Part shown: piece after piece, positions 1 to 64,000 of the stretch
How the letters are laid out: the number at the start of each line of letters is the position of its first letter
Position numbering within the stretch: the stretch's first letter is position 1
Assembly: GCA_016190665.1 (NCBI GenBank)
Contig: JACPQD010000028.1
Coordinates: 1 to 64,000, forward strand
Direction: 5' to 3'
Source of the DNA: Chloroflexota bacterium
GTDB taxonomy: Bacteria > Chloroflexota > Dehalococcoidia > JACPQD01
Length of the DNA stretch: 64,000 bases
Translations under genes and position numbers: made by a program
Notes under the pieces: model-generated
What the model saw: only the letters and a program-made list of their open reading frames with translations
Database searches by the model: none
Told to the model about the DNA's origin: nothing

Positions 1-42
1 ACTGACCCCCATCCCCAAACCCCCGACCCCTTCCCGTTTCTC

Positions 43-285
43 CTACACTTCTATGACATCCCCGACAATTGGGTCCACCCTGACCCCTTTAGCCGTCACC
101 CAGGCAATCCCCTTGTCGATGTCCTCCTCCTTGCCCTCCAGCTCCAGGACAACCCAGCCCCGATCCTCGGCGACGTTGGCGCGGCGGATGTTGGTCACCA
201 CCTTGAACTGCTGCCCCAGGTTATAAATAATGGGCTGGGGCACCAGTTCTGCGGGGAAGGTAAACATTATGCGTCGCTTAGCCAT
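43..285 (-). CDS. Small stand-alone NIL-domain protein
   Basis: An 80-residue protein that is essentially one NIL domain, the small ferredoxin-like fold known from the C-terminus of methionine-importer ATPases and from some ferredoxins, where it senses or binds sulfur amino acids. The segment VVLELEGKEEDIDKGIAWV is typical of the fold. It begins with ATG behind a strong AAAGGAGG site and lies 52 bases downstream of threonine synthase on the same strand, so the two are probably co-transcribed. A role in sensing or handling methionine or homocysteine is inferred from family and context. No membrane segment or cysteine is present. Confidence 0.8.
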   Translation of the reverse strand: MAKRRIMFTFPAELVPQPIIYNLGQQFKVVTNIRRANVAEDRGWVVLELEGKEEDIDKGIAWVTAKGVRVDPIVGDVIEV

Positions 286-337
286 CTCGTCCTCCTTTCG
301 CTATCCTTCAGGCTCTCCGGCAGAGAAGTCTCACCCG

Positions 338-1600
338 CTAACCGGCCTGCGGCGCCGGTAGCTGGCGGCTTTCCAGGGCTTTGCTGAAAGAATCCAGGTT
401 CGGTCTAATATTCAAGGGCTTGGGGAGGCTGTCACACACGGCTTCTATTGTCTTCAGGCCATTTCCAGTGATAAAGGCCACCGTCAACTCGTCGGGCTTG
501 ATAGCTCCGGAGGCGGCGAGCCGTTTCAAGCCGGCCACGACGACCCCGCCCGCCGTCTCGGCGAAAATGCCCTCAGTCTCGGCGAGCAGCTTGATGCCCG
601 CCACGACTTCAGGGTCGGTGACAGCGCAAGCGTCGCCCCAGGATTGCTCGATGACTTTCAGGGCGTAATAGCCATCGGCCGGGTTGCCAATAGCGAGCGA
701 CTTGGCGATGGTGGACGGCCGCACCGGCCGAATATCGAAGCTGCCCGCTTTGTAGGCCGCTACGATGGGAGAGCAGCCTTCGGCCTGGGTCAGATGCATC
801 CGCGTGGGCACGTCCGCGATAACCCCCAACTGCGCCAGCTCGCCGAAGCCCTTCCAGATCTTGGTGAAGAGGGAGCCGGAGGCGGCGGGGACCACCGCGT
901 GGTCCGGGGCGCGCCAGCCGAGCTGCTCCGCCACTTCATAACCGAGGGTCTTGCTGCCCTCGGAATAATAGGGACGCAAGTTGATATTGACGAAAGCCCA
1001 GTTGTAGTGGTCCGCCACTTCCGAGCACAGTCGATTCACGTCGTCGTAGCTTCCCTCCACTGCCAGCATTGTCGGGCCGTAGATGGCAGCGCCAACGACC
1101 TTGCCCACTTCGAGGTCGGCCGGTATGAACACGTAGGCCTCCATCCCCGCCCGCGCGGCATGGGCGGCGACACTGCAGGCAAGGTTGCCCGTGGAGGCGC
1201 AGGCCAGGGTCTTGAAACCGAATTCCCTCGCCTTGGTGGCGGCGACGGAGACCACCCTATCCTTGAAGGAATAGGTGGGGTTCACGCAGTCGTTCTTCAC
1301 ATAGAGATTATTGAGGCCCAACTCACGCCCGAGGTTGACAGCCCGGACCAGAGGGGTGAAGCCAGCGTTGATATCCACTGGCGCGCCCTCGCCGATAGGC
1401 AGCAGGTCCCGATATCGCCACATGCTCAGAGGCCCCTGCTCGATCCTGTTGCGGCTGATGACCCCGCCGAGGTCGTGGTAGTTGTAGGCCACCTCCAGCG
1501 GGCCGAAACAGAATTCGCAGACGTTTATCGGCTCCAGAGGGTACTCTCGTCCGCACTCCCTGCATTTCAGCGCCTTGGCAAAGGACATCGACGCTACCAC
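338..1600 (-). CDS. thrC: Threonine synthase
   Basis: PLP-dependent enzyme that converts O-phosphohomoserine to threonine in the cytoplasm. It is 420 residues, the usual size for the class with an N-terminal zinc-ribbon-like segment (C13, C16, C28, C31). The PLP lysine lies in NPTYSFKDR (about K113), and the STGNLACSVAAHAARAG loop that holds the PLP phosphate is intact. The apparent start is GTG at 1600; an in-frame ATG twelve bases later (1588) is possible but has no clear ribosome site. The NIL-domain gene follows. Its promoter must lie in the divergent gap to the dehydrogenase at 1900; I saw no clear one on the minus strand. Confidence 0.93.
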   Translation of the reverse strand: MVASMSFAKALKCRECGREYPLEPINVCEFCFGPLEVAYNYHDLGGVISRNRIEQGPLSMWRYRDLLPIGEGAPVDINAGFTPLVRAVNLGRELGLNNLYVKNDCVNPTYSFKDRVVSVAATKAREFGFKTLACASTGNLACSVAAHAARAGMEAYVFIPADLEVGKVVGAAIYGPTMLAVEGSYDDVNRLCSEVADHYNWAFVNINLRPYYSEGSKTLGYEVAEQLGWRAPDHAVVPAASGSLFTKIWKGFGELAQLGVIADVPTRMHLTQAEGCSPIVAAYKAGSFDIRPVRPSTIAKSLAIGNPADGYYALKVIEQSWGDACAVTDPEVVAGIKLLAETEGIFAETAGGVVVAGLKRLAASGAIKPDELTVAFITGNGLKTIEAVCDSLPKPLNIRPNLDSFSKALESRQLPAPQAG

Positions 1601-1842
1601 TCACCTTCGCTCGGAGATTCCTTGTCCCTCACCAACGGCATCGGGCCACCAGGGACAAAAATGATTTTCTCGACGCCGCACCGAAGCCTGGACAAGTCTC
1701 GGGGCCCTGTGCTCTGTGCTTCAGTGGCCGCATCCAAAGGACCCATCTTCGTTTTAACGGCGGTGCAGAACCAGGGGGAACCTAGAATCCTAACACAGTC
1801 GCTGCGCTTGTGTCAAACGGAGCAGCGGCGCAATCCGCATCC

Positions 1843-1872
1843 TTGACAACGGAAAAGTTTCTATAGTAAATT
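1843..1872 (+). promoter_or_regulatory. Likely promoter of the 1900 dehydrogenase
   Basis: A perfect TTGACA at 1843-1848 is followed by TATAGTAAATT at 1862-1872. The best -10 at a workable distance is TAAATT (1867-1872, 18-base spacer); TATAGT (1862) fits better but is only 13 bases away. The same arrangement TTGACAAC-N13-TAGTAAA recurs at 33820. Confidence 0.5.
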
Positions 1873-1899
1873 GACGCAAGCTTCGCGAAGGAGTGTAAC

Positions 1900-2982
1900 G
1901 TGAAGGCGTGGCGACTGCACAGTTACGGTGATTTCCGACTGGAGGACGTGGCCGAACCGGATGTGAAGCCCGGGTGGGCCAAGGTGAAGGTCAAGGTCGT
2001 GCAGGCGGCCGTTGTCGAAAAGGGCTTGATCGAGAAGATGCCCCACATATGGCAGGCCGAGATTTCGAGGAAGCTGGCCGAAGGAAAGCCCGTGCAACTG
2101 GGCCACGAGTACTGTGGAGAGGTAGTCGAAATCGGACAGGGGGTAACGACGCTCAAAGCGGGTGACCGCGTTTGTTCGAGCGGGCACGCCCCCTGCGGCA
2201 CTTGCGATATGTGCCGCTGCGGGCAAGAGGAAAGCTGTCAGGCTCTTCTGACAGTGGGGGTCGATGTGCCGGGAGCCTTCGCGGAGTACTTCACGCTACC
2301 GGAGAAGGGACTGGTGAAGGTCCCTGAAGGGCCGACGGATAACGAAGTGGCCGCTTTCCAGCCGTTGAGTGGCTGCGTCTCTGACGTCGAGAGCGCTGAA
2401 ATAAGGATGAAGGATACCGTTGTGGTGCTGGGCCAGGGGGCGATGGGGTTGGGGTGTTTGCAGATAGCACGGGTAGCGGGTGCGGGAGTGCTCATAGCGG
2501 TGGACGTACGCCGGCAGAGTCTGGAGCTGGCCAGGAGCTTTGGCGCCGATCACGTTATTAACGCTCGCGATACGGACCCGGTGAAAGAGGTGAGGAGGCT
2601 GACCGGCGACCGCGGCGCCGACGTGGTCTTTGAGGCCGCCGGAGGGCGCAAGGCAGACGGGCTGGCCGGTTTCGAGACCGTTCAGCAGGCGATGCAGATG
2701 GTCAGGGGGAAGGGCAAAGTGGTGCAGGTCGCCAATCTCGAAGGCGACCTGGTACTGGACAGCGTTCTCCTGCGCTCCAAGAGAGTGAGGTACATTTTCC
2801 CCGATCGCGCTGAATTCGAAGCCTTAAGGCATGTGGCCTTCCTGGTCGCCACCAAGCGGATTCAGATTGGGCCGCAGATTACCCACGTCCTCCAGGGCCT
2901 GGAAAACCTGCCGGAGGCCATGGAGATCACGGCCAATAAGGCGAAGTACGGCGCCACCAATCCGGCGCAGATCGTGGTCTAG
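1900..2982 (+). CDS. Zinc-type medium-chain dehydrogenase/reductase
   Basis: NAD(P)-dependent dehydrogenase of the alcohol dehydrogenase superfamily, 360 residues. The GHEYCGEVVEIG segment and the structural-zinc loop PCGTCDMCRCGQEESC (C-x2-C-x2-C-x7-C) are clear, and the Rossmann motif VVVLGQGAMGLG is present near residue 175. The usual catalytic-zinc cysteine motif (C-G-x-C/S-D) near residue 40 is missing; this stretch reads VVQAAVVEKGLIEK. Either catalysis differs or the catalytic zinc is lost. GTG start behind GAAGGAG. It precedes the M24 peptidase by 46 bases and probably shares its transcript. The substrate is unknown. Confidence 0.85.
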   Translation: MKAWRLHSYGDFRLEDVAEPDVKPGWAKVKVKVVQAAVVEKGLIEKMPHIWQAEISRKLAEGKPVQLGHEYCGEVVEIGQGVTTLKAGDRVCSSGHAPCGTCDMCRCGQEESCQALLTVGVDVPGAFAEYFTLPEKGLVKVPEGPTDNEVAAFQPLSGCVSDVESAEIRMKDTVVVLGQGAMGLGCLQIARVAGAGVLIAVDVRRQSLELARSFGADHVINARDTDPVKEVRRLTGDRGADVVFEAAGGRKADGLAGFETVQQAMQMVRGKGKVVQVANLEGDLVLDSVLLRSKRVRYIFPDRAEFEALRHVAFLVATKRIQIGPQITHVLQGLENLPEAMEITANKAKYGATNPAQIVV

Positions 2983-3028
2983 GGAGCGGATCCTACTTAC
3001 TGAGAAGGAATTTCAAGGAGGCGTAGCA

Positions 3029-4201
3029 GTGTCCAAGGTCGGTCCCATGATCGTTGACTGGGAGGAGCGGATCAATATGGACCGGATGCGCCGGGAACGG
3101 TTGCAGAAGGTCAAAGACGCCATGGCGAAGCTGGACGTGGACGTCCTCCTTCTCTTTCGCGAGGACTACACCAGGTATGTAACCGGCTACAGGTATCTCT
3201 ATCATCCCGTGCCTCAGGTGGGCAAGCTGCGGGTGGTGCTGGTCAAGGGGGAGGAGCCGATACTCCACACCTGGGAGTACGAGACCATGAAGACCAAGAT
3301 GCCCTGGATGCCTGCTGATAATCTGCGGCCCCCCGTAACGCCGGAGATGCTTACACAAGAGGTGGGACGGTACAAAGAGGGCAGGATCGCGGTGGATATC
3401 TGGAACCCGTACCAGCATGAGGAACTGCCCAGGCTCTTCCCCAAAGCAACCTGGCGCAACGGCGAGCAGGTGATGAACGAGGCGACCATCATCAAGACGC
3501 AGGACGAAATCGAATGCCTCAAGACCGCCTATGTGATCACCGAAGCGGGACTGCACGCGGCGATTCAGTCCTTGAAGCCGGGAGCCAGGGAATGCGAGAT
3601 ACTGGGCATAGCCTGGGGAGAAATGACCCGGCTGGGCAGCGAGTATTTCCAGACCTCCTGCATTGTGGCCGCCGGGGCGAGCACGGCTCCCTACCGAAGG
3701 CTGACCTCCGACCTGCTCATGCGCTCCGGAGACCCCGTTATTATGGATGTCGGGGGCTGCTGGAACGGGTACTGGGGGGATACGACAAGGACCTGGCTTT
3801 GCGGAAACGTCAGACCCACCAGAGAGCAGATAGAGCTGCACCAGTCCTGCTATGATTCACTCCACGCGGCTTGCGCCGCGGCTCAGCCTGGCAACACTAC
3901 CGCCGATGTCTTTCGGGCCGCCGAGCCGAATATCCTCGGCGACGGCGTGTTGGGCCATGGATCCAGCGTCGTACCAGCCGAGCCGCCCATGTTCATCCCC
4001 TCCTGCAAGGACAACCCCATGACGCTGAGGCCGGGCATGGCCTTCAACCTGGAGACCTACGCCGGGAGGCCAGGGATCGGGGGATTCCGTCTGGAGCACC
4101 AGCTCGTTCTCACCGAGAACGGCCCTGAAATATTCAGCACCTATCCCTTCGACGCCAGGCTCCTGAAGGATATCCATCCGCTGGACAAGTTTACGGGCTA
4201 G
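3029..4201 (+). CDS. M24-family metallopeptidase (Xaa-Pro dipeptidase/creatinase type)
   Basis: A 390-residue pita-bread-fold protein: an N-terminal creatinase-like domain (about 1-165) and a C-terminal M24 domain. Metal-site features are visible: DVGGCWNGYWGDTTRTW (two Asp), LGHGSSV (His), and Glu residues in MAFNLETYAG and FRLEHQLVL. Members hydrolyse Xaa-Pro bonds or C-N bonds of creatine-like molecules; the substrate here is unknown. I place the start at GTG 3029 because CAAGGAGG lies just upstream; an earlier in-frame start would run into the preceding gene. It sits between a dehydrogenase and an old yellow enzyme, which suggests a catabolic rather than housekeeping role. Confidence 0.87.
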   Translation: MSKVGPMIVDWEERINMDRMRRERLQKVKDAMAKLDVDVLLLFREDYTRYVTGYRYLYHPVPQVGKLRVVLVKGEEPILHTWEYETMKTKMPWMPADNLRPPVTPEMLTQEVGRYKEGRIAVDIWNPYQHEELPRLFPKATWRNGEQVMNEATIIKTQDEIECLKTAYVITEAGLHAAIQSLKPGARECEILGIAWGEMTRLGSEYFQTSCIVAAGASTAPYRRLTSDLLMRSGDPVIMDVGGCWNGYWGDTTRTWLCGNVRPTREQIELHQSCYDSLHAACAAAQPGNTTADVFRAAEPNILGDGVLGHGSSVVPAEPPMFIPSCKDNPMTLRPGMAFNLETYAGRPGIGGFRLEHQLVLTENGPEIFSTYPFDARLLKDIHPLDKFTG

Positions 4202-4205
4202 CGGA

Positions 4206-4230
4206 GTCCACCGTGTCCACTCTGTCCACC
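4206..4230. repeat. 9-bp-period tandem repeat (GTCCAC type)
   Basis: GTCCAC begins at 4206, 4215 and 4224, exactly nine bases apart, directly after the peptidase stop and 23 bases before the next start codon. Five other 9-bp-period repeats of this kind occur in the window. Confidence 0.75.
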
Positions 4231-4252
4231 AGGGTTCTAAGGAAATGAAAAC

Positions 4253-5401
4253 ATGAGAATGAGGCTTTTCACTCCCATCTGGGTGGGCGGCGTCAGGCTG
4301 GACAACCGCATCGTCTTCCCCGCCTTTGAACACAACACGGCCACCGAGGACGGTTTCGTGACTCAGGCGACCCTCGATTTTCATACGAGGATCGCCGCCG
4401 GAGGGGTCGGCCTGATCATAACCGGCGCCACAGTTATCAACCCTGATCCCAGTACGAAACAGACGAAGTATATTCTGGACCTCTCCCATGACAGGTTCAT
4501 CCCCGGCCATCGCAAGCTGGCCGAGGCCATGCACCAGGAGGGGGCCAAAGCCTTCGTCCAGATCGCTGATAAGACTTCTCTGGCGCTCGGCAAGCCGGCT
4601 GTTGACTTCACAGTCGAGGAGATCGAGCGGATAATCGAGTATTTCGCCGCGGGCGCCCGAAGGGTGAAGGAGGCGGGGTTCGACGGGGTCGATTACCACT
4701 TCGCCCACCGGTACACCGGCGCCCAGTTTCTCTCTCGGATGGGGAACAAGAGGCAGGATGAATGGGGCGGCAGCGCTGAGGGCCGGGCCCGGTTCGCGGT
4801 AGAAATTATGAAGAGGTCACGGGAGTACACCGGGCCGGATTTTGTTCTTGCCCCCAGATTCAATGGCGACGAGTTCCTCCTGGGCGGGAACACCTTGAAG
4901 GACGCCATGCGCCTGGCCCAGCTCTTCGTCGCGGCCGGCGCCGACATGCTGGACATCTCGGCGGGCGGCCACACGATCTTCCCATCTCCGGGCACTGACC
5001 TCGGGCGTACGGTGCCCGGGCCGGAATATGAGGACTGCGTCAATGTCCATCTGGCGGAGAGAATAAGAAAGGCGGTGAACGCCGCCGTGCCCGTGCTCAC
5101 GGCGGGCAAAATCGGCCGACCTGACCTGGCCGAGGAGGTGCTGGCGGAGGAGAAGGCCGACCTTGTGGGCATCTCCCGTGGCCTGTTCCTCGATCCTAAC
5201 TTCCCCAGGAAGACGCGGGAGGGGCGCTGGGGCGACATCATCGAGTGCATCTACTGCAATGCGTGCCACCTGGAATACCGAAAAGACAAGGTGCCGACGT
5301 GCAGCGTGCTGGCGAAGCTGGCGAGAAGGGGCTCCGCCGAAGCCAGGAGGCTCAACGAAGGTCTGGTCTGCTTGGACAAGCTGAGGAGCAAGGTGGTCTA
5401 G
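4253..5401 (+). CDS. Old-yellow-enzyme family Fe-S flavin oxidoreductase (short form)
   Basis: FMN TIM-barrel oxidoreductase of the NADH:flavin oxidoreductase/2,4-dienoyl-CoA reductase family, 382 residues. The barrel opens with LFTPIWVGGVRLDNRIVFP. The substrate-binding His region reads DYHFAHRYTGAQFLSRMGNK, followed by DEWGGS. A 4Fe-4S loop, C-x2-C-x2-C-x11-C (CIYCNACHLEYRKDKVPTC), lies near the C-terminus. The FAD/NAD domain of full-length family members is absent, so electrons must come from a separate partner. The likely reaction is reduction of an activated C=C bond. ATG start. It is the first of three such paralogues in the first 12 kb. Confidence 0.88.
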   Translation: MRMRLFTPIWVGGVRLDNRIVFPAFEHNTATEDGFVTQATLDFHTRIAAGGVGLIITGATVINPDPSTKQTKYILDLSHDRFIPGHRKLAEAMHQEGAKAFVQIADKTSLALGKPAVDFTVEEIERIIEYFAAGARRVKEAGFDGVDYHFAHRYTGAQFLSRMGNKRQDEWGGSAEGRARFAVEIMKRSREYTGPDFVLAPRFNGDEFLLGGNTLKDAMRLAQLFVAAGADMLDISAGGHTIFPSPGTDLGRTVPGPEYEDCVNVHLAERIRKAVNAAVPVLTAGKIGRPDLAEEVLAEEKADLVGISRGLFLDPNFPRKTREGRWGDIIECIYCNACHLEYRKDKVPTCSVLAKLARRGSAEARRLNEGLVCLDKLRSKVV

Positions 5402-5404
5402 TAC

Positions 5405-5577
5405 CAAGTTGTAGAAGTAGGCGTAACATGTTTTCGGGCCGAACGCCGGTTCTTTAGCGTTCCTCTCCCTCGACGGGAGAGGGTAGGGTGAGGCTGAAAC
5501 CGGAAAGCCCCCTCACCTTAGTCCTCTCCCGCGGAGGGGAGAGGAAACTTCCGCTCTTCTGCGCAACTAGACACTAG
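5405..5577. repeat. Dispersed intergenic repeat, copy 1
   Basis: The stretch from AAGTTGTAGAAGTAGGCGTA through the CTCTCCCTCGACGGGAGAG hairpin to CTCTTCTGCGCAACTAG recurs at 58976-59086 in diverged form. This copy carries extra hairpin-rich sequence (CCTCTCCCGCGGAGGGGAGAGG at about 5522). No convincing gene lies in 5402-5882; short ORFs there match no family I know. Confidence 0.7.
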
Positions 5578-5723
5578 GAAGCACGAAGCGCCGGCGTGAG
5601 AGGAGTCGCAAGTGACGTCGGATTCCTCGCGGGAGAGAGTCTGACCAGAGACCGGCGAATTCGACCGCCCGCTTTGAAGGACATCGAGGCTAGATGGTTC
5701 AAAGCCGTCCATCAGGGGCGCCT

Positions 5724-5760
5724 CCCCGGGCGGCAGGGGACAAGCCACCTGCCCTACGGC
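5724..5760 (+). repeat. Dispersed intergenic repeat found inverted at 17486-17522
   Basis: A 23-base core starting CCCCGGGCGGCAGGGG is identical, as reverse complement, to 17500-17522. Both copies continue into a similar CCCTACGGCT end. It lies about 120 bases before the FAH-family hydrolase. Confidence 0.75.
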
Positions 5761-5882
5761 TTTCGATGTCCTTTCTCGCATCCGGCTGCGCCCCGCTGCC
5801 TAAAGAAGCTCGGAATGACAGTTTTCTTCCTGCTTCTCGCTTCGTGCTTCGCGCTTCCTAATTTTGGAGGAGGTTATCACTC

Positions 5883-6638
5883 TTGAGGTTCGTACGTTTT
5901 CTATCGGAAGGCAAGGCCCGCTATGGATTAGTGGAGGGCGATGAGGCAATTGAGCTGCGCGGCGACATCCTAGGCTGGCACCAGAGAACTCGCGCGCGCC
6001 GCAAGCTCTCCGAGATCAGGTTCCTGCCGCCCTGTTGCCCGAGCAAGATCATGGCCATAGGCTTGAACTACGCCGACCACGCCGCCGAAGGCAGTCGTCC
6101 GGTCCCCAAGCAGCCCATCCTCTTCCTGAAGTCCCCCGGCGCCCTCATCGGGCATGGCGATAGCATCGTGCTCACTGATCAGGTGAGCCGCATCGACCAC
6201 GAGGCAGAGCTGGCGGTTATCATCAAGGACTGCATCAAGAACGTTACGCCGGAGGAAGCCCTGGAGCATGTTCTGGGCTATACCTGCTGCAACGATGTCT
6301 CCCACCGCCCTTTCCAGCGGGCGGAAGGAGGGCAGTGGTGCCGGGGTAAGTCCCTGGATACCTTCTGCCCGTTGGGGCCCTATATTGTGACCGATGTCGA
6401 CCCTCGCGACCTCAAGATCGAGTGCAGGGTCAACGGGCAGATCAGGCAGTCCTCCCGCACGAGCAAGCTCGTTTTCGACGTCCCCTATCTGATAAGTTTC
6501 CTCTCTCAGGGTATGACCCTGTTCCCCGGGGACGTGCTGACGACGGGGACCACCGCCGGCGTCAGCCCGCTGAAAACGGGGGACGTGGTGGAGGTTATTA
6601 TCGAGGGCATAGGCACCCTGAGGAACCCCGTGGAATAG
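5883..6638 (+). CDS. Fumarylacetoacetate hydrolase (FAH) family protein
   Basis: A 251-residue enzyme of the FAH fold, whose members hydrolyse C-C bonds of beta-diketo acids, hydrate, decarboxylate or isomerise products of aromatic-compound breakdown. Visible features: CPSKIMAIGLNYADHAAE, the acidic metal ligands in DHEAELAVII, the GYTCCNDVSHR segment, KSLDTFCPLGPYIV, and the C-terminal LTTGTTAGVSPLKTGDVVEV. TTG start at 5883 with GGAGG (in TGGAGGAGG) nine bases upstream. It stands alone, downstream of a 480-base gap and convergent with the SBP gene that ends at 6792. The substrate is unknown. Confidence 0.9.
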   Translation: MRFVRFLSEGKARYGLVEGDEAIELRGDILGWHQRTRARRKLSEIRFLPPCCPSKIMAIGLNYADHAAEGSRPVPKQPILFLKSPGALIGHGDSIVLTDQVSRIDHEAELAVIIKDCIKNVTPEEALEHVLGYTCCNDVSHRPFQRAEGGQWCRGKSLDTFCPLGPYIVTDVDPRDLKIECRVNGQIRQSSRTSKLVFDVPYLISFLSQGMTLFPGDVLTTGTTAGVSPLKTGDVVEVIIEGIGTLRNPVE

Positions 6639-6791
6639 CCGTCACCCGGCGCTGGGGAAGCAAAATAACCTCAGCGCCCAGCACGGCCAGGACGCGCGTC
6701 GTGGCCGGGCCAGCCACTACCCGGCTGAAATCAGTGACCCTTATGTTCTCCAGGGGCAAGCCCTTTCTTCCTTCCATTCAAATGCACGGCA

Positions 6792-8537
6792 CTAGCTCGC
6801 GATCCACAGGTCCTGAAACTTCATGTTGTTATAGTTGCCGACGCCCGCCTTCAAGTTCCTGATTTCCTTCCAGCGCCCGAAGGGCAGTTCGCCCCAGTAC
6901 AGCAGTGACGAGGGCAGCACTTCATGCATCCTGCGCTGCATCTGGAGCACAATAGCCTTGCGCTTGGCCACGTCCAGGGTGCGGGACTGCTCGGCATGCC
7001 ATTTATCAATCTGCTCGTCGCTGAAGGCCGACATGTTGCGCAACGCGCCGGTGGCGAAATTGTCGCCGAAGATCGGGTCAGGATCATCGAAGCCACTGGC
7101 GTTGGGCCACATGGCGATGTCAAAGTCACGCTTGTAGAGGAGGTCCTGCAACGTAGGCAGGTCGAGCAACCTGATGGTTATGTCTATGCCCGCCCGCGCC
7201 CACTGCTCCTTGAGGGCCACCGCGGCTCTCTCATAGGCCGTGGCGTTCCGGGTTATGAGTGTGGCCTTAAAGCCCTGGGCGAATCCGGCCTCAGCCACAA
7301 GCTTCCTGGCTTCGGCAAAATCGGCGTCCTTTGCCTCGCGGTAGCCAGGCATCTTGGCCAGCTCATCCTTGGGCAGGCTCCACTCCCCGGCAGGCATGTA
7401 GCCGCTGATGCTGCCCACGCCTTCAGCGGACACTTTGAGGACGTTGGGGCGGTCGATCGCCAGCTCAATGGCTCGCCGCATCCGAAGGTCTGTCCAGGGC
7501 GACCTTCCGAAGGGCATCCAGACCTGCCACAGGGTGAGGCTGGGGTAGATATCCACGGCGATTTTATCGCTCAGTTCCTTCCGAACGATCTCCGCCAGTG
7601 AAGGCGATAGCCCCTGAGAACCCCAGGCAACGAAGTGCACCCGGTGGGTCCTGAGCGCGGCAAAACGCGTGGCCACGTCCGGGATAATGTACCAGGTCAT
7701 CCCGTCAACATAGGGGCGGCCCTTGACGAAGTAGTCCTGGTTCTTCACGACGTTCCAGCTAACGCCACTGTCGAAGGACTTGAACTTGTAGGGGCCGGTG
7801 CCCATCACGTCCTTCTTCATGTTGCCCTTAGCCTCGAAGACGTGCTTAGGGACCATCAACACGCGACCGTCGCCGAGGTTGCGAAGGAAGGAGGCGCTCG
7901 GGTATTTCAGCGTCATCTTGAGCGCATCCTTATCGGGCGCCTCGATCTTATCGACGGCTTCAAGGAGCGGTTTTCGAGGGCTGCTGAATCCTTGCGGAGG
8001 CTTTCGGATTAACTCCAGCGTGAACCGCGCATCCTCCGAGGTGAAGGGGGCGCCATCATGCCACTTGGCTCCCTTCTGAAGCTGAAAGGTGTAGGTCAGC
8101 CCGTCAGCGCTCAGGTCCCACTTCTCAGCCAGGTCGCCGATGACCTTGTTGGGCTGGAGGGGATCATGCTGCAACACGCCGCTGTAGCTGGGAGCCACCA
8201 GGGACAGGGACTGAAGCGACTGTTCCTGATTGGGGTCGAAGGTTGCCGGGTCGGCGAAGTGGCTAATGTTTATGGTGCCGCCGTACTTGGGCTGGTCGGC
8301 GGCGGGCTTGGGGCTGGGCGAGGGGGCTGCTGGCTTAGGCGCGGGGGTCGCTCCCGCCGGTTTGGGGGCTGGGGTCTCCGCGGCCGGCTTAGCCGCGGGA
8401 GTCGCCGCCGCTGCCGTGGGCGCCTTTGCCTTCGACGCCCCCGAGGGCGTCGGGGCTGCCGCAGGGGCGCAACCGGCCACCAGAAGCGCCAGGACTGCGA
8501 TGCCTGAAAGGACGGAGAGAGACAGCTTCAGCCGCAT
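6792..8537 (-). CDS. ABC transporter substrate-binding lipoprotein, family 5
   Basis: Extracytoplasmic solute-binding protein of the peptide/nickel/opine family (SBP_bac_5), 581 residues. The signal peptide ends in lipobox LVAGC (C23), so the mature protein is lipid-anchored. An Ala/Pro/Lys-rich tether follows to about residue 82, then PKYGGTINI opens the binding fold. The C-terminus NMKFQDLWIAS is the end motif shared by most paralogues here. ATG 8537 is chosen because AGGAGGT lies six bases upstream; an upstream in-frame start would put ten residues before the signal peptide. It is the only SBP on the minus strand and has its own promoter (8690-8718). No permease gene is nearby. Confidence 0.92.
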   Translation of the reverse strand: MRLKLSLSVLSGIAVLALLVAGCAPAAAPTPSGASKAKAPTAAAATPAAKPAAETPAPKPAGATPAPKPAAPSPSPKPAADQPKYGGTINISHFADPATFDPNQEQSLQSLSLVAPSYSGVLQHDPLQPNKVIGDLAEKWDLSADGLTYTFQLQKGAKWHDGAPFTSEDARFTLELIRKPPQGFSSPRKPLLEAVDKIEAPDKDALKMTLKYPSASFLRNLGDGRVLMVPKHVFEAKGNMKKDVMGTGPYKFKSFDSGVSWNVVKNQDYFVKGRPYVDGMTWYIIPDVATRFAALRTHRVHFVAWGSQGLSPSLAEIVRKELSDKIAVDIYPSLTLWQVWMPFGRSPWTDLRMRRAIELAIDRPNVLKVSAEGVGSISGYMPAGEWSLPKDELAKMPGYREAKDADFAEARKLVAEAGFAQGFKATLITRNATAYERAAVALKEQWARAGIDITIRLLDLPTLQDLLYKRDFDIAMWPNASGFDDPDPIFGDNFATGALRNMSAFSDEQIDKWHAEQSRTLDVAKRKAIVLQMQRRMHEVLPSSLLYWGELPFGRWKEIRNLKAGVGNYNNMKFQDLWIAS

Positions 8538-8689
8538 TCCAGTACCTCCTTTTTTACCGCCCAAGACTGAGGGGACGCTTCTAGGCGCGCTCAGCGCTCA
8601 GTGGCCGCACTGGACGGTCTTGCCACCCTGTGCGCCCTATCGCGCCTCAGATCACTCCCAGGTCGTCGGGAGAGCCCTTCAAGACAAGT

Positions 8690-8718
8690 ATGATAGACGC
8701 CCCTTCCCGCATTGTCAA
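8690..8718 (-). promoter_or_regulatory. Sigma-70-type promoter of the minus-strand SBP
   Basis: On the minus strand TTGACA (8718-8713) and TATCAT (8695-8690) are separated by exactly 17 bases and point at the SBP gene starting at 8537. The remaining gap 8538-8923 holds no further gene that I can support. Confidence 0.75.
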
Positions 8719-8879
8719 GGCAAGCATGCCCAGCATCCTTCCTCCCTGGGGACAAGACCGCCCGTTGTGGCCGTCCGGCCAGCTTGACAGGTGAACCACC
8801 TCGTGCTACGATGCCACAAATACGCGCGCAAGTCGCTGGCTCGACGAGGGGCGCCAGCGGTAGGGACGCGCTCTGTCGC

Positions 8880-8904
8880 GTCTGACTTGTCCGACGTGTC
8901 CGAC
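8880..8904. repeat. 9-bp-period tandem repeat (GTCYGAC type)
   Basis: GTCTGAC, GTCCGAC and GTCCGAC start at 8880, 8889 and 8898, nine bases apart, ending about 20 bases before the start codon of the next old yellow enzyme. A similar four-unit array sits before the next paralogue. Confidence 0.75.
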
Positions 8905-8923
8905 CGCAATCGGAGGCGCCCGC

Positions 8924-10873
8924 CTGAGCAGTTTCCCGAAGCTCTTTGAGCCAGCACGTATCGGCAAGGTCCGTCTCAGAAATCGAATCGTGATGCTCCC
9001 CATGGGCATAGCTTACGCCAGCGCCGGGGGTGAGGTCACGCAGAAGACCCTCGACTACTACGTCGAAAGGGCCAGGGGCGGCGCAGGCCTGATAACCGTT
9101 GGCGGGGTATCGCCCTTCGGCAGGCTGAACCTTAACACGCCCCTGCTGGACGCCGACTGGTTCATGGCCGGGCACTACGAGCTGGTGGAGGCAGTCCATG
9201 CCGAAGGCGCGGCGATCTGCGCCCAGCTCTTCCACACCGGGCGCTGCCAGTATCCCTGGGTCCTTGAGGGCCGCCAGCCTGTTTCCGCCTCTGACGTTAC
9301 GTGTGTTTACCTGGGTGAGTACGCCTATCCGAAGCCACGCCCCTTGCAGAGAGAAGAGATTTACGTGACTATGGACAGGTGGGCGGAGGCGGCGGGCAGA
9401 GCCAAAAAGGTGGGGTATGACTTCGTCGAGCTGCACGCGGCTCACGGTTATCTGATCGAGCAGTTCATGTCACCCTTCACGAACAGGCGGACCGACGAGT
9501 TCGGCGGCAGCCTTCAAAACAGGATGAGGTTCCCGCTGGAGCTACTGCAACGGGTCCGAAAGGTCGTGGGGGCAGACTATCCTGTCGGCTTTCGCCTGGG
9601 CGCTGAGGAGTTCGTGGAGGGGGGCATAACCATCAAGGATTCGCCCCAGATGGCGCGGATGCTAGCTGACGCTGGCGCCGCTTACATAAGCGTTACCTGT
9701 GGCCTTCGCGAGACCCACGATAAAGCCATGGACACGATGTCGGCGACCGAAGGCTGGAAGCTCTACATCTGGGAGGCCATCAAGAACGCCGTCAATATTC
9801 CAGTCATCGCTGGCGGCGGACTGCGCACGCCCGCCTACTGCGCAGGCCTGCTCCAAGGGGGGAAAGCGGATTTCATCGGCCTGGCCCGGCCCCTGTTCGC
9901 GGACCCTCACTGGCCCAATAAAGTCGAGAGCGGCAGGATCGAGGACATCTGCCCCTGCATATCATGCCTCGAATGCCTGCACGGCTCGTCCCGAAGGCGG
10001 CAGGGCGGCGGCGCCCGCCGCTGCTCTGTGAACGCCGCGGCAGGCCGGGAGAGGCAGTTCATGGAGTTGAAACCAGCGCCAATCAGGAAGAAGGTGATGG
10101 TGGTCGGGGGTGGCCCAGGTGGGATGGAGGCAGCGCGCGTCGCTGCGCTGCGCGGCCACGAGGTGACGTTGTATGACCGGGGCCGGGAGCTCGGCGGTGC
10201 TTTGCTGCCTGCGGGCGCGCCTCCCGGCAAAGGCAAGATCAATGGCTTCCGTCAATATCTGAAGACGCAGGTAGCCAAGGCCGGCGTGAAGGTGAAGCTG
10301 GGGACAGAGGTCACACCCGACCTTGTGCTGCAAGAGAAGCCGGACGCCGTGGTTGTCGCTGCCGGGTCCCGGCCTCTGGCGCCGGGCTTTCTCCGTTCCG
10401 AGGATGTCCTCACCGCCCGGGATGTCTTAGAGGGCAGGGCGGATGTCCGGGACAAGAAGGTGATTATCGTCGGCGGCGGCATGGTAGGCGCGGAGACCGC
10501 AGCGTTCCTTGCCGAGCGCGGCAACACGGTCACCGTAATCGAGATGCTGCCGCGCGTAGCCGCCGATATGGAGTCCAACAACCGGTATGTCCTTCTCCGG
10601 AGGCTTACAGAGGCCGGGGTGACGATGCTAGAGGGGAAGAAGGTGGTGGGACGCACTGAGAAAGGCGTTGTGGCTGTCGACGTGGTCAGCGGGGAGAGAT
10701 CTTCCCTGGACGGAGATGTTGTGGTGGTGGCCGTGGGAGCGACGCCGGAGCGAGACCTCGTGGAGAGCCTCGAAGGAAAGGCGCCGGAAGTCTATGCCGT
10801 CGGTGACTGCAATGAGCCCCGCATCATCATGGAAGCGGTGTACGAGGGGTCGCGCGTGGGGCGGAGAATTTAG
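8924..10873 (+). CDS. 2,4-dienoyl-CoA reductase-like flavoprotein (OYE + FAD/NAD domains)
   Basis: Full-length family member, about 649 residues: FMN TIM barrel (1-340) with VELHAAHGYLIEQFMSP and DEFGGS, a 4Fe-4S cysteine cluster (CISCLECLHG...C), then a pyridine-nucleotide-disulfide-reductase-like part with two dinucleotide motifs, VMVVGGGPGGMEAARV and VIIVGGGMVGAETA. Electrons would pass from NAD(P)H through FAD and Fe-S to FMN to reduce an unsaturated substrate. The conserved N-terminal strand (KLFEPARIGKVRLRNRIVM) lies upstream of the first ATG (8990), so I place the start at CTG 8924, which has GGAGG at 8912-8916 and seven bases of spacing. A CTG start is rare; GTG 8987 would remove the first barrel strand. 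Confidence 0.88.
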   Translation: MSSFPKLFEPARIGKVRLRNRIVMLPMGIAYASAGGEVTQKTLDYYVERARGGAGLITVGGVSPFGRLNLNTPLLDADWFMAGHYELVEAVHAEGAAICAQLFHTGRCQYPWVLEGRQPVSASDVTCVYLGEYAYPKPRPLQREEIYVTMDRWAEAAGRAKKVGYDFVELHAAHGYLIEQFMSPFTNRRTDEFGGSLQNRMRFPLELLQRVRKVVGADYPVGFRLGAEEFVEGGITIKDSPQMARMLADAGAAYISVTCGLRETHDKAMDTMSATEGWKLYIWEAIKNAVNIPVIAGGGLRTPAYCAGLLQGGKADFIGLARPLFADPHWPNKVESGRIEDICPCISCLECLHGSSRRRQGGGARRCSVNAAAGRERQFMELKPAPIRKKVMVVGGGPGGMEAARVAALRGHEVTLYDRGRELGGALLPAGAPPGKGKINGFRQYLKTQVAKAGVKVKLGTEVTPDLVLQEKPDAVVVAAGSRPLAPGFLRSEDVLTARDVLEGRADVRDKKVIIVGGGMVGAETAAFLAERGNTVTVIEMLPRVAADMESNNRYVLLRRLTEAGVTMLEGKKVVGRTEKGVVAVDVVSGERSSLDGDVVVVAVGATPERDLVESLEGKAPEVYAVGDCNEPRIIMEAVYEGSRVGRRI

Positions 10874-10955
10874 CGGCGCCTCAGGTCTTGCGGGTCGCCT
10901 GGGCCGTCAGGGAAAGGCATGACGGGGCCAAGGGCCATGGGCCGGAAGGGGCTCA

Positions 10956-10989
10956 GTCTGACAGGTCTGACAGGTCAGACGCGTCCGAC
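10956..10989. repeat. 9-bp-period tandem repeat, four units
   Basis: GTCTGAC, GTCTGAC, GTCAGAC and GTCCGAC start at 10956, 10965, 10974 and 10983, exactly nine bases apart. The array ends 15 bases before the ATG of the next gene, so it partly occupies the leader. Confidence 0.8.
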
Positions 10990-11004
10990 AGCCCGGGGGA
11001 AATA

Positions 11005-12084
11005 ATGAAGCTTTTTGAGCCCATAACCATCAACGGCCTGCGACTGGAGAACCGCGTGGTCATGGCCGCCATGCTCACGCGAAACCCAATCGTGGGTGGG
11101 AAAGAGGATATCGCCTATTTCCTGGAGCGCGCCAGGGGTGGGGCGGGCCTGCTCGTCTTCTACGGCGTCTCGGTGGAGGTCGCTTCTCAGCCGTCCTTCG
11201 CCGGGGACTTGAAATCATTGGTGGCAGCGGTGCACCGGGAGGGGGCGAAGATCGGTTGCCAGCTCTCCGTCAGCATCCATGTCCCGCCGCACCGTCGTGA
11301 CTACTTTCGCGGCGAGCGGGTGGGGCCCTCCGCCATGAATGGCCGCCGTGAGTTGAGGATCGACGAGATAAAGGAGATGACATCTTTGTACGGGGCGGCT
11401 GCCCTGGGCGTCAAGACGGCCGGCTTCGATATGGTGGAGGTCCACGGCGCTCATGGCTATCCCCCTTGCATCTTCTTCTCGCCGGCGGACAACCGGCGCG
11501 ATGACGAGTACGGCGGCGACGTCTGGCGCCGAATGCGCTTCGGGCTGGACTGCGTAGCCAGGGCGCGCGAATCGGTGGGCCGCGACTATCCAGTTTTCTA
11601 TCGCCTGGCGGCGGAGGAGGACCGGCCCGGCGGGATTACCCTCGATGATGGCGTCGAGTTCGCCCGGGAGCTGGAAAGGGCTGGCGTCGACTGCGTGGAC
11701 GTTTCCGTGGGACCGTCGTCTCGCCCCAGAAACTTCATCAGCCCGCCGGGGAGCTATCCCTTTGGCTGCTATGTCCACCTGGCCGCCGCCGTCAGGAACA
11801 GCGTTTCTGTGCCCGTGATCGCCGTGGGACGGCTGCACAAACCGGAGGTAGCCGAGGCGGTGCTGGCGGAAGGCAAGGCCGATTTGATCGCTTTGGGGCG
11901 GCAGCTTATCTGCGATGCGTGCTGGCCGGCAAAGGTGCGTCAGGGCCGGACGGAGGCTATCCTCTTTTGCGATTCCTGTAACCACTGCACCACCCTCTAC
12001 CGAGGAGACGTGCCTCTGGTCTGCCGGCAGAACAAGCGAGTAGGACGGGAGTGGGAGAGCTTGGAAGAGGAGGTCTCAACATGA
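11005..12084 (+). CDS. Old-yellow-enzyme family Fe-S flavin oxidoreductase (short form)
   Basis: Third OYE paralogue, 359 residues, again without the FAD/NAD domain. It begins MKLFEPITINGLRLENRVVM, carries EVHGAHGYPPCIFFSP and DEYGGD at the substrate and flavin region, and ends with a cysteine loop C-x2-C-x2-C-x11-C (CDSCNHCTTLYRGDVPLVC). ATG 11005 is preceded by GGGGGA; an upstream in-frame ATG (10919) would run through the 9-bp repeat array. Its stop overlaps the start of the following SBP (ATGA, 12081-12084), so transport and reduction are translationally coupled, which suggests that the SBP delivers this enzyme's substrate or a precursor. Confidence 0.88.
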   Translation: MKLFEPITINGLRLENRVVMAAMLTRNPIVGGKEDIAYFLERARGGAGLLVFYGVSVEVASQPSFAGDLKSLVAAVHREGAKIGCQLSVSIHVPPHRRDYFRGERVGPSAMNGRRELRIDEIKEMTSLYGAAALGVKTAGFDMVEVHGAHGYPPCIFFSPADNRRDDEYGGDVWRRMRFGLDCVARARESVGRDYPVFYRLAAEEDRPGGITLDDGVEFARELERAGVDCVDVSVGPSSRPRNFISPPGSYPFGCYVHLAAAVRNSVSVPVIAVGRLHKPEVAEAVLAEGKADLIALGRQLICDACWPAKVRQGRTEAILFCDSCNHCTTLYRGDVPLVCRQNKRVGREWESLEEEVST

Positions 12085-13754
12085 CGTCGGGAAAGTGGTT
12101 CCTCGCGGTGAGCTTATTGGCGGTTGTAGGGCTGTTGCTGGCCGGTTGCGCTCCGGCCGCCGCGCCCGCTCCGCAGCCGACGGCCAAGGCGGCGGTCACT
12201 CAAGAAGCTAAGCCGCCGGGCGCCCCGGCCGCCACACCCAAGCCCGCCGCTGAGCAGCCCAAGAGCGGCGGCGTCCTCACCATCTCCTCCGTGGGCAACC
12301 CGCCGAGCCTCGATGTCCACCAGGAGACCAGCCAGAACACCTGGATGATCCTTTCCCCCGCCTACAACATGCTGGTGGAGTACCAGCCATCTCAGGGCAA
12401 GGGGCTCTTCCCCGGGCTGGCGGAAGCCTGGGACATCAGCAAGGATGGCCTGGTGTACACCTTCAAGATTCGGAAAGGGGTGAAGTTCCACGATGGTTCG
12501 CCTCTCACCCCGGGGGATGTCGTCTTCAGCCTAACCCGGCTCTGGAAGCCGCCAAGGGGCGTGTCTTCCGCACTGGGTGGGGTCCTGGAGGCTGTCAAGA
12601 GCATCGAAACAACGGGAGACCAGGTGAAGATGTCCCTGGACTATCCCTATAGCCCCATGATGTCGGTTCTCAGCTACTCTCCCACGGTGATCTATCCGAA
12701 GAGTGTTGTCGAGGCCAAGGGCGATATGAAGAATACCGTCGTGGGCACCGGACCCTTCGCATTCAAGTCCTATACGCCGGGACTAAGCGCTGAGGTGGTA
12801 AGGAACCCAAACTACTGGCTAGCGGGACGCCCTTACCTTGACAGAGTCGTTTTCCCCATCCTCAGGGACAACGCGACTCGGCTCTCCGCCCTGCGGACGG
12901 GCAAAGTGAACATGACGGGCAGGTCTTTTTCCGCCCTGGCGCCCTCGGAGATGGAGCTGGTGAAGAAGGAGAAGCCCAACCTCGTCTTCTATCCCTCAGC
13001 TACCCCCAACTATCCCTCCCTATATTTGAACATCAGAAACAAGCCTCTAAGCGACAAGAGAGTGCGTCAGGCGATTAGCCTGTCCATCGACCGACAGGCC
13101 GCTCTGAACGTTATTGGTGAGGGCAAGGGGCGGCTCGCCAGGCTCTTCAACCTCGAAGGTTGGGGCATACCCGAGGACGAAAGGGTCAAGCTGCCCGGCT
13201 ATCGTCAGCCCAAGGATGCCGACATCGCTGAAGCCAAGAAGCTCATGGCAGAGGCCGGCTACGCCGAAGGCTTCAAGCTCAATATCCTGGCCCGGACCGT
13301 GGCGCTGAGCAAAGACTCCGCCGTCTTCCTCACCAGCCAGCTCTCCAAGGTCGGCGTGGACGCGAAAGTGGAGGTGGTTGAGGACGCCATTTTCTGGGAC
13401 CGTGGGCGCAACGCCAAGCACGAAGCTATGCTCTACTTTTCATCACTGGCTATTCCCGATGTCGAAATCATCGGGCGCTTCCTTATCAAAGGCGGGTCCC
13501 TGAACTATTCGGGCAATGACGATGACCAGAAGCTCAACGAGCTCTGGCAGAAGCAACGTCGCACCATGGACGAAAAGGAGCGGAAAGCGATAGTTGAGGA
13601 AGTGGAGCGGCATGTCCTGGCAGAGGCCCAGCCGCACATTCCCCTTCTCGTTCCTTTCTTCTTCCTGGCGGTTTGGCCGGAAGTGAGGAACTTTTCGCCG
13701 GGGATCACGGAATATGGGAACAACAACCTGCAAGAGATATGGCTAGCGCGGTAG
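12081..13754 (+). CDS. ABC substrate-binding lipoprotein, family 5 (coupled to OYE)
   Basis: A 557-residue SBP with lipobox LLAGC (C23) and a short Ala/Pro/Lys tether. The binding domain starts SGGVLTISSVGNPPSLDVHQ and ends NNNLQEIWLAR. ATG 12081 lies behind AGAGGAGG inside the end of the preceding OYE gene, so I choose it over an upstream GTG at 12051. Its closest relative in the window is the SBP at 32075: both share FWD(R/N)GR(N/K)A(K/T)HEAM near residue 460. The ligand is unknown. Confidence 0.92.
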   Translation: MTSGKWFLAVSLLAVVGLLLAGCAPAAAPAPQPTAKAAVTQEAKPPGAPAATPKPAAEQPKSGGVLTISSVGNPPSLDVHQETSQNTWMILSPAYNMLVEYQPSQGKGLFPGLAEAWDISKDGLVYTFKIRKGVKFHDGSPLTPGDVVFSLTRLWKPPRGVSSALGGVLEAVKSIETTGDQVKMSLDYPYSPMMSVLSYSPTVIYPKSVVEAKGDMKNTVVGTGPFAFKSYTPGLSAEVVRNPNYWLAGRPYLDRVVFPILRDNATRLSALRTGKVNMTGRSFSALAPSEMELVKKEKPNLVFYPSATPNYPSLYLNIRNKPLSDKRVRQAISLSIDRQAALNVIGEGKGRLARLFNLEGWGIPEDERVKLPGYRQPKDADIAEAKKLMAEAGYAEGFKLNILARTVALSKDSAVFLTSQLSKVGVDAKVEVVEDAIFWDRGRNAKHEAMLYFSSLAIPDVEIIGRFLIKGGSLNYSGNDDDQKLNELWQKQRRTMDEKERKAIVEEVERHVLAEAQPHIPLLVPFFFLAVWPEVRNFSPGITEYGNNNLQEIWLAR

Positions 13755-13757
13755 GAG

Positions 13758-13808
13758 GGCCACGGTCTCTCGTGGCCGCGCCGCAACCGGACGCGACGGA
13801 GCGCGTCC
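13758..13808. other. Two adjacent GC-rich hairpins after the SBP gene
   Basis: GGCCACG/CGTGGCC (13758-13764, 13771-13777) and GGACGCG/CGCGTCC (13789-13795, 13802-13808) form two perfect 7-bp stems with 6-base loops, four bases after the SBP stop. Neither has a T-run, so intrinsic termination is uncertain; they may protect the 3' end or slow transcription. Confidence 0.45.
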
Positions 13809-13843
13809 CTCCGGGCGGGACCAATCAAACAGAGGTGTAAGCT

Positions 13844-15340
13844 ATGCGCGTAGGAAGCGGCGCTTGGGATAGGACCGCCGACGTTGTAGTCATCGGCTAC
13901 GGCTGCGCCGGGGCGGTGGCCGCCGTCACCGCCACTGAGAATGGGGCTGAGGCGGTCATCGTGGAGAAGCAACCCCGTGAGAGCCACCACACCAGCTCCA
14001 GTATGTCCGCGGGCATGTTCCTCAGCCCGCCCGACTCCAGTAGCATCCTGGAATACTTGGCAGCCCTCGGGCGCATGGGCGGTGGTCGTCCCTGGACCGA
14101 TGGTCCGGTGCTCAGGACATGGGCTGAATATGCGGCCACTACCCGGCAATGGATCGAGGCGAGAGGGGGAGCGATAGTCCCCATCCCTGCGCCCGGCGAG
14201 CATCCTCAGTTGCCCGGTGGGGCGCATCTGTCCAAGCATCGTTTTCGCGGCATGGGGATCGGGCTGGCGCGCTTTCTGGAAGCCCAGATCGAAGCGAAGA
14301 AAATTCCCGTCCTTTACGAGACGAGGGCCACCCACCTTCTAACCAACCCGAGAGGGCGGGTGGTGGGCGTTGAGGCGCGGCAGGGTGGGCGCAGGCTGCG
14401 CGTGAGGGCGTCCAGAGCGGTGGTTCTGGCCCCTGGCGGTTTCGAGTACGACGAGCAGGCGAAGCTCAACTATCTCAAGGTGTACCCCACCTATTTCACC
14501 GGCAGCGAAGTTAACACCGGAGATGGCCTGAGGATGGCTCTCGAAGTCGGCGCCCAGCTCTGGCATATGAACTGCGTCGCCGCCGGCCTGGTGCTCAAGT
14601 TCCCTGAAATGCCTGTCGCTTTTCAGGTCGATTACCTGGGCAGGTCGGTGGCGAAGACCCCCGGCAAGACAGAGGAAACCGCGTCCGTGGTATCCGGCCA
14701 CATAGTTGTGAACAGGGACGGCGAAAGATACACCAGCGAAAACGTCAAGGGCCAGTGCCTCTATTACGAGCTTCCGGTGTTCGACACCCATCGTCTGGTG
14801 TATCCAAGGGTACCCAGCTACTTCATTTTCGATCGCAGGCGTCTGGAGAACGGCCCCTTGCCCCTGGTTACTTCCGGCCCCGCCGGGCCAACGCGACTTT
14901 ATCACTGGAGTCTTGACAACAGCCGCGAGATTGAGCAAGGATGGATAGTGACCGCCAACACCGTGCGAGGCCTGGCCAGGAAGATCGGCGTCCCTGCGGA
15001 TACGCTGGAACGGACGGTGAGGACCTTTAATCGTCACTGTGAAAAGGGGAGGGACCCGGATTTCGGCAGGAAGCCGAACGAGCTCATACCTCTAGGTGCT
15101 CCCCCCTATTGCGCCGCTGTCCTGTGGCCGGGAGGGCCGAGCACCCAGGGGGGGCCGCGGCGGAACAGTCGATGCCAGGTCGTCAGCGCCGGCGACGATC
15201 CCATCCCCGGGATCTACTCATGCGGAGAGATGGGCGCAACCTACGGGATGCTTTACCCGGGCGGGGGATCGAATCTGGCGGACTGTTTTGCTTCCGGGCG
15301 CATTGCGGGGGAGAACGCCGCCCGAGAGAAGAGGCCGTAG
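13844..15340 (+). CDS. FAD-dependent oxidoreductase, fumarate reductase/3-ketosteroid dehydrogenase type
   Basis: Flavoprotein of the FAD_binding_2 family, 498 residues. The N-terminal dinucleotide motif is VVVIGYGCAGAVAAVTA followed by VIVEKQP. A substrate-binding mid-section follows, and the C-terminal FAD-closing segment reads IYSCGEMGATYGMLYPGGG and then ASGRIAGENAA. There is no signal peptide, so it is probably cytoplasmic. Members reduce or oxidise C-C bonds next to carbonyls. ATG start behind AGAGGTG. A fragment of a paralogue's C-terminus survives at 37088-37213. It is followed by a small dimeric-barrel protein gene and another SBP. Confidence 0.88.
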   Translation: MRVGSGAWDRTADVVVIGYGCAGAVAAVTATENGAEAVIVEKQPRESHHTSSSMSAGMFLSPPDSSSILEYLAALGRMGGGRPWTDGPVLRTWAEYAATTRQWIEARGGAIVPIPAPGEHPQLPGGAHLSKHRFRGMGIGLARFLEAQIEAKKIPVLYETRATHLLTNPRGRVVGVEARQGGRRLRVRASRAVVLAPGGFEYDEQAKLNYLKVYPTYFTGSEVNTGDGLRMALEVGAQLWHMNCVAAGLVLKFPEMPVAFQVDYLGRSVAKTPGKTEETASVVSGHIVVNRDGERYTSENVKGQCLYYELPVFDTHRLVYPRVPSYFIFDRRRLENGPLPLVTSGPAGPTRLYHWSLDNSREIEQGWIVTANTVRGLARKIGVPADTLERTVRTFNRHCEKGRDPDFGRKPNELIPLGAPPYCAAVLWPGGPSTQGGPRRNSRCQVVSAGDDPIPGIYSCGEMGATYGMLYPGGGSNLADCFASGRIAGENAAREKRP

Positions 15341-15364
15341 GGGCACGGTACACCGTGCCCCTAC
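15337..15364. other. Perfect 13-bp inverted repeat over a stop codon
   Basis: GTAGGGGCACGGT (15337-15349) and its exact complement (15352-15364) are separated by only two bases and contain the TAG stop of the flavoprotein gene. No T-run follows. This looks like a palindromic intergenic repeat that landed at the gene end; it may end or stabilise the transcript. Confidence 0.7.
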
Positions 15365-15398
15365 GGACACAAATTACTCTGAAGAGGAGAGGAACACT

Positions 15399-15740
15399 AT
15401 GGCGACATGGCTTTACCAGGTGACCACTGAATGTGCTGATCCCTCCAGGGAGGAGGAGTTCGCGGACTGGTACGACCACGTCCACTTCCCGGACCTCTTG
15501 AAGGCGCCAGGCTTCAAGAGCGCGGTCCGGTACGTCATCAAGGAGGGACTGCCGCCTCGGGACGGGATCTGGGCAGAGGGCCAGGGCAAGTACCTGGCGA
15601 CCTACGAGATAGAGACGGACGACATCGAGAAGACCTGGGCGGAAGCGCAGCAGTACCTCAAGAGTGTACGAGCGGCCGGCCGGGTATCGCCGCTGTGTAA
15701 GGTGATCTCGCGCTCACTATGGCAGCAAGTCAACCCGTAG
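15399..15740 (+). CDS. Small dimeric alpha/beta-barrel (EthD/DUF-like) protein
   Basis: A 113-residue protein with the pattern of a ferredoxin-like dimeric barrel: LYQVTTECADPSREEEFADW, then YDHVHFPDLLKAPGF, then a later strand YLATYEIETDD. The W-Y-x-x-V-H-x-P-D-L-L-K-A-P-G-F motif is common in EthD-like and related small proteins that bind or modify ring compounds. ATG start behind GAGGAGAGGA. It lies between the FAD-dependent enzyme and an SBP, 32 bases before the latter, so it is probably in their operon. The function is unknown; an accessory or isomerase role in a catabolic pathway is a guess. Confidence 0.75.
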   Translation: MATWLYQVTTECADPSREEEFADWYDHVHFPDLLKAPGFKSAVRYVIKEGLPPRDGIWAEGQGKYLATYEIETDDIEKTWAEAQQYLKSVRAAGRVSPLCKVISRSLWQQVNP

Positions 15741-15772
15741 TTTTTCAACCCCGCAGTTGAAAGGAGAAGAAG

Positions 15773-17407
15773 GTGAACGGAAGATTGCAGGCGACAGTTG
15801 GCGTCCTTGTGGCCATCAGCGTTCTGCTGACGAGCTGTGCGCCGGCGGCGGCCCCGGGAGCCCCAAAAGCAGGGCCGGCGGCCAGCCCAAAGCCGGCGGC
15901 GGAGCAGCCTAAGTCCGGAGGCGTCCTGAAACATGCAGGATTCCAGGATGAGCCGACTTACGATTTGCACTCCACCGGGCGCAGCCTGGCCTTCGATCAA
16001 GTGGGCCCGGCCTATAGCGGCTTGCTCCAGTATGACCCTGCGGACGGCAGGACGATAATCAATGACTTGGCGGAGAGCTATCAGATAAGCTCCGATGGTA
16101 AGAAGGTGACTTTTGTTCTCCGCAAGAACATCAAGTGGCACGACGATAAGGCGTTCACCGCTGAGGATGTCAAGTTCAACTTCGATCGGTGGTTGAAGCC
16201 CCCTGAGGGCGTGGCCATCGCGCGTAGAGCAGTGGTGGACGGCGTAGACCGCGTCGAGGCGCCCAACACCAGCACCGTGGAGGTCTATCTCAAGTATCCC
16301 AGACCCGCCTTCATTCCGGTGCTGGCCAGCATCGCCGGGGTGCTGCTGCCCCCGCAGCACCTGAAGGAAAACAAGAGGATGGAGTTCAACGTCCTGGGCA
16401 CGGGGCCTTTCAAGCTCAAGGAATACAAGCGGGGCGTCAGCGTTGAGCTGGTCAAGAATAAGGACTATTTCCTTTCGGGAAGGCCCTATCTTGACGGGAT
16501 GATTACCTATCTGATGCCCGATGCCACCGCCCGCTTCGCAGCTTTGCGCAGCGGCCAGGTGCGGACCATGTACGTCACTTCCGGGAACATTTCCACGGCG
16601 AATATGGAGACGCTGAAAAAAGAGACTGACAAGTTCAGGGTGGCCAGTTTCCCTGGCCTGGTCATACTGCTTGTCCACTTCGGGGTGAAACAGCCGCCCT
16701 TCAGTGACCTGCGCGTGCGCCAGGCGATGGATATGGTGGTAGACAGGAAGAAGATCATTGACGTGATGGAGGGTATGGGCGAGATCACCGGGCCTATGCC
16801 CAGGGGCCCCTGGGCCATTCCCGACGATGAGCTTCTGAAGAGGCCCGGCTATCGTGGGGTGACCCCCGCCGACATCGAGAAAGCGAAGGCCATGCTTGCT
16901 GAGGCTGGCTACCCCAAGGGTTTCCAGGCTGAGGCGACAATAATCGCTGGCTACAACAAACAGACGGTCTTCCTCCAGGACCAGGTCAAGGCCATCGGGA
17001 TAGACGTTGCCATCAAGATCGGGGATACGGCCACCGTGGAGCGGCGCCAGTTCGCTCACGATTTTGCCATCAACGTGATCCTGCAGGGGGAACCAGTGGA
17101 TGAGCCGGACCTCTTCCTGTCCTACTATCTCACGGGAGGGGGACGGAACTACGGCGGCACCAGCGACAAGCAGATAGACGACTGGTACGCGGAGCAGTCA
17201 AAGATCATGGACCCTGCCAAGCGCAGGGAACTCGTGCTGCAGATCCAGCGGCGGGTGCTTGACCTGGCGGCTCCGCTGGTCCTCTATCAGCACTTCTTTG
17301 TGTCGCCCTACTGGAAATGCGTCAAAGGGTATTACCCTGAGAAGCAACTGACGGGCTGGAACAACGTGAAGCGCCAGGACGTGTGGCTGGATACGGGGTG
17401 CTCTTAG
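15773..17407 (+). CDS. ABC substrate-binding lipoprotein, family 5 (divergent)
   Basis: A 544-residue SBP with lipobox LLTSC (C22) and the shortest tether of the set (about 25 residues). The usual DxHQE ligand-side motif near the start of the binding domain is replaced by YDLHSTGRSL, which suggests a different ligand. The end reads NNVKRQDVWLDTGCS, with four residues added after the common motif. GTG start behind AAGGAGAAGAAG. It closes the flavoprotein/small-barrel operon. A G-rich repeat follows immediately. Confidence 0.9.
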   Translation: MNGRLQATVGVLVAISVLLTSCAPAAAPGAPKAGPAASPKPAAEQPKSGGVLKHAGFQDEPTYDLHSTGRSLAFDQVGPAYSGLLQYDPADGRTIINDLAESYQISSDGKKVTFVLRKNIKWHDDKAFTAEDVKFNFDRWLKPPEGVAIARRAVVDGVDRVEAPNTSTVEVYLKYPRPAFIPVLASIAGVLLPPQHLKENKRMEFNVLGTGPFKLKEYKRGVSVELVKNKDYFLSGRPYLDGMITYLMPDATARFAALRSGQVRTMYVTSGNISTANMETLKKETDKFRVASFPGLVILLVHFGVKQPPFSDLRVRQAMDMVVDRKKIIDVMEGMGEITGPMPRGPWAIPDDELLKRPGYRGVTPADIEKAKAMLAEAGYPKGFQAEATIIAGYNKQTVFLQDQVKAIGIDVAIKIGDTATVERRQFAHDFAINVILQGEPVDEPDLFLSYYLTGGGRNYGGTSDKQIDDWYAEQSKIMDPAKRRELVLQIQRRVLDLAAPLVLYQHFFVSPYWKCVKGYYPEKQLTGWNNVKRQDVWLDTGCS

Positions 17408-17431
17408 GGGTTGGGGGTTGGGGGTTGGGGG
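17407..17431 (+). other. G-quadruplex-capable (GGGGGTT)n repeat
   Basis: Four runs of four to five G (17407-17410, 17413-17417, 17420-17424, 17427-17431) separated by TT start at the last base of the SBP stop codon. The array could fold into an intramolecular quadruplex in the transcript or coding strand. Confidence 0.65.
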
Positions 17432-17485
17432 TCAGACCCCACGCCTCCCCCCGGGACGGTCGTCTTGCCGCGATGAACCCCAATC

Positions 17486-17522
17486 AGCCGTAGGGCCGGG
17501 GCTTGTCCCCTGCCGCCCGGGG
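17486..17522 (-). repeat. Dispersed intergenic repeat, inverted copy of 5724-5760
   Basis: Reverse complement shares a 23-base identical core with 5724-5746 and a similar CCCTACGGCT end. It ends 36 bases before the ATG of the zinc alcohol dehydrogenase. Confidence 0.75.
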
Positions 17523-17558
17523 AATGGCAGCAAATGGGCGAGCCGCGCAGGAGATTAC

Positions 17559-18578
17559 ATGAGAGCAGCCGTTCTTCGGGAAAAGGGACGCTTTTCACTC
17601 GAGGACTTGCCAATGCCCACCCCGGGGCGAGGCGAGGTGTTGGTGAAGGTGAGCCACTGCGCTATCTGCGGCTCGGATATCAGCCGCTTCGCCACCGGCC
17701 GGTGGAGCATCGGGCTGGTCCTGGGCCATGAGTTCGTTGGCAGCGTGGCGGAGGTCGGTGAAGGCGTCGAAGGGTGGGCGGCGGGCGACCGCGTGGTGGT
17801 GGACCCCATTACGGAGTGCGGGAACTGCGAGTGGTGTCTCCGGGGAAAGGGGCACCTCTGCCCCAACCGGGGCGGCAGCGGGCTGGTGATGGGAAACAAC
17901 GGCGGATACGCCGAATACACTAAGGTCAAGGCCGTCCAGTTGTTCCGCGCCCCCGAGAGGGTCGGAGAAGTAGAATCGACCATGGCCCAGTGCCTGGCTG
18001 TTGCGCTGCACGGCTTTCGCCGCGGCGAGGTGAAAGCCGGAGACAAAGTAGTGGTGATTGGCGCCGGACCTATTGGGCTTTTCGTGGCTGCGCAGGCCAG
18101 GCTGGCAGGCGCGGGTAAAGTGTACGTGGTGGAGAAGGCCCAGGGGCGGAAAGAGGCGGCGGCGCAGATGGGGGCCGACGTCGTCCTGGACCCCACTGAG
18201 ACAGAGGTCCGACAGCAGCTTGTGAAGCTTACGGGGACCGGGGCTGACGTGGTTTTCGGGTGCGCTGGGGCTCCGCAAGCGATTGAGAACTGCTTCGCGA
18301 CGGTGACGCCTGGGGGCACAGTCGTCCTTGTGGCGGCGCACTGGAAAGCGGAGATCACCTCCGACGTGACCGACAACGAAGTTACGGTAAAGGGGACCAA
18401 GGCCTACACCCGCCGCGAGTTCGGCGAGGCCGTCGATCTCCTGGGGAGCGGGAAGATCGATTGCAGGCCGTTGATCACGTCCGTCGAACCCCTGAGTAAT
18501 ATTCAGCAGGTGTTCGAGACCTTGCAGACGATTACGACTCAGGTGAAAGTCCTGATTGCCCCGTCGAAAATGCGCTAG
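17559..18578 (+). CDS. Zinc-dependent alcohol dehydrogenase (threonine/sorbitol dehydrogenase-like)
   Basis: MDR-superfamily dehydrogenase, 339 residues, with all zinc ligands present, unlike the one at 1900: catalytic CAICGSDI and GHEFVG, and structural CGNCEWCLRGKGHLC. The cofactor fold shows VVIGAGPIGLFVAAQARLAG and ends in a Glu (VYVVEK), which usually means NAD. ATG 17559 lies behind GCAGGAG; a longer frame starting at 17418 would translate the G-rich repeat and is unlikely. It probably oxidises a secondary alcohol made in the pathway of the neighbouring dehydratases. A 9-bp-period repeat begins just after its stop. Confidence 0.9.
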   Translation: MRAAVLREKGRFSLEDLPMPTPGRGEVLVKVSHCAICGSDISRFATGRWSIGLVLGHEFVGSVAEVGEGVEGWAAGDRVVVDPITECGNCEWCLRGKGHLCPNRGGSGLVMGNNGGYAEYTKVKAVQLFRAPERVGEVESTMAQCLAVALHGFRRGEVKAGDKVVVIGAGPIGLFVAAQARLAGAGKVYVVEKAQGRKEAAAQMGADVVLDPTETEVRQQLVKLTGTGADVVFGCAGAPQAIENCFATVTPGGTVVLVAAHWKAEITSDVTDNEVTVKGTKAYTRREFGEAVDLLGSGKIDCRPLITSVEPLSNIQQVFETLQTITTQVKVLIAPSKMR

Positions 18579-18581
18579 GCG

Positions 18582-18614
18582 TTCGACCGGGCCGACCAGC
18601 CCGACCCGTCGGAC
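18582..18614. repeat. 9-bp-period tandem repeat (diverged)
   Basis: TTCGAC, GCCGAC, CCCGAC and TCGGAC start at 18582, 18591, 18600 and 18609, nine bases apart. The units are more diverged than in the arrays at 8880 and 10956 but keep the period. Confidence 0.55.
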
Positions 18615-18708
18615 GGCGTAGTGCAGGTGCTGCTCGCCCGCCGACGACGGGGGGCGGCCTCCGAATTACTGCCGCAAGACATAGACAAGAAGTGCAGGAG
18701 GTTCGTAG

Positions 18709-19830
18709 TTGACGCAACAGGAACATGCCCGCATCACCGATGAGATGATTGAATCCCTCAGGAGCCGCATCGGCCTGGACCTGCGGGTGCCCATCTTCAA
18801 TGAGGTTGCCACGAAGGATGCCATCCGCCACTGGTGCCAGGGCATGGGGGATGACAATCCGCTCTATCTCGATACCGATTACGCCAGCAAGACCAGGTAC
18901 GGTTGCATCATCGCTCCGCCCTGCTGGCTCTACAGCGTGCACTGGCCGGGGGGACTGGTTGGGCTTCCGGGCATCCACGGTTTCCATTCCGGCAACGACT
19001 GGGAATGGTTCATCCCCATCAAGGTCAATGACCAGATCATAGCTCAGCGCAAGCTTTACGACGTGGTGGAGAAGCCGAGCCGGTTCGCGGGACGCTTGGT
19101 CATTGTCTATACCAAGGTGAAGTACTTCAACCCGCGGGACGAGCTCATCTCCACCTCCATCGGCTGGAGCGTCCGCACGGAGAGACAGGCCAGCCAGGAA
19201 AAAGGCAAATACGCTGAAATCAGGAAAGCCACTTATACGCCGGAGGAGCTGCGGGCCATCGAGGACGCCTCCGAGGCCGAGGAGATCAGGGGGGCTAACC
19301 GTTGTTATTGGGAGGATGTGAAGATCGGCGATGAGATGGGACCGATCATTAAGGGTCCCCTTACCATGAGGGATATTATTGCCTGGACCATAGGCAACGG
19401 CTCGCCCTTCATGCGCGCCCACAGATACGCTCTGCGGTACCGGCGGCGCCATCCCGCCGTAGAGATGATTGACCGGACCACCGGCCAGGTGGACGTGCCA
19501 GAGCTGGTGCACATGGAGGACACCCGGGCTGGCGAGATCGGCATTCCGGGCGCCTACGATTATGGCTCCCAGCGCATGTCATGGCTCGGGCATCTTCTCA
19601 GTAACTGGCAGGGCGATGACGGCGCCACCAGAAAGCTGCACGGCGAGCTGCGCATGTTCAATGTCATCGGAGACACGCAGTGGATCAGAGGCAAGATAAC
19701 CAGGAAATACGTTGAGAAGGACGAGCACCTGGTGGACTGCGACATATCCTGCACTAACCAGCGCGGCGAAGTAACAGCCCCGGGCAACGCCACCCTCGCT
19801 CTGCCTTCTAGAACTCTGGAGGGATTCTAA
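18709..19830 (+). CDS. Double-hotdog acyl dehydratase (FAS1-like/MaoC), paralogue 1
   Basis: A 373-residue protein with two hotdog domains: an N-terminal FAS1-like dehydratase domain (FNEVATKDAIRHWCQGMGDD, then YGCIIAPPCWLYSVHWPGG) and a C-terminal MaoC-like domain (about 205-373, beginning WEDVKIGDEMGPIIKGPLTM and continuing YGSQRMSWLGHLLSNW). Such proteins hydrate or dehydrate acyl-thioesters. TTG start at 18709 behind GCAGGAGG. The second paralogue (22050) is highly similar over the full length and begins with the same N-terminal pattern (EHARITDEMI / QHAVLTDEMV), so this start is well supported. Confidence 0.88.
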   Translation: MTQQEHARITDEMIESLRSRIGLDLRVPIFNEVATKDAIRHWCQGMGDDNPLYLDTDYASKTRYGCIIAPPCWLYSVHWPGGLVGLPGIHGFHSGNDWEWFIPIKVNDQIIAQRKLYDVVEKPSRFAGRLVIVYTKVKYFNPRDELISTSIGWSVRTERQASQEKGKYAEIRKATYTPEELRAIEDASEAEEIRGANRCYWEDVKIGDEMGPIIKGPLTMRDIIAWTIGNGSPFMRAHRYALRYRRRHPAVEMIDRTTGQVDVPELVHMEDTRAGEIGIPGAYDYGSQRMSWLGHLLSNWQGDDGATRKLHGELRMFNVIGDTQWIRGKITRKYVEKDEHLVDCDISCTNQRGEVTAPGNATLALPSRTLEGF

Positions 19831-19889
19831 GGGAATCGTTCATGCCCCGATTACATCGGGGCGCCACCAAGGATGACAACCGTGGTTCT

Positions 19890-19939
19890 ATACCCCGCAC
19901 TGAAGTACGGAGTATACCGCGTACTTTAGTGCGCGGTAT
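19890..19939. other. Long imperfect inverted repeat
   Basis: ATACCCCGCACTGAAGTACG (19890-19909) pairs with 19920-19939 at 18 of 20 positions around a 10-base loop. No T-run follows. It lies 60 bases after the dehydratase stop. Confidence 0.6.
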
Positions 19940-19966
19940 GTATGCGAATTCCTATTTTCGTAGCAA

Positions 19967-20139
19967 TGATGAGTGATGAGTGATGAGTGCGGTGTCACGG
20001 ATGGGCACCGGATAAACGGATATGGGCAAACGCCAGGGGGGGTAGGGGCCAGTCCACCGAGCCCATTCCGTCCACGGGGAGGGATTTGTGGGCAGGACTT
20101 GGGGAGGCTGAAAGCTGAATGCTGGCCGCTGAAAGCTGG
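19967..20139 (+). repeat. Dispersed intergenic repeat, copy 1
   Basis: This stretch contains three tandem GATGAGT units, GCGGTGTCACGGATGGGCA, GGATAAACGGATATGGGC, a GTCCAC 9-bp-period array (20052, 20061, 20070) and a GCTGAAAGCTG motif twice. The same blocks in the same order recur at 23175-23325. It fills most of the 325-base gap before the SBP at 20156. Confidence 0.75.
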
Positions 20140-20155
20140 ACAAGGAGGCTCTCTC

Positions 20156-21865
20156 ATGAACGTGAAAGGCTACGTGCGAATTGCCAGTCCCCTGATGCTG
20201 CTGGCGGTAATCCTGGCCAGTTGTGCTCCGGCGGCGGCGCCCGCTCCCACGCCGAAGCCGGCCGCCCCGGCGGCGAAGCCGGCTGAGAAGGTGCCCACGG
20301 CCAAGCCGGCGGCCACGCCGGAAGCTAAGCCAGCGGCGCCAGCAGCCACCCCGAAGCCCGCCGCCGATCAGCCCCGGTCCGGTGGCATCCTGCACATCTC
20401 CATGTACGCCCTGGTGCAGCATTACGACATCCACCAGAACACCAGTGTGGCGGGGATGCACCCTATGCAGCATGCTTATAACAACGTGGTCGCCTATGAT
20501 CCTCTGGACCCGGAGAAGATAGTGGGCGACCTGGCGCAAAGCTGGGACATGAGCCAGGACGGCACCGTGTTCACCTTCCGCCTCCATCCTGGCGTGAAAT
20601 GGCAGGACGGAAAGTCTTTCACCTCGGCGGATGCCAGGTTCACCCTGGAAAGGATTCAGAATCCCCCCAGGGGCACGGTCGTCCCGCGAATCCGTGAGCT
20701 GGTGCAGGTGGTCAAGAGCGTCGAGACGCCTGACGCTCAGACTTTGAAGCTCACTCTGAAGAACCCCAGCGCTTCTTTCCTCGGCAGCTATGCCACCTCC
20801 TGGTTCGCTGTGTTCCCCAAGCATGTCATCGAAGAAAAGGGCGACATGAAGCGCACCATAATGGGGACTGGCCCCTTCAGGTTCAAGTCCGACGTGCCCG
20901 GGTCCAGCTTCGAGCTGACCAAGAACGCGGACTACTTCAAGAAAGGCCGGCCCTACCTTGATGGCATAAGGTACTACGTCCTGGTGGACGCCTCCACCCG
21001 GTTCGCCGCCTTCCGCACTAAGCGAGTGCAACTCGCCGCCGCCCCTTACGGGCTGATGCCGGAGCAACTCGAGACGGTGAAGAGCACCATGCCGCAAGTG
21101 ACCACGGCGCAATACCAGGGGGCCACCTGGTTTGGCCTGTACGTGATGACCACGAAACAGCCCTGGAGTGACCTGAGGGTGCGCAAGGCCATGAGCCTGG
21201 CTATCGACCGCCAACTGGGCGTGAAGACCGTGGAGTCGACGGCTGGGGCGGTGGCTGGGCCCATCCCGCCAGGCAGTTGGTCGCTGCCCGAGGACGAGCT
21301 GCTGAAAATGCCAGGCTTCCGTCAGCCCAAAGATGCTGACCGAGCGGAGGCCAGGAAACTTCTCGCGGAGGCAGGTCAGGCCAACCTGAAGTTCAGCATG
21401 CTCTTTCGCACGGGCGCGCGATACGCTGCCGCCGCCGAGTTCCTCAAAGACCAGTTGGGCACCATAGGCGTGGAAATGTCCCTCAAGCCCATCGAATATA
21501 CCCAGCTCCTTGACCTGGTCAACCGCCACGATTTCGATGCGGCGATGATGATGGGCACCTGGACCATCTATGACCCGGACGACCTGCTCCTGCAGTTCTA
21601 CCGGTCCGATGCGGTGCGGAACTACGGCGTGTACAAAGACGCGGAGATCGACAAGCTCGTTGACGAACAGTCCCGGATGCTCGACCAGGCCAAGCGCAAG
21701 GAGATGGTCTTGCAGACGCAGAGGATAATCCTGGACAGGGTGCCCTTCGTTCTCAGCCATTGGGCGAACTACATCGCCGGCTGGTGGCCGGAGGTCAAGA
21801 ACTTCAAGAAACCCTTGAGCCAGTTCTCGTACTTCCGACTCGAGGATGTCTGGCTGGCGCAATAA
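20156..21865 (+). CDS. ABC substrate-binding lipoprotein, family 5 (long tether)
   Basis: A 569-residue SBP with lipobox ILASC (C23) and a long, repetitive Ala/Pro/Lys tether of about 55 residues. The binding domain starts SGGILHISMYALVQHYDIHQ. The end reads YFRLEDVWLAQ. ATG 20156 follows AAGGAGG; a longer frame upstream lies in the dispersed repeat and is not credible. It sits between the two paralogous dehydratases, which suggests a shared substrate class such as a carboxylic acid. The 636-residue open frame on the opposite strand is a shadow caused by codon bias. Confidence 0.92.
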   Translation: MNVKGYVRIASPLMLLAVILASCAPAAAPAPTPKPAAPAAKPAEKVPTAKPAATPEAKPAAPAATPKPAADQPRSGGILHISMYALVQHYDIHQNTSVAGMHPMQHAYNNVVAYDPLDPEKIVGDLAQSWDMSQDGTVFTFRLHPGVKWQDGKSFTSADARFTLERIQNPPRGTVVPRIRELVQVVKSVETPDAQTLKLTLKNPSASFLGSYATSWFAVFPKHVIEEKGDMKRTIMGTGPFRFKSDVPGSSFELTKNADYFKKGRPYLDGIRYYVLVDASTRFAAFRTKRVQLAAAPYGLMPEQLETVKSTMPQVTTAQYQGATWFGLYVMTTKQPWSDLRVRKAMSLAIDRQLGVKTVESTAGAVAGPIPPGSWSLPEDELLKMPGFRQPKDADRAEARKLLAEAGQANLKFSMLFRTGARYAAAAEFLKDQLGTIGVEMSLKPIEYTQLLDLVNRHDFDAAMMMGTWTIYDPDDLLLQFYRSDAVRNYGVYKDAEIDKLVDEQSRMLDQAKRKEMVLQTQRIILDRVPFVLSHWANYIAGWWPEVKNFKKPLSQFSYFRLEDVWLAQ

Positions 21866-22049
21866 CAGCTATCAGCGTACAGCAGTCAGCTATCAGGAGT
21901 TGGCGGCTGAGGGCTGACGGCGAGGATTCTTGCTCCTGCAAGCGCACAGCATTTTGGCGTACACAGTGCGCGGTCAGCCGTCAGACAATCAATCCGTTGC
22001 AGGCTGAAAGCTGACCGCTGAAATCTGAGAGCTTAAGGGAGGGTACAGC

Positions 22050-23171
22050 ATGGTCGAACAGCAACACGCAGTGTTGACCGACGAAATGGTCGCGGACTTG
22101 AAGGGCCGCATCGGGATGAACCTGCGAGCGCCAATGTTCAATACGACGGCCACCCAGGATGCCATCGCTCACTGGTGCCAGGGCGTCGGCGATGACAACC
22201 CCCTTTATCTGGATGAGACCTACGCCGGAAAGACGCAGCATGGCGGCATCATCGCGCCGCCCTGTTTCCTTTACAGCGTCCACTGGCCGGGCGGCATGAT
22301 TGGCCTCCCGGGAATTCATGGTTTTCACTCTGGCAATGACTGGGAGTGGTTCAAGACCATCAGGCTCAATGATAAGTTCACCGTCCAGCGAAAGCTCTCC
22401 GATGTGACCGAGAGGCCCAGTCGCTTCGCCGGGCGTCTCATGCTCGTTTACACCAAGGTCAGATACCTCAATCAGCGAGGCGAGCTGGCCGCCACCTCCA
22501 TCGGCTGGAGCGTGCGCACGGAGAGGCAGGCCAGCGGGGAGAAAGGCAAGTACGCGGGCATTACGAAGGCCACTTATACTCCTGAAGAGTTGCGGGACAT
22601 CGAGGAGGCTTATCGGAAAGAGGAGGTCCGGGGCAGCGAGCCTCGCTACTGGGAGGATGTCAATGTTGGCGACGAGATGGGGCCCATCGCCAAAGGGCCT
22701 CTCAGCATGCGGGATATCATGGCGTGGATCATCGGCAATGGCTCACACTTCATGTTTGCCCACAAGCTCGCCCTCAAGTACATGGAGAAGCATCCGGCCG
22801 TGAAGATGGTCGACAGCACCACGGGGCAGGTGGACGTGCCGGAGCTGGTCCATATGGAGGAAAGCCGTGCCGGCGAGATCGGCGTACCGGGCGCCTACGA
22901 TTACGGCTCCCAACGCATGTCCTGGCTGGGCCATCTTCTAACGAACTGGCAGGGCGACGATGGCTTCACCAAAAAGATGCACGGCTCGCTGCGCATGTTC
23001 AACGTCATAGGGGACACCCAGTGGGTCAAGGGCAAGGTGACGAAGAAGTACGCTGAGAACGGCGAGCACCTGGTGGACTGCGATATCTGCTGCGAGAACC
23101 AGCGCGGCGAGATCACCGCGCCGGGTAACGCCACGATTGTCCTGCCCTCGCGGACGCTGGAGGGGTTCTAG
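22050..23171 (+). CDS. Double-hotdog acyl dehydratase (FAS1-like/MaoC), paralogue 2
   Basis: A 373-residue near-duplicate of the protein at 18709: same length, same two hotdog domains, same ends (ALPSRTLEGF versus VLPSRTLEGF). Main differences are conservative, for example HWPGGMIGLPGIHGF versus HWPGGLVGLPGIHGF. ATG start behind AGGGAGGG. The pair, split by an SBP gene, looks like a duplication followed by specialisation. The enoyl-CoA hydratase and the FrhB-like gene follow downstream, consistent with breakdown of an acyl-CoA by hydration. Confidence 0.88.
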   Translation: MVEQQHAVLTDEMVADLKGRIGMNLRAPMFNTTATQDAIAHWCQGVGDDNPLYLDETYAGKTQHGGIIAPPCFLYSVHWPGGMIGLPGIHGFHSGNDWEWFKTIRLNDKFTVQRKLSDVTERPSRFAGRLMLVYTKVRYLNQRGELAATSIGWSVRTERQASGEKGKYAGITKATYTPEELRDIEEAYRKEEVRGSEPRYWEDVNVGDEMGPIAKGPLSMRDIMAWIIGNGSHFMFAHKLALKYMEKHPAVKMVDSTTGQVDVPELVHMEESRAGEIGVPGAYDYGSQRMSWLGHLLTNWQGDDGFTKKMHGSLRMFNVIGDTQWVKGKVTKKYAENGEHLVDCDICCENQRGEITAPGNATIVLPSRTLEGF

Positions 23172-23174
23172 GAA

Positions 23175-23325
23175 ATGATGAATGATGAATGCGGTGTCAA
23201 CAGATGGGCAACGGATAAACGGATGTGGGCGGACGCCAGGGGTTTAAGGGTCGGGAGTTAGTCCACTCAGTCCATCCCGTCCACGGAGGAGGAATCCTGG
23301 CGAAAGCTGGCCGCTGAAAGCTGAT
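23175..23325 (+). repeat. Dispersed intergenic repeat, copy 2
   Basis: Repeats the block order of 19967-20139: ATGATGAATGATGAATGCGG, then GATGGGCAACGGATAAACGG, a GTCCAC 9-bp-period array (23261, 23270, 23279) and GGCCGCTGAAAGCTG. It ends about 28 bases before the enoyl-CoA hydratase start. Confidence 0.75.
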
Positions 23326-23352
23326 CGCCGATTGCTACGCAAGGAGGACAAC

Positions 23353-24120
23353 GTGGCGTACGAAACGATGCTCTACGAGAAGGAGGGCCGGATCGCCTAT
23401 GTGACCCTCAACCGTCCGGCGGCGGGGAATTCTTTTAACTCTACCTTGTGCCGCGAGATAACCGATATCTGGCACGATATCATGACCAGCGAGGACGTCT
23501 GGGTGACGGTGGTCACGGGCGCCGGGGACAGGTTCTTCTGCACCGGCGTTGACGTCAAGGAGGCGTCCACGGCCAAGATAGGGGACATCTGGCTCCCCAT
23601 ATCCCGGATGATGGCGGAGACCTACAAGCCCACCGTCCTGGCGGTGAACGGCATCTGCGCCGGCGGCGGGTTGCATTTCATTTGTGACAGCGACATCGCC
23701 ATCTGCTCGGAGAACGCCTCCTTCTTCGACCCTCACGTCAACGTGGGCTTCGTGACGGGATGGGAGCCGGTGGGGCTGAGCCGCCGGATACCGCTGGCCT
23801 ATGTTCTCAAGATGGCCCTCCTGGGGAGCAAGTTTCGCATCGACGCGCAGAAAGCCCTTCAGATCGGCATGGTCACCGAGGTGATGCCGCTGGACAAACT
23901 GCAGGATCGTGCCACGGAGATCGCCGAGATCATCCTGGAGAACTCGCCGCTGGCGGTGAGGTTCTCCAAGAAGGCCATCATGCAGGGGCTGAACATGGGC
24001 CTGAGCGGCGCCCTGGAGAACTCCGCGCCGATCCTCAAAGAAGTCTGGTACACGGAGGACCACGCCGAAGGCAAGCGCGCCTTCGCCGAGAAGAGGAAGC
24101 CGGTCTGGAAGGCGAAGTAA
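23353..24120 (+). CDS. Enoyl-CoA hydratase/isomerase family protein
   Basis: Crotonase-fold protein of 255 residues, acting on an acyl-CoA. The CoA/oxyanion segments are clear: YVTLNRPAAGNSFNST, VTGAGDRFFCTGVDVKE and VNGICAGGGLHFICDSDIAI. The two catalytic Glu positions of classical hydratases are not plainly conserved (DPHVNVGFVTGWEPVG occupies the second), so the reaction could be hydration, isomerisation or hydrolysis. GTG start behind AAGGAGG. The FrhB-like gene begins two bases after its stop, so they are translated together and probably act in one pathway. Confidence 0.88.
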   Translation: MAYETMLYEKEGRIAYVTLNRPAAGNSFNSTLCREITDIWHDIMTSEDVWVTVVTGAGDRFFCTGVDVKEASTAKIGDIWLPISRMMAETYKPTVLAVNGICAGGGLHFICDSDIAICSENASFFDPHVNVGFVTGWEPVGLSRRIPLAYVLKMALLGSKFRIDAQKALQIGMVTEVMPLDKLQDRATEIAEIILENSPLAVRFSKKAIMQGLNMGLSGALENSAPILKEVWYTEDHAEGKRAFAEKRKPVWKAK

Positions 24121-24122
24121 TA

Positions 24123-25310
24123 ATGTCTGGCTTCGATAAGCTGCAAACTGAGGTCATCGGCGCGGGGCTGTGCACCGACTGCGGCATGTGCGCCGCGGTC
24201 TGCCCCCGGGGCATCGTGGTCATGGACTACGACATCGAGGAGCCGAGGCTGACGGGAGTTTGCCATCCGCGTTGCCAGGTCTGCTATATGAGCTGCGCAG
24301 GGAAAGACATCCCTGTGCCCGAACTGGAGCGGATGGTCTTCGGCCGTGAACGCAACCCTTCCCAGGAGTTGCTGGGCATTTGCCGCGAGTTCCGCAAAGG
24401 GCAGTCCACCGAAGATAAGGTGAGGGTCGCGGGCGCCACCGGTGGACTCATCTCAGGTCTCCTCATCTATGCTCTGGAGCGAGGGATCATCGACGCCGCC
24501 ATCGTCGTGGGGATGATGGAGGACCGTCCCTGGCGCGCCATGCCCAGGCTCGCTACCAACAAGGAGCAGGTGATGGCCGCCGGCCAGTCCAAGCTGCAGA
24601 TGGTCCCGGCAGACGCAGCCCTGGGCGAAGCATTGCGCCAGGGCTTCAAGAAGCTGGCCGTGGTGGGCCTGCCCTGTCACATCCACAGCCTGAGGAAAAT
24701 GCAGCTAGCGCGCAATGCCACGAAGCTGGCCGGTTGCGTAAAGTTCGTGATAGGCCTGCTCTGCGGCGGAAACTGGACGCACAAGGCCACCGAGCACGTC
24801 ATCGACGAGGTCTGTGGCGTCTCCCTGGAGGAAGTGGCAAAGGTGGAGTATCGTGGTGGCGAATATCCCGGCAACTTCCGGGTGACGACCAAGGATGGCC
24901 GACAGGTGTCCGTCACCTCGCCGGTGCGCCGCAACCACTGCTGGGGCTTTCGCCATGACCGGTGCGGCGGCTGTTTTGACTACTCCAACGACCTGGCGGA
25001 CATTTCCGTCGGGGACTACCATCATGCGGAGATGGTGCGGGGAGTGCCCGGCTGGTCCGCCTTCATTATCAGGACGAGTACGGGGCTGGAACTGGTGGAA
25101 GCCGCTCAGGCGGCGGGCTACGTCGCTACGGAGACCATCGAGGAGGAGTACCTGCTTACCGGCGCCTACGAGTGGAAGATTCATGGCAGCAGCTATCATC
25201 TGGAAGAACGACGACGGCACGGCTTGCCGTGCCCGGACTTCCACCTGCCGCTTACGCCGGGCCCCCTGCGCCGCAGGCTGCCCTATGACCATCCTCATTT
25301 CAAAGCGTGA
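24123..25310 (+). CDS. FrhB/FdhB-like Fe-S flavoprotein
   Basis: A 395-residue protein of the coenzyme F420 hydrogenase/dehydrogenase beta-subunit family. It has an N-terminal ferredoxin-like cluster (CTDCGMCAAVCPRG, then CHPRCQVCYMSC), the family middle domain with GATGGLISGLLIYALE, VVGLPCHIHSLRK and GLLCGGNW, and a C-terminal cysteine segment (HDRCGGCFDYSNDLADISVG). Members pass electrons between F420 or NAD, FAD and Fe-S centres. A redox role for the product of the adjacent crotonase is inferred. ATG start two bases after the upstream stop, with no strong ribosome site of its own, as expected for coupling. Confidence 0.88.
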   Translation: MSGFDKLQTEVIGAGLCTDCGMCAAVCPRGIVVMDYDIEEPRLTGVCHPRCQVCYMSCAGKDIPVPELERMVFGRERNPSQELLGICREFRKGQSTEDKVRVAGATGGLISGLLIYALERGIIDAAIVVGMMEDRPWRAMPRLATNKEQVMAAGQSKLQMVPADAALGEALRQGFKKLAVVGLPCHIHSLRKMQLARNATKLAGCVKFVIGLLCGGNWTHKATEHVIDEVCGVSLEEVAKVEYRGGEYPGNFRVTTKDGRQVSVTSPVRRNHCWGFRHDRCGGCFDYSNDLADISVGDYHHAEMVRGVPGWSAFIIRTSTGLELVEAAQAAGYVATETIEEEYLLTGAYEWKIHGSSYHLEERRRHGLPCPDFHLPLTPGPLRRRLPYDHPHFKA

Positions 25311-25323
25311 AGATACAAGGAAC

Positions 25324-25414
25324 AGTCTGAACCGCTGATTGGCACAGATTTATGGATTTCACTGTTTTCATATGAGCGCCATCTGCGCCATCAGTGTAAT
25401 CAGCGGTTCAGACT
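25324..25414. repeat. Palindromic element with perfect 17-bp terminal inverted repeats
   Basis: AGTCTGAACCGCTGATT at 25324-25340 is matched by its exact reverse complement at 25398-25414 around a 57-base centre. It is MITE- or REP-like and has no coding capacity. It lies between the FrhB-like gene and an SBP remnant. Confidence 0.8.
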
Positions 25415-25462
25415 TTGAACTGCGGATCGGCCACAAGCATAAGGAGGTCCCGCATGCTGACG

Positions 25463-25554
25463 CTGCGGTGGGCGCCTGGTCGAGCGTGAGGGACTACAAG
25501 CCGGGCATCGGGCTGTCCAACAATGTCCAGTTCCGAGACGTCTGGCTGGCGAAG
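25463..25554 (+). pseudogene. Remnant of an SBP gene (C-terminal tail)
   Basis: In one frame this encodes VGAWSSVRDYKPGIGLSN and then NVQFRDVWLAK, the characteristic last ~30 residues of the SBPs in this window. Just upstream, a ribosome site (AAGGAGG at 25441) and an ATG (25455) open a different frame that stops after eleven codons. This looks like an SBP gene whose body was deleted, leaving the leader joined to the tail. It lies next to the UGSC partner gene. Confidence 0.7.
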
Positions 25555-25567
25555 AATCGAGGTTGCC

Positions 25568-26638
25568 ATGGACCTCACATCTGAACGGGTCTACGCGGAT
25601 GACGTTGACGACGGAATAGAGATCTTCTACCAGCGGGGATGGACCGACGGCCTGCCGGTGGTCTTGCCGACGGAGAAGAGGGTCAGACGAGCGCTGGAGT
25701 ACTTGCGGCGCGACTCCGGAGAATCGCTGGGCGAAATACCCCCGCGCAACGGGGCGGCGACCATCGAGAAGATCGTCATCAATAGCGTGATGGCTGGCTG
25801 CCTGCCGACCTACCTGCCCGTAGTCATCGCGGCGGTCGAGGCCATGCTGGAGAAGCCCTTCAACCTCAACGGCGTCCAAACTACCACCCACTGCGTGAGC
25901 CCGTTGACCATCGTCAGCGGTCCCGTAGTTAACCAGTTGGGCTTCAACAGCGGGGACGGCGTGTTCGGCGGGGGCTCCCGGGCGAACGCGGCAGTGGGCC
26001 GGGCCGTTCGGCTCATAATGTGGAATATCGGCGGCGCCTACCCGGCGGAATTGGACCGCGCCACTCTGGGGCATCCCGGCAAATACACTTACTGCATAGC
26101 CGAGAACGCGGAAGGCAATCCCTGGGAGCCGATCCATGTCGAGAAGGGATTGGAGCCGGAGGACAGCGCGGTTACCGTTTTTGGCTGCGAGGCCCCGCAC
26201 CACATCGCCACCGGGTCGGGGACCCCGCTACAAACGCTCCACGCGCTCGCCGACGGCATGTCGACCATCGGCAACAACAACACCCATATGGGGGGCGAGA
26301 CGCTAGTCGTCTTCGGGCCGCGGGCGGCCGCCAACGCAGCGAGCGGCGGCTGGACGAGAAGCAGCATTCGGGAGTACCTGTACGAAAACGCCCGGGTCGC
26401 GGTGGGGCGGGCTACGCTGGGCGCCACGGTCGACGAGACGTCAAGCGAGGCGCCTGGGTGGCCCAAGTGGATCGACAGGGCGAATCCAAACGCCATGATT
26501 CCTGTCATCCGCAGGGCCGAGGATATCAACATCGTCGTCGCTGGCGGATGGGGGGGTGGCATGTCCTTCAGCGCCATCTGTCCCGGGTGGGGCTACCTCG
26601 GCGGCTTCGCCCAGACAAAGCGCGTCGTCTTGCCCTGA
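25568..26638 (+). CDS. UGSC-associated partner protein, family of unknown function (copy 1)
   Basis: A 356-residue protein of a family I cannot name. Blocks shared with the other copies in the window: GWTDGLPVVLPT (24-35), NSVMAGC (C78), TIVSGPVVNQLGFNSGDGVF, YCIAENAEGNPWEPIHVEKG, and a late GWTRSSIREYLYENAR. There is no signal peptide, so it is probably cytoplasmic. ATG 25568 has only a weak site. The selenoprotein starts 42 bases downstream; two other copies are fused to UGSC-type domains, so the two proteins very likely work together. The conserved Cys and the Glu/His-rich YC-x-AEN block are candidate active-site parts; this is inference. Confidence 0.8.
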   Translation: MDLTSERVYADDVDDGIEIFYQRGWTDGLPVVLPTEKRVRRALEYLRRDSGESLGEIPPRNGAATIEKIVINSVMAGCLPTYLPVVIAAVEAMLEKPFNLNGVQTTTHCVSPLTIVSGPVVNQLGFNSGDGVFGGGSRANAAVGRAVRLIMWNIGGAYPAELDRATLGHPGKYTYCIAENAEGNPWEPIHVEKGLEPEDSAVTVFGCEAPHHIATGSGTPLQTLHALADGMSTIGNNNTHMGGETLVVFGPRAAANAASGGWTRSSIREYLYENARVAVGRATLGATVDETSSEAPGWPKWIDRANPNAMIPVIRRAEDINIVVAGGWGGGMSFSAICPGWGYLGGFAQTKRVVLP

Positions 26639-26680
26639 CCACACGCTGCAGGCCCTGATACACCGAGCAGGAGGTCTCTC

Positions 26681-27250
26681 ACGACTACACAGGCGATCAG
26701 TGGAAAACTAGTGCTGCTGAACCCGGTGGGATACGTCGCGGCGTCGGAGGCGAGCGTTGCGCCGCGCGTGAATGACCTGAATGGGAAAGCAGTCGGCTTC
26801 CTCTTTAACGGACATTGGGCGACGCCGGTCCTGTTCCAGGCGGTCAGGGAGAGCTTGATCGAACGCTTCAGGCTCTCGGGGGTCGTAGACAAACTCAAAC
26901 CTAAGGTGGGAGCGGCGTCCCCAGCGGAGCACATAGACGACGTAGCGTCCAGGTGCGACCTGGCTGTCCTTGGCGTTGGCGCCTGAGGGTCTTGCACCTC
27001 CGGCGTGGTCCGGGATGCGGCGGCCCTGGAGAAAAGAGGTATTCCGACCGTTACCCTGGTGCACGACAAGTTCGTGCCTGCGGCTCGCGCCCAGGCGAAG
27101 GTCCTCGGGCTTCCCTCACTTCAGATAGCATCGGTGCCCCAGCCTATGCCCTGGGAGACGGAAGAGGATGAGCGTAGGAAAGGCAGCGCAGTCATCGAGA
27201 CCGTTGTGGCCATGTTGACCAAGCCTCGGCCCCCGGCCGTTGAAGCCTGA
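26681..27250 (+). CDS. UGSC-family selenoprotein 1 (in-frame TGA at 26984)
   Basis: About 189 residues, with selenocysteine at codon 102 encoded by TGA 26984-26986 in the motif VLGVGA-U-GSCTS. The frame is open on both sides, and the downstream part (VVRDAAALEKRGIPTVTLVH) matches the other copies, so termination at TGA is unlikely to be the real end. A perfect AGGAGG (26669-26674) lies six bases before ACG 26681, whose frame gives TTQAISGKLVLLNPVG; the first standard start is GTG 26711, with no good site. I use ACG as the likely start. It sits 33 bases before an SBP. The U-x-x-C pair suggests thiol/selenol redox chemistry; the substrate is unknown. Confidence 0.87.
26984..27014 (+). promoter_or_regulatory. 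Sec codon and SECIS-like hairpin of selenoprotein 1
   Basis: TGA 26984-26986, then stem CCGG (27000-27003)/CCGG (27010-27013) with a closing T-G pair and loop CGTGGT. The loop starts 18 bases after TGA and has G second. It is the weakest stem of the four. Confidence 0.65.
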
Positions 27251-27283
27251 CGATGTGTTGACAAACCCTGACGGAGGCCCATA

Positions 27284-29038
27284 ATGACTAACCCGCGAAA
27301 GGGAGTTCCCGTAGCGTCCGGTAAGAAGTCTGGCATCGCTGCAGGTTGCCTCATACTGGCTCTGCTGGTGACAGCCTGCGCGCCGGCGACGCAGCCGACG
27401 CCCACTGCCAAGCCTGTGGCGCCGCCGGCTCCGGCGGCGACGAAGGCCGCGGCTCCAACTCCAGCTTCGCCATCAACCCCAAAACCGGCGGCCCCCAGCC
27501 CCACATCCAAGCCCGCTGCCGATTCCGCCGGAGGCGCACGCGGCGGCACCTTGACCATCGGCGTGGGCGGTGACCCACCCAGCTTCGACATCCATCAAGA
27601 GCAAACAGCCTACGTCTTCGCGATCACGGCAGGGACCTATAGCGGCCTGGTAAGATATGATTCCCAGGCGTGGCCCCAATCGAAGGTCATCGGCGACCTT
27701 GCTGCAAGCTGGTCCGTAGGCACTGATGGCAAGGTCTATACCTACAGTCTGGTGAAGGGGGCGAAGTTTCACGATGGCGCTCCTGTCACCGCTGAGGACG
27801 TCAAATTCTCTCTCGACAGGATCCGTGACCCTCAACTGGGCCTGGTGCGAAGCCCAAGGCGTTTGCAGCTGGCCGCCATCAGCGGCATCGAAACTCCGGA
27901 CGATTCGACCGTCAAGATCAATCTGAAATATCCGCAGGCTTCCTTTAACCCAGCCATAGCCACCGTCTTCTACGCAATGATGCCCAAGCGTGTAGTCCAG
28001 GCCAACAACAACGACATGAGGAAGACCATCCTTGGCAGCGGCCCCTTCAAGCTGAAGAGCTACTCCAGCGGCGTAGGATGGGAGCTGGCGAGGAACTCGG
28101 ACTATTTCGTTAAGGACCGACCCTACCTGGATAGCGTGAAAGCCTACATAATCCCTGACACCTTCACCAGATTTGCGGCCCTCAGGACCAGAAGCGTCCT
28201 GTGGTTTGCGCCCTTCCCTTATATGACCGTTTCCCACGCGAAAATCATTGAAGAGTCGCTGTCGGACAAGATAGCCGTTAAGTGGGCATTCCATCCTGCC
28301 TGGTACGCCGCCGTTTTTAACGTGAATCAAGCGCCGTGGAGCGATGTTCGGGTGCGTCAGGCGGTAAGTCTGGCCTTCGACCGGAAGAAAATGCTCGCCG
28401 CTGGACTGGAAGGGGCCGGCGTTGTTGGCATGTCGCCCATGCCGCCAGGGGAGTGGGCGCTTCCGGAGGAAGAGATGATGAAGATGCCCGGCTATGCGCG
28501 GCCAGACATTGAAGCTGCCAGGAGGCTGCTGGCTGAGGCGGGCTACCCTGCCGGATTCAAAGCTGACCTGATTGTCCGGCAAGTGAAACCGCACCAGGAT
28601 TTCGCCGTGGTGTTGAAGGACGCCCTCGCGTCTCTGGGTATCGAGCTTACGCTCAACGTAATGGAGACGGCGACGTTCGAAAGCACGCGGTTCCGGAAAG
28701 CCTTCGGTATTCTGGCCACCGGCGCCGGCACCCCGGTCATGGACCCGGACACGCAGCTGGGCGACAACTATTTGTCCGGCGCCACCAACAACTGGAGCGG
28801 ATACAATGACCCGGCTTTCGATGAGCTTTTCACCAAGCAGTCGGGAACTCTTGATGCCGGGGAGCGGCGCAAGATTGTCTGGGAGATGCAGAGGGTCCTT
28901 CTGAGGGACACACCTATGGCGCTGGCCTACTGGACCAACGTCGCTTACGCCTGGTGGAAAGAAGTCAGGGGATTTACTCCTCCCACAAGCCTGTACGATG
29001 CTTACGGCGGATATCATGAGATGCGGATCGCCAAGTAG
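27284..29038 (+). CDS. ABC substrate-binding lipoprotein, family 5 (UGSC-linked)
   Basis: A 584-residue SBP. A 17-residue N-terminal stretch precedes the hydrophobic core; the lipobox is LVTAC (C32). After the Ala/Pro tether the domain opens GGTLTIGVGGDPPSFDIHQE. The C-terminus lacks the usual VWLA motif and reads GGYHEMRIAK. Its closest relative is the SBP at 62044 (shared WAFHPAWY, SDVRVRQAVSL, GLEGAGVVGMS, PPGEWALPEEEMMK), and that gene also lies beside a UGSC gene. ATG behind CGGAGG. It sits within the compact run 25568-31878. Confidence 0.92.
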   Translation: MTNPRKGVPVASGKKSGIAAGCLILALLVTACAPATQPTPTAKPVAPPAPAATKAAAPTPASPSTPKPAAPSPTSKPAADSAGGARGGTLTIGVGGDPPSFDIHQEQTAYVFAITAGTYSGLVRYDSQAWPQSKVIGDLAASWSVGTDGKVYTYSLVKGAKFHDGAPVTAEDVKFSLDRIRDPQLGLVRSPRRLQLAAISGIETPDDSTVKINLKYPQASFNPAIATVFYAMMPKRVVQANNNDMRKTILGSGPFKLKSYSSGVGWELARNSDYFVKDRPYLDSVKAYIIPDTFTRFAALRTRSVLWFAPFPYMTVSHAKIIEESLSDKIAVKWAFHPAWYAAVFNVNQAPWSDVRVRQAVSLAFDRKKMLAAGLEGAGVVGMSPMPPGEWALPEEEMMKMPGYARPDIEAARRLLAEAGYPAGFKADLIVRQVKPHQDFAVVLKDALASLGIELTLNVMETATFESTRFRKAFGILATGAGTPVMDPDTQLGDNYLSGATNNWSGYNDPAFDELFTKQSGTLDAGERRKIVWEMQRVLLRDTPMALAYWTNVAYAWWKEVRGFTPPTSLYDAYGGYHEMRIAK

Positions 29039-29054
29039 AGGAACGGAGCAATAC

Positions 29055-30113
29055 ATGACAGCAAAGCTGGCCGTCCTGGGCACAGGGGCCATAGGATCGA
29101 GCATAGGAGCGGACCTGGCCAGGGCCGCATACGATGTGATACTCATCGATCAGTGGCCGGCCCATGTGGACGCCATGAAGGCCGACGGTCTCCACGTCAC
29201 CATGAGAGGAGAGGAATCCCACATACCGGTCCGGGCATTTCACCTTTGCGAGATGAAGGATGCCCGACAGTGGGCGCTGCACGAGCAACTGGATATCGTC
29301 TTCCTCACGGCCAAAGCCTACGACGCCCCGTGGCTGGCGGAGTTCATCAAGCCCTTCTTAAAGCCAGATGGAGTGCTTGTCTCTGTGCAGAATAGCCTCA
29401 TGGATGAATGGATCGCCCCCATAGTCGGCCGCCAGCGGGATATCGGGTGCGCTTTCATGCTCTCCGCAGATGTGTTCGAACCGGGGCGAGTCAACCGCAA
29501 CACTAACCAGATCGAGACGAAGTTCGTGCTGGGTGACCTGGATGGGAGGATCACACCGCGCCTTGAGGAAGCGGCGCAGATATTGGGCCACGCGGGCCAG
29601 ACGCGGATCACCACCAACATATGGGGCGCCAAGTGGTCCAAGCTAATGTTCAACGGCATGTATGCCACCTTTCGCGGCGCCCTTGGCGCCACCAAACAGG
29701 AGATGCTGGATGACCCGAAAGTGATGGATATGGTCGCCAAACTGGCCGTCGAGGCCGCCCATGTGGCTACCGCCCTCGGATACACTCTGGAGCCCATCCT
29801 GGGACTCACTTCCGAAGATTTGAAGCAACTGACAGAGGACACCTTCAGGAAGTTCATGCTGAAGGTCTTCGGCGATACGGACAGCAAGTCGACCAGCATG
29901 GTCCAGCAGGACATCGCCAAGGGACGACTGACGGAGACAGACCTTATCAACGGGCTGATAGCCCGTAAGGGACAGGAGGCCAACGTGCCTACGCCCGCTA
30001 ATCAGGCGCTGAACGCCGTCATGAGGCAGATAGAGGAGGGAGCGCTCCAGCCGGGCCTCTCCAACCTGCGACTGATTGAGCGGCACATGTCCGGAACTCC
30101 GGCGACAGCCTGA
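29055..30113 (+). CDS. Ketopantoate reductase-family (ApbA/PanE-like) oxidoreductase
   Basis: NAD(P)-dependent reductase fold, 352 residues. The N-terminal Rossmann motif is LAVLGTGAIGSSIGADLARA. Further segments VFLTAKAYDAPWLAEF, VLVSVQNSLMDEW and NIWGAKWSKLMFNGMYATFRG match the family, including the Lys in the helix that binds substrate. It is longer than biosynthetic PanE (about 300), and its place between an SBP (16 bases) and a fused UGSC-like gene (25 bases) suggests reduction of another 2-oxo acid in a catabolic pathway. ATG start behind GGAACGGAG. True ketopantoate activity is possible but less likely. Confidence 0.85.
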   Translation: MTAKLAVLGTGAIGSSIGADLARAAYDVILIDQWPAHVDAMKADGLHVTMRGEESHIPVRAFHLCEMKDARQWALHEQLDIVFLTAKAYDAPWLAEFIKPFLKPDGVLVSVQNSLMDEWIAPIVGRQRDIGCAFMLSADVFEPGRVNRNTNQIETKFVLGDLDGRITPRLEEAAQILGHAGQTRITTNIWGAKWSKLMFNGMYATFRGALGATKQEMLDDPKVMDMVAKLAVEAAHVATALGYTLEPILGLTSEDLKQLTEDTFRKFMLKVFGDTDSKSTSMVQQDIAKGRLTETDLINGLIARKGQEANVPTPANQALNAVMRQIEEGALQPGLSNLRLIERHMSGTPATA

Positions 30114-30138
30114 TCCCTGAAGTAATGAGGGAGGCGAG

Positions 30139-31878
30139 GTGACGGAAGACATCGTCGTGAAGGCAAGACCGGTCCAGGACCCGAGGGGTGAGCCGACCTT
30201 CAAACCGGTGAAGCTGGCGCCCCGCCTGGGCACGCTGAAGAGCAAGAGAATCCTCTTCTTTGACAACGGCAAGCTCAGACCGGAGTTCGGCAACTACGGG
30301 TTCATTACGGATAGGCTTATCGAGCGATTCAGGGGCTCGGGCGTGGGGGAAACTCCGCGCGCCGTGCTGGACTTGCTGGTCTCGACGCCCGATCCGATCG
30401 GGAAGGCGATCTCCCTGTTGCCTGACGATGTCGATGGGGTCGTCCTTGGCCTCGCTGATTCCGGCGTGACTGTGCCGACGGTCCGGCTCGCTGCGGCTCT
30501 CGAAGCTAGGGGAATTCCCACCGCCGTCCTCTGCACCGAAGCCGGCATTGCTCTTGCCGCAGCGATGGCCCAGAGCTATGTGCCTGGCGCGCCGCTTTCC
30601 ACGGTGACCCTAACGCGCGCCGCCACCAGGGAGGAGATGAACCGGCAGGCCGACCATCTCCTGCAGGAAGTCATCGATGGGCTAACGGCGCCCGCGGAAC
30701 GCCTCAAGTTCAGCGCCCAGAAGTGGCTGGCCCCGATGACTCTCAAAAGCGCTGGCGCGGGCGAGCTGGCGCTGGGCGAAAAGACGGTGAAGGCAACGCG
30801 GAAGGGGGGAAAGCTCTGTCTCGAGCTCGACCCGGGCGCCTTTGCCGAGGAGTTCTATGCGGCTTGCTGCGAAAGCAGCCTGTGCGACGGATTCCCCGTG
30901 ATTCCGCCGACGCGAGACCGAGTGCGAGCGACGCTGCGCTTCACAGACCGACCGCCTGAGCACGTTCTGGCCCCGGACCTGACGCCCAGCGGAGCTCCCA
31001 TCACGGTGGAAAAAGCCGCCATCAGCGCGGTCATGGCCGGGTGCCGGCCGGAGTACTTCCCCGTTATCGTCACCGCTTTCGAAGCCATGGCCGATACCCG
31101 GTATCGCCTTCCTCAAGTCCCCATCACCAGCCACCCTTCGGGGAACGCCGTCGTCATCAGCGGACCTCTGGCCAGAGAGCTGGGCATTCACGCCGGCATG
31201 GGATGCCTCGGCCCAGGCTTCAGGGCCAACGCCACCATCGGACGCGCCTTGAACTTGACTCTGATCAACGTCTCCCGCGCCATCCCCGGGCTTTCCGATC
31301 TGGCTACCCAGGGCTCGCCGGCGGAATACTCCTATTGCGCGGCGGAGAACGAGGAGGATAGCCCCTGGCCCGCTTTCCACGCGGAGCTGTACGGTCCGGA
31401 AACGACTTCGGTCACAGTGCATCGCTGTGAAGGGCCTCACAACATAATTGACCACATATCCACGACCCCGGAGAGCCTTCTCACCGGGATAGCGTCGGTG
31501 GCGGCCACACTCGGCGGCAACAACTCTTACGTGCCCGCCGAGCTGCTGGTCTTCCTGAACTCCGAACATGCCAGGATCATCGCCGATGCCGGGTGGAGCA
31601 AGGATGACGTGAAGCTCTTCTTGTACGACAAGGCGCGAAATCCGCGAGAACTGCTCGAGGGGAGAGGGATTGTCTTCGCCAGGCCGGCGTGGATGACCGC
31701 CGCCGCCGAGTTGCCGGTGGTGAGGGGCCCGTGGGAGGTGCTCGTCTTCGTGGTCGGCGGCACCGGACTGCACTCTTCGGTCGGCATCCCCTGGGCCTTT
31801 TCCCAAGCGGTCACCAGGCCGGTCGCCTTCAAGGACGGGCGACCGGTGAAGTCCGTCCAGGAGTTCCTCGAGCGCTAA
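30139..31878 (+). CDS. Fusion of a Sec-less UGSC-like domain with the partner domain
   Basis: A 579-residue protein. Residues about 1-185 match the UGSC family (KLAPRLGTLKSKRILFFDNG, then VVLGLA-DSGV-TVPTVRLAAALEARGIPTAVL). At the place of U-G-S-C it has D107-S-G-V110, so both the selenocysteine and the resolving cysteine are gone. Residues about 230-579 match the partner family (DGFPVIPPT, SAVMAGCRPEYFPVIV, SYCAAENEEDSPWPAFH, GWSKDDVKLFLYDKAR). GTG start behind GGGAGGCG. The fusion is direct evidence that the two families interact. The UGSC part may now be only structural or regulatory. The partner part keeps its conserved Cys. Confidence 0.85.
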   Translation: MTEDIVVKARPVQDPRGEPTFKPVKLAPRLGTLKSKRILFFDNGKLRPEFGNYGFITDRLIERFRGSGVGETPRAVLDLLVSTPDPIGKAISLLPDDVDGVVLGLADSGVTVPTVRLAAALEARGIPTAVLCTEAGIALAAAMAQSYVPGAPLSTVTLTRAATREEMNRQADHLLQEVIDGLTAPAERLKFSAQKWLAPMTLKSAGAGELALGEKTVKATRKGGKLCLELDPGAFAEEFYAACCESSLCDGFPVIPPTRDRVRATLRFTDRPPEHVLAPDLTPSGAPITVEKAAISAVMAGCRPEYFPVIVTAFEAMADTRYRLPQVPITSHPSGNAVVISGPLARELGIHAGMGCLGPGFRANATIGRALNLTLINVSRAIPGLSDLATQGSPAEYSYCAAENEEDSPWPAFHAELYGPETTSVTVHRCEGPHNIIDHISTTPESLLTGIASVAATLGGNNSYVPAELLVFLNSEHARIIADAGWSKDDVKLFLYDKARNPRELLEGRGIVFARPAWMTAAAELPVVRGPWEVLVFVVGGTGLHSSVGIPWAFSQAVTRPVAFKDGRPVKSVQEFLER

Positions 31879-31984
31879 CCTTCAGCGTCCATCAGCCTGT
31901 GGACTCCAGGCTGTTAGCTCATGTGCAGGGAAGGTACGGGCCCAGGATGGTCCGCTACTTCGCTTGCGAAAGTGGTTGATGACA

Positions 31985-32041
31985 ATCTGTAGCGACATCT
32001 GTAGCGACATTCTTGACAAATCCCCAATGTGCAGGTACATT
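31985..32041 (+). promoter_or_regulatory. Promoter with tandem 12-bp direct repeat
   Basis: TTGACA (32013-32018) and TACATT (32036-32041) with a 17-base spacer lie 33 bases upstream of the SBP start. ATCTGTAGCGAC occurs twice in tandem (31985-31996, 31997-32008), ending four bases before the -35 box, where an activator would bind. Confidence 0.7.
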
Positions 32042-32074
32042 TGACTTTAACTTTCCTTACAGGAGGCGATTCAC

Positions 32075-33715
32075 ATGTTCACGTCAGGAGTACCGAAGTT
32101 GCTTGCCGTACTGGTCCTTCTGGGCTTACTGGCGGCGAGCTGCGCACCCGCGGGCGCCCCGCCCCCCGCGACGGGCAAAGGGGCCCCGGCTACGACCCCC
32201 GCCGCCCAGGCCGAGACCCCGAAGTATGGCGGCGTGCTGACGTCCTACATCGCGGGCAATCCGCCGTCCCTTGACGCCCAACAAGAGCCGACCACGAACA
32301 CGTCGCACATTGTGGCGCCCATGTACAACAGCCTCGTCCAACCAGATCCCTTGACTTCAGATAAGTATGTTCCGGCCGTGGCAGAGAAGTGGGAGATGAG
32401 CCAGGACGGGCTTACCTGGACGTTGCACATCCGTCAAGGCGTCAAATTCCACGACGGGACGACCTTCACTGCCGACGACGCCATCTTCAACTTCAAGCGG
32501 GTGGCTGACCCTCCGAAAGGCTTCGTGAGCAACCTGGCCTTCATCCTCAAACCGGCAGTGAAATCCATCGCGAAAGAGGAAAACAAGGTCAAGATAGTTC
32601 TCAACTATCCCTTCCCTATCCTGCTCGACAACCTGGCGCATAACTATCTCCCTATGTATTCCCAGGCATACGTAGAGAAAAACGGCGACATGAAGACCAC
32701 CGTTATGGGCACCGGGCCCTTCAAATTCAAGTCTTACAATCCTGGCGTCGGGCTTGAAGCGGTCAAGAACGAAAACTACTGGGTGAAGGGCCGGCCGTAC
32801 CTGGATGGCTACCAGTATCTGTTCATCAAGGACGAATCTACCCGTCTGGCGGCTTTCAAGACAGGCAAAGTGAACATGACCGAAAAGCGGTTCGCCGTGC
32901 TCCAGCCCAAAGACGTGGAGGCGCTCAAGAAAGAGCAGCCGGACTTGAAGTTCTACCCTACCAACTCACCCCTGGGCCCGTGGTTCTTCATGAATACCAG
33001 AAAACCACCCTTCCAGGACCAGCGGGTGCGCAAGGCGATCAACCTGGTCATAGACCGCCAGGCGGCCATGCAGGTGCTGGGTCAGGGCGCGGGGATAATA
33101 GGCAAGTTCTTCCCCGTCGAGCCCTGGGGTATCCCGATGGATGAGTTTCTCAAGATGCCGGGCTGGCGCCAGCCCAAGGATGCCGATATCGCCGAGGCGA
33201 AGAAGCTGATGGCGGACGCTGGCTTTGCCAGTGGCTTTGAGCTCACCATGCTGGCCAGACAGATGGCGCAGAGCAAGGAACCGGCGGTCTTCATGACCGA
33301 CCAGCTCGCGAAGCTCGGCATCAAGTCCAAGGTCCAGACCCTTGAGGATGTCATTTTCTGGGACAATGGCCGCAAAGCCACGCACGAAGCCATGGTCTAC
33401 ACCCCACCCATCTTCTTCCCCGACCCGCACTGGCTGGGTCGGTTCTTCGCCCCAGGCGGGACGCTGAATTTCGCGGGGAATGAGAATGACAAGGAACTGG
33501 TGGCGCTGTGGGATGAGCAGATCAAGACGGTGGACCCGGAAAGGCGCAAGGCTGTCATCCGGAAGGTGGAGGAGCACCTTATGCAGAGCGTGCCGGGGGC
33601 CCCGATACTCTGGTACCTTCACTATATCGGCGTCCGGCCAGAGGTGAAGAACTACTCGCAAGGAATCAGCGACTTCGTGGGCAACAGCCTGCAGGAGCTC
33701 TGGCTAGCAAAGTAG
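32075..33715 (+). CDS. ABC substrate-binding lipoprotein, family 5
   Basis: A 546-residue SBP, lipobox LAASC (C23), with a short Pro/Ala tether. The domain starts YGGVLTSYIAGNPPSLDAQQ and ends VGNSLQELWLAK. It pairs with the SBP at 12081: both have FWDxGRxAxHEAM and lack the internal DP-LLGD-YxxGG segment common to most others. ATG follows ACAGGAGG. It has its own promoter, a tandem direct repeat upstream and an intrinsic terminator downstream, so it is a single-gene unit, unlike most SBPs in this window. Confidence 0.92.
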   Translation: MFTSGVPKLLAVLVLLGLLAASCAPAGAPPPATGKGAPATTPAAQAETPKYGGVLTSYIAGNPPSLDAQQEPTTNTSHIVAPMYNSLVQPDPLTSDKYVPAVAEKWEMSQDGLTWTLHIRQGVKFHDGTTFTADDAIFNFKRVADPPKGFVSNLAFILKPAVKSIAKEENKVKIVLNYPFPILLDNLAHNYLPMYSQAYVEKNGDMKTTVMGTGPFKFKSYNPGVGLEAVKNENYWVKGRPYLDGYQYLFIKDESTRLAAFKTGKVNMTEKRFAVLQPKDVEALKKEQPDLKFYPTNSPLGPWFFMNTRKPPFQDQRVRKAINLVIDRQAAMQVLGQGAGIIGKFFPVEPWGIPMDEFLKMPGWRQPKDADIAEAKKLMADAGFASGFELTMLARQMAQSKEPAVFMTDQLAKLGIKSKVQTLEDVIFWDNGRKATHEAMVYTPPIFFPDPHWLGRFFAPGGTLNFAGNENDKELVALWDEQIKTVDPERRKAVIRKVEEHLMQSVPGAPILWYLHYIGVRPEVKNYSQGISDFVGNSLQELWLAK

Positions 33716-33743
33716 GCTCGGCTGCCCCCGCCGAACAGTAAGA

Positions 33744-33787
33744 GGCGAAGGGGCGCGCCCCGATCGGGGCGGGCCCCTTCGCCTTTT
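33744..33787 (+). terminator. Rho-independent terminator
   Basis: Perfect 11-bp stem GGCGAAGGGGC (33744-33754)/GCCCCTTCGCC (33773-33783), with an inner CCCCGATCGGGG palindrome and followed by TTTT, 28 bases after the SBP stop. It ends the 32075 transcript. Confidence 0.9.
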
Positions 33788-33819
33788 GCGGCGCGGAAAA
33801 GGCACGCAAGTACGAGGCG

Positions 33820-33850
33820 TTGACAACCTGCGGGACCCCATAGTAAACTG
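33820..33850 (+). promoter_or_regulatory. Likely promoter of the 33951 SBP
   Basis: TTGACA at 33820-33825 followed by TAGTAAACT at 33841-33849. The spacing from TTGACA to TAGTAAA (15 bases) is the same as at 1843. A conventional -10 would be TAAACT (33845, 19-base spacer), so the assignment is tentative. It follows the terminator directly. Confidence 0.5.
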
Positions 33851-33950
33851 GCGCCGGACAGATTGGACTGCAGCGGGGGCGGCAGCCCGGCAGGCCGGGC
33901 GGTCCGCGTTTTCTCAGCCGGCATGTTAAATCAACAAGGGAGGTCTCACG

Positions 33951-35618
33951 ATGCAAGAGAGGAAGCTCTGGACACCGGCGAGTTGGTTGATCGTCCTGAG
34001 TCTGTTTCTAGCGAGTTGCTCCGCAGCCGTCACACCTGGCCCCAAGGGTACAGGGACCAAAGCCGCAGACGTGTCCCCCGCGGGCACGCAAGTACTCACG
34101 CCCACCCCCAAGCCCGTCGCAGCGCGCTACGGTGGAATCTTGACACAAGCGACTGAAGCAGATGTCAGCAACCTCGACCTGATACAGGCCACCGGCGGGG
34201 CGACGGCAAACCCCTTGATGCCCATATACGATAGTCTGTTGACAACGGACCCGCTTGAGCCGTTGAAGATCATGGCAAATCTGGCGAAGACCTATGATGT
34301 CTCTACCGATGGGCTGCGCTACACTTTCCATCTGCACCAGGACGTGAAGTTTCATGACGGCAAAACCGCCACATCAGAAGACGTGGCCTTCAACATGAAG
34401 CGAATGGCTAACCCGCCGCAAGGGACGACCAGTGTACGAAAAAGCTGGCTGTCGGCTGTGGACAAGATAGAAAGCCCGGATGCCAACACACTTGTGATTA
34501 CTCTAAAGCGACGGGACCCGGCGTTTCTTAGCGTGATGGCCTCTGGCTGGATGGGCGTTTTGCCCAAACACATAATCCAGGAAAAAGGCAATATGACCAA
34601 GGATGTGGTGGGAACTGGCCCGTTCAAGCTGAAAAATCATACCAGAGGCGTAAGCCTCAGGACCGTCAAGAATCCAGATTATTTTGTTCGGGGGCTCCCT
34701 TACCTCGATGGCATTGATACCTACGTGATCCCGGACCAGACAGTCAGGACTGCTGCCCTGCGTACTGGCAGAATCCTGCTTATAAGGGAGATTCCGGGGG
34801 TCACGGTCACCCAGTCGAAAACTATTCGAGAGGCGATGGGAGATAAGGTCGTGGTAGAGATGACCGATCATGCCCTGGGCTCCTTCTTGCTGATGAATTT
34901 CTCACGGAAGCCGTTCTCTGATCCGCGTGTTCGTTTGGCGGTTAGCTGGGCCATCGATCGCGAGTTGGGTATGCATCTTGCTGCTGAGGGAGCAGCTTCG
35001 ACCGGCGGCATTCTCTGGCGAGGGTGGGGTAATGACTTGGACCCTGCAGAGCTGGCGAAAATGCCAGGCTACGGGCCTGACAAAGAGGCAAATCGCGCCA
35101 AGGCGCGAAGCTTGTTGGCGGCGGCCGGGTATCCAAATGGCTTCAAGACGTCGTTGTCAGTGCAAAGAGAGCTGGGATATACGGTTATCGAAATGGAGTT
35201 CGTCAAAGAAGAACTTAAGAAAATCGGCATAGATGCCGAACTGAACCTGATGGAGAAGGCCGCCTTCCTGGCAGCTCGCCAGACCGGAGGAATGGATGCG
35301 GTCCGCGATGCGCCGGCGCAGGAACTCCCCGATGCCACGCCTTTCCTCAAGGAACGTGTTATAACCGGTTCGTCAGGCACACTGGGATATAGCAACCCGA
35401 AGGTGGATGAACTGATAGAGAGACAATCAACCATTGCAGACCCCTCGGAGCGCAAGAAGCTGCTGGACGAAATCAGCCGCACTGTTCTCATGGATGGATG
35501 GGTCAGCTTGTGGTGGTACAAGAAGATCGCCGTCTACTGGGCCAAAGTCAAGGGATGGAAGAAGCCGCCTCAGCATTTCTATAGCACCAGGCATGCCACG
35601 ACGTGGCTGGCGGAGTGA
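33951..35618 (+). CDS. ABC substrate-binding lipoprotein, family 5
   Basis: A 555-residue SBP with lipobox FLASC (C23). The binding domain begins YGGILTQATEADVSNLDLIQ and therefore lacks the DxHQE motif. Its end, HATTWLAE, is also divergent. ATG follows GGGAGGTC. The HMGL-like gene starts 21 bases downstream, so they form one unit. From here to about 45 kb the wobble positions are visibly richer in A/T than before, which may mark a separately acquired block. Confidence 0.92.
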   Translation: MQERKLWTPASWLIVLSLFLASCSAAVTPGPKGTGTKAADVSPAGTQVLTPTPKPVAARYGGILTQATEADVSNLDLIQATGGATANPLMPIYDSLLTTDPLEPLKIMANLAKTYDVSTDGLRYTFHLHQDVKFHDGKTATSEDVAFNMKRMANPPQGTTSVRKSWLSAVDKIESPDANTLVITLKRRDPAFLSVMASGWMGVLPKHIIQEKGNMTKDVVGTGPFKLKNHTRGVSLRTVKNPDYFVRGLPYLDGIDTYVIPDQTVRTAALRTGRILLIREIPGVTVTQSKTIREAMGDKVVVEMTDHALGSFLLMNFSRKPFSDPRVRLAVSWAIDRELGMHLAAEGAASTGGILWRGWGNDLDPAELAKMPGYGPDKEANRAKARSLLAAAGYPNGFKTSLSVQRELGYTVIEMEFVKEELKKIGIDAELNLMEKAAFLAARQTGGMDAVRDAPAQELPDATPFLKERVITGSSGTLGYSNPKVDELIERQSTIADPSERKKLLDEISRTVLMDGWVSLWWYKKIAVYWAKVKGWKKPPQHFYSTRHATTWLAE

Positions 35619-35639
35619 ACCTAGGAGGACATCGGATAA

Positions 35640-37052
35640 ATGGACTACATCACGCGAGAAGAGAAGGAATGGGTCAAAGGAGAGATCGCCAAGCTTCGTA
35701 CTCCGGAGACACTCGTAGAGGGGAAATGGAACGTCAGTCCTCTTAACCGAGACCCTGAGGTTCTGGGCAAGTTCGGTCCGGCGCATTACCCGCCTTCCGT
35801 AATGATTCGCGATGACACGTTGCGAACAATTGAGCAGACTCCCGGAATCTGTCTAAGCGCAGCCGAGCGGCGGCGGCTTGCAGTGGCGCTCGTCGAGGCG
35901 GGCGTCAAGCAGTTGCATACAGCGCTCTTGTATCAGCCAACACAGGGATTGCAGCGAGGCAGCGCGAAGGACTTGCTGACGAGGACATGCGACGCTGCAA
36001 ACAAGGAAGTCGAGTTCATCAAGAGCCTGGACAGCAGCGTGGAAGTGATTGTCGGCGCGAACAACGAGGAAGAAATAGACGCGGTGGCCGACTCGGCTGC
36101 GGAAATCGTTCAACTGTTCCCTCCTGTTAATCCGGCTTTGAATCTCGTTTATGGATGGATCGGACGCCAGATCCAGCGTGCGGCCTGGCGAGGCGAAGAC
36201 TGGCGCAAGACAATCAAGCCACCTTTGACAGTGGAAGAAAACATCTCGTGGATTCAGGGACTCGCGAGCCATGCCCGGAAGAGGGGACTCAGGGTAGCCC
36301 TGGCGACACCGCAGCTATACAATTCAAGTCTGGAGCAGTTCAAGAGGTTGTGTGAAGCAGCCGCGGAGGTGGGAATCGAAGAGATAGGCCTCGGCGACGG
36401 AGCGAGCGCCTTCGGCTATGAGGCGTATGCATACCTGGTTTCCTGCGTGAAAGAATGGGCGCCGGGGATGCGTGTTTGCCTATCGCGACCTTTCAATGCT
36501 TTCGGGCTCGCGATGGCCAAGGCGATCGCTGGCGTGCATGCCGGGGCGGACGTGTTGGAGTGTTCGGTGAATGGCCTGTGTACTGGCGCCGGGCAGGTAG
36601 ACCTCCCCGAGGCGGTGGCGACCCTGGAAGTACTGTATGGCGTCAAGACCGGGATCAAGATGGAGATGCTCACCCCGCTGAAACGCCTCGTGGAAGATAT
36701 GACCCGAGTTCCTATGGCTCAGAGCAAGCCCGTGACCGGCGAGTACGCGTGGACGTACACCGAAGAGGCCAATACGGAGGAGGACGATCTCGGCCTTGGC
36801 TTTCTTCTCCATAAGTGCGTCGATCCGGCGATCTTCGGAAACTCATGGAAGGTGGAACTAGGTCGATACAGCGGGACCTGGACCATGATGCGCAAGTTGC
36901 GGGAGCTCGGGCTGAGCGTAGACCAGAAGCTGGTGCCGGTAATCCTGGACGAGGCGAAGCAGGAGATGGAGCTGAGAAAACGCCTGCTTACCGCGAATGA
37001 TCTTAAGGAAATAGTGAGCAGGGTTCAGGCCAAATCTCGGGAGGCTTCTTAG
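35640..37052 (+). CDS. HMG-CoA lyase/isopropylmalate synthase-like TIM-barrel protein, altered active site
   Basis: A 470-residue member of the DRE-TIM metallolyase superfamily. The first strand reads MIRDDTLRTIEQTPG, a DRE-like start, and the barrel contains EEIGLGDGASAFGYEA. The usual HxH metal-binding motif at the seventh strand (normally H-x-H-N-D-x-G-x-A) is replaced by CLSRPFNAFGLAMAKAIAGV, while the following segment (VLECSVNGLCTGAGQVDLPE) is retained. Standard divalent-metal aldol chemistry is therefore doubtful. ATG 35640 lies behind CCTAGGAGG. It is co-transcribed with the SBP upstream. A new reaction or loss of catalysis are both possible. Confidence 0.78.
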   Translation: MDYITREEKEWVKGEIAKLRTPETLVEGKWNVSPLNRDPEVLGKFGPAHYPPSVMIRDDTLRTIEQTPGICLSAAERRRLAVALVEAGVKQLHTALLYQPTQGLQRGSAKDLLTRTCDAANKEVEFIKSLDSSVEVIVGANNEEEIDAVADSAAEIVQLFPPVNPALNLVYGWIGRQIQRAAWRGEDWRKTIKPPLTVEENISWIQGLASHARKRGLRVALATPQLYNSSLEQFKRLCEAAAEVGIEEIGLGDGASAFGYEAYAYLVSCVKEWAPGMRVCLSRPFNAFGLAMAKAIAGVHAGADVLECSVNGLCTGAGQVDLPEAVATLEVLYGVKTGIKMEMLTPLKRLVEDMTRVPMAQSKPVTGEYAWTYTEEANTEEDDLGLGFLLHKCVDPAIFGNSWKVELGRYSGTWTMMRKLRELGLSVDQKLVPVILDEAKQEMELRKRLLTANDLKEIVSRVQAKSREAS

Positions 37053-37087
37053 GTTCGTGCCTGGAAGCATGGTCTGGGACGAGACTG

Positions 37088-37213
37088 CCCATCCCGGGCT
37101 TGTACGGTTGCGGTGAGCTGGGCTCCATTTACGGGATGCTCTACCCTGGCGGGGGCGCCAGCCTCACTGAGTGCTTTGCCTTCGGCAGGATAGTTGGCGA
37201 GAACGTTTACTCG
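37088..37213 (+). pseudogene. Remnant of an FAD-dependent oxidoreductase (C-terminal piece)
   Basis: In one frame this reads IPGLYGCGELGSIYGMLYPG, then GGASLTECFAFGRIVGENV, nearly identical to the C-terminus of the flavoprotein at 13844. No upstream part of the gene remains; the 37053-37090 stretch does not continue the frame. It marks a deletion or recombination scar. Confidence 0.8.
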
Positions 37214-37317
37214 GGAGAGCAAGTAGAAGGCAAGAACGACCGGCGGGGGCATGAGCAGACGCTCGTCCCGATGTACTCAGCACGGGCCCTGACTCTGCCA
37301 AGGTCGCCCCGGAATAG

Positions 37318-37348
37318 ACCGACGCGGTCTTGGCGATCGCGTCGGTCT
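37318..37348. other. Perfect 10-bp hairpin in the remnant region
   Basis: GACCGACGCG (37318-37327) and its exact complement (37339-37348) around an 11-base loop. No T-run. It separates the flavoprotein remnant from the promoter-like sequence at 37375. Confidence 0.55.
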
Positions 37349-37374
37349 CAGGCCATTGGGGCAAGTGGAGGCGA

Positions 37375-37403
37375 TTGACTGCGATAGGCCGCAGGACGAT
37401 AAT
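37375..37403 (+). promoter_or_regulatory. Promoter-like repeat, copy 1 (decayed -10)
   Basis: TTGACT (37375-37380), 17-base spacer, GATAAT (37398-37403). The whole block, including the following GGCGCCGACAGTTT, is closely similar to 52671-52712, which drives an intact SBP. Here the nearest downstream SBP is only a fragment. Confidence 0.65.
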
Positions 37404-37513
37404 GGCGCCGACAGTTTGGCAAGAATCCTCCCTGCCGGTTGACACCGCCGCCACGAAGGATGAAAATGGGGCCAAGTTTCTCAGGGACCCTTGGCGCGCC
37501 TTGGGCGAGCGGG

Positions 37514-37744
37514 AATGATAACAGAATACTGGAACTATTCAGCCTGCAATCACAAGCGGCGACTGCGGCAGAGCGGAAGAAGCACATTTTCGAGCTACAG
37601 CACAGGATCGCCGCGGTGGTGCCGCATATCATGCTTGCCTGGCAAGGTTCATTCATCGCTTTCTGGCCTCGAGTGCAAAACTACACCGCCGAGGGCGGTA
37701 TCTTCGGGCGCAATAAGCTGGAGGAGATATGGCTGGCCGCGTAG
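37514..37744 (+). pseudogene. Remnant of an SBP gene (C-terminal 76 residues)
   Basis: The frame reads ILELFSLQSQAATAAERKKH, then IMLAWQGSFIAFWPRVQNY and NKLEEIWLAA, the expected end of a family 5 SBP. The signal peptide and the main domain are missing although a promoter-like sequence lies 110 bases upstream, so an internal deletion is likely. It lies just before selenoprotein 2. Confidence 0.8.
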
Positions 37745-37840
37745 TCGATTCGCACGCTCGCAGTCCAAGCGCCTGCACGGGGAAGCCGAAGGGGCGCGCA
37801 AGCTCAACAAGAAGAAGCGGGAGATATTGGAGGCAGCAAC

Positions 37841-38434
37841 ATGACTAGTAGCACTGATACGAGTATTGTTCGAATAAAGAAGGCCATCGAACCTGTTTTG
37901 CAGCCGCGAAACATCCCGCCGGAAAGCGGCGGTCCTCAAGACGCCAGGTTGGCACCCAGGTTGCGCTCTCTGGAGGGCGCCAGGATAGGCTTTTACAACA
38001 ATCGAAAACCTTTTGCCGCCAACGCGTTACCAGCGGTCGAGCGGGTCTTGAAAGAGAAAGGCGTGAGAGACATATTTGTGGGTTGGTCAACTACCTCGAA
38101 TAAGCCCCCTGACGAGACGCTTGACAGCCTCGCCCAGGCTGATGCAGTCGTCCTCGCAGGGGCGGACTGAGGGGCCTGCACCTCTTGGCTGCTGTACGCA
38201 GCCATGGAACTGGAGAAGAGGGGGGTACCCACGCTTTCAATTGCCGCCACCAACTTCGTGCCCACCGTGCGATCGACAGCAAAACGCAGAGGATTCGATG
38301 ATCTGCGTTTTATCGAAATCAAGGAGCCTGTAGTTGACCGGCAGAACGTGGAGAAGCAGATCTTTGCACAAGCGCAAGAACTAGAGACAGCGCTAGTAGG
38401 CAGTCCTCCGCGTCCCAAGGCAGTACCAGCTTAA
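37841..38434 (+). CDS. UGSC-family selenoprotein 2, U-G-A-C variant (in-frame TGA at 38168)
   Basis: A 197-residue protein with Sec at codon 110 (TGA 38168-38170) in AVVLAGAD-U-GACTS. Before it come LAPRLRSLEGARIGFYNNRK (fold start) and VLKEKGVRDIFVGW; after it WLLYAAMELEKRGVPTLSIA continues in the same frame and matches the paralogues. The third motif position is Ala rather than Ser, while the Cys three residues after Sec is kept. ATG 37841 is behind TTGGAGG. The partner gene follows after 113 bases. Conventional gene callers would split this into two short ORFs. Confidence 0.9.
38168..38204 (+). promoter_or_regulatory. Sec codon and SECIS-like hairpin of selenoprotein 2
   Basis: TGA 38168-38170; perfect 7-bp stem TGGCTGC (38186-38192)/GCAGCCA (38198-38204) with loop TGTAC. 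The loop starts 23 bases after TGA and has G second. Confidence 0.78.
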
Positions 38435-38547
38435 GTCGGACCACCGTCCAATGCGAAAATGGTCGAAGGCGGGCAGACCGGGCCGAAGAAACAACCGATG
38501 AGCTAAGACGGACTGAGCTCTCTGCCCCGAAAAAGGAGGGTCACAAA

Positions 38548-39756
38548 GTGACGGACGTTATCTTGCAGAATACAGAAATTCTTGGTCAGGAAGTAATCGA
38601 GGAGGCTCACGCTGACCAGGATGGGTTTGTCCACGTGGTTTCGGAACCGGACGCCGAGGTGGTGTTTGAAGAATTCGTCAAACGCGGCTGGACTGATGGA
38701 TTGCCCATCATACCTCCGACGGCGCGCAGAGTTCGTGCCATGTTAGCGCATACGAAGCGGCCTCCGAGCGAGGTCCTGGGGCAGATGCCTCCCAGCGAGG
38801 AAGACATAACGGTTGAGTCGGTTGCTGTCAATGCCGTGATGGCGGGTTGTGCTCCTGAATACTTCCCGTTGGCGCTGGCGGCCGTAGAAGCAAGCCTCGA
38901 TCCCAAATTCAACCTTCGCAAGGCCGTAACTACGACCGTCTCCACTTGGCCATTAATGATCGTTAATGGCCCGATTATCAAAGAACTCTCCTTGAATCAC
39001 GGATGGGGAGTTCTGGGGTCTGGCTTCCGGTCCAATGCAACCATCGGCAGGGTTTTGACCTTGTGTGTTACTACGGTTGGAGGCCTGCGCCCGGGGTTCG
39101 GTGAGAATAAGCCCACTTGTACGCCTCTTAGATACGGACTCTGCATTGCTGAAGACGAGGAAGCGTCGGGACTTCTGCCACTGCACGTCGAGTTGGGCTT
39201 CAAGCGAGATGAAAGCGTGGTGACGCTCATAGAACTGACGAATCCGATGATGCTACACTTCCCCAAGATTACCTTTGCGGCTTCAGCAGTGGGTTGGCTT
39301 TCGGTTATTGCAAGGCCCATCGCAGAATGCGCGGCCACCGCGGGAGCCGGTGCAGAGATCGGCCGGGAAGGGACGAAGCAGCTGCTGATGATTCCTCCTG
39401 TAATGGCGCAGCGACTCGCCCAGGACGGCTGGAGCAAGGATGACGTGCGGCATTTCCTGTACGAGAACGCGCGCGTGCCCAGAGCGGAAATCTTAAGGCG
39501 GCGAGTACACCCAAGCATGGCTAAAGATATTACGGATACTTCCCTGGGACTGAGATACGAGACCGTGCCTCGATGGGTGAGAGCCCAAATGATGGAGCCG
39601 GAGCATACGATTCTGAACGAGATGGTCCCTGTCTGGAGAGAGCCGGAGGACCTTCTCATCATCGTCAGCGGCGCTCGCATCCCAGCCTGCCAAGGCGCGT
39701 TTTTTGCGGGTCATGATCACTGGCAAGAGGCCATCAGCAGAAGAATCGAGGGATGA
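38548..39756 (+). CDS. UGSC-associated partner protein (copy 2)
   Basis: A 402-residue member of the unnamed partner family, longer at the N-terminus than the other free copies. Shared blocks: RGWTDGLPIIPPTARRV, NAVMAGCAPEYFPLALAAVE, SGFRSNATIGRVLTLCVT, GLCIAEDEEASGLLPLHVEL and GWSKDDVRHFLYENARVPRA. The NPW part of the middle block has become SGL. GTG start behind AAAAGGAGGG. It follows selenoprotein 2 in the same order as in the fused proteins. No membrane segment is seen. The function is unknown; the conserved Cys in MAGC could face the selenol of its neighbour. Confidence 0.82.
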   Translation: MTDVILQNTEILGQEVIEEAHADQDGFVHVVSEPDAEVVFEEFVKRGWTDGLPIIPPTARRVRAMLAHTKRPPSEVLGQMPPSEEDITVESVAVNAVMAGCAPEYFPLALAAVEASLDPKFNLRKAVTTTVSTWPLMIVNGPIIKELSLNHGWGVLGSGFRSNATIGRVLTLCVTTVGGLRPGFGENKPTCTPLRYGLCIAEDEEASGLLPLHVELGFKRDESVVTLIELTNPMMLHFPKITFAASAVGWLSVIARPIAECAATAGAGAEIGREGTKQLLMIPPVMAQRLAQDGWSKDDVRHFLYENARVPRAEILRRRVHPSMAKDITDTSLGLRYETVPRWVRAQMMEPEHTILNEMVPVWREPEDLLIIVSGARIPACQGAFFAGHDHWQEAISRRIEG

Positions 39757-39994
39757 GCAAGTGGTCAAGCATTGTTCCCTTAACTAATGAGCAAGCGCCT
39801 CTGGACACTGCAAACTTTAGACTGCAAGCCTTAGCGTAGGGAGTTCCAGGTCAACTAGGACACCGTTATGCGTCTCACCTCGCGCAGTGCCGTGTAGAAG
39901 TGGAGACATCGACGAACCAGGGACAGCAGTGGACTTTCTGGACATTCAGCAGGTCGCCTCATGCTTTTTGAGACCACGGTTGAAGGAGACATGA

Positions 39995-41692
39995 ATGAAA
40001 ATGAGAGGATTGTTTTTCCTGGTAAGCATAGTGGCGATCTCGGGCCTGCTGTCCTCAAGTTGTGCTCTCGGCGTGCAGGCGACGCCCGGCCCCAGGGCTG
40101 TGGCTCCGCCAGCCGCGACGGCGATGACCAGCGCACCGTCCACGGCAAAATTATTGGAGCCTAGTCCAACCCCCAAGCTGGCAGCCGAGCACCCGAAGTA
40201 CGGCGGCGTGCTGACTTGGGCAGGGGATGCTGAGCCGGGGAGCTTTGACGTTCACCAGGAGACGGGCGGACAACACCCCCTCTACCTTATGCCAGTCTAC
40301 AATGGTCTGCTGCAGCATGACCCTCTAGCCTGGCCAGAAGCAAAGATCATACCAGACTTAGCCATGAGCTGGGAGATAAGCTCAGACGGCCTGGAGTATA
40401 CGTTCCGGCTCAGGAGCGGGGTGAAATGGCACGATGATAAACCATTCAGCAGCGCAGATGTCAAGGCAAGCGTGGACAGGATTCGGATGCAGCCAAGGGG
40501 GACCCGCAGCCCTAGACAGGTCACGTTCGGCAGTATCTCTGATGTGGAGGCCGTCGCTCCCGACGTAGTGAGAATGCGCTTGCGTCACCCGAGCGCCTCG
40601 CTTTTTGCAAATCTGGCCATAGACTGGCTTGCCATACTCCCAAAGCACGTCATCGAAGCTAAAGGCGATATGAAGCGGGATATCCTGGGGACAGGCCCGT
40701 TCAAGTTCAAAGGATCCGTTCCAGGTTCGAGCTATGAGTACGTCAAGAATGGCGCCTACTTTCTGAGGGGGAGGCCTTACTTAGACGGCATAAGGGCCTA
40801 CTATATTAAGGACGACTCTACCCGATTTGCCGCCCTCCGGACCGGCAGGATTCTCTACCAGCCATACCCGCGTGGGATTACTCCGATTCAAGCCGAAAAG
40901 GCCAAATCGGAACCACACCTGGTGGTTCAAAGCAATTGGCGCCCTACGCTGTACTTGCTACTCTTCAACCTGCAGAGATCACCTTGGTCGGACGTTCGTG
41001 TGCGGCGGGCGGTAAGTCTGGCGATAGATCGGCAGGCGTTCATTCCCGCTGTGATGGGAGGTGCCGGAGTTATCGGTGCCCACATGCCATCGAGGGGGCT
41101 CTGGGGAATACCTGAGGAGGAGCTGCTAAAGATGCCTGGCTATCGACAACCCAAGGATGCCGACATTGCTGAGGCCAGGAGGCTCTTGGCCGAGGCCGGT
41201 TTCCCTGACGGTTTCAAGACAACCATCCTGACCACATCAGAGGCGTTTCACGAGAGGCAGGGGACCTTCCTTCTCAATGAGCTGGCAAAACTGGGGATCA
41301 AAGGTGAGCTTGTAATGCGGACGCCTGCTGCTTTTGATGACGCTCTCGCAAGGGGCGCCTTTGATATGATGGGCCGGGGCACGAGCGCGGCCGTCGACGA
41401 CCCAGACCCGCTGTTAGGTGACAACTACGTAACCGGCGGAGGAAGGAATTTTGGGAAATACAGTAACGCAGAGTTCGACGAACTCTACCAAAAGCAGTCA
41501 CAATCGTTGAATACGCCTGAACGCAGGAGATTGGTTCGAGAGATGCTGACGATACTTATAGAAGACAGTCCAAACGTTACTTTTTGTTGGGGCGTGACAT
41601 ACATCGCCTTCAATTCGCGTGTGATGAATTTCAGACTAGGTTCGTCTCCCTATGTTAACAATAGGCATCAAGAGGTATGGTTAGCCGATTAG
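39995..41692 (+). CDS. ABC substrate-binding lipoprotein, family 5 (tandem pair, first)
   Basis: A 565-residue SBP with lipobox LSSSC (C23), an unusual form with Ser at both variable sites. It and the next gene are a recent-looking tandem pair: both start the domain with HPKYGGVL and continue SFD(V/M)HQE(T/S)GGQHPLYLMP, and both end NN(R/K)HQEVWLAD. ATG 39995 is chosen over an overlapping ATG at 39991 in another frame. The 238-base gap upstream holds no clear promoter. The pair leads into selenoprotein 3. Confidence 0.92.
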   Translation: MKMRGLFFLVSIVAISGLLSSSCALGVQATPGPRAVAPPAATAMTSAPSTAKLLEPSPTPKLAAEHPKYGGVLTWAGDAEPGSFDVHQETGGQHPLYLMPVYNGLLQHDPLAWPEAKIIPDLAMSWEISSDGLEYTFRLRSGVKWHDDKPFSSADVKASVDRIRMQPRGTRSPRQVTFGSISDVEAVAPDVVRMRLRHPSASLFANLAIDWLAILPKHVIEAKGDMKRDILGTGPFKFKGSVPGSSYEYVKNGAYFLRGRPYLDGIRAYYIKDDSTRFAALRTGRILYQPYPRGITPIQAEKAKSEPHLVVQSNWRPTLYLLLFNLQRSPWSDVRVRRAVSLAIDRQAFIPAVMGGAGVIGAHMPSRGLWGIPEEELLKMPGYRQPKDADIAEARRLLAEAGFPDGFKTTILTTSEAFHERQGTFLLNELAKLGIKGELVMRTPAAFDDALARGAFDMMGRGTSAAVDDPDPLLGDNYVTGGGRNFGKYSNAEFDELYQKQSQSLNTPERRRLVREMLTILIEDSPNVTFCWGVTYIAFNSRVMNFRLGSSPYVNNRHQEVWLAD

Positions 41693-41962
41693 CGTTCTCC
41701 CTCGTTGCCCAGACCGGGAGTCGGGAAGCCGACATTGGTGGGCCGTCTCCCCTGCCCGGAGCATATCGCACGGGCGCAAGCGACGAAGGTGTAGAACTGA
41801 CAGTTAGGCCGTTCTTGGTGGGTGGCTTGTGCTCTTGACGTGAGCAACGCCACAAATAGGAAGGTTGAGGATCTACGCGCCCATGCATATTCACCGGTTG
41901 AGCTGAGACGTTAGTTTGACCACGGCGAGTGATAGGTTCATCGCCGCTAAGGAGGGCCAGCA

Positions 41963-43642
41963 ATGAACAGGAAGTTCTTGGCGGGAGCCAGTAATCTAGC
42001 AGTGATCGGATTGATCGTGGCAGGCTGCGCATCCGCGACGGCGCCAGCGCCGACGGTCAAATCAGAGGCGCCTCTCGCCAAGGCTGCTACGCCCACGTCA
42101 CTGGCAGCTCCCTCCCCTACTCCGAAAGTGGCGGTGGACCACCCGAAGTACGGCGGCGTATTGAGGACGGGACAGGCAGCCGAGCCGGCCAGCTTCGATA
42201 TGCATCAGGAGTCAGGCGGTCAGCACCCCCTTTACCTCATGCCAGCCTACAGCAGTCTGCTCCAGTATGACTCTCTTGCCTCCCCGGAATTGAAGGTCAT
42301 ACCCGACTTGGCTACCGACTGGCAGATAAGCGCTGACGGACTCGATTATACCTTCCGGCTAAGGAGCGGAGTGAAGTGGCATGATAGCAAGCCCTTTTCG
42401 AGCGAAGATGTTAAGACAAGCCTGGATAGGGTCTCGAAGCCGCCGAGAGGCACTCGCAGTCCCAGACAGGGCACCTTCCATGCGATTGCGGAAGTCCGGG
42501 CGGAAGCCTCTGATACGATAAGAATCCGCCTGAAGTATCCGAGTGCGTCGCTGGCCTCGATGTTGGCAAGCGACTGGCTTGTCATCTTGCCTAAGCACAT
42601 CATCGAAGCCAAAGGTGATATGAAGCGAGATATTGTCGGGACAGGCCCTTTCAAATTCAAACAACACATTCCCGCAGCCAGTTTCGAGTATGTCAAAAAC
42701 ACCGATTACTACGTCAAAGGTCGGCCCTACTTGGATGGCATTATGCTTTACTCCATCAAAGATTCCTCGACTCGATTCGCGGCTCTTCGAACGGGGAGGG
42801 TCCTGTTTCTCGCCCACCCTTACGGAGTGACGCCGTCGCAAGCCAAAGTAGCTAAAGAGGACCCGAATTTGGTGCTTCAGAGCCAGTGGCGGCCCGGCCT
42901 CGCCTACCTTCAGTTCAACCTTAAGCGTTCCCCCTGGGGAGATCCGCGAGTACGTCGCGCTGTGAATCTAACCATTGACCGTCAGGCGGTCATCTCAGTG
43001 GCTATGGAAGGCAACGGCCTTCTCGGGGCGCAGATGCCATCAGCGGGACCCTGGGGGATACCCGTGGATGAGCTCATCAAGTTGCCAGGCTACCGTCAAC
43101 CCAAAGACGCCGACATCGCGGAGGCCAAGAAGCTTCTGGCTGAAGCTGGCTTCACTGAGGGATTCAGGACGTCGATCCTTACCAGGCCAGAGGCGGAGCA
43201 CACGAAGCGGGCAGCCGTCCTTCAGTCTGAATTGGCCAGGGTAGGCATCAAGGCTGAGCACATAATTAGCGAGAGCGCCGCCTTCGATAACACTCTCTCT
43301 AGACGGGCCTTCGATACTGATGCCCATAGCGGAGGCACGACGATGGATGACCCCGATGAGAGATTTGGAGACTACTATATAACCGGCGGGGGAAGAAATT
43401 CCGGGGATTACAGCAATCCGAGATTTGATGAGCTGTACTTGAGGCAATCACGAGCCCTGGACGTCAACGAGCGCAAGAGAATCGTTCGAGAGATGCTAAA
43501 CATCCTTTCAGAAGATAATCCGGATGTGGCGCTTGCCTGGTCCATATCACTTATCGCCCATAGTTCACGAGTCCGTAACTACAGGCTCGCCCCATCAACC
43601 TATGTCAACAACAAGCATCAAGAGGTTTGGCTTGCTGACTAG
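41963..43642 (+). CDS. ABC substrate-binding lipoprotein, family 5 (tandem pair, second)
   Basis: A 559-residue SBP, lipobox IVAGC (C22). It is collinear with its upstream twin across the whole length; differences cluster in the hinge and ligand-facing part around residues 420-460 (ILTRPEAEHTKRAAVLQ versus ILTTSEAFHERQGTFLL), so the two may take related but different ligands. ATG follows AAGGAGGG. Only 33 bases separate it from selenoprotein 3, which is probably in the same transcript. The 270-base gap before it holds nothing I can identify. Confidence 0.92.
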   Translation: MNRKFLAGASNLAVIGLIVAGCASATAPAPTVKSEAPLAKAATPTSLAAPSPTPKVAVDHPKYGGVLRTGQAAEPASFDMHQESGGQHPLYLMPAYSSLLQYDSLASPELKVIPDLATDWQISADGLDYTFRLRSGVKWHDSKPFSSEDVKTSLDRVSKPPRGTRSPRQGTFHAIAEVRAEASDTIRIRLKYPSASLASMLASDWLVILPKHIIEAKGDMKRDIVGTGPFKFKQHIPAASFEYVKNTDYYVKGRPYLDGIMLYSIKDSSTRFAALRTGRVLFLAHPYGVTPSQAKVAKEDPNLVLQSQWRPGLAYLQFNLKRSPWGDPRVRRAVNLTIDRQAVISVAMEGNGLLGAQMPSAGPWGIPVDELIKLPGYRQPKDADIAEAKKLLAEAGFTEGFRTSILTRPEAEHTKRAAVLQSELARVGIKAEHIISESAAFDNTLSRRAFDTDAHSGGTTMDDPDERFGDYYITGGGRNSGDYSNPRFDELYLRQSRALDVNERKRIVREMLNILSEDNPDVALAWSISLIAHSSRVRNYRLAPSTYVNNKHQEVWLAD

Positions 43643-43675
43643 GCGCTTCATGCAAAGCAAGAAAAAGGAGGGATT

Positions 43676-44254
43676 ATGGAATCGACCGTAAAGCTTGTAT
43701 TCCCCCGAGCGGAGCAGCATCGAGACCGCCCGAAGGTGAAGGGCGAACGGAGGCTGACTGACCTTGAGCAAAAGGTGATTGCCTTCGTGGATGATGGCCG
43801 GCCTAATGCTGGGATAGCTCTAGGGAGCATTAGAGAAGAAATGATGAGGGCATTCAGCATCCAGCCGGTGATTATCGAACATCGTAGCCTCGGATTGGCG
43901 GCTGCCGACCCTCTCCCCCCTGCTGTCTTTCAGCAACTGTGTAGCGAGGTGGACGCAGTCGTGGTCGGAATAGCGTCTTGAGGCGGCTGCACCGGGCGGA
44001 GTGTCCGCCACGTCGCCGACTTCATCCGGCAAGGCATCCCGGCAGTTGTGCTGGCAGCACCCACGTGGGAGCATGCGGCCAAGACCATTGCCCGGTCCAT
44101 CGAGGTTCGCGAGTCGCAAGTTATCGCTCTACCCCTGGGTGAGGCTTTCGCGGACAGTCCAGAGGGGGCGCAGCGCATGCGAGAGACGGCACACGAAGTC
44201 GTCCCACTAATTGTGGAGGCGTTGCAGGGGACTCATCCCATTCCGGCACGCTGA
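43676..44254 (+). CDS. UGSC-family selenoprotein 3, U-G-G-C variant (in-frame TGA at 43979)
   Basis: A 192-residue protein with Sec at codon 102 (TGA 43979-43981) in AVVVGIAS-U-GGCTG. The upstream half holds KVIAFVDDGRPNAGIALGSI and the conserved CSEVDAVVVGIA strand; the downstream half RSVRHVADFIRQGIPAVVLA continues in frame. The third motif position is Gly. The second half is more diverged from the family than in copies 1 and 2. ATG behind AAAAAGGAGGG. It sits between the SBP pair and the partner gene (51 bases). Confidence 0.88.
43979..44009 (+). promoter_or_regulatory. Sec codon and SECIS-like hairpin of selenoprotein 3
   Basis: TGA 43979-43981; stem GGCGG (43995-43999)/CCGCC (44005-44009) with loop AGTGT, which can close to a sixth A-T pair. 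The loop starts 19 bases after TGA with G second. Confidence 0.72.
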
Positions 44255-44305
44255 TCGGCGCTCGTAGTTCCGCAAACCTGCAAAATCTAAGGGTAGGGAG
44301 GGAGC

Positions 44306-45364
44306 ATGATTGTACAGAGGGCAAAAATTGTTGAAGTCCAGGATAATCCGGAGGCCATCTATGAGTATCTGGACGGAGAGCACCTCCTTGATGGCCTCCC
44401 TGTAATTCCGCCTACGCCAGATAGAATCAATCGGTTTCTTGAGGTGGTCGGTCGTGAAGCAGACGAGGTGATCGGCTACCTCGAGCCGGTTGGCGGGCTG
44501 GTTACCCTGGAGAAGGTGGCGAGCAATGCAGTTATGGCCGGGTGTCGCCCGGAGTATATGCCCGTGATCGTCGCCGCTGTTGAGGTCCTTTGCGATACTC
44601 GCGAGCCCGTGCGAAACATGGTTTCTTTCACTCAGACCACGAGCCACAGCAAACACGTCCTCCTCGTAGTCAACGGCCCGATTCGGAAGGCACTGGGCAT
44701 CACCTCAGGTGAAAGCGGCGCCATGGTAAGCTGGCGGGCTAACGCTACTATCGGACGCGCCATCCAGTTGATTCTCCTGAATCTCGGGGGATTGCCAGGC
44801 CTGACCGAATGGAAGACATGGGGGTTTTATGTAAATCGTTGCTACTGCATGGGAGAGAACGAGGAGCAATCGCCCTGGCAGCCCCTCCATGTTGAACACG
44901 GATTCTCCCCCTCCGACAGCACTGTTACGGTGTTGGCAGTGGAGCCACCTCACCACATGGAGCTTACGTGGTCGGCCAGTGCGCAAGAGCTTCTCCTCGC
45001 TTTTGCTCGCACCATGTCGACTCCGGCCTGCCGTGACTCCTACGGAGATTGCTATCCGACACTGGTGCTTGGCCCGGATCAAACGAAAGGGCTCGCAGAA
45101 TCCGGATTTACCAAGGAGGACGTGAAGCGCTTCCTCTTTGAACATGCTCGAACACCTTATCACGAGTTCGGTACTAACGCCAGCGGTCGGTGGAAACCCT
45201 ATTGGAGGAAGTTCTTTGCCCACGACCCCTTTACACTGGTGCCGATGGTAGCTCGACCGGAAGATTTCACTGTGCTTGTGGTCGGTGGCCCGGGACCCCA
45301 GTCTCTGCATCTCGCCCACAACAGGCTTCCGATTGACCTGTGCATGCGTCGAATTCAATCGTGA
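44306..45364 (+). CDS. UGSC-associated partner protein (copy 3)
   Basis: A 352-residue member of the partner family. Blocks: LLDGLPVIPPTPDRINRFL, NAVMAGCRPEYMPVIVAAVE, SWRANATIGRAIQLILLNLG, CYCMGENEEQSPWQPLHVEH, and GFTKEDVKRFLFEHARTPY. The first block has lost the usual W-T/W-S lead-in. ATG start behind GGGAGGGAG. It is the last intact gene of module 3; an SBP remnant follows after about 100 bases. It is among the closest to the partner half of the 50683 fusion. Confidence 0.82.
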   Translation: MIVQRAKIVEVQDNPEAIYEYLDGEHLLDGLPVIPPTPDRINRFLEVVGREADEVIGYLEPVGGLVTLEKVASNAVMAGCRPEYMPVIVAAVEVLCDTREPVRNMVSFTQTTSHSKHVLLVVNGPIRKALGITSGESGAMVSWRANATIGRAIQLILLNLGGLPGLTEWKTWGFYVNRCYCMGENEEQSPWQPLHVEHGFSPSDSTVTVLAVEPPHHMELTWSASAQELLLAFARTMSTPACRDSYGDCYPTLVLGPDQTKGLAESGFTKEDVKRFLFEHARTPYHEFGTNASGRWKPYWRKFFAHDPFTLVPMVARPEDFTVLVVGGPGPQSLHLAHNRLPIDLCMRRIQS

Positions 45365-45468
45365 AGAGCCGGAACGGCTGGAAGATGAAGGTGACCATGT
45401 GAAGCTGAGACCGTTGAGCCAGCGCGTGTATTTCCTGCAAGGCGAGATCGAGCCCGAGCGTTAGTCCG

Positions 45469-45762
45469 CTCTCGATCTTCGGTGACCGCTACGTGTCCGG
45501 TGGAGGAAGAAACTACGAAGGCGTTTCTGACTCGCGCATCGATGCCCTCTATCATGAGGCGGCGCGCACCTTGGACATGGAGCAACGCAAGAAGATGTTC
45601 TGGGAGGCGGAGAGAATCCTGAGGGAGGATATCGTTCCAGTGGCCCCATTGTTCTGGCCCAGCAAATACAGCGGCTATTGGCAAGAAGTGAAAGGCTACG
45701 CCGGGATAGGGCTGGGTTACTTCGAAGGCCACAGTATGGAAGAGGTGTGGCTGGACAAATAG
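45469..45762 (+). pseudogene. Remnant of an SBP gene (C-terminal ~97 residues)
   Basis: The frame reads LSIFGDRYVSGGGRNYEGVS, then LYHEAARTLDMEQRKKMFWE and GHSMEEVWLDK, the standard last fifth of a family 5 SBP. The frame is still clean, so loss of the rest may be recent. The stretch 45365-45468 before it shows one short coding-like frame (GDHVKLRPLSQRVYFLQGEI) that I cannot assign. Confidence 0.8.
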
Positions 45763-45867
45763 AACCGAGTGGGAGATGCCCGCCGGCTCGCTCCCGGGCC
45801 GCCGGAGTTCCCCCTTGGTTCTGCGGTAGGCTTCGAAGGCGTTTCCCTGGGGCTCTTGCTTGGGCAA

Positions 45868-46968
45868 TCAGTATCCCCCCTCTTTCGTCACGACATTGAC
45901 TAGCGGCTGGCCGGATACGTAGCGCTTCAGGTTGTTGGCGAAGACCTGGGTTACATGGCGATCCCTCATATCTGTGGAACCGGCCATGTGGGGGCTCAGA
46001 ATCACGTTAGGCATTCCCCATAACTCGCTCTCCGCCGGCAGCGGCTCTCGCTCGAAGACGTCCAGTCCCGCCCCGGCGATCCAGCCCTCTTTGAGCGCGC
46101 GGACCAGCACCGATTGGTCGATAATCGGCCCACGCGAAACATTGATAATGTACGCAGAAGGCTTCATTGCCCGAAGCTCTTTCTCGCCGATGAGCTTCCG
46201 ACTTTCCTCCGTCAACGGCAGGGCCAGAGCCACGAAATCGCTTTCCTTCAGCATACCCAGCAGCTCGGTGAAGGGAAAAACTTCATCGACGTAGCCCACG
46301 TCATGCTCGCGCTTCATTGCGTGCCGTCTCGTGGCGATTACCCTCATGCCTATGCCTTTTGCCATCCTGGTCAGGTTGCTGCCAATGGCGCCCATCCCGA
46401 CGACTCCCATCGTCTTGCCGCTGAGCTCAATATTGATGAAGCGTTCCCACCGTTTGTCGCCTTTGTTCTGTATGAGGCGGGGCATGTCTTTCGCCAGGCT
46501 GAAGGTAAGAGCCATGACGTGCTCTGCGATGGGAACAGCCACGGCCCCGCGGCTGTTGGTCACCACGATACGTCCGCCAAAGACCTCGCTTCCCAGGTAG
46601 CGGTCGATGCCGGTCCCGCTCAAATGCAGCCACTTGAGCCGTGGAGCACGGGCCAGGATATTCTTCGGCCATATGAGGTTGGCAAACATCACCTCAGCTT
46701 CGCCCAGCAGCGAGTCGAGGCTTCTCCCTTCAGTTCTGCTGTCCACGCCCCGCGCCAGTTCCTCCTGGGTGTCCCTTTCCAAAGCAGCGATCATGGTCTC
46801 CGTGGTCCACTTGTTCTCTCCCGGGCCCTCCTGCCTGAGTTCCTTGGCAAAGAGACCGCTGGCATCCCTGGCCGAAACCGAGGGATCCACCGCCTCGATG
46901 TCTTTCAGGAACTCTTCATGCATGTTCAGCTTGGATACGACCAGGACGTTAACCTGCTTCATTCTCAC
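45868..46968 (-). CDS. D-isomer-specific 2-hydroxyacid dehydrogenase
   Basis: NAD-dependent 2-hydroxyacid dehydrogenase, 366 residues. It has the Rossmann motif GVVGMGAIGSNLTRMAKGIG, the catalytic Arg in YIINVSRGPIIDQSV, the Glu in GAGLDVFEREPL and the His in ILSPHMAGSTDMRDRH. The usual N-terminal catalytic half is a little long. I use GTG 46968; ATG 46962 is close. Upstream in the same frame about 40 codons read like protein (AVAYRLEGKDVLVTEDEIRE) but no start is found before a stop, so the N-terminus may have been shortened by a frameshift. It is convergent with the UGSC module 3 and divergent from the PrpD gene. Confidence 0.9.
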   Translation of the reverse strand: MRMKQVNVLVVSKLNMHEEFLKDIEAVDPSVSARDASGLFAKELRQEGPGENKWTTETMIAALERDTQEELARGVDSRTEGRSLDSLLGEAEVMFANLIWPKNILARAPRLKWLHLSGTGIDRYLGSEVFGGRIVVTNSRGAVAVPIAEHVMALTFSLAKDMPRLIQNKGDKRWERFINIELSGKTMGVVGMGAIGSNLTRMAKGIGMRVIATRRHAMKREHDVGYVDEVFPFTELLGMLKESDFVALALPLTEESRKLIGEKELRAMKPSAYIINVSRGPIIDQSVLVRALKEGWIAGAGLDVFEREPLPAESELWGMPNVILSPHMAGSTDMRDRHVTQVFANNLKRYVSGQPLVNVVTKEGGY

Positions 46969-47147
46969 TTTCGCCTCTCGAATCTCGTCTTCCGTGACCA
47001 GAACATCTTTGCCTTCGAGACGATAAGCGACTGCTCCGCTCTTCGACTCGTCCAGCGTAGTCTGCGAGACGCCCTCAGACTCCGTTTTGCGTCACTCATG
47101 GCCTACCCTATCTAGATGATGACTTCTCTCGGCCATGATATCGCTAG

Positions 47148-47177
47148 ACTATACTGCCTACCCTGTGGGCTTGTCAA
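47148..47177 (-). promoter_or_regulatory. Promoter of the 2-hydroxyacid dehydrogenase
   Basis: On the minus strand TTGACA (47177-47172), an 18-base spacer and TATAGT (47153-47148). It lies about 180 bases upstream of the annotated start, which leaves room for an N-terminal extension or a leader. Confidence 0.65.
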
Positions 47178-47393
47178 CAAGATCGGCACCTGACAGGCGA
47201 ATCTGCGGAAAAGAGTAAAGCATGATAGGCTCGACTTACATCCCACGGGGGTCACTAAGGGTGCTCAGCGTGTCGTGCGGACCGCTGCGGCCTCAGTTCG
47301 CTGCCGCATCCAGGGTTTCGGTATTCAGGTCCGGAGCGCAGCCTTGGCAACGGCAGTCGCCTGCTGGAGCGTCCACGTCACGATCACAACCTG

Positions 47394-47422
47394 TTGACAC
47401 GCCTCTTTCTGCGCTGTATATT
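47394..47422 (+). promoter_or_regulatory. Promoter of the MmgE/PrpD gene
   Basis: TTGACA (47394-47399), 17-base spacer, TATATT (47417-47422), 71 bases before the ATG. Apart from this and the divergent promoter, the 46969-47492 gap shows no gene. Confidence 0.8.
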
Positions 47423-47492
47423 GACGCCGGGCCCCCGATAGGGCGAGCCGGCTGCAGCTGATTCCCCCGGAGATTCTGGCAAGGAGATATCG

Positions 47493-48869
47493 ATGACGCT
47501 AGAGGAGCAACTCGTCGGACACTTGCGGGGCACGTCCTTCCTGGACCTGCCTGGAGAGGCGGTTGATGCTGCGCGACGAGAAGTGCTGTGGAATCTCGGC
47601 ACCTCGGTTGCCGGAGCCGGTGCACCCGGTTCCCGGGAGATAATGACCTTTGTCCGCCAGGCGGGCGGGCGCGAGGAGGCGACGGTCGTAGGTTTTGGGG
47701 ACCGTGTCCCCGCGAATCTGGCGGGGCTGGCCAACGGTACTTTCGGCAAGGCCCTCGAATATGAAGACAAGTTCTGGATCGGTGAGGACCACGGCTTCGG
47801 CATCGGAATGTCAGTGGTGCCAGCAGCCTTCGCCGTCGCGGAGCACCTGGGCCGTGTGGATGGAAAGGCGCTGCTGCGGGCTGTGGCTCTAGCGACCGAC
47901 ATTGAGGGCCGCATGATCATCGCCACCAAGGCCGGGCCAGGCTCGGTCACTCCCGGATGGAATGTTGGTTCAACCCTGTCCGCACTGGGAGCATCCATGG
48001 TGGCGGGCGCGCTGATGGGCTTGAGCGAAGAGCAACTCCTCAACGCCATGGGACTTGCCTATGCCCAGACCACGGGCAGCTACCAGGCGTTTCGGGAGAG
48101 AGTGCTTGCGGTGCGAATGCAAACAGGCTTCGGGGTGCGCAACGGCATAACTGCGGCCCAGCTGGCGAGAGCCGGCGTAACCGGCCCCAAGCTCTTTCTG
48201 ACGGGGCAGTTCGGCCTTTACCGTCTGTTCTTCATGGTCGACGAGCCTGATACGGCAACCATGACCCAGGATCTGGGGCGGCAGTTCCTCGGCACGCGCC
48301 TCGGTTTCAAGGCGTATCCATGCGGAGCTGTGGCGCACCCGGTTCTCGACGCTATCCTATCGCTTATGGATCAGCATAACCCTCCACTGGAGTCGATTGA
48401 ACAGGTCTGTATCCACGGGACGAGCTGGCTCTACATCATGGTCGAGCCCCGGGAACTCAAGCAGAATCCGCAAAGCCATGTCGACTCCGAATTCAGTCTC
48501 CCTTGGGCCGTGGCCTGCGCCATCGTCGACCGCAAACTGTCTCCCGCCCACTTTCGCGATGAGGCCTTGAAGGATGGGAGGTATGTGCAGGTAGCCCGAA
48601 AGGTGGAAACCTTCATGGATCGGGACTGGGGCGCCTACGCCGAGATTCGACTGCGGGATGGCCGTACTCTGCGCTCCGTGACGGTTCGGGCGGCGAAAGG
48701 GCATCCTGACAACCCCCAAACGACGGAGGAGTTGGTTGAGCGCTACCGGGAATGCGTGAAGCTGGGTCCAAAGCCATTGATGGAAGAGCGGACAGAGGAG
48801 GCTAAGGACCTCGTGCTCCGGCTGCAGGAGGCGCCGGACGTTTCAAAGGTGATGAAGCTCCTCTCATAG
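47493..48869 (+). CDS. MmgE/PrpD family protein (2-methylcitrate dehydratase-like)
   Basis: A 458-residue protein with the all-alpha N-terminal part and alpha/beta C-terminal part of the MmgE/PrpD family, which includes 2-methylcitrate and cis-aconitate-type dehydratases/decarboxylases. Recognisable pieces: GLANGTFGKALEYEDKFWIG (the family normally has A-x-x-H-x-x-D-x-D-D here), GLAYAQTTGSYQAFRE, and FKAYPCGAVAHPVLDAIL. The H/D-rich substrate motif is altered to EYEDKFW, so its substrate probably differs from methylcitrate. ATG 47493 behind CAAGGAG. It is followed by an SBP after 60 bases and then by the fused selenoprotein. Confidence 0.87.
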   Translation: MTLEEQLVGHLRGTSFLDLPGEAVDAARREVLWNLGTSVAGAGAPGSREIMTFVRQAGGREEATVVGFGDRVPANLAGLANGTFGKALEYEDKFWIGEDHGFGIGMSVVPAAFAVAEHLGRVDGKALLRAVALATDIEGRMIIATKAGPGSVTPGWNVGSTLSALGASMVAGALMGLSEEQLLNAMGLAYAQTTGSYQAFRERVLAVRMQTGFGVRNGITAAQLARAGVTGPKLFLTGQFGLYRLFFMVDEPDTATMTQDLGRQFLGTRLGFKAYPCGAVAHPVLDAILSLMDQHNPPLESIEQVCIHGTSWLYIMVEPRELKQNPQSHVDSEFSLPWAVACAIVDRKLSPAHFRDEALKDGRYVQVARKVETFMDRDWGAYAEIRLRDGRTLRSVTVRAAKGHPDNPQTTEELVERYRECVKLGPKPLMEERTEEAKDLVLRLQEAPDVSKVMKLLS

Positions 48870-48929
48870 TACAGGACAGATGTGCGGTTCTTTTTCAGGC
48901 CGCTGTTTTGACGCGAAGGGAGATCACGA

Positions 48930-50594
48930 ATGCGAACGAAGAGGCTGCTTGCGCTGAGTTGCTGCGCGATTATTGGATTCGCTCCGGCGAGTTGCGCCCA
49001 GGCGGTTCTTCCCGCATCCACAATAGCGCCTCACAAGGCGGAAGCTCCCGTGCCCAAACCGGTTGCCGCCCCAACGGCGTCATCCACTACGCCAAGTCCT
49101 GTGGCCTCCTCCGCCACACCTGTTGGCGCAGTACAGCCGAAGTACGGCGGCTCCGTCACCCGGATCAGAGACAAGTACCCTGACATGCTGGACCCTCACC
49201 TCATGCGAGGCGCTGGCGCGGCCAACGACGTTCTTGGGCCACTGTACAACGCCCTCTTCATGCTGGACGATAAGATGGAGATAGTCCCGGACCTGGTTGA
49301 AAAATGGGAGCAGCCAAGCGACGTCGCATATGTGCTGCATCTGCGGCAAGACATAAGATTCCATGACAATCCCACGATGAAGGGACGTCAGTTCACCGCT
49401 GAGGACGTTAAGTATAGCATCCAGCGTATGGCAACGGATGATCCGAAATTCTTCAATCGTTGGAAATTCGAGGTTGTTACAAATATTGAAGTGCTCGACA
49501 TCCGAACCGTCAAGCTTACACTCAGGGAACCGGCGGCGCCCTTCATGTATTTCATGGCGCAGCCCACCAACTACATGGTAGGCAGGGAGGCCGTAGAGAA
49601 GTTCGGCGATCTCGCGCGGGAAGAGGCAGGGACCGGTCCTTTCTATTTGAAAAGCTGGACGGAGAAGGTCAGCTACAAGCTGGCGAAGAATCCCAACTAC
49701 TTCGTCAAAGGCATACCCTATTTCAATGAGGTGAACGTGGTGTTCGTACCGGATCCTGCCAGCCGGCTGGCCGCTTTCCGCTCGGGCAGGGCGGACTATA
49801 CACAGGTCTCCTTTACAGACCTCGGCGCCCTGAAGCGAACGAATCCTGGTATCACCTCCGCGAGCTTACCCACCGATCAGGTCTTCATGGCCTTTCATCC
49901 CAATAAGAGTCCTTTCAACGACCAGCGTGTCCGCCGGGCGTTTTCGCTGGCTATCGATCGTCAGGCGTTGATCGACGTGGTGATGGAGGGACAGGCGGAA
50001 CTGGCTGGCCCTATCTATGGCGTTGCCGCTTCCTGGCGGTTGCCTGTCGACGAAGTGAAGCGTCTCTACCGGCCGGACGTTGCTCAGGCCAGAAAGCTTA
50101 TGGCCGATGCCGGTTATCCCGGCGGCTTCCCGCTCGATGTCAAGGTCAGCTCCAGCAGGAAGGACAGCCTGGAGAGCATAACCGTCGTGGCGCAGCAACT
50201 GAAGCAAATCGGCGTTGAAATCAAGCAGCAGACCCTGGAGCACACTACGATGCTGGCCCAGCGCAACGCCGCCGATTATGTGGCGCTGCTTCACGGCGGC
50301 AATGCGACCATCGAGCCGGGCGAGCGGATAGAGCAGTATTGGCGTCCTGGAGGTATGTATCACTTGAAGGACGAGGACCTGGCCAATCTGATCGACGAGC
50401 AACGGCGGACAGTTGACGCGGACAAGAGACGCCTCATCCTGAACCAGTTTGAAAGGCTCTGGATAGAAAGGGCCTACGCCTTGATGCTTTTCGGGTACGG
50501 CGAGCACATAGTTCGCCAGCCGCACATCAAAGGGCCTCATCAGGCGTCGGTTATCGGCCAGCATATGGTAGCGTATAACTGGAGCGACAGGTAG
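48930..50594 (+). CDS. ABC substrate-binding lipoprotein, family 5 (most divergent)
   Basis: A 554-residue SBP with lipobox APASC (C22) and two extra cysteines in the signal peptide (C11, C12). The domain starts YGGSVTRIRDKYPDMLDPHL, without the HQE motif, and the end GQHMVAYNWSDR lacks the VWLA motif. It contains an insert NPTMKGRQFTAEDVKYSIQR seen in peptide-type SBPs from other bacteria. ATG behind AAGGGAG. It stands between PrpD and the fused selenoprotein, which may use the same substrate. Confidence 0.9.
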   Translation: MRTKRLLALSCCAIIGFAPASCAQAVLPASTIAPHKAEAPVPKPVAAPTASSTTPSPVASSATPVGAVQPKYGGSVTRIRDKYPDMLDPHLMRGAGAANDVLGPLYNALFMLDDKMEIVPDLVEKWEQPSDVAYVLHLRQDIRFHDNPTMKGRQFTAEDVKYSIQRMATDDPKFFNRWKFEVVTNIEVLDIRTVKLTLREPAAPFMYFMAQPTNYMVGREAVEKFGDLAREEAGTGPFYLKSWTEKVSYKLAKNPNYFVKGIPYFNEVNVVFVPDPASRLAAFRSGRADYTQVSFTDLGALKRTNPGITSASLPTDQVFMAFHPNKSPFNDQRVRRAFSLAIDRQALIDVVMEGQAELAGPIYGVAASWRLPVDEVKRLYRPDVAQARKLMADAGYPGGFPLDVKVSSSRKDSLESITVVAQQLKQIGVEIKQQTLEHTTMLAQRNAADYVALLHGGNATIEPGERIEQYWRPGGMYHLKDEDLANLIDEQRRTVDADKRRLILNQFERLWIERAYALMLFGYGEHIVRQPHIKGPHQASVIGQHMVAYNWSDR

Positions 50595-50682
50595 CCTACA
50601 AAGGAGAACCTGTTGGACCAGAAGGGCTTCTGCGTCCTGGCGCCCAGTGAAGCTGATACGGCTGACAAGGAGAATGAGAATT

Positions 50683-52407
50683 GTGAGCGAACCCGTCTAC
50701 AAGGTGGTTTGGCCACTGGGCGCGTCTGTGTACAGTCCACAAGCGACCGCTCGAGAGGTCATGGACCTGAGGGGCAAGACAGTCTGCCAACTGTGGAACT
50801 GGAGCTTTCGGGGCAATGAGATATTCCCCGCCGTGGTGGAGATTCTCTCCAAACGTTATCCGGGCATCAAAGTCGTCCACCACGACGTCTTTGGGAACAT
50901 CCATAGTCCCAAGGAGAGAGAGGTTGTCGCACACCTTCCTGAGTTGCTCCGTGACCAGGGCTGTGACGCGGTTATCTCGGGTGTTGGCGCCTGAGGCAGT
51001 TGCACGCCCGCCGTGGTGCGGGCAAGCGCTGTTGCCGAGAAGGCCGGGGTGCGCAGCGTATCGCTTGTATCGTCGGGTTTTGTGCGACAGGCTCATGCCA
51101 TCGCCAAAGCGTTGGGAGTAGAGAACCTCTCAATAGCCGAATACCCCGGCGTTCCCATGATCGACAGTCCGGAGCAACTGCTTGATAAGGTAGAACAAGT
51201 CCTGGTCACGAGAATCGTCGACGGCCTGAGCGCCCCGGCAAAGGAGGGGAGTAGACCGTGCGAACCGCAACCCAGGGATGTCGTTTACAAGGGGACGCTG
51301 GATGGGGTGCAAGACTTCTTTTATCGTAACATGTGGACGGAAGGGCTGCCGGTCATCCCGCCGACGATCGCCAGGGTGGAGGAATTCCTGACATTCACCG
51401 AGCGCTTCGGAGACGAAGTCATTGGCGTTCTCCTGCCCGAGAACCGACAGGCCACTGTCTGGAACGTTGCCGTCAACGGTGTGATGGCTGGTTGTCGACC
51501 AGAGTACATGCCGCTGCTGCTGGCAGTAGTGGAGGCCATCTCCGACCCGGAGTTCCGCATTGAGGACGCGGGCAGCACTCCCGGGTGGGAGCCGCTCATC
51601 ATCCTGAACGGCCCTATTATCAGGCAACTGGATTTCAACTGCGGCTCCGGCGTGATGCGGGTCGGCCGGCAGGCCAATACGACTGTCGGCCGGTTTCTGC
51701 GATTGTACATGCGAAACGTAGCTGGTCTCCGCATCCCGCCGGGGGACACTGACAAGGGGAGTATTTGCCAGACGTTCAACGTGGCGCTCGCTGAGAACGA
51801 AGATGCCGTCGAGAAGGCTGGCTGGCGGCCTTTCAGTGTGGATCGAGGGTTCAACGCCGGCGACAACATCGTGACTGTTCAAAGCTGCATCAGCATAAGT
51901 CCGCCCTGCTACAGCGGGGGGACCACACCGCAGGAGCACATGGAGACTATCACTGAGATCATTGGACGCCGGTCCGTAGTCTACTGGGTGGGCATCGGCG
52001 CCAAAGAGGGCAAAATGCACGTGTTGCTTGTGCTGAGCCCGAGCGTGGCCGAAGTGATAGCACAGGGCGGCTGGACCAAGGATGATGTGCGCCAATACCT
52101 TTATGAGAATGCGAAGGCGCCTGCCGGGCTGGTGGAGAAGCTGACTCGTCAGGCAGGCCCTTCCACGTTCACCCTGTGCAGGTTCGTTGAAGAAGGGTTG
52201 ATATCGAAGGAGTTCTGCCGATCGGACGATCCTCACAGGTTGGTGCCCATTATCCTGAGGCCGGACTTCGTCGAAATCGTCGTCAGCGGCGACCCCGGCA
52301 GGAACCAGAGCAAAGGATATGTGCAGAACCAGAAACAGGGGCCGCCGATCAGCAAAAGGATAGTTCTGCCGCCCAATTGGGAGCGGATGATCGAAGAGGT
52401 CCGCTGA
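50683..52407 (+). CDS. Selenoprotein 4: UGSC domain fused to the partner domain (in-frame TGA at 50992)
   Basis: A 574-residue protein read through TGA 50992-50994 (Sec at codon 104) in AVISGVGA-U-GSCTP. Residues 1-190 are the UGSC domain, with VVRASAVAEKAGVRSVSLVS after Sec; residues about 210-574 are the partner domain (WTEGLPVIPPTIARVEEFL, NGVMAGCRPEYMPLLLAVVE, GWTKDDVRQYLYENAKAPAG). In the YC-x-AEN block the Cys is replaced (NVALAENED). I choose GTG 50683 because AAGGAG lies ten bases before it. If Sec is not inserted, the partner domain is not made either. A vestigial AAGGAGGGG at 51241, between the domains, may be the old ribosome site of a once separate partner gene. Confidence 0.88.
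50992..51023 (+). promoter_or_regulatory. Sec codon and SECIS-like hairpin of selenoprotein 4
   Basis: TGA 50992-50994; perfect 6-bp stem GCCCGC (51006-51011)/GCGGGC (51018-51023) with loop CGTGGT. The loop starts 18 bases after TGA and is identical in sequence to that of selenoprotein 1. Confidence 0.78.
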
Positions 52408-52670
52408 CGCCGGCATATTGAACATAAGTGCCTGGTCGGGCCTCGATCCTGTGTAGCTCAGTGGCAGCGCTGGACGGCTGCCCGAACCGGCGAGATACAT
52501 GGCACACTAACGAGACCTGATGTGGCCGCACAACCAAGAAGAGGGCGATTATTCGGTAGCCTGTTCCCATGAATTGGATGAGTCTGTTTCCTCCGAAAAT
52601 GGCTGGACTTGTCATCTGCGGTTACCGCGTATGGCGTCACGATCTGGGTGTCTCACGTGCGCGGCGGCGA
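52408..52670. other. Intergenic stretch without a supported gene
   Basis: The 399-base gap after the fused selenoprotein holds one strong promoter at its distal end (52671). The rest has no conserved coding frame. TGTAGCTCAGTGGCAGCGC at 52452-52470 resembles the D-arm region of a tRNA, but no complete tRNA follows. Confidence 0.4.
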
Positions 52671-52699
52671 TTGACTGCTATGGGCCGAAGGACTATAAT
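52671..52699 (+). promoter_or_regulatory. Consensus promoter of the 52807 SBP (copy 2 of promoter repeat)
   Basis: TTGACT (52671-52676), 17-base spacer, perfect TATAAT (52694-52699), 107 bases before the SBP start. The block is repeated at 37375 with a GATAAT -10. Confidence 0.85.
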
Positions 52700-52806
52700 G
52701 GCGCCGACAGTTTGTAAGAAGGCAACTGGAGGAAGTCGCCCCTACATCTAATCTCCAATCTGTCACAGGCAGCATCCTCAAAATCATGGGGCAGGAGGAG
52801 ACCGGC

Positions 52807-54465
52807 ATGAAAAGAGGGAATCCGTTCGTGGCAGCTACCTTCCTTTTGATCGTCGCGCTGGGTTGTGCTCCAGCCGCGGCGCCCTCAGGTGCAGTCCCAA
52901 CAGCCGCGGAAGGACCGGCCACAAAAGCGCCGGCGCCCTCGTTGACCCCGAAACCGGCGGTCCAGCAGCCGAAGTACGGCGGCACATTGCTACTGGTCAA
53001 CAAGACCGAACCCTATCACTTTGACCTGCATCAAGAAAGCTCCATCGGAGTTGTGTTTCCCCTCGCCCCGGCCTATAGCCTGGTCATTCAGAACGACCCA
53101 CTTGATGAAAACAGAATGATCGGAGACCTGGCAAAGAGCTGGGAGGTGAGTGCCGACGGCTTGACCTATACCTTTCACATCAATGAGGGAGTCAAGTTCC
53201 ATGACGGCGCCCTGCTGACGTCCAGGGATGTGAAGTTCAATATCGATCGCATAGTCTCTCCGCCCAGGGGCACTGTTTCTCTCCGAAAGGAATTGTTCCG
53301 CGCCCTGGAGAAGGTAGAAGCGACTGACCCGGCCACGCTGAAGATAGCCCTCAAGTACCCTCAGGCTTCGTTCCTGCAACTGCTCGCCCTCCCTTACAAC
53401 GTTGTTTTCGCGCCCTCCGTGATCGAAAAGAAGGGCGACATGAAGCGAGACGTAATGGGCACTGGGCCTTTCAAGTTCAGCAATTACGTGGACAGGATTT
53501 CCTTCAGCGTGAAGAGAAACCCTGACTACTTCATTAAGGGCAGGCCCTATCTCGATGGCATAACCGTCTACAGCATATTTGATGGGCGGACTAGAATCGC
53601 GGCCTGGCAGACCAAACGAGTCCATGCCTTACCCCTTTCGGCTGACTTGACCCCAGCCGAGGCGACGGAGGTGAAGCGGAGAGAGCCCAGCAGCACAATG
53701 CATGCCAGGACCAATCCGAGCATGATGGCAATCATACCCAATACCCAGGTGAAACCCTGGGGCGACGCCCGTGTGAGACAGGCTGTCAACCTGGCAGTGG
53801 ACCGGGAGTCAGGCGGCAAGATGATACGTGGCGGCTACTTCCCAGGGTACGGTTATACTATGCCGGGGGGAAAGTGGAGCCTGCCGGAGAACGAACTGAT
53901 GGAGATGCCGGGTTTCAGGAAGTCCAAGGATCAGGATATAGCGGAGGCCAAAAGGCTCCTCGCTGAAGCTGGCTACCCTAGAGGGTTCAGATTAAGGCTG
54001 TCGACGAACCCTCAGGCGCACAACAGCGAGACCGCAGAATTCGGGAAGGACCAGCTAGCAAAGATCGGGATTACGGCGGATATCGACGTGCAGGATTCGG
54101 CCGCGCTAAGACGGACGCTGGTGGAGGGCCTTTTCGAAGCCCTTGCCTATAACGATTCCAGCGCCGTCGACGATCCCGACGTGCTCCTGGGCGAAGTTTT
54201 CCTTACAGGAAGCCCAAAGAACTGGGGCAAGTGGAGCAGTTCCAAGTACGATGCACTCTACGGAGAGCAGAGCAAGACTATGGACACGCAAAAGCGTCTG
54301 GAGCTGGTCTGGGAGATGCAGCGGCTCCTCCACCGGGAAGCGCCGAGAGTCATTGTCGCTTGGGCAAGACGGTTTGCGGTCATGTGGCCGGAGGTGAAAG
54401 GCTGGACTCCGGCCAGCTCGCACTTTTTGAACAACAAGTTCCAGGACGTTTGGCTTGACAAATAG
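52807..54465 (+). CDS. ABC substrate-binding lipoprotein, family 5 (glycyl-radical-linked, upstream)
   Basis: A 552-residue SBP with lipobox VALGC (C20). The domain starts YGGTLLLVNKTEPYHFDLHQ and ends LNNKFQDVWLDK. It forms a pair with the SBP at 57046 on the other side of the glycyl radical enzyme: both share LAPxYS-x5-QNDP and a tail NxKFQDVWLxK. ATG 52807 follows GGAGGAG; the in-frame ATG at 52786 would add seven residues and has a poorer site. Driven by the TATAAT promoter at 52671. Confidence 0.92.
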   Translation: MKRGNPFVAATFLLIVALGCAPAAAPSGAVPTAAEGPATKAPAPSLTPKPAVQQPKYGGTLLLVNKTEPYHFDLHQESSIGVVFPLAPAYSLVIQNDPLDENRMIGDLAKSWEVSADGLTYTFHINEGVKFHDGALLTSRDVKFNIDRIVSPPRGTVSLRKELFRALEKVEATDPATLKIALKYPQASFLQLLALPYNVVFAPSVIEKKGDMKRDVMGTGPFKFSNYVDRISFSVKRNPDYFIKGRPYLDGITVYSIFDGRTRIAAWQTKRVHALPLSADLTPAEATEVKRREPSSTMHARTNPSMMAIIPNTQVKPWGDARVRQAVNLAVDRESGGKMIRGGYFPGYGYTMPGGKWSLPENELMEMPGFRKSKDQDIAEAKRLLAEAGYPRGFRLRLSTNPQAHNSETAEFGKDQLAKIGITADIDVQDSAALRRTLVEGLFEALAYNDSSAVDDPDVLLGEVFLTGSPKNWGKWSSSKYDALYGEQSKTMDTQKRLELVWEMQRLLHREAPRVIVAWARRFAVMWPEVKGWTPASSHFLNNKFQDVWLDK

Positions 54466-54564
54466 GCGTGGCCCCGTGGCGAGTATCACGGGTGCGCTTT
54501 CAAACTTCATAAAAGTGGCAAATTGAACGAGAGGTAGAAACGTAATACCGAAGGAGGCCCGGAA

Positions 54565-56994
54565 ATGCTGTCCACGACGACAATGGGAGAGGAACTCAGA
54601 AACCGGATCGATGCCTTATCGCTGAGCCCGAGGCTTCAGCGGCTCAGGGAGCGGTATTTCAAGGAGTCCCCGCAGGTCTGCGCCGAGCGGGTGAGGTTAG
54701 CTATGCAGTCATGGAGGGAGACTGCGGGGGAGGATATAGAGCTCAGGTGCGCGAAGAAACTTGAGGCCATCCTGGAAGGAATGCCCATAGTCATACATGA
54801 CGGCGAACTGACGGCAGGCAACCAGAGCCGCTTCTTCCGCGGCTGCTCCCCCTTCATCGAGTGGAACGCCCGGTTTTTCGATAAGGTGGTTGATGGGGGG
54901 AAGGTGGCTTTCGGGAGCCCCACCGAGATGGGCAGCGTCTCCAATGAGGACTGGCGCATCTGCCAGGAGGCGGCTGGCTTCTTCGAGGGCAGCACTCCCG
55001 CTGAAGCGGCCGGAGAACTGGCGAAAGCCATGTGGGGCGACTGGTACGATGACGCGATGGCCATTCGCGCCAACGCACCTCGCTATGAGGAGCTTTCCTA
55101 TTTGCCAGGCGTGCCGCTGTGGGACAAGCTATTCAACGTGGGTCTTTCAGGCATCATAAAGGAAGCCGAGGCGGCCATCGAGCGCTTCAGGCAGAGCGAT
55201 GACAACGACCCTGATAAGCTTATCTTCTGGCAGTCGGTGATCATCTCCTGCCAGGCGCTGGTCACTTTCGCCCACCGGCACGCTGACATAGCCAGGAAGC
55301 TGGCCGCCGAGGAGAAGGACCCCGCGAGGCGCCGCGAGCTTGAGGAGATGGCTGAGGCGTGCGACTGGGTGCCGGAGAACCCGGCGCGGACCTTCTTCGA
55401 AGCTATCCAGTGCATGCGTCTGGTGCATGTGGCGCTGCTCATGGAGAACATCCGGAAAGGCGCCGATCTGGGGAGGATGGACCGGCTCCTCTTCCCCTAT
55501 TTCCAGGCGGACCTTGAGCAAGGCCGCTTGACCGTCGAGAAGGCGGCCGACATCGTGGGCGAGTTCATCACCTACCTTGCCCGGCTGGAGCGCATTCAGG
55601 ACGTTCTGCGCCAGGAAGTCAATCAGAATACCATGCTCAACCACATCACCCTGGGCGGCACGGTGGCGGGAGGAGAGGACGGCGCCAACGAACTGAGCTA
55701 TCTCATCCTGCACGTCCTCGGACTCCTGAAGTATGCCGAGCCGCATGCCACCGTGCGGCTTCATAAGGGGACGCCTGCCTGGTTCATGTTGAAGTCGCTG
55801 GAGACCAACCAGAAGGTGAACGGCGTCCCCATGTACGTAAGTGACAGGCATATCATGGAGGTCATCCACCAGAAGGGCGTGCCGCTGGAGGAGGCGCGGG
55901 AATTCGCGCTTTCCGGCTGTTCCCAGCCGGTGTTGCCGCCCAGAGGCCACTTCAACCCGCTGCAGATAAACATTGCGGCCATTCTGGACCTGGCGCTCCA
56001 CGACGGCGTTTCACCAGTCAGCGGCAAGCAGATCGGCATCCCAACGGGAGACCCTCGGAGCTTCGCGACCTTTAACGAGCTTCTGGACGCCTTCAAGACG
56101 CAGCACGAGTTCATCGTGCGTCGTTTCCTGCGGCTCCAGCGCATGATGCATCTTGTCGAGTGCCAGCATTACCGGATGCCGCTACGCTCTGCCCTGGATG
56201 GAGCCACCATTCAGAATGGCAAGAGCCACCTCATCGGAGGCTCCGACTACTATCCACTCTGGTACGCTAAGGACCGGGCGCTGGTCGATGTCGGGGACTC
56301 GCTCACGGCCACAAAGAAGCTTGTCTTCGACGAGAAAAGGCTGAGCATGGGCGAGCTTCTGGAAACCCTGGACACTGACTTCTCGGGTGAGAGGGGCGAG
56401 GCAGTCAGACGCCTGTGCCTCTCCGCCCCCAAGTACGGCAATGACAACGATGAGGCCGACTACATGCTTCGCGACATCGCCAAGTTCAGCGCCAGCGTCA
56501 TCCTGTCCGAGAAGAACTGTTTTGGCTTGCCTTACGCCATCCAGCGCAACGGCCTGGCCTGGCACTATGCCGCGGGGAAGAAGGTAGGAGCGCTGCCCAA
56601 CGGACGCAAGAGAGGGGCGCCCTTCGCCGATGGGTCTCTTTCGCCCATGAACGGCATGGACAAAAGCGGGCCGACCGCGGTCCTTAACTCGGCCATCAAG
56701 GCAGACTTTGTCGAGGCTATGGTGCCGATACTCAACCAGAAGTTCCCGCTCACGATAGTCAGGAGTGCGGAGGCCATGCAGAAGGTGGCCGCGCTCACCC
56801 GTTCCTTCATCGACAACGGCGGGCTCCATGTCCAGTTCAATTTCGTCGACCGCAACGTCCTGCTGGACGCCAAAGCCCATCCGGAGCGCTACAAGGATCT
56901 GGTAGTCCGCGTCGCGGGCTATAGCGCCTACTTCGTCAATCTCACTCCGGAGGTGCAGGACGAGATCATCAGTCGCACGGAGCAGTGCCTGTAG
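54565..56994 (+). CDS. Glycyl radical enzyme (pyruvate formate-lyase family)
   Basis: An 809-residue radical enzyme, active only without oxygen. The glycyl-radical site near the C-terminus is VVRVAGYSAYF (G785), and the catalytic thiyl cysteine is C452 in EFALSGCSQPVLPP. PFL itself has two adjacent Cys; the dehydratase/lyase members have G-C-x-E, where Glu acts as a base. Here that position is Gln (G-C-S-Q), so the reaction class is unclear. No activating radical-SAM enzyme is next to it. ATG behind GAAGGAGG. It is flanked by two paralogous SBPs, which suggests import of its substrate or a precursor. Likely cytoplasmic. Confidence 0.9.
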   Translation: MLSTTTMGEELRNRIDALSLSPRLQRLRERYFKESPQVCAERVRLAMQSWRETAGEDIELRCAKKLEAILEGMPIVIHDGELTAGNQSRFFRGCSPFIEWNARFFDKVVDGGKVAFGSPTEMGSVSNEDWRICQEAAGFFEGSTPAEAAGELAKAMWGDWYDDAMAIRANAPRYEELSYLPGVPLWDKLFNVGLSGIIKEAEAAIERFRQSDDNDPDKLIFWQSVIISCQALVTFAHRHADIARKLAAEEKDPARRRELEEMAEACDWVPENPARTFFEAIQCMRLVHVALLMENIRKGADLGRMDRLLFPYFQADLEQGRLTVEKAADIVGEFITYLARLERIQDVLRQEVNQNTMLNHITLGGTVAGGEDGANELSYLILHVLGLLKYAEPHATVRLHKGTPAWFMLKSLETNQKVNGVPMYVSDRHIMEVIHQKGVPLEEAREFALSGCSQPVLPPRGHFNPLQINIAAILDLALHDGVSPVSGKQIGIPTGDPRSFATFNELLDAFKTQHEFIVRRFLRLQRMMHLVECQHYRMPLRSALDGATIQNGKSHLIGGSDYYPLWYAKDRALVDVGDSLTATKKLVFDEKRLSMGELLETLDTDFSGERGEAVRRLCLSAPKYGNDNDEADYMLRDIAKFSASVILSEKNCFGLPYAIQRNGLAWHYAAGKKVGALPNGRKRGAPFADGSLSPMNGMDKSGPTAVLNSAIKADFVEAMVPILNQKFPLTIVRSAEAMQKVAALTRSFIDNGGLHVQFNFVDRNVLLDAKAHPERYKDLVVRVAGYSAYFVNLTPEVQDEIISRTEQCL

Positions 56995-57045
56995 TTTTCG
57001 GTGATGCCCGACCAGTGGAATCCGTGAGGCCGAAGGAGGGAGCGC

Positions 57046-58743
57046 ATGGGGCGATCTCTATCGATATCGGCGAGCATGACTCTGTTGGCTTCCGTGGTGA
57101 TCCTCGGGTGCGGCCCGGCGACAGCCCCGGCGACCCCATCTGCGAAGCCACCGCCTGCCACCAAAGCCGCTGCGGCCTCTCCCGCTGCGGCCTCTCCCGC
57201 AACGGTGGCTCCATCGCCCAGCCCCAAGCCAGCGGAAGAGGGGCCGCGCTACGGAGGCATCTTGACAAGAGGCAACCGGCACCTGATCCCTCACTTCGAT
57301 ATGCACCAGGAGACTTCCTCAGGGATTCAGGTGCCGCTGGCCCCCTTCTATAGCACGCTCATTCAAAACGACCCTTCAGGCGAAGACAAGTTAACGGGAG
57401 ACCTGGCGACAGGTTGGGAGGTGAGTTCTGACGGCCTCACTTACAACTTCCGTATCCGCGAAGGCGTGAAATTCCACGACGGCAAGCCGCTTACCTCTCA
57501 GGACGTCAAGTTCAATATCGACCGGATTGTCTTCCCTCCGAAGGGCAACATTTCGCCGCGTCAAGAACTGTATCAGTCGGTCGACAAGATAGAGGCTCCC
57601 AGTCCGACGACGGTAAAGATAACGTTGAAAGCTTCTCAAGCCTCCTTCCTCCAGCTCCTGGCCCTACCCTTCAATTTCATCTTCTCCGCCGACGTGATCA
57701 AGGAGAAGGGGAGTATGAAGGCAGATATCGTGGGCTCCGGTCCTTTCAAGCTCGCGAACTACGCGAGGGATGTCTCACTGAAAGCGGTGAAGAACCCGGA
57801 CTACTTCATCAAGGGCAGGCCATACCTTGACGGTATAACGACGTATGTAATTGTGGACGAGATGGCCAGATTTGCTGCGTTGCGCACGAAGCAACTCCAT
57901 ATGCTTCCGCTCACCGCCGGACCGAGCCGGACTCAGGCGGACGAACTCCAGAAAGCGGAACCCCGCTTGGTCATCCGTGACAGAGTGACGCCCAACATGA
58001 CATCTTTGACACCGAACACCCGCAGCGCTCCGTGGAATGACGCCAGGGTGAGGCAAGCGGTGAATCTGGCGATGGACCGAGAAGCGGCGGCCAAGGTGGT
58101 GCGCGCGGGCTCGTTCAAGCCTGGCTACGGCTATACACTGCCCGGATCGTTTTGGGCCCTGAGCGACGCCGAGCTGATGGACCTTCCTGGCTTCCGGAAG
58201 AACAAGGAACAGGACATAGCGGAGGCGAAGAAGCTGCTCTCCGAAGCCGGGTTTCCGCAGGGTTTGAAGATGACAATCATGACGTCCACCACAGTCCATG
58301 CCAGGGAGACCGCCGAGTTTTCTAAGGACCAACTGGCAAAAGTCGGCATCACGGCGGACATACAGGTCCTGGAGACAGGCGCAGCTCGAAGCAAGCTTTT
58401 TGCTGGGACCTTTGACCTGGTTGTCTGGGCAGATGGGATCGGCCACGAGGACCCGGATGTCCTTCTCGGGGGTTTCTATCTCTCAGGCAGCGGCATGAAC
58501 TACGGCGCTTGGAGCAATGGCAGGTTTGACGAAATGTACGCGTCCCAAAGTAAGACGCTGGACGCGGCAAGACGGCGGGAGATAGTCTGGGAGATGCAGA
58601 GACTGCTCCACCGGGAATCCCCCAAGATTGTGGTCACCTGGTCAAGCTACCGGGCGGTGTGGTGGGACGAGATGAAGGATTGGAACCCGGGGAGAAGCCT
58701 TTTCGCCAACCACAAGTTCCAGGACGTGTGGCTTTCGAAATAG
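57046..58743 (+). CDS. ABC substrate-binding lipoprotein, family 5 (glycyl-radical-linked, downstream)
   Basis: A 565-residue SBP, lipobox VILGC (C22), then an Ala/Pro/Ser tether. The domain opens YGGILTRGNRHLIPHFDMHQ; the end is NHKFQDVWLSK. It is the paralogue of the SBP at 52807. ATG follows GAAGGAGGG, 51 bases after the glycyl radical enzyme stop, so probably the same transcript. Having an SBP on each side of one enzyme suggests either two related substrates or a recent duplication around it. Confidence 0.92.
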   Translation: MGRSLSISASMTLLASVVILGCGPATAPATPSAKPPPATKAAAASPAAASPATVAPSPSPKPAEEGPRYGGILTRGNRHLIPHFDMHQETSSGIQVPLAPFYSTLIQNDPSGEDKLTGDLATGWEVSSDGLTYNFRIREGVKFHDGKPLTSQDVKFNIDRIVFPPKGNISPRQELYQSVDKIEAPSPTTVKITLKASQASFLQLLALPFNFIFSADVIKEKGSMKADIVGSGPFKLANYARDVSLKAVKNPDYFIKGRPYLDGITTYVIVDEMARFAALRTKQLHMLPLTAGPSRTQADELQKAEPRLVIRDRVTPNMTSLTPNTRSAPWNDARVRQAVNLAMDREAAAKVVRAGSFKPGYGYTLPGSFWALSDAELMDLPGFRKNKEQDIAEAKKLLSEAGFPQGLKMTIMTSTTVHARETAEFSKDQLAKVGITADIQVLETGAARSKLFAGTFDLVVWADGIGHEDPDVLLGGFYLSGSGMNYGAWSNGRFDEMYASQSKTLDAARRREIVWEMQRLLHRESPKIVVTWSSYRAVWWDEMKDWNPGRSLFANHKFQDVWLSK

Positions 58744-58785
58744 CGCCGAAGGAGTCAGCAAACTGGACTCTGTTCAGTTGCTCAA

Positions 58786-58971
58786 CTAGTACGGTGTAAC
58801 ATTGATTAATCCGTAGGGTCGGTGGAGCGAAGCGTAACCCACCGCCACCGATTGGTGGGTGCAGTCCCGACTTTCCCAACGCATCAGGGACTCCTAGAAA
58901 GCCCAAGCATCGGGACTGCACCCACCCTACGGCTGGCTTTATCCGAAGCTACAAGTGTTACATCGTACTAG
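58786..58971. mobile_element. MITE-like element, 186 bp, no coding capacity
   Basis: Terminal inverted repeats CTAGTACGGTGTAACA (58786-58801) and the complement at 58956-58971 match at 15 of 16 positions. Nested inside are a perfect 17-bp inverted repeat (58854-58870 with 58910-58926) and CCGTAGGGT/ACCCTACGG (58811-58819, 58924-58932). If CTAG is the target duplication, the element proper is 58790-58967. It probably moves with a transposase encoded elsewhere. It lies between two SBP genes. Confidence 0.78.
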
Positions 58972-58975
58972 CAGC

Positions 58976-59086
58976 AGGTTGTAGAAATAGGCGTAACGTA
59001 TTTTGGGCCAAACGCCCGTCCTTTCACTTCCCTCTCCCTTGATGGGAGAGAAAATGTTGGACTCTTTTGCGCAGCTAGGTGTACTA
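58976..59086. repeat. Dispersed intergenic repeat, copy 2
   Basis: Diverged copy of 5405-5577: GGTTGTAGAAATAGGCGTAA, a CTCTCCCTTGATGGGAGAG hairpin and CTCTTTTGCGCAGCTAG in the same order. It directly follows the MITE-like element. A further hairpin GCCGGGC/GCCCGGC lies at 59095-59113. Confidence 0.7.
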
Positions 59087-59190
59087 AGGCCGAGGCCGGG
59101 CGGCGCGCCCGGCGTTTCGGCGGCTGAGAGGCAAGTGCTTTGCCGTTAAGGGTGGCTTTCGTCCGCACCGAGTCCTGAAGGAGGCGTGCC

Positions 59191-60864
59191 ATGAGGAGCA
59201 GACACATCTTGCTAGTAGCGACTCTTTCCACCACTGTGGCGCTCATTGTCGCCGGCTGCGCCCCGGCGGGCGCACCCGCGGCTATCACCAGGGCAACGCC
59301 GACAGCCGCGGCCACGACCCTTCCGGCGCCACAAGCGGCTGAGCCTGCCGCCACCCCGAAAGCGGCGGCGCAGCAGCAACGCCAGGGCGGCGTGCTCACC
59401 ATCTCCGTGGGAGCCGACCCGCCGTCCTTTGACATTCACCAGGAAACGACGATAGCCGCCCTGGAACCCCTGGTCCCCGCGTACGACGGCCTGGTCCAGT
59501 ACGATCATCATACCGGCAGCATTATTGGCGACCTGGCGGAGAAGTGGGAGCTGAGCCCCGATGGGCTGGTCTACACCTTCTCCTTGCAGAAGGGCGTGAA
59601 GTGGCATGACGGCAAGCCCTTCTCGTCTTCGGATGTGCGGATAAGCCTGGAGAGGCAGAAGGACCCTCCAAAGGGGATGAGAAGCGGACACCAGCAACAG
59701 TTCCGCTCTGTCGACAGGATTGAGACGCCTGATGAGAACACCGTCAAAGTCATTATGAAACAGCCCTATGTGTCTTTCCTGGCGCAGTTTGCCACCGACT
59801 GGTTCGTCGTCTTCCCCAGACACGTGCTCGAGGCAAAGGGTGATATGAAGAAGGAGGTAATGGGCACCGGCCCCTACCGCTTCAAGTCCCATAGCCTGGG
59901 CGTCAGTGTGGAATTGACAAGAAGCCCGGACTACTTCATGAAGGGGCTGCCCTATCTCGACGGCATCACCTATTACATCGTCAAAGACGCCGGCACCAGG
60001 TTCTCCGCCTTTCGTACCGGCCGCATCAAGATGACCAGCCACTGGATCCCCTTGACGCCTTCCGAGATAGCAACCCTGAAGAGCCAGCACCCCAGTCTGC
60101 TCCTGTGGGAGTCCTCAGCGGACACTTTCCCGCGCCACCCCATGAACGCCGTCAAGCCGCCCTTCGGCGATACCAGGGTGCGTCAAGCGGTAGGCTTGGC
60201 CTACGATCGGCAAACAGCCATTAAGGTCCTGGCTGACGGCCAGGCGAGACTTGGCACCTTCGTCCCGCCGGGTGAATGGGGCCGGCCGGAGGCCGATGTC
60301 CTCAAACTCCCCGGCTACCGTCAGCCGAAAGACGCCGACCGAGCGGAAGCGAAGAGGTTGCTCGCGGAAGCCGGCTACCCCGAAGGCTTCAAGACAACCC
60401 TTTCGGTGCGCGCCAAGAGCGAGGACCAGAAGGCGGGCGAATTCTTGAAGGACCAGCTCGCCACCATCGGCATCGCCGCGACCTTGGAGGTGATGGAGGT
60501 GGCAGCCTACACCAGCCGCGTGGTGGCCAACGACTTCCAGATCGGCACCCAGGCGGGCAAGTTCGCCCTGAGCGACCCCGATGAGCTGGGCCGCTACTTC
60601 CTGAGCAATGCGGGGCAGGGCTATGGAAAGTGGGCCAATAAGAGATTCGATGACCTCTTCGCCGAACAGTCTCGGACCGTGGATATTGCCAGGAGAAAAG
60701 CCATCGTGAAGGAAATGGATGACGTCCTGCTCCAGGAGTTGCCTTCACTGCTGCCCTTCTGGTCCGGCGCCGTAATCGGCACCTGGCCCGAGGTGAAGAA
60801 CTTCGCCGCTCCGGCCAATCTTCACAGTTGCATGAGGCTATTCGATATCTGGCTCACGAAATAG
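59191..60864 (+). CDS. ABC substrate-binding lipoprotein, family 5
   Basis: A 557-residue SBP with lipobox IVAGC (C23). The domain starts GGVLTISVGADPPSFDIHQE and ends HSCMRLFDIWLTK. Its domain opening is most like that of the SBP at 27284 (GDPPSFDIHQE), but its C-terminal half differs. ATG follows GAAGGAGG. It faces the LysR gene, which is transcribed toward it, and the MITE-like element with repeats precedes it, so its promoter may lie in or next to mobile DNA. Confidence 0.92.
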   Translation: MRSRHILLVATLSTTVALIVAGCAPAGAPAAITRATPTAAATTLPAPQAAEPAATPKAAAQQQRQGGVLTISVGADPPSFDIHQETTIAALEPLVPAYDGLVQYDHHTGSIIGDLAEKWELSPDGLVYTFSLQKGVKWHDGKPFSSSDVRISLERQKDPPKGMRSGHQQQFRSVDRIETPDENTVKVIMKQPYVSFLAQFATDWFVVFPRHVLEAKGDMKKEVMGTGPYRFKSHSLGVSVELTRSPDYFMKGLPYLDGITYYIVKDAGTRFSAFRTGRIKMTSHWIPLTPSEIATLKSQHPSLLLWESSADTFPRHPMNAVKPPFGDTRVRQAVGLAYDRQTAIKVLADGQARLGTFVPPGEWGRPEADVLKLPGYRQPKDADRAEAKRLLAEAGYPEGFKTTLSVRAKSEDQKAGEFLKDQLATIGIAATLEVMEVAAYTSRVVANDFQIGTQAGKFALSDPDELGRYFLSNAGQGYGKWANKRFDDLFAEQSRTVDIARRKAIVKEMDDVLLQELPSLLPFWSGAVIGTWPEVKNFAAPANLHSCMRLFDIWLTK

Positions 60865-60953
60865 CCCCAGTGAACGGCAGCCACCCCATCCGGACGGCTG
60901 CTCGCCAGGATGGCGTCGTCAGCCGAACGGTGTAGTGCCTGCGGCGCTGACCA

Positions 60954-61874
60954 TCATACAGGAAGGATTCTTGACGATCTCTCCAACGCCCATCGCTGAA
61001 CGACGGCGAGAAAGGAGCTTATCTCGGGAGTGAGAATCGCCCCGCCGCGATAAAGGACGAAGTAGGGCCGGCTCCGAGGGAACGATTCCACGTTGAGCAC
61101 ACACATCTGCTTGTTGTCGATATCCTCCGACACGGTTGTCCTGGGAATTATCGCTAGCCCAGCTCCGGCGCGACAGAGAGTTCTAGCGGTCTCGAACCTC
61201 TCAACTTCCACGGCGCTGGTGAACTGCACGCCGTACTGGGCTTCTATCTGCTCCGTTTCCAGGCGCGCCAGGGTCCCTTTCTGCATCAGTATCAGCCTCT
61301 CCTGACTCAGCTCTCTCAACGATACCGCTTTGTATCTGGCGAAACGGTGCTCCGGAGTGGACACCACGACCAGGCTGTCAACGAAGATCTGCTGGCGCTG
61401 CAGTTGCTCCGACCATTTGTTGCCGTAGGCGAACATCAGGTCCAGACGGCCGTTCAACATGAGCTGCTCCAGGGATGACGTCCGCCCCTCAGAGATGGAG
61501 ACTCTGACGTGGGGATGCTCCACCAGCCAGGGTGCAAGGACCTCGGGTAGCAGATGAAGCAGGGCGGCAGTCCCAGCGCCGATGGCCAGGCTTCCCGAAA
61601 GCAAGCCCTTTTCTCTCAGAAGCGCATGGTCGGCCAAGTCCACCAGCGAGGAAATCTGAGTAGCATACTCATGTATGGCTGTTCCGGCCGCGGTAAGGCG
61701 GATACCTGCCGGCGTGCGCTCAAACAGCCTTATTCCACACGCCTTGCCAAGGGACGCCACTGCCCGGTGCACCACTGATTCAGAGACCCCGCACTCCTCG
61801 GCGGCCACGGTATAGCTTCCCGTCTTTGCCAGGGCGCACAGATATCGCAGTTGAGTCAGCGTCATTGCAGACAA
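60954..61874 (-). CDS. LysR-family transcriptional regulator
   Basis: A 306-residue regulator: N-terminal winged helix (LTQLRYLCALAKTGSYTVAA, then VVHRAVASLGKACGIRLFER) and a C-terminal effector-binding domain with LAIGAGTAALLHLLPEVLAP. I place the start at TTG 61874, which has AGGAGG five bases upstream; ATG 61865 is fourteen bases from that site, and the longer frame to 61934 adds residues not typical of the family. It is divergent from the SBP at 62044, whose promoter region holds a LysR-type site, so it probably controls that SBP and the UGSC gene after it, in response to an inducer. Confidence 0.9.
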   Translation of the reverse strand: MSAMTLTQLRYLCALAKTGSYTVAAEECGVSESVVHRAVASLGKACGIRLFERTPAGIRLTAAGTAIHEYATQISSLVDLADHALLREKGLLSGSLAIGAGTAALLHLLPEVLAPWLVEHPHVRVSISEGRTSSLEQLMLNGRLDLMFAYGNKWSEQLQRQQIFVDSLVVVSTPEHRFARYKAVSLRELSQERLILMQKGTLARLETEQIEAQYGVQFTSAVEVERFETARTLCRAGAGLAIIPRTTVSEDIDNKQMCVLNVESFPRSRPYFVLYRGGAILTPEISSFLAVVQRWALERSSRILPV

Positions 61875-61944
61875 GGGAGCCTCCTGTGAACATCCAGCTA
61901 TTTTCGACCGTAAGTTCCTCACCCGGACTTCCAAATGACATGAT

Positions 61945-62000
61945 GCTATAACGCGAATAGCTTATTACACCTTGACAGACTAGTCAACATACTATTAAAT
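61945..62000 (+). promoter_or_regulatory. LysR-type operator and SBP promoter
   Basis: GCTAT-N7-ATAGC (61945-61961) contains the T-N11-A core (T61947, A61959) expected of LysR sites. TTGACA (61972-61977), 17-base spacer and TTAAAT (61995-62000) follow on the + strand. A GACTAGTC palindrome at 61978-61985 lies within the spacer. Confidence 0.7.
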
Positions 62001-62043
62001 GACTTTGTTCTGGTACATACGGGTCATTGCGAAGGAGGCTTCG

Positions 62044-63750
62044 ATGAAGAGCGCTTTGGGTTGCCTTGCCATTCTGGGGCTCTTGCTCGCTAGCTGCGCA
62101 CCTGCCGCGGCGCCAACGCCTACGAAAGCTGCACCTCCCCCGCCTACGGTGGCTGCTCCGCCTTCAACCAAGGCGCCGCCGGCAACCCCAAAGCCGGCTG
62201 AAAAGCCCGCGGCGCCCAGTCCGAGCCCCAAGCCGTCAGCCGGCGAGCCGAAATATGGGGGCATCCTGACCACAGGTCATGGCGGAGACCCCACAAGCCT
62301 CGATGTCCACCAGGAAACAGGCGCCGCCAGCTACGCGATCACCGCAGCGGCTTACAATGGCCTGGTGAAATACGATCCCCACGCCTGGCCAGAGCAGAAG
62401 GTGGTCCCTGACCTGGCCACGAGCTGGGAGGTCAGCTCCGATGGGAAAACCTACACGTTCCGCCTCGCCAAGGGAGCGAAGTTCCACGACGGCAGACCCT
62501 TCACTGCCGAGGACGCGAAATTCTCTTTCGATAGAATGCGCGGCCCCAAGGTGGGGTTGACGGCGAGTCCCAGAAGCCAACAGCTTGCCGCCATCGACAG
62601 CATCGCTACGCCGGACGATTCCACCGTCAAGATCGCGATGAAGTATCCCCAGGCTTCCTTCATTGGCTTGATCGGCAGCTTCCTCTTCGCCGTGGTGCCC
62701 AAGCACGTTGTCCTGGAGAAGAAGGACGACATGACGAAGACGGTGCTGGGGACCGGCCCTTTCAAGTTCAAGTCTTACTCCAGCGGGGTGAGCTGGGAGC
62801 TGGTGAAGAATCCTGATTATTTCGTCAAGGGTAGGCCCTATCTGGATGGGGTCAAGGGTTATATTATTCGGGATGGGTTCACCAGATTTGCTGCTCTCAG
62901 GACCAAGGCTATTCTCTGGTTTGCTCCCTTTCCCTACATGTCTGTGACCCAGACAAAGGTCATTCAAGAGCAGCTCTCGGACAAGATAGCCCTTGCCTGG
63001 GCGTTTCATCCCGCCTGGTACGGGGCGCTCTTCAATGTCACCAAAGATCCGTGGAGTGATGTTCGGGTGCGCCAGGCGGTAAGCTTGACATTCAACCGGA
63101 AAAACATGCTGGCAGTTGGGTTGGAGGGAGCAGGGGTGGTAGGCATGTCAGCCCAGCCGCCGGGAGAGTGGGCGCTTCCAGAGGAAGAGATGATGAAGGT
63201 GCCGGGCTACGCAAAGCCAGACATCGACGCGTCCAGGAAGCTGCTGGCTGAGGCCGGATTCGCCAGTGGGTTCAAGACTGACATGCTTGTACGCGCACAG
63301 AAGCCTCAGCAGGATTTGGCAGTGTTGGTCAAGGATGCGGTTGCCGCGGTCGGCATCACCGTCGACCTCAACGTTCAGGAGACAGCGGTCTATAACTCTC
63401 AGCGCGATAGAAAGGCCTTCGCTCTTGCTGCCGGCTCCATGGGCTCCTCCGGCACGGACCCAGACACTCTGCTCGGCGACATGTACGTAAGTGGTTCGCC
63501 CAGGAATTGGTCGGGATACAGCAACGCGCAGTACGACGAGTTATACGTCAAGCAGTCGCGAACAATCGATGCCACCGAACGCCGCAAGACAGTCTGGGAG
63601 ATGCAGAGAATCCTGCTCAAGGACATTCCAATAGCCATAGTTTACTGGTCTAACGTCCCGTACGCCTGGTGGAAGGAGGTAAGGGGCTATATTCCGCCAG
63701 TAAGCTTCTACAATGCCTTCGGGTACCAGGACATATGGCTCGCGAACTAG
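62044..63750 (+). CDS. ABC substrate-binding lipoprotein, family 5 (LysR- and UGSC-linked)
   Basis: A 568-residue SBP with a short signal peptide and lipobox LLASC (C18), then a Pro/Ala/Lys tether to about residue 70. The domain starts YGGILTTGHGGDPTSLDVHQ and ends GYQDIWLAN. It is the closest paralogue of the SBP at 27284, sharing long stretches such as SDVRVRQAVSL and PPGEWALPEEEMMK. ATG follows GAAGGAGG. The UGSC-family gene starts 12 bases after its stop. It is the one SBP here with a visible dedicated regulator. Confidence 0.93.
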   Translation: MKSALGCLAILGLLLASCAPAAAPTPTKAAPPPPTVAAPPSTKAPPATPKPAEKPAAPSPSPKPSAGEPKYGGILTTGHGGDPTSLDVHQETGAASYAITAAAYNGLVKYDPHAWPEQKVVPDLATSWEVSSDGKTYTFRLAKGAKFHDGRPFTAEDAKFSFDRMRGPKVGLTASPRSQQLAAIDSIATPDDSTVKIAMKYPQASFIGLIGSFLFAVVPKHVVLEKKDDMTKTVLGTGPFKFKSYSSGVSWELVKNPDYFVKGRPYLDGVKGYIIRDGFTRFAALRTKAILWFAPFPYMSVTQTKVIQEQLSDKIALAWAFHPAWYGALFNVTKDPWSDVRVRQAVSLTFNRKNMLAVGLEGAGVVGMSAQPPGEWALPEEEMMKVPGYAKPDIDASRKLLAEAGFASGFKTDMLVRAQKPQQDLAVLVKDAVAAVGITVDLNVQETAVYNSQRDRKAFALAAGSMGSSGTDPDTLLGDMYVSGSPRNWSGYSNAQYDELYVKQSRTIDATERRKTVWEMQRILLKDIPIAIVYWSNVPYAWWKEVRGYIPPVSFYNAFGYQDIWLAN

Positions 63751-63762
63751 AGGGGTCCGGCC

Positions 63763-64000
63763 ATGGTGACTGACAAACAAGGGAAAGTCCATTTTGAAGT
63801 CGCGAACCCCGTGGCGGAAGTGCGGCCAGAGGCGATAATGCCCGCGCGACGGTTGGACACCTTCAGCGGCAAACGGATCGCGCTGTGGTGGAACACCAAG
63901 TCTCACGGGGAAATCGCTCTCAGCGCAGCCGCTGAGGCGGTCGAGCGGCGGTTCCAAAACGTGACCTTCGTCCGTTTCACCCGGCCCATGGAATGCAGCC
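63763..64000 (+). CDS. UGSC-family protein, N-terminal part (cut by window end)
   Basis: The first 79 residues of another UGSC-family protein. IMPARRLDTFSGKRIALWWN corresponds to KLAPRLGTLKSKRILFFDNG and LAPRLRSLEGARIGFYNNRK of the other copies, and EAVERRFQNVTFVRFTRP matches the next helix and strand. The sequence stops about 25-30 residues before the expected U/C-G-x-C motif, so whether this copy uses Sec cannot be seen. ATG 63763, 12 bases after the SBP stop; a GTG follows directly. Confidence 0.8.
   Translation, partial: MVTDKQGKVHFEVANPVAEVRPEAIMPARRLDTFSGKRIALWWNTKSHGEIALSAAAEAVERRFQNVTFVRFTRPMECS

Follow-up and report, generated by a model that had tools for sequence, protein, structure and literature searches.

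A large family of predicted UGSC selenoproteins with a near-constant partner domain in a Chloroflexota bacterium

The reductases with PrdB or GrdB are two-part enzymes with a selenocysteine (Sec) subunit, and Sec itself is usually regarded as costly and rare. The UGSC family of selenoproteins, including a fusion with an additional domain named "Unknown_1", was described in the 2008 GOS survey; across all GOS data, 255 UGSC sequences had Sec and 21 had Cys, and the family was grouped there with the thioredoxin-like redox selenoproteins (PMC2398784). The top of the bacterial selenoproteome range is placed at 57 and 63 genes in a 2026 review (PMC13188914), belonging to the Olavius algarvensis delta-1 symbiont and a Methylomirabilota MAG, respectively, with 46 genes in Desulfosediminicola flagellatus (PMC13188914, PMC12013277). 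For SAR202, a group of Chloroflexota, paralog expansions of catabolic enzymes were proposed (PMC6946804, PMC10444878); the words "selenium" and "selenoprotein" are absent from the main text of one of these papers (PMC6946804).

UGSC genes and their neighbourhood

We analysed a stretch of 64,000 nt from a Chloroflexota bacterium, probably a member of the class Dehalococcoidia, in the following called the window, in which the initial annotation had proposed four UGSC-type genes, each interrupted by a TGA codon. All four TGA codons were recovered at the given positions (26984, 38168, 43979 and 50992), and they are followed in frame by codons for G-S-C, G-A-C, G-G-C and G-S-C, as claimed, placing the predicted Sec at the first position of a U-G-x-C motif in every case. 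The proposed homology on both sides of the TGA was borne out as well, as the PF24696 match of each read-through frame spans the codon, with scores above the gathering cut-off of 25 bits. The cluster and its surroundings comprise the following features:

25523..26638, + strand: partner gene 1, about 370 aa, upstream of UGSC-1; partner profile 397.6 bits
26711..27250, + strand: predicted UGSC-1 gene, 179 aa, Sec at TGA 26984-26986; PF24696 152.4 bits
27284..29038, + strand: SBP_bac_5 solute-binding lipoprotein; PF00496 255.8 bits
28998..30113, + strand: ketopantoate reductase-like dehydrogenase; PF02558/PF08546
30139..31878, + strand: degenerate fused UGSC and partner domains (fifth copy); PF24696 41.2 bits, partner profile 309.1 bits
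32075..33715, + strand: SBP_bac_5 solute-binding lipoprotein; PF00496
33951..35618, + strand: SBP_bac_5 solute-binding lipoprotein; PF00496, stop codon TGA
35640..37052, + strand: HMGL-like protein (isopropylmalate/homocitrate synthase superfamily); PF00682, NCBIfam below cut-offs
37841..38434, + strand: predicted UGSC-2 gene, 197 aa, Sec at TGA 38168-38170 (U-G-A-C); PF24696 118.1 bits
38548..39756, + strand: partner gene 2, downstream of UGSC-2; partner profile 392.9 bits
39995..41692, + strand: SBP_bac_5 solute-binding lipoprotein; PF00496
41963..43642, + strand: SBP_bac_5 solute-binding lipoprotein; PF00496
43676..44254, + strand: predicted UGSC-3 gene, Sec at TGA 43979-43981 (U-G-G-C); PF24696 74.7 bits
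44306..45364, + strand: partner gene 3, downstream of UGSC-3; partner profile 397.3 bits
45868..46968, − strand: D-isomer 2-hydroxyacid dehydrogenase; PF02826 188.5 bits
47493..48869, + strand: MmgE/PrpD family protein; PF03972/PF19305
48930..50594, + strand: SBP_bac_5 solute-binding lipoprotein; PF00496
50647..52407, + strand: predicted UGSC-4 gene, UGSC domain fused to a partner domain, Sec at TGA 50992-50994; PF24696 101.6 bits
63790..64000, + strand: start of a sixth UGSC gene, truncated by the window end

The count of four holds for the genes named in the initial annotation, and further UGSC domains lie at 30139-31878 and from about 63790. The former is without Sec, as S-G-V-T replaces U-G-x-C and there is no in-frame TGA; the latter was covered by two matches with one TGA (63799-64299 and 63790-64278), the longer of which extends to contig position 64299, beyond the window. 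The start codon of UGSC-1 is uncertain; the listed ORF begins at GTG 26711, and the start at 26681 given earlier was not confirmed. Its apparent stop is TGA 27248-27250, and that of UGSC-4 is TGA 52405-52407. UGSC-3 would comprise 192 aa, with a putative stop at TGA 44252-44254.

The solute-binding lipoproteins deserve a separate remark. An embedding of the UGSC genes among transport lipoproteins had been suggested, and the two do share common regions; a special closeness to single UGSC genes was not detected, with 57 of 80 in the UGSC-rich regions versus a rotation mean of 55.2.

The family, its partner domain and a proposed reaction

Across the 5.0-Mb assembly, our own profile, run over all fetched places, identified 178 UGSC domains on 48 contigs; two assembly searches had returned at least 150 UGSC matches each and at least 177 distinct ones together. 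UGA is present within a U-G-x-C/U motif in 172 of the 178 domains (69 UGSC, 36 UGGC, 35 UGAC, 25 UGTC, 4 UGNC and one each of UGLC, UGDC and UGTU). None of the six copies lacking it has Cys at the Sec site; two have Cys one residue before.

The claim that every UGSC gene of the cluster has a partner gene was confirmed with a clean profile, one partner lying upstream, two downstream and one being fused (467.7 bits for the partner portion of 50647-52407). In the wider set, a partner was located on the same strand no more than 600 nt away for 78 of 81 UGSC domains; of the other three, two are truncated at a stretch end. Partner gene 1 had no Pfam match at E up to 0.01, and partner gene 2 none in Pfam or NCBIfam. 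Structure models (pLDDT 84.7 for partner gene 3; pLDDT 87.7 and pTM 0.88 for UGSC-4 with AlphaFold2) were obtained, and the best structural match of the partner was a class I fumarate hydratase, a weak one (E 3.9e-4, TM 0.29).

Profile comparison by hhalign points to a distant relationship between the UGSC domain and the Sec subunit of D-proline/glycine reductase. When compared with 24 sequences of the PF07355 family from the class, the UGSC profile reached a probability of 90.4 (E 1.4e-6) with Sec aligned on Sec, versus at most 0.6 in 20 column-shuffled controls; the probability was 47.0 when only two sequences were used. The four UGSC proteins gave no direct PF07355 match, PF24696 being the sole family reported at E up to 0.01.

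We propose, as the best explanation of the whole and with a probability of about 0.6, that the UGSC set would form an array of substrate-specific Sec reductases, in which the UGSC domain and the partner domain of about 370 residues act together, fused or from adjacent genes. How such an enzyme might work can be outlined tentatively, at somewhat less than even odds for the scheme in its entirety. The partner domain would hold a small organic substrate, one bond of which is attacked by the selenolate; the resulting Se-bound intermediate would be resolved by the cysteine of U-x-x-C, with electrons supplied by a thiol or flavin donor. The substrate bound by the partner would differ between paralogs. 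Substrates may be gathered by the solute-binding lipoproteins, and products may enter central metabolism via the neighbouring dehydrogenases, CoA transferases and MmgE/PrpD-type enzymes.

An alternative is that UGSC proteins are general thiol/selenol redox (thioredoxin-like) or detoxifying proteins, their copy number reflecting dosage or stress protection, which would correspond to the thioredoxin-like grouping in the literature (PMC2398784) and to U-x-x-C as a redox-type motif. We consider this unlikely: the Sec copies are strongly diverged, unlike a dosage array (median nucleotide identity to the nearest neighbour 0.73 over 300 nt for the 172 copies), and the large near-constant partner and the catabolic neighbours misfit a general reductant. 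Moreover, the best Foldseek matches of the UGSC model were flavodoxin-like/azoreductase structures (E 1.7e-4, TM by target up to 0.49), with no thioredoxin chain among the best 50 of 1482 matches.

Copy number and decoding of UGA

The assembly is a MAG of 107 contigs with 96.55% completeness and 6.13% estimated contamination, and for the 63-gene record a caution on strain mixing was raised in the review (PMC13188914). An inflation of the UGSC count by related strains or species mixed into the assembly is nevertheless very improbable, as many copies share single contigs (25 on the 350-kb contig C99, 21 on the 359-kb contig C9, 13 and 10 on others) and near-identical copies are rare: two of the 172, which form one pair, exceed 0.90 identity to their neighbour, and no copy exceeds 0.95. 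In tetranucleotide profile, 20 UGSC-rich stretches agree more closely with 11 others from the assembly (mean r 0.742, versus 0.770 among those 11) than with stretches from four relatives (0.281-0.631). The 178 diverged paralogs, 172 of them with predicted Sec, very probably belong to one organism.

The Sec machinery, proposed earlier as a check, was recovered in part: selA (568.1 bits), selB (353 bits) and selD (385.9 bits), the latter Sec-encoding, with an in-frame TGA of its own, are present in the same assembly. The initial annotation had named absence of all this machinery, together with reassigned TGA or products ending at it, as evidence against Sec, and the three genes speak otherwise. 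The tRNA-Sec gene (selC) was not found in the 96.55% complete assembly, either by Rfam (the best match, 43.1 bits, is a tRNA-Ser) or with a model trained on 15 relatives, and this is the main gap in the evidence for Sec. It leaves some room for UGA being decoded as another amino acid, for instance Cys via a tRNA-Cys with UCA anticodon, or for general reassignment. We regard both as highly improbable, given selA, selB and the Sec-type selD, the tRNA-Sec match of at least 63 bits in 25 of 40 class relatives, and the use of UGA as a stop in 118 of 362 surveyed genes of at least 200 aa (62/231 and 56/131, by simple ORF calls) and apparently in three of the four window UGSC genes, too.

Another amino acid is likewise disfavoured by hairpins behind the UGA, whose shape matches that published for bacterial SECIS elements. 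In the window, these are:

26998..27014, + strand: SECIS-like hairpin of UGSC-1; z −0.92 alone
38186..38204, + strand: hairpin behind the UGSC-2 TGA, 7 bp with a 5-nt loop; z −1.21
43995..44009, + strand: SECIS-like hairpin of UGSC-3; z −2.50
51006..51023, + strand: SECIS-like hairpin of UGSC-4, 6 bp with a 6-nt loop; z −0.93 alone

One by one these four are weak, a point against our explanation, and the signal lies in the family. A stem of at least 5 Watson-Crick bp with its apex at +20 to +22 behind the UGA occurs in 129 of the 172 Sec copies (mean 10.5, maximum 20 in 500 sets of synonymous-codon shuffles). The published bSECIS geometry was found in 142 (shuffles: mean 32.0, maximum 47 among 200 sets), leaving 30 outside the 5-bp rule. 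The folding excess had a mean z of −0.99 at offset 0 versus −0.32 to +0.21 at five other offsets.

Substitutions relative to the nearest copy numbered 718/624/1640 by codon position before the TGA and 1261/913/3389 behind it (117 comparisons, not independent). Third positions change most on both sides, and together with a TGA at the site in 172 of 178 copies this is more than chance. Decay of the genes, with translation ending at the UGA, as conventional ORFs do, and the downstream part an untranslated relic or separate ORF, can practically be dismissed, as differences behind the UGA fall mainly on third positions and as decayed genes would be expected to carry further stops and frameshifts, whereas exactly one TGA is found in 169 of 178 domains, none in 6 and two in 3. 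Homology across the codon, the family's SECIS-like hairpins and selA/selB/selD strongly support Sec at the four TGA codons; the four frames are almost certainly UGSC selenoprotein genes, in which UGA is predicted to specify Sec by means of a hairpin some 20 nt downstream, and elsewhere to act as a stop.

Comparison with known systems

That a single bacterium runs about 172 different Sec reductases, each pairing a UGSC domain with a partner that holds the substrate, and uses them as a combinatorial array for catabolism is a possibility that we put at roughly one in three. If true, the array would be a new branch of proline/glycine reductase bond breaking, spread over many substrates that are gathered by solute-binding lipoproteins of similar number. 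It would also constitute the largest selenoproteome known and, to our knowledge, the first case of Sec as a bulk rather than a rare catalytic tool, altering the picture of a costly residue and prompting one to ask how a single SelB/tRNA system can supply so many mRNAs. Its link to PrdB/GrdB provides the unassigned aquatic UGSC family with an enzyme hypothesis that can be tested. The 178 natural variants, six of which lost Sec, offer ready material for studying SECIS rules and the need for Sec.

The cluster had been called an undescribed system. This does not apply to the family and its fusion, known since 2008; in the published accounts we found no description of the 178-copy scale, the near-constant partner or the remote homology to the proline/glycine reductase Sec subunit. 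The genes belong to the UGSC family (PF24696; NF041046; GOS survey) by a match to the same Pfam family above cut-off and the same U-G-x-C site, and we infer that Unknown_1 of the 2008 fusion is the partner domain found here. All four window copies score below the equivalog cut-off of NF041046 ("UGSC family (seleno)protein", 125 bits), with 105.9, 91.8, 53.8 and 55.9 bits, as does the fused fifth copy (26.9 bits). In contrast to the GOS sequences, 172 Sec copies occur in one assembly, with no Cys at the site and the partner in 78 of 81 cases.

The selenoproteomes of Olavius delta-1, Methylomirabilota and Desulfosediminicola reportedly consist of many families with few copies each, whereas here about 172 predicted Sec genes of one family would, if confirmed, stand in one genome beside selD and two PrdB-like genes, far above the 63 genes of the largest published set that we found. 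SAR202, for which a paralog expansion of catabolic enzymes was proposed, is from the same phylum, the expanded families there being flavin monooxygenases and enolases. Compared with PrdB/GrdB (PF07355, TIGR04483; D-proline, glycine, sarcosine and betaine reductases), to which the UGSC domain bears remote profile similarity, the partner is unrelated by profile to the other reductase subunit (PF09338; probability 0.17 against four proteins), and U-G-x-C takes the place of the U-P-x-C found in most of the 24 PF07355-family sequences of the class. In both, Sec and the glycine of G-I-P-T-V-like segments share the same 18-residue spacing.

The UGSC genes and their selenocysteine signature

The initial annotation had described four frames in the window, each interrupted by a TGA with homology on both sides and codons for G-(S/A/G)-C behind it. 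This description was confirmed for all four genes, UGSC-1 to UGSC-4, as a match to the Pfam family PF24696 spans each TGA. The claim that every one of them has a partner also held: a clean profile for this domain of about 370 residues, derived from alignment A7, located it in a separate neighbouring gene for UGSC-1, -2 and -3 (upstream once, downstream twice) and fused to the UGSC domain in UGSC-4.

UGSC genes of the window (U, selenocysteine, Sec)
26711-27250: UGSC-1, TGA at 26984, U-G-S-C; frame unbroken if TGA is Sec
37841-38434: UGSC-2, TGA at 38168, U-G-A-C; frame unbroken if TGA is Sec
43676-44254: UGSC-3, TGA at 43979, U-G-G-C; frame unbroken if TGA is Sec
50647-52407: UGSC-4, TGA at 50992, U-G-S-C; partner fused; frame unbroken if TGA is Sec
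30139-31878: fifth UGSC-partner fusion, without TGA, S-G-V-T at the site

To read these TGA codons as Sec, we relied on the 172 TGA-containing contexts of the family throughout the assembly. Between copies and their nearest copies (117 comparisons at ≥0.70 identity, not independent of each other), differences at codon positions 1, 2 and 3 numbered 718, 624 and 1640 in the 90 nt before the TGA and 1261, 913 and 3389 in the 207 nt behind it. This third-position excess on either side indicates that both sides are translated in a single frame, and gene decay was rejected because the differences behind the TGA fall mostly on third positions. A Watson-Crick stem of at least 5 pairs whose apex falls at +20 to +22 was present in 129 of the 172 contexts (synonymous redraws: mean 10.5, maximum 20 in 500 sets). 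The published bSECIS geometry (loop of 3-9 nt with a G at its first or second position, 16-37 nt from the UGA; PMC13188914) was found in 142 of 172, vs a mean of 32.0 and a maximum of 47 in 200 synonymous sets. Folding compared with synonymous shuffles gave a mean z of -0.99 at offset 0 and of -0.32, 0.04, 0.21, -0.01 and 0.01 at other offsets, and an earlier run on 98 contexts, from which those <450 nt were left out, gave the same picture for hairpins. The individual z values of UGSC-1 to UGSC-4 are weak (-0.92, -1.21, -2.50 and -0.93), so the SECIS case for the window genes rests on the family. In the hairpin registers, pairs had changed on both sides (as many as 16 of 94 for a single pair), with little variation at most pairs of the second register. 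These counts are partly circular, as sequences were pre-sorted by stem presence (151/172), and the SECIS claim therefore rests on the shuffle test of all 172 contexts.

A general reassignment of UGA was rejected, since UGA also ends genes and selA, selB and selD are present. In simple ORF calls (window and stretches L046-L065 and L137-L146), UGA served as stop for 62 of the 231 genes of at least 200 aa in UGSC-rich stretches and for 56 of the 131 such genes in other stretches. It also terminates 9 of the 74 solute-binding protein genes whose match reaches both ends. TAG was the commonest stop (128/231, 59/131 and 55/74, respectively). We do not claim this preference as an effect of Sec through UGA avoidance, because TAG is common in relatives too (46-53% in three, with 10 to 49 genes each, and 13% in a fourth).

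A family expansion across the assembly

The four-gene cluster is a slice of a larger expansion of the UGSC family. The assembly comprises 4,998,043 bases on 107 contigs (96.55% complete, 6.13% contaminated), over which PF24696 gave at least 150 matches, every one above the cut-off; a query alignment of low-scoring members gave a second list of at least 150. Merged, they represent at least 177 places on 48 contigs, six without TGA, with 25, 21, 13 and 10 copies on the richest contigs. Our own profile detected 80 domains in 21 fetched stretches including the window, 79 of them already among the 177 places. After fetching all listed places and removing overlapping duplicates, we counted 178 distinct domains, a total that may be slightly too low, as the unfetched parts of the assembly were covered via the best 150 matches per query. 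U-G-x-C or U-G-x-U occurs in 172 of these domains (169 with one TGA, three with two). One copy (L064, contig C101, match at 30937) reads U-G-T-U, with two in-frame TGA codons within the motif.

The Sec-less copies lie at 30139-31878 in the window and at C81:7298, C62:25418, C58:14994, C20:14091 and C101:25288. Judging from the residues at the six sites (S-G-V-T, A-G-V-T, S-G-V-W, G-G-S-N and twice S-G-V-Y), Sec gave way to residues other than Cys, and the second Cys was lost as well; by eye, a Cys stands one residue ahead of the site in two copies. These paralogs may serve in regulation or as scaffolds.

The search for Sec machinery recovered selB (353 bits) and selA (568.1 bits) on contig C84 and selD (385.9 bits), which itself has one in-frame TGA (...SAAGUAAKLG...), but not the tRNA-Sec gene selC. 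Neither Rfam nor a model from 15 tRNA-Sec genes of the class found selC among the best 150 candidates over the assembly, the same tRNA-Ser place ranking first in both (43.1 bits with Rfam). On the selA/selB stretch, ARAGORN detected none and an Rfam E-value search returned three matches far below the family gathering scores; in the window, ARAGORN detected no tRNA and nothing reached an Rfam gathering score. A tRNA-Sec match of ≥63 bits was listed for 25 of 40 relatives from the class. We assume that selC is missing from the assembly. The selenoprotein reading is strongly supported by the family SECIS signal and by selA, selB and selD, with selC outstanding. Beside selA, we observed a long near-perfect inverted repeat (L046, 18878-18933), which matched only microRNA and snoRNA families, far below their cut-offs. 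Together with two PrdB-like Sec genes at C9:215280 (L095) and C71:101721 (L096), with the motifs U-P-V-C and U-P-L-C, and selD, the 172 UGSC domains bring the predicted Sec genes to at least 175.

A mixture of strains was rejected on the divergence between copies, the copies per contig and composition. Nearest-copy nucleotide identity over 300 nt had a median of 0.73, exceeding 0.90 in one pair and 0.95 in none. UGSC-rich stretches had a GC content of 0.577-0.635, compared with 0.599 for the stretch with selA and selB; in tetranucleotide profiles they correlated at 0.742 with other assembly stretches vs 0.281-0.631 with four relatives. The best named match of SelA was a Dehalococcoidia MAG (62%), followed by other Chloroflexota (41 loci of 70 candidate stretches), which makes Dehalococcoidia the probable class.

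If it belongs to one organism, this expansion is nearly three times the published selenoproteome record. The largest bacterial selenoproteomes reported number 57 and 63 (PMC13188914), Desulfosediminicola flagellatus has 46 selenoproteins (PMC12013277) and an earlier record stood at 39 (PMC9312934). The initial suggestion of an undescribed system applies in part: the UGSC family and its fusion to a domain Unknown_1 were already described (PMC2398784). Among the titles and abstract openings listed for UGSC and the largest selenoproteomes, or for selenoproteins of Chloroflexota/SAR202/Dehalococcoidia, Methylomirabilota and groundwater MAGs, none described a comparable expansion; other papers could contain one.

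Within the class, 94 of 294 genomes, this one included, have PF24696, 83 of them with 1-4 matches each among the matches listed (at most 11 per genome). Scoring all candidates in six other genomes gave 46, 17, 15, 12, 8 and 4 matches; the 46, one below the cut-off, constitute a second large expansion in a 2.7 Mb genome (G027) that belongs to another family within the class. A scan of genome contigs with the UGSC product P0005 returned 17 stretches, none a relative. A tree of the 178 domains and only 20 from relatives (one FastTree run, midpoint rooting, relatives' matches <120 positions left out) implies no fewer than 11 switches from own to relatives' copies or back, with single relatives adjoining own-only groups of 28 and 36. 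Read from this one quick tree, old UGSC subfamilies would have preceded the large expansion.

Partner domains and gene surroundings

The partner domain had no Pfam match at E ≤0.01, and the three separate partner genes of the window had no NCBIfam match. In 20 stretches selected for UGSC density (411,003 bases), we counted 81 UGSC domains (including one truncated at the window edge), 79 partners and 88 solute-binding domains, vs none, none and one in 11 other stretches (219,501 bases). No partner overlapped a lipoprotein. For 78 of the 81 UGSC domains, a same-strand partner lay no more than 600 nt away (73 downstream, five upstream), and two of the three exceptions were at a stretch end. The proposed embedding among transport lipoproteins stood as regional co-occurrence, but not as closeness to single UGSC genes: the count in the UGSC-rich stretches was 57 of 80 vs a rotation mean of 55.2, with 329 of 1000 rotations as high, and tight linkage was rejected.

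Among 87 of 101 unassigned neighbour ORFs (the other 14, judged by eye to be probable shadow ORFs, were excluded), the top families were CoA-transferase III (6), MmgE/PrpD (6), 2-hydroxyacid dehydrogenase (5), flavin oxidoreductase (4), HMGL-like (4) and zinc alcohol dehydrogenase (3). These counts point to carboxylic-acid and carbonyl chemistry. Glycyl-radical enzymes of the pyruvate formate-lyase type made up two of the 87; one such enzyme lies within the UGSC/lipoprotein region of the window (54565-56994). No dipeptide-type ABC permease was among the 25 commonest of the 78 families (L047-L065 and the window), and most of the 88 solute-binding lipoproteins therefore look orphan.

Relation to proline and glycine reductases

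The AlphaFold2 model of UGSC-4 was predicted with confidence (pLDDT 87.7, pTM 0.88) and had flavodoxin-like best PDB matches (E 1.7e-4). The modelled partner alone (pLDDT 84.7) weakly matched class I fumarate hydratase, a resemblance not enough for naming a function. A PDB sequence search with the fused UGSC-partner alignment gave nothing convincing (best E 0.46).

Remote homology was found to PF07355, the family of PrdB and GrdB, the Sec subunits of D-proline and glycine reductases. Against 24 class sequences picked by PF07355 match only (of 31 loci, seven were omitted, L098-L103 and L121, which are full-length GrdB or end fragments), hhalign gave the UGSC profile a probability of 90.4 (E 1.4e-6) with Sec aligned on Sec, and at most 0.6 in 20 column-shuffled controls. 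This set superseded 12 motif-picked PrdB sequences (probability 88.4), and all 24 contain U-x-x-C. In the sequences displayed, UGSC and PrdB/GrdB share Sec-x-x-C, as well as a G-I-P-T-V-like segment whose glycine lies 18 residues behind Sec.

In PrdB/GrdB, Sec is the nucleophile, and the substrate that it attacks is held by another, pyruvoyl-bearing subunit. The UGSC partner differs from that subunit in its profile, and homology to PrdA/GrdE was rejected after a negative profile comparison. From the remote PrdB/GrdB homology and the unrelated partner we infer, as a testable proposal, that UGSC proteins may be reductases that cleave bonds reductively, with possible roles for the lipoproteins and neighbour enzymes. 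The UGSC domain would perform Sec chemistry of the PrdB/GrdB kind, another substrate-holding partner would take the place of the pyruvoyl-bearing subunit, and the UGSC-partner pairs would have diversified over many substrates.
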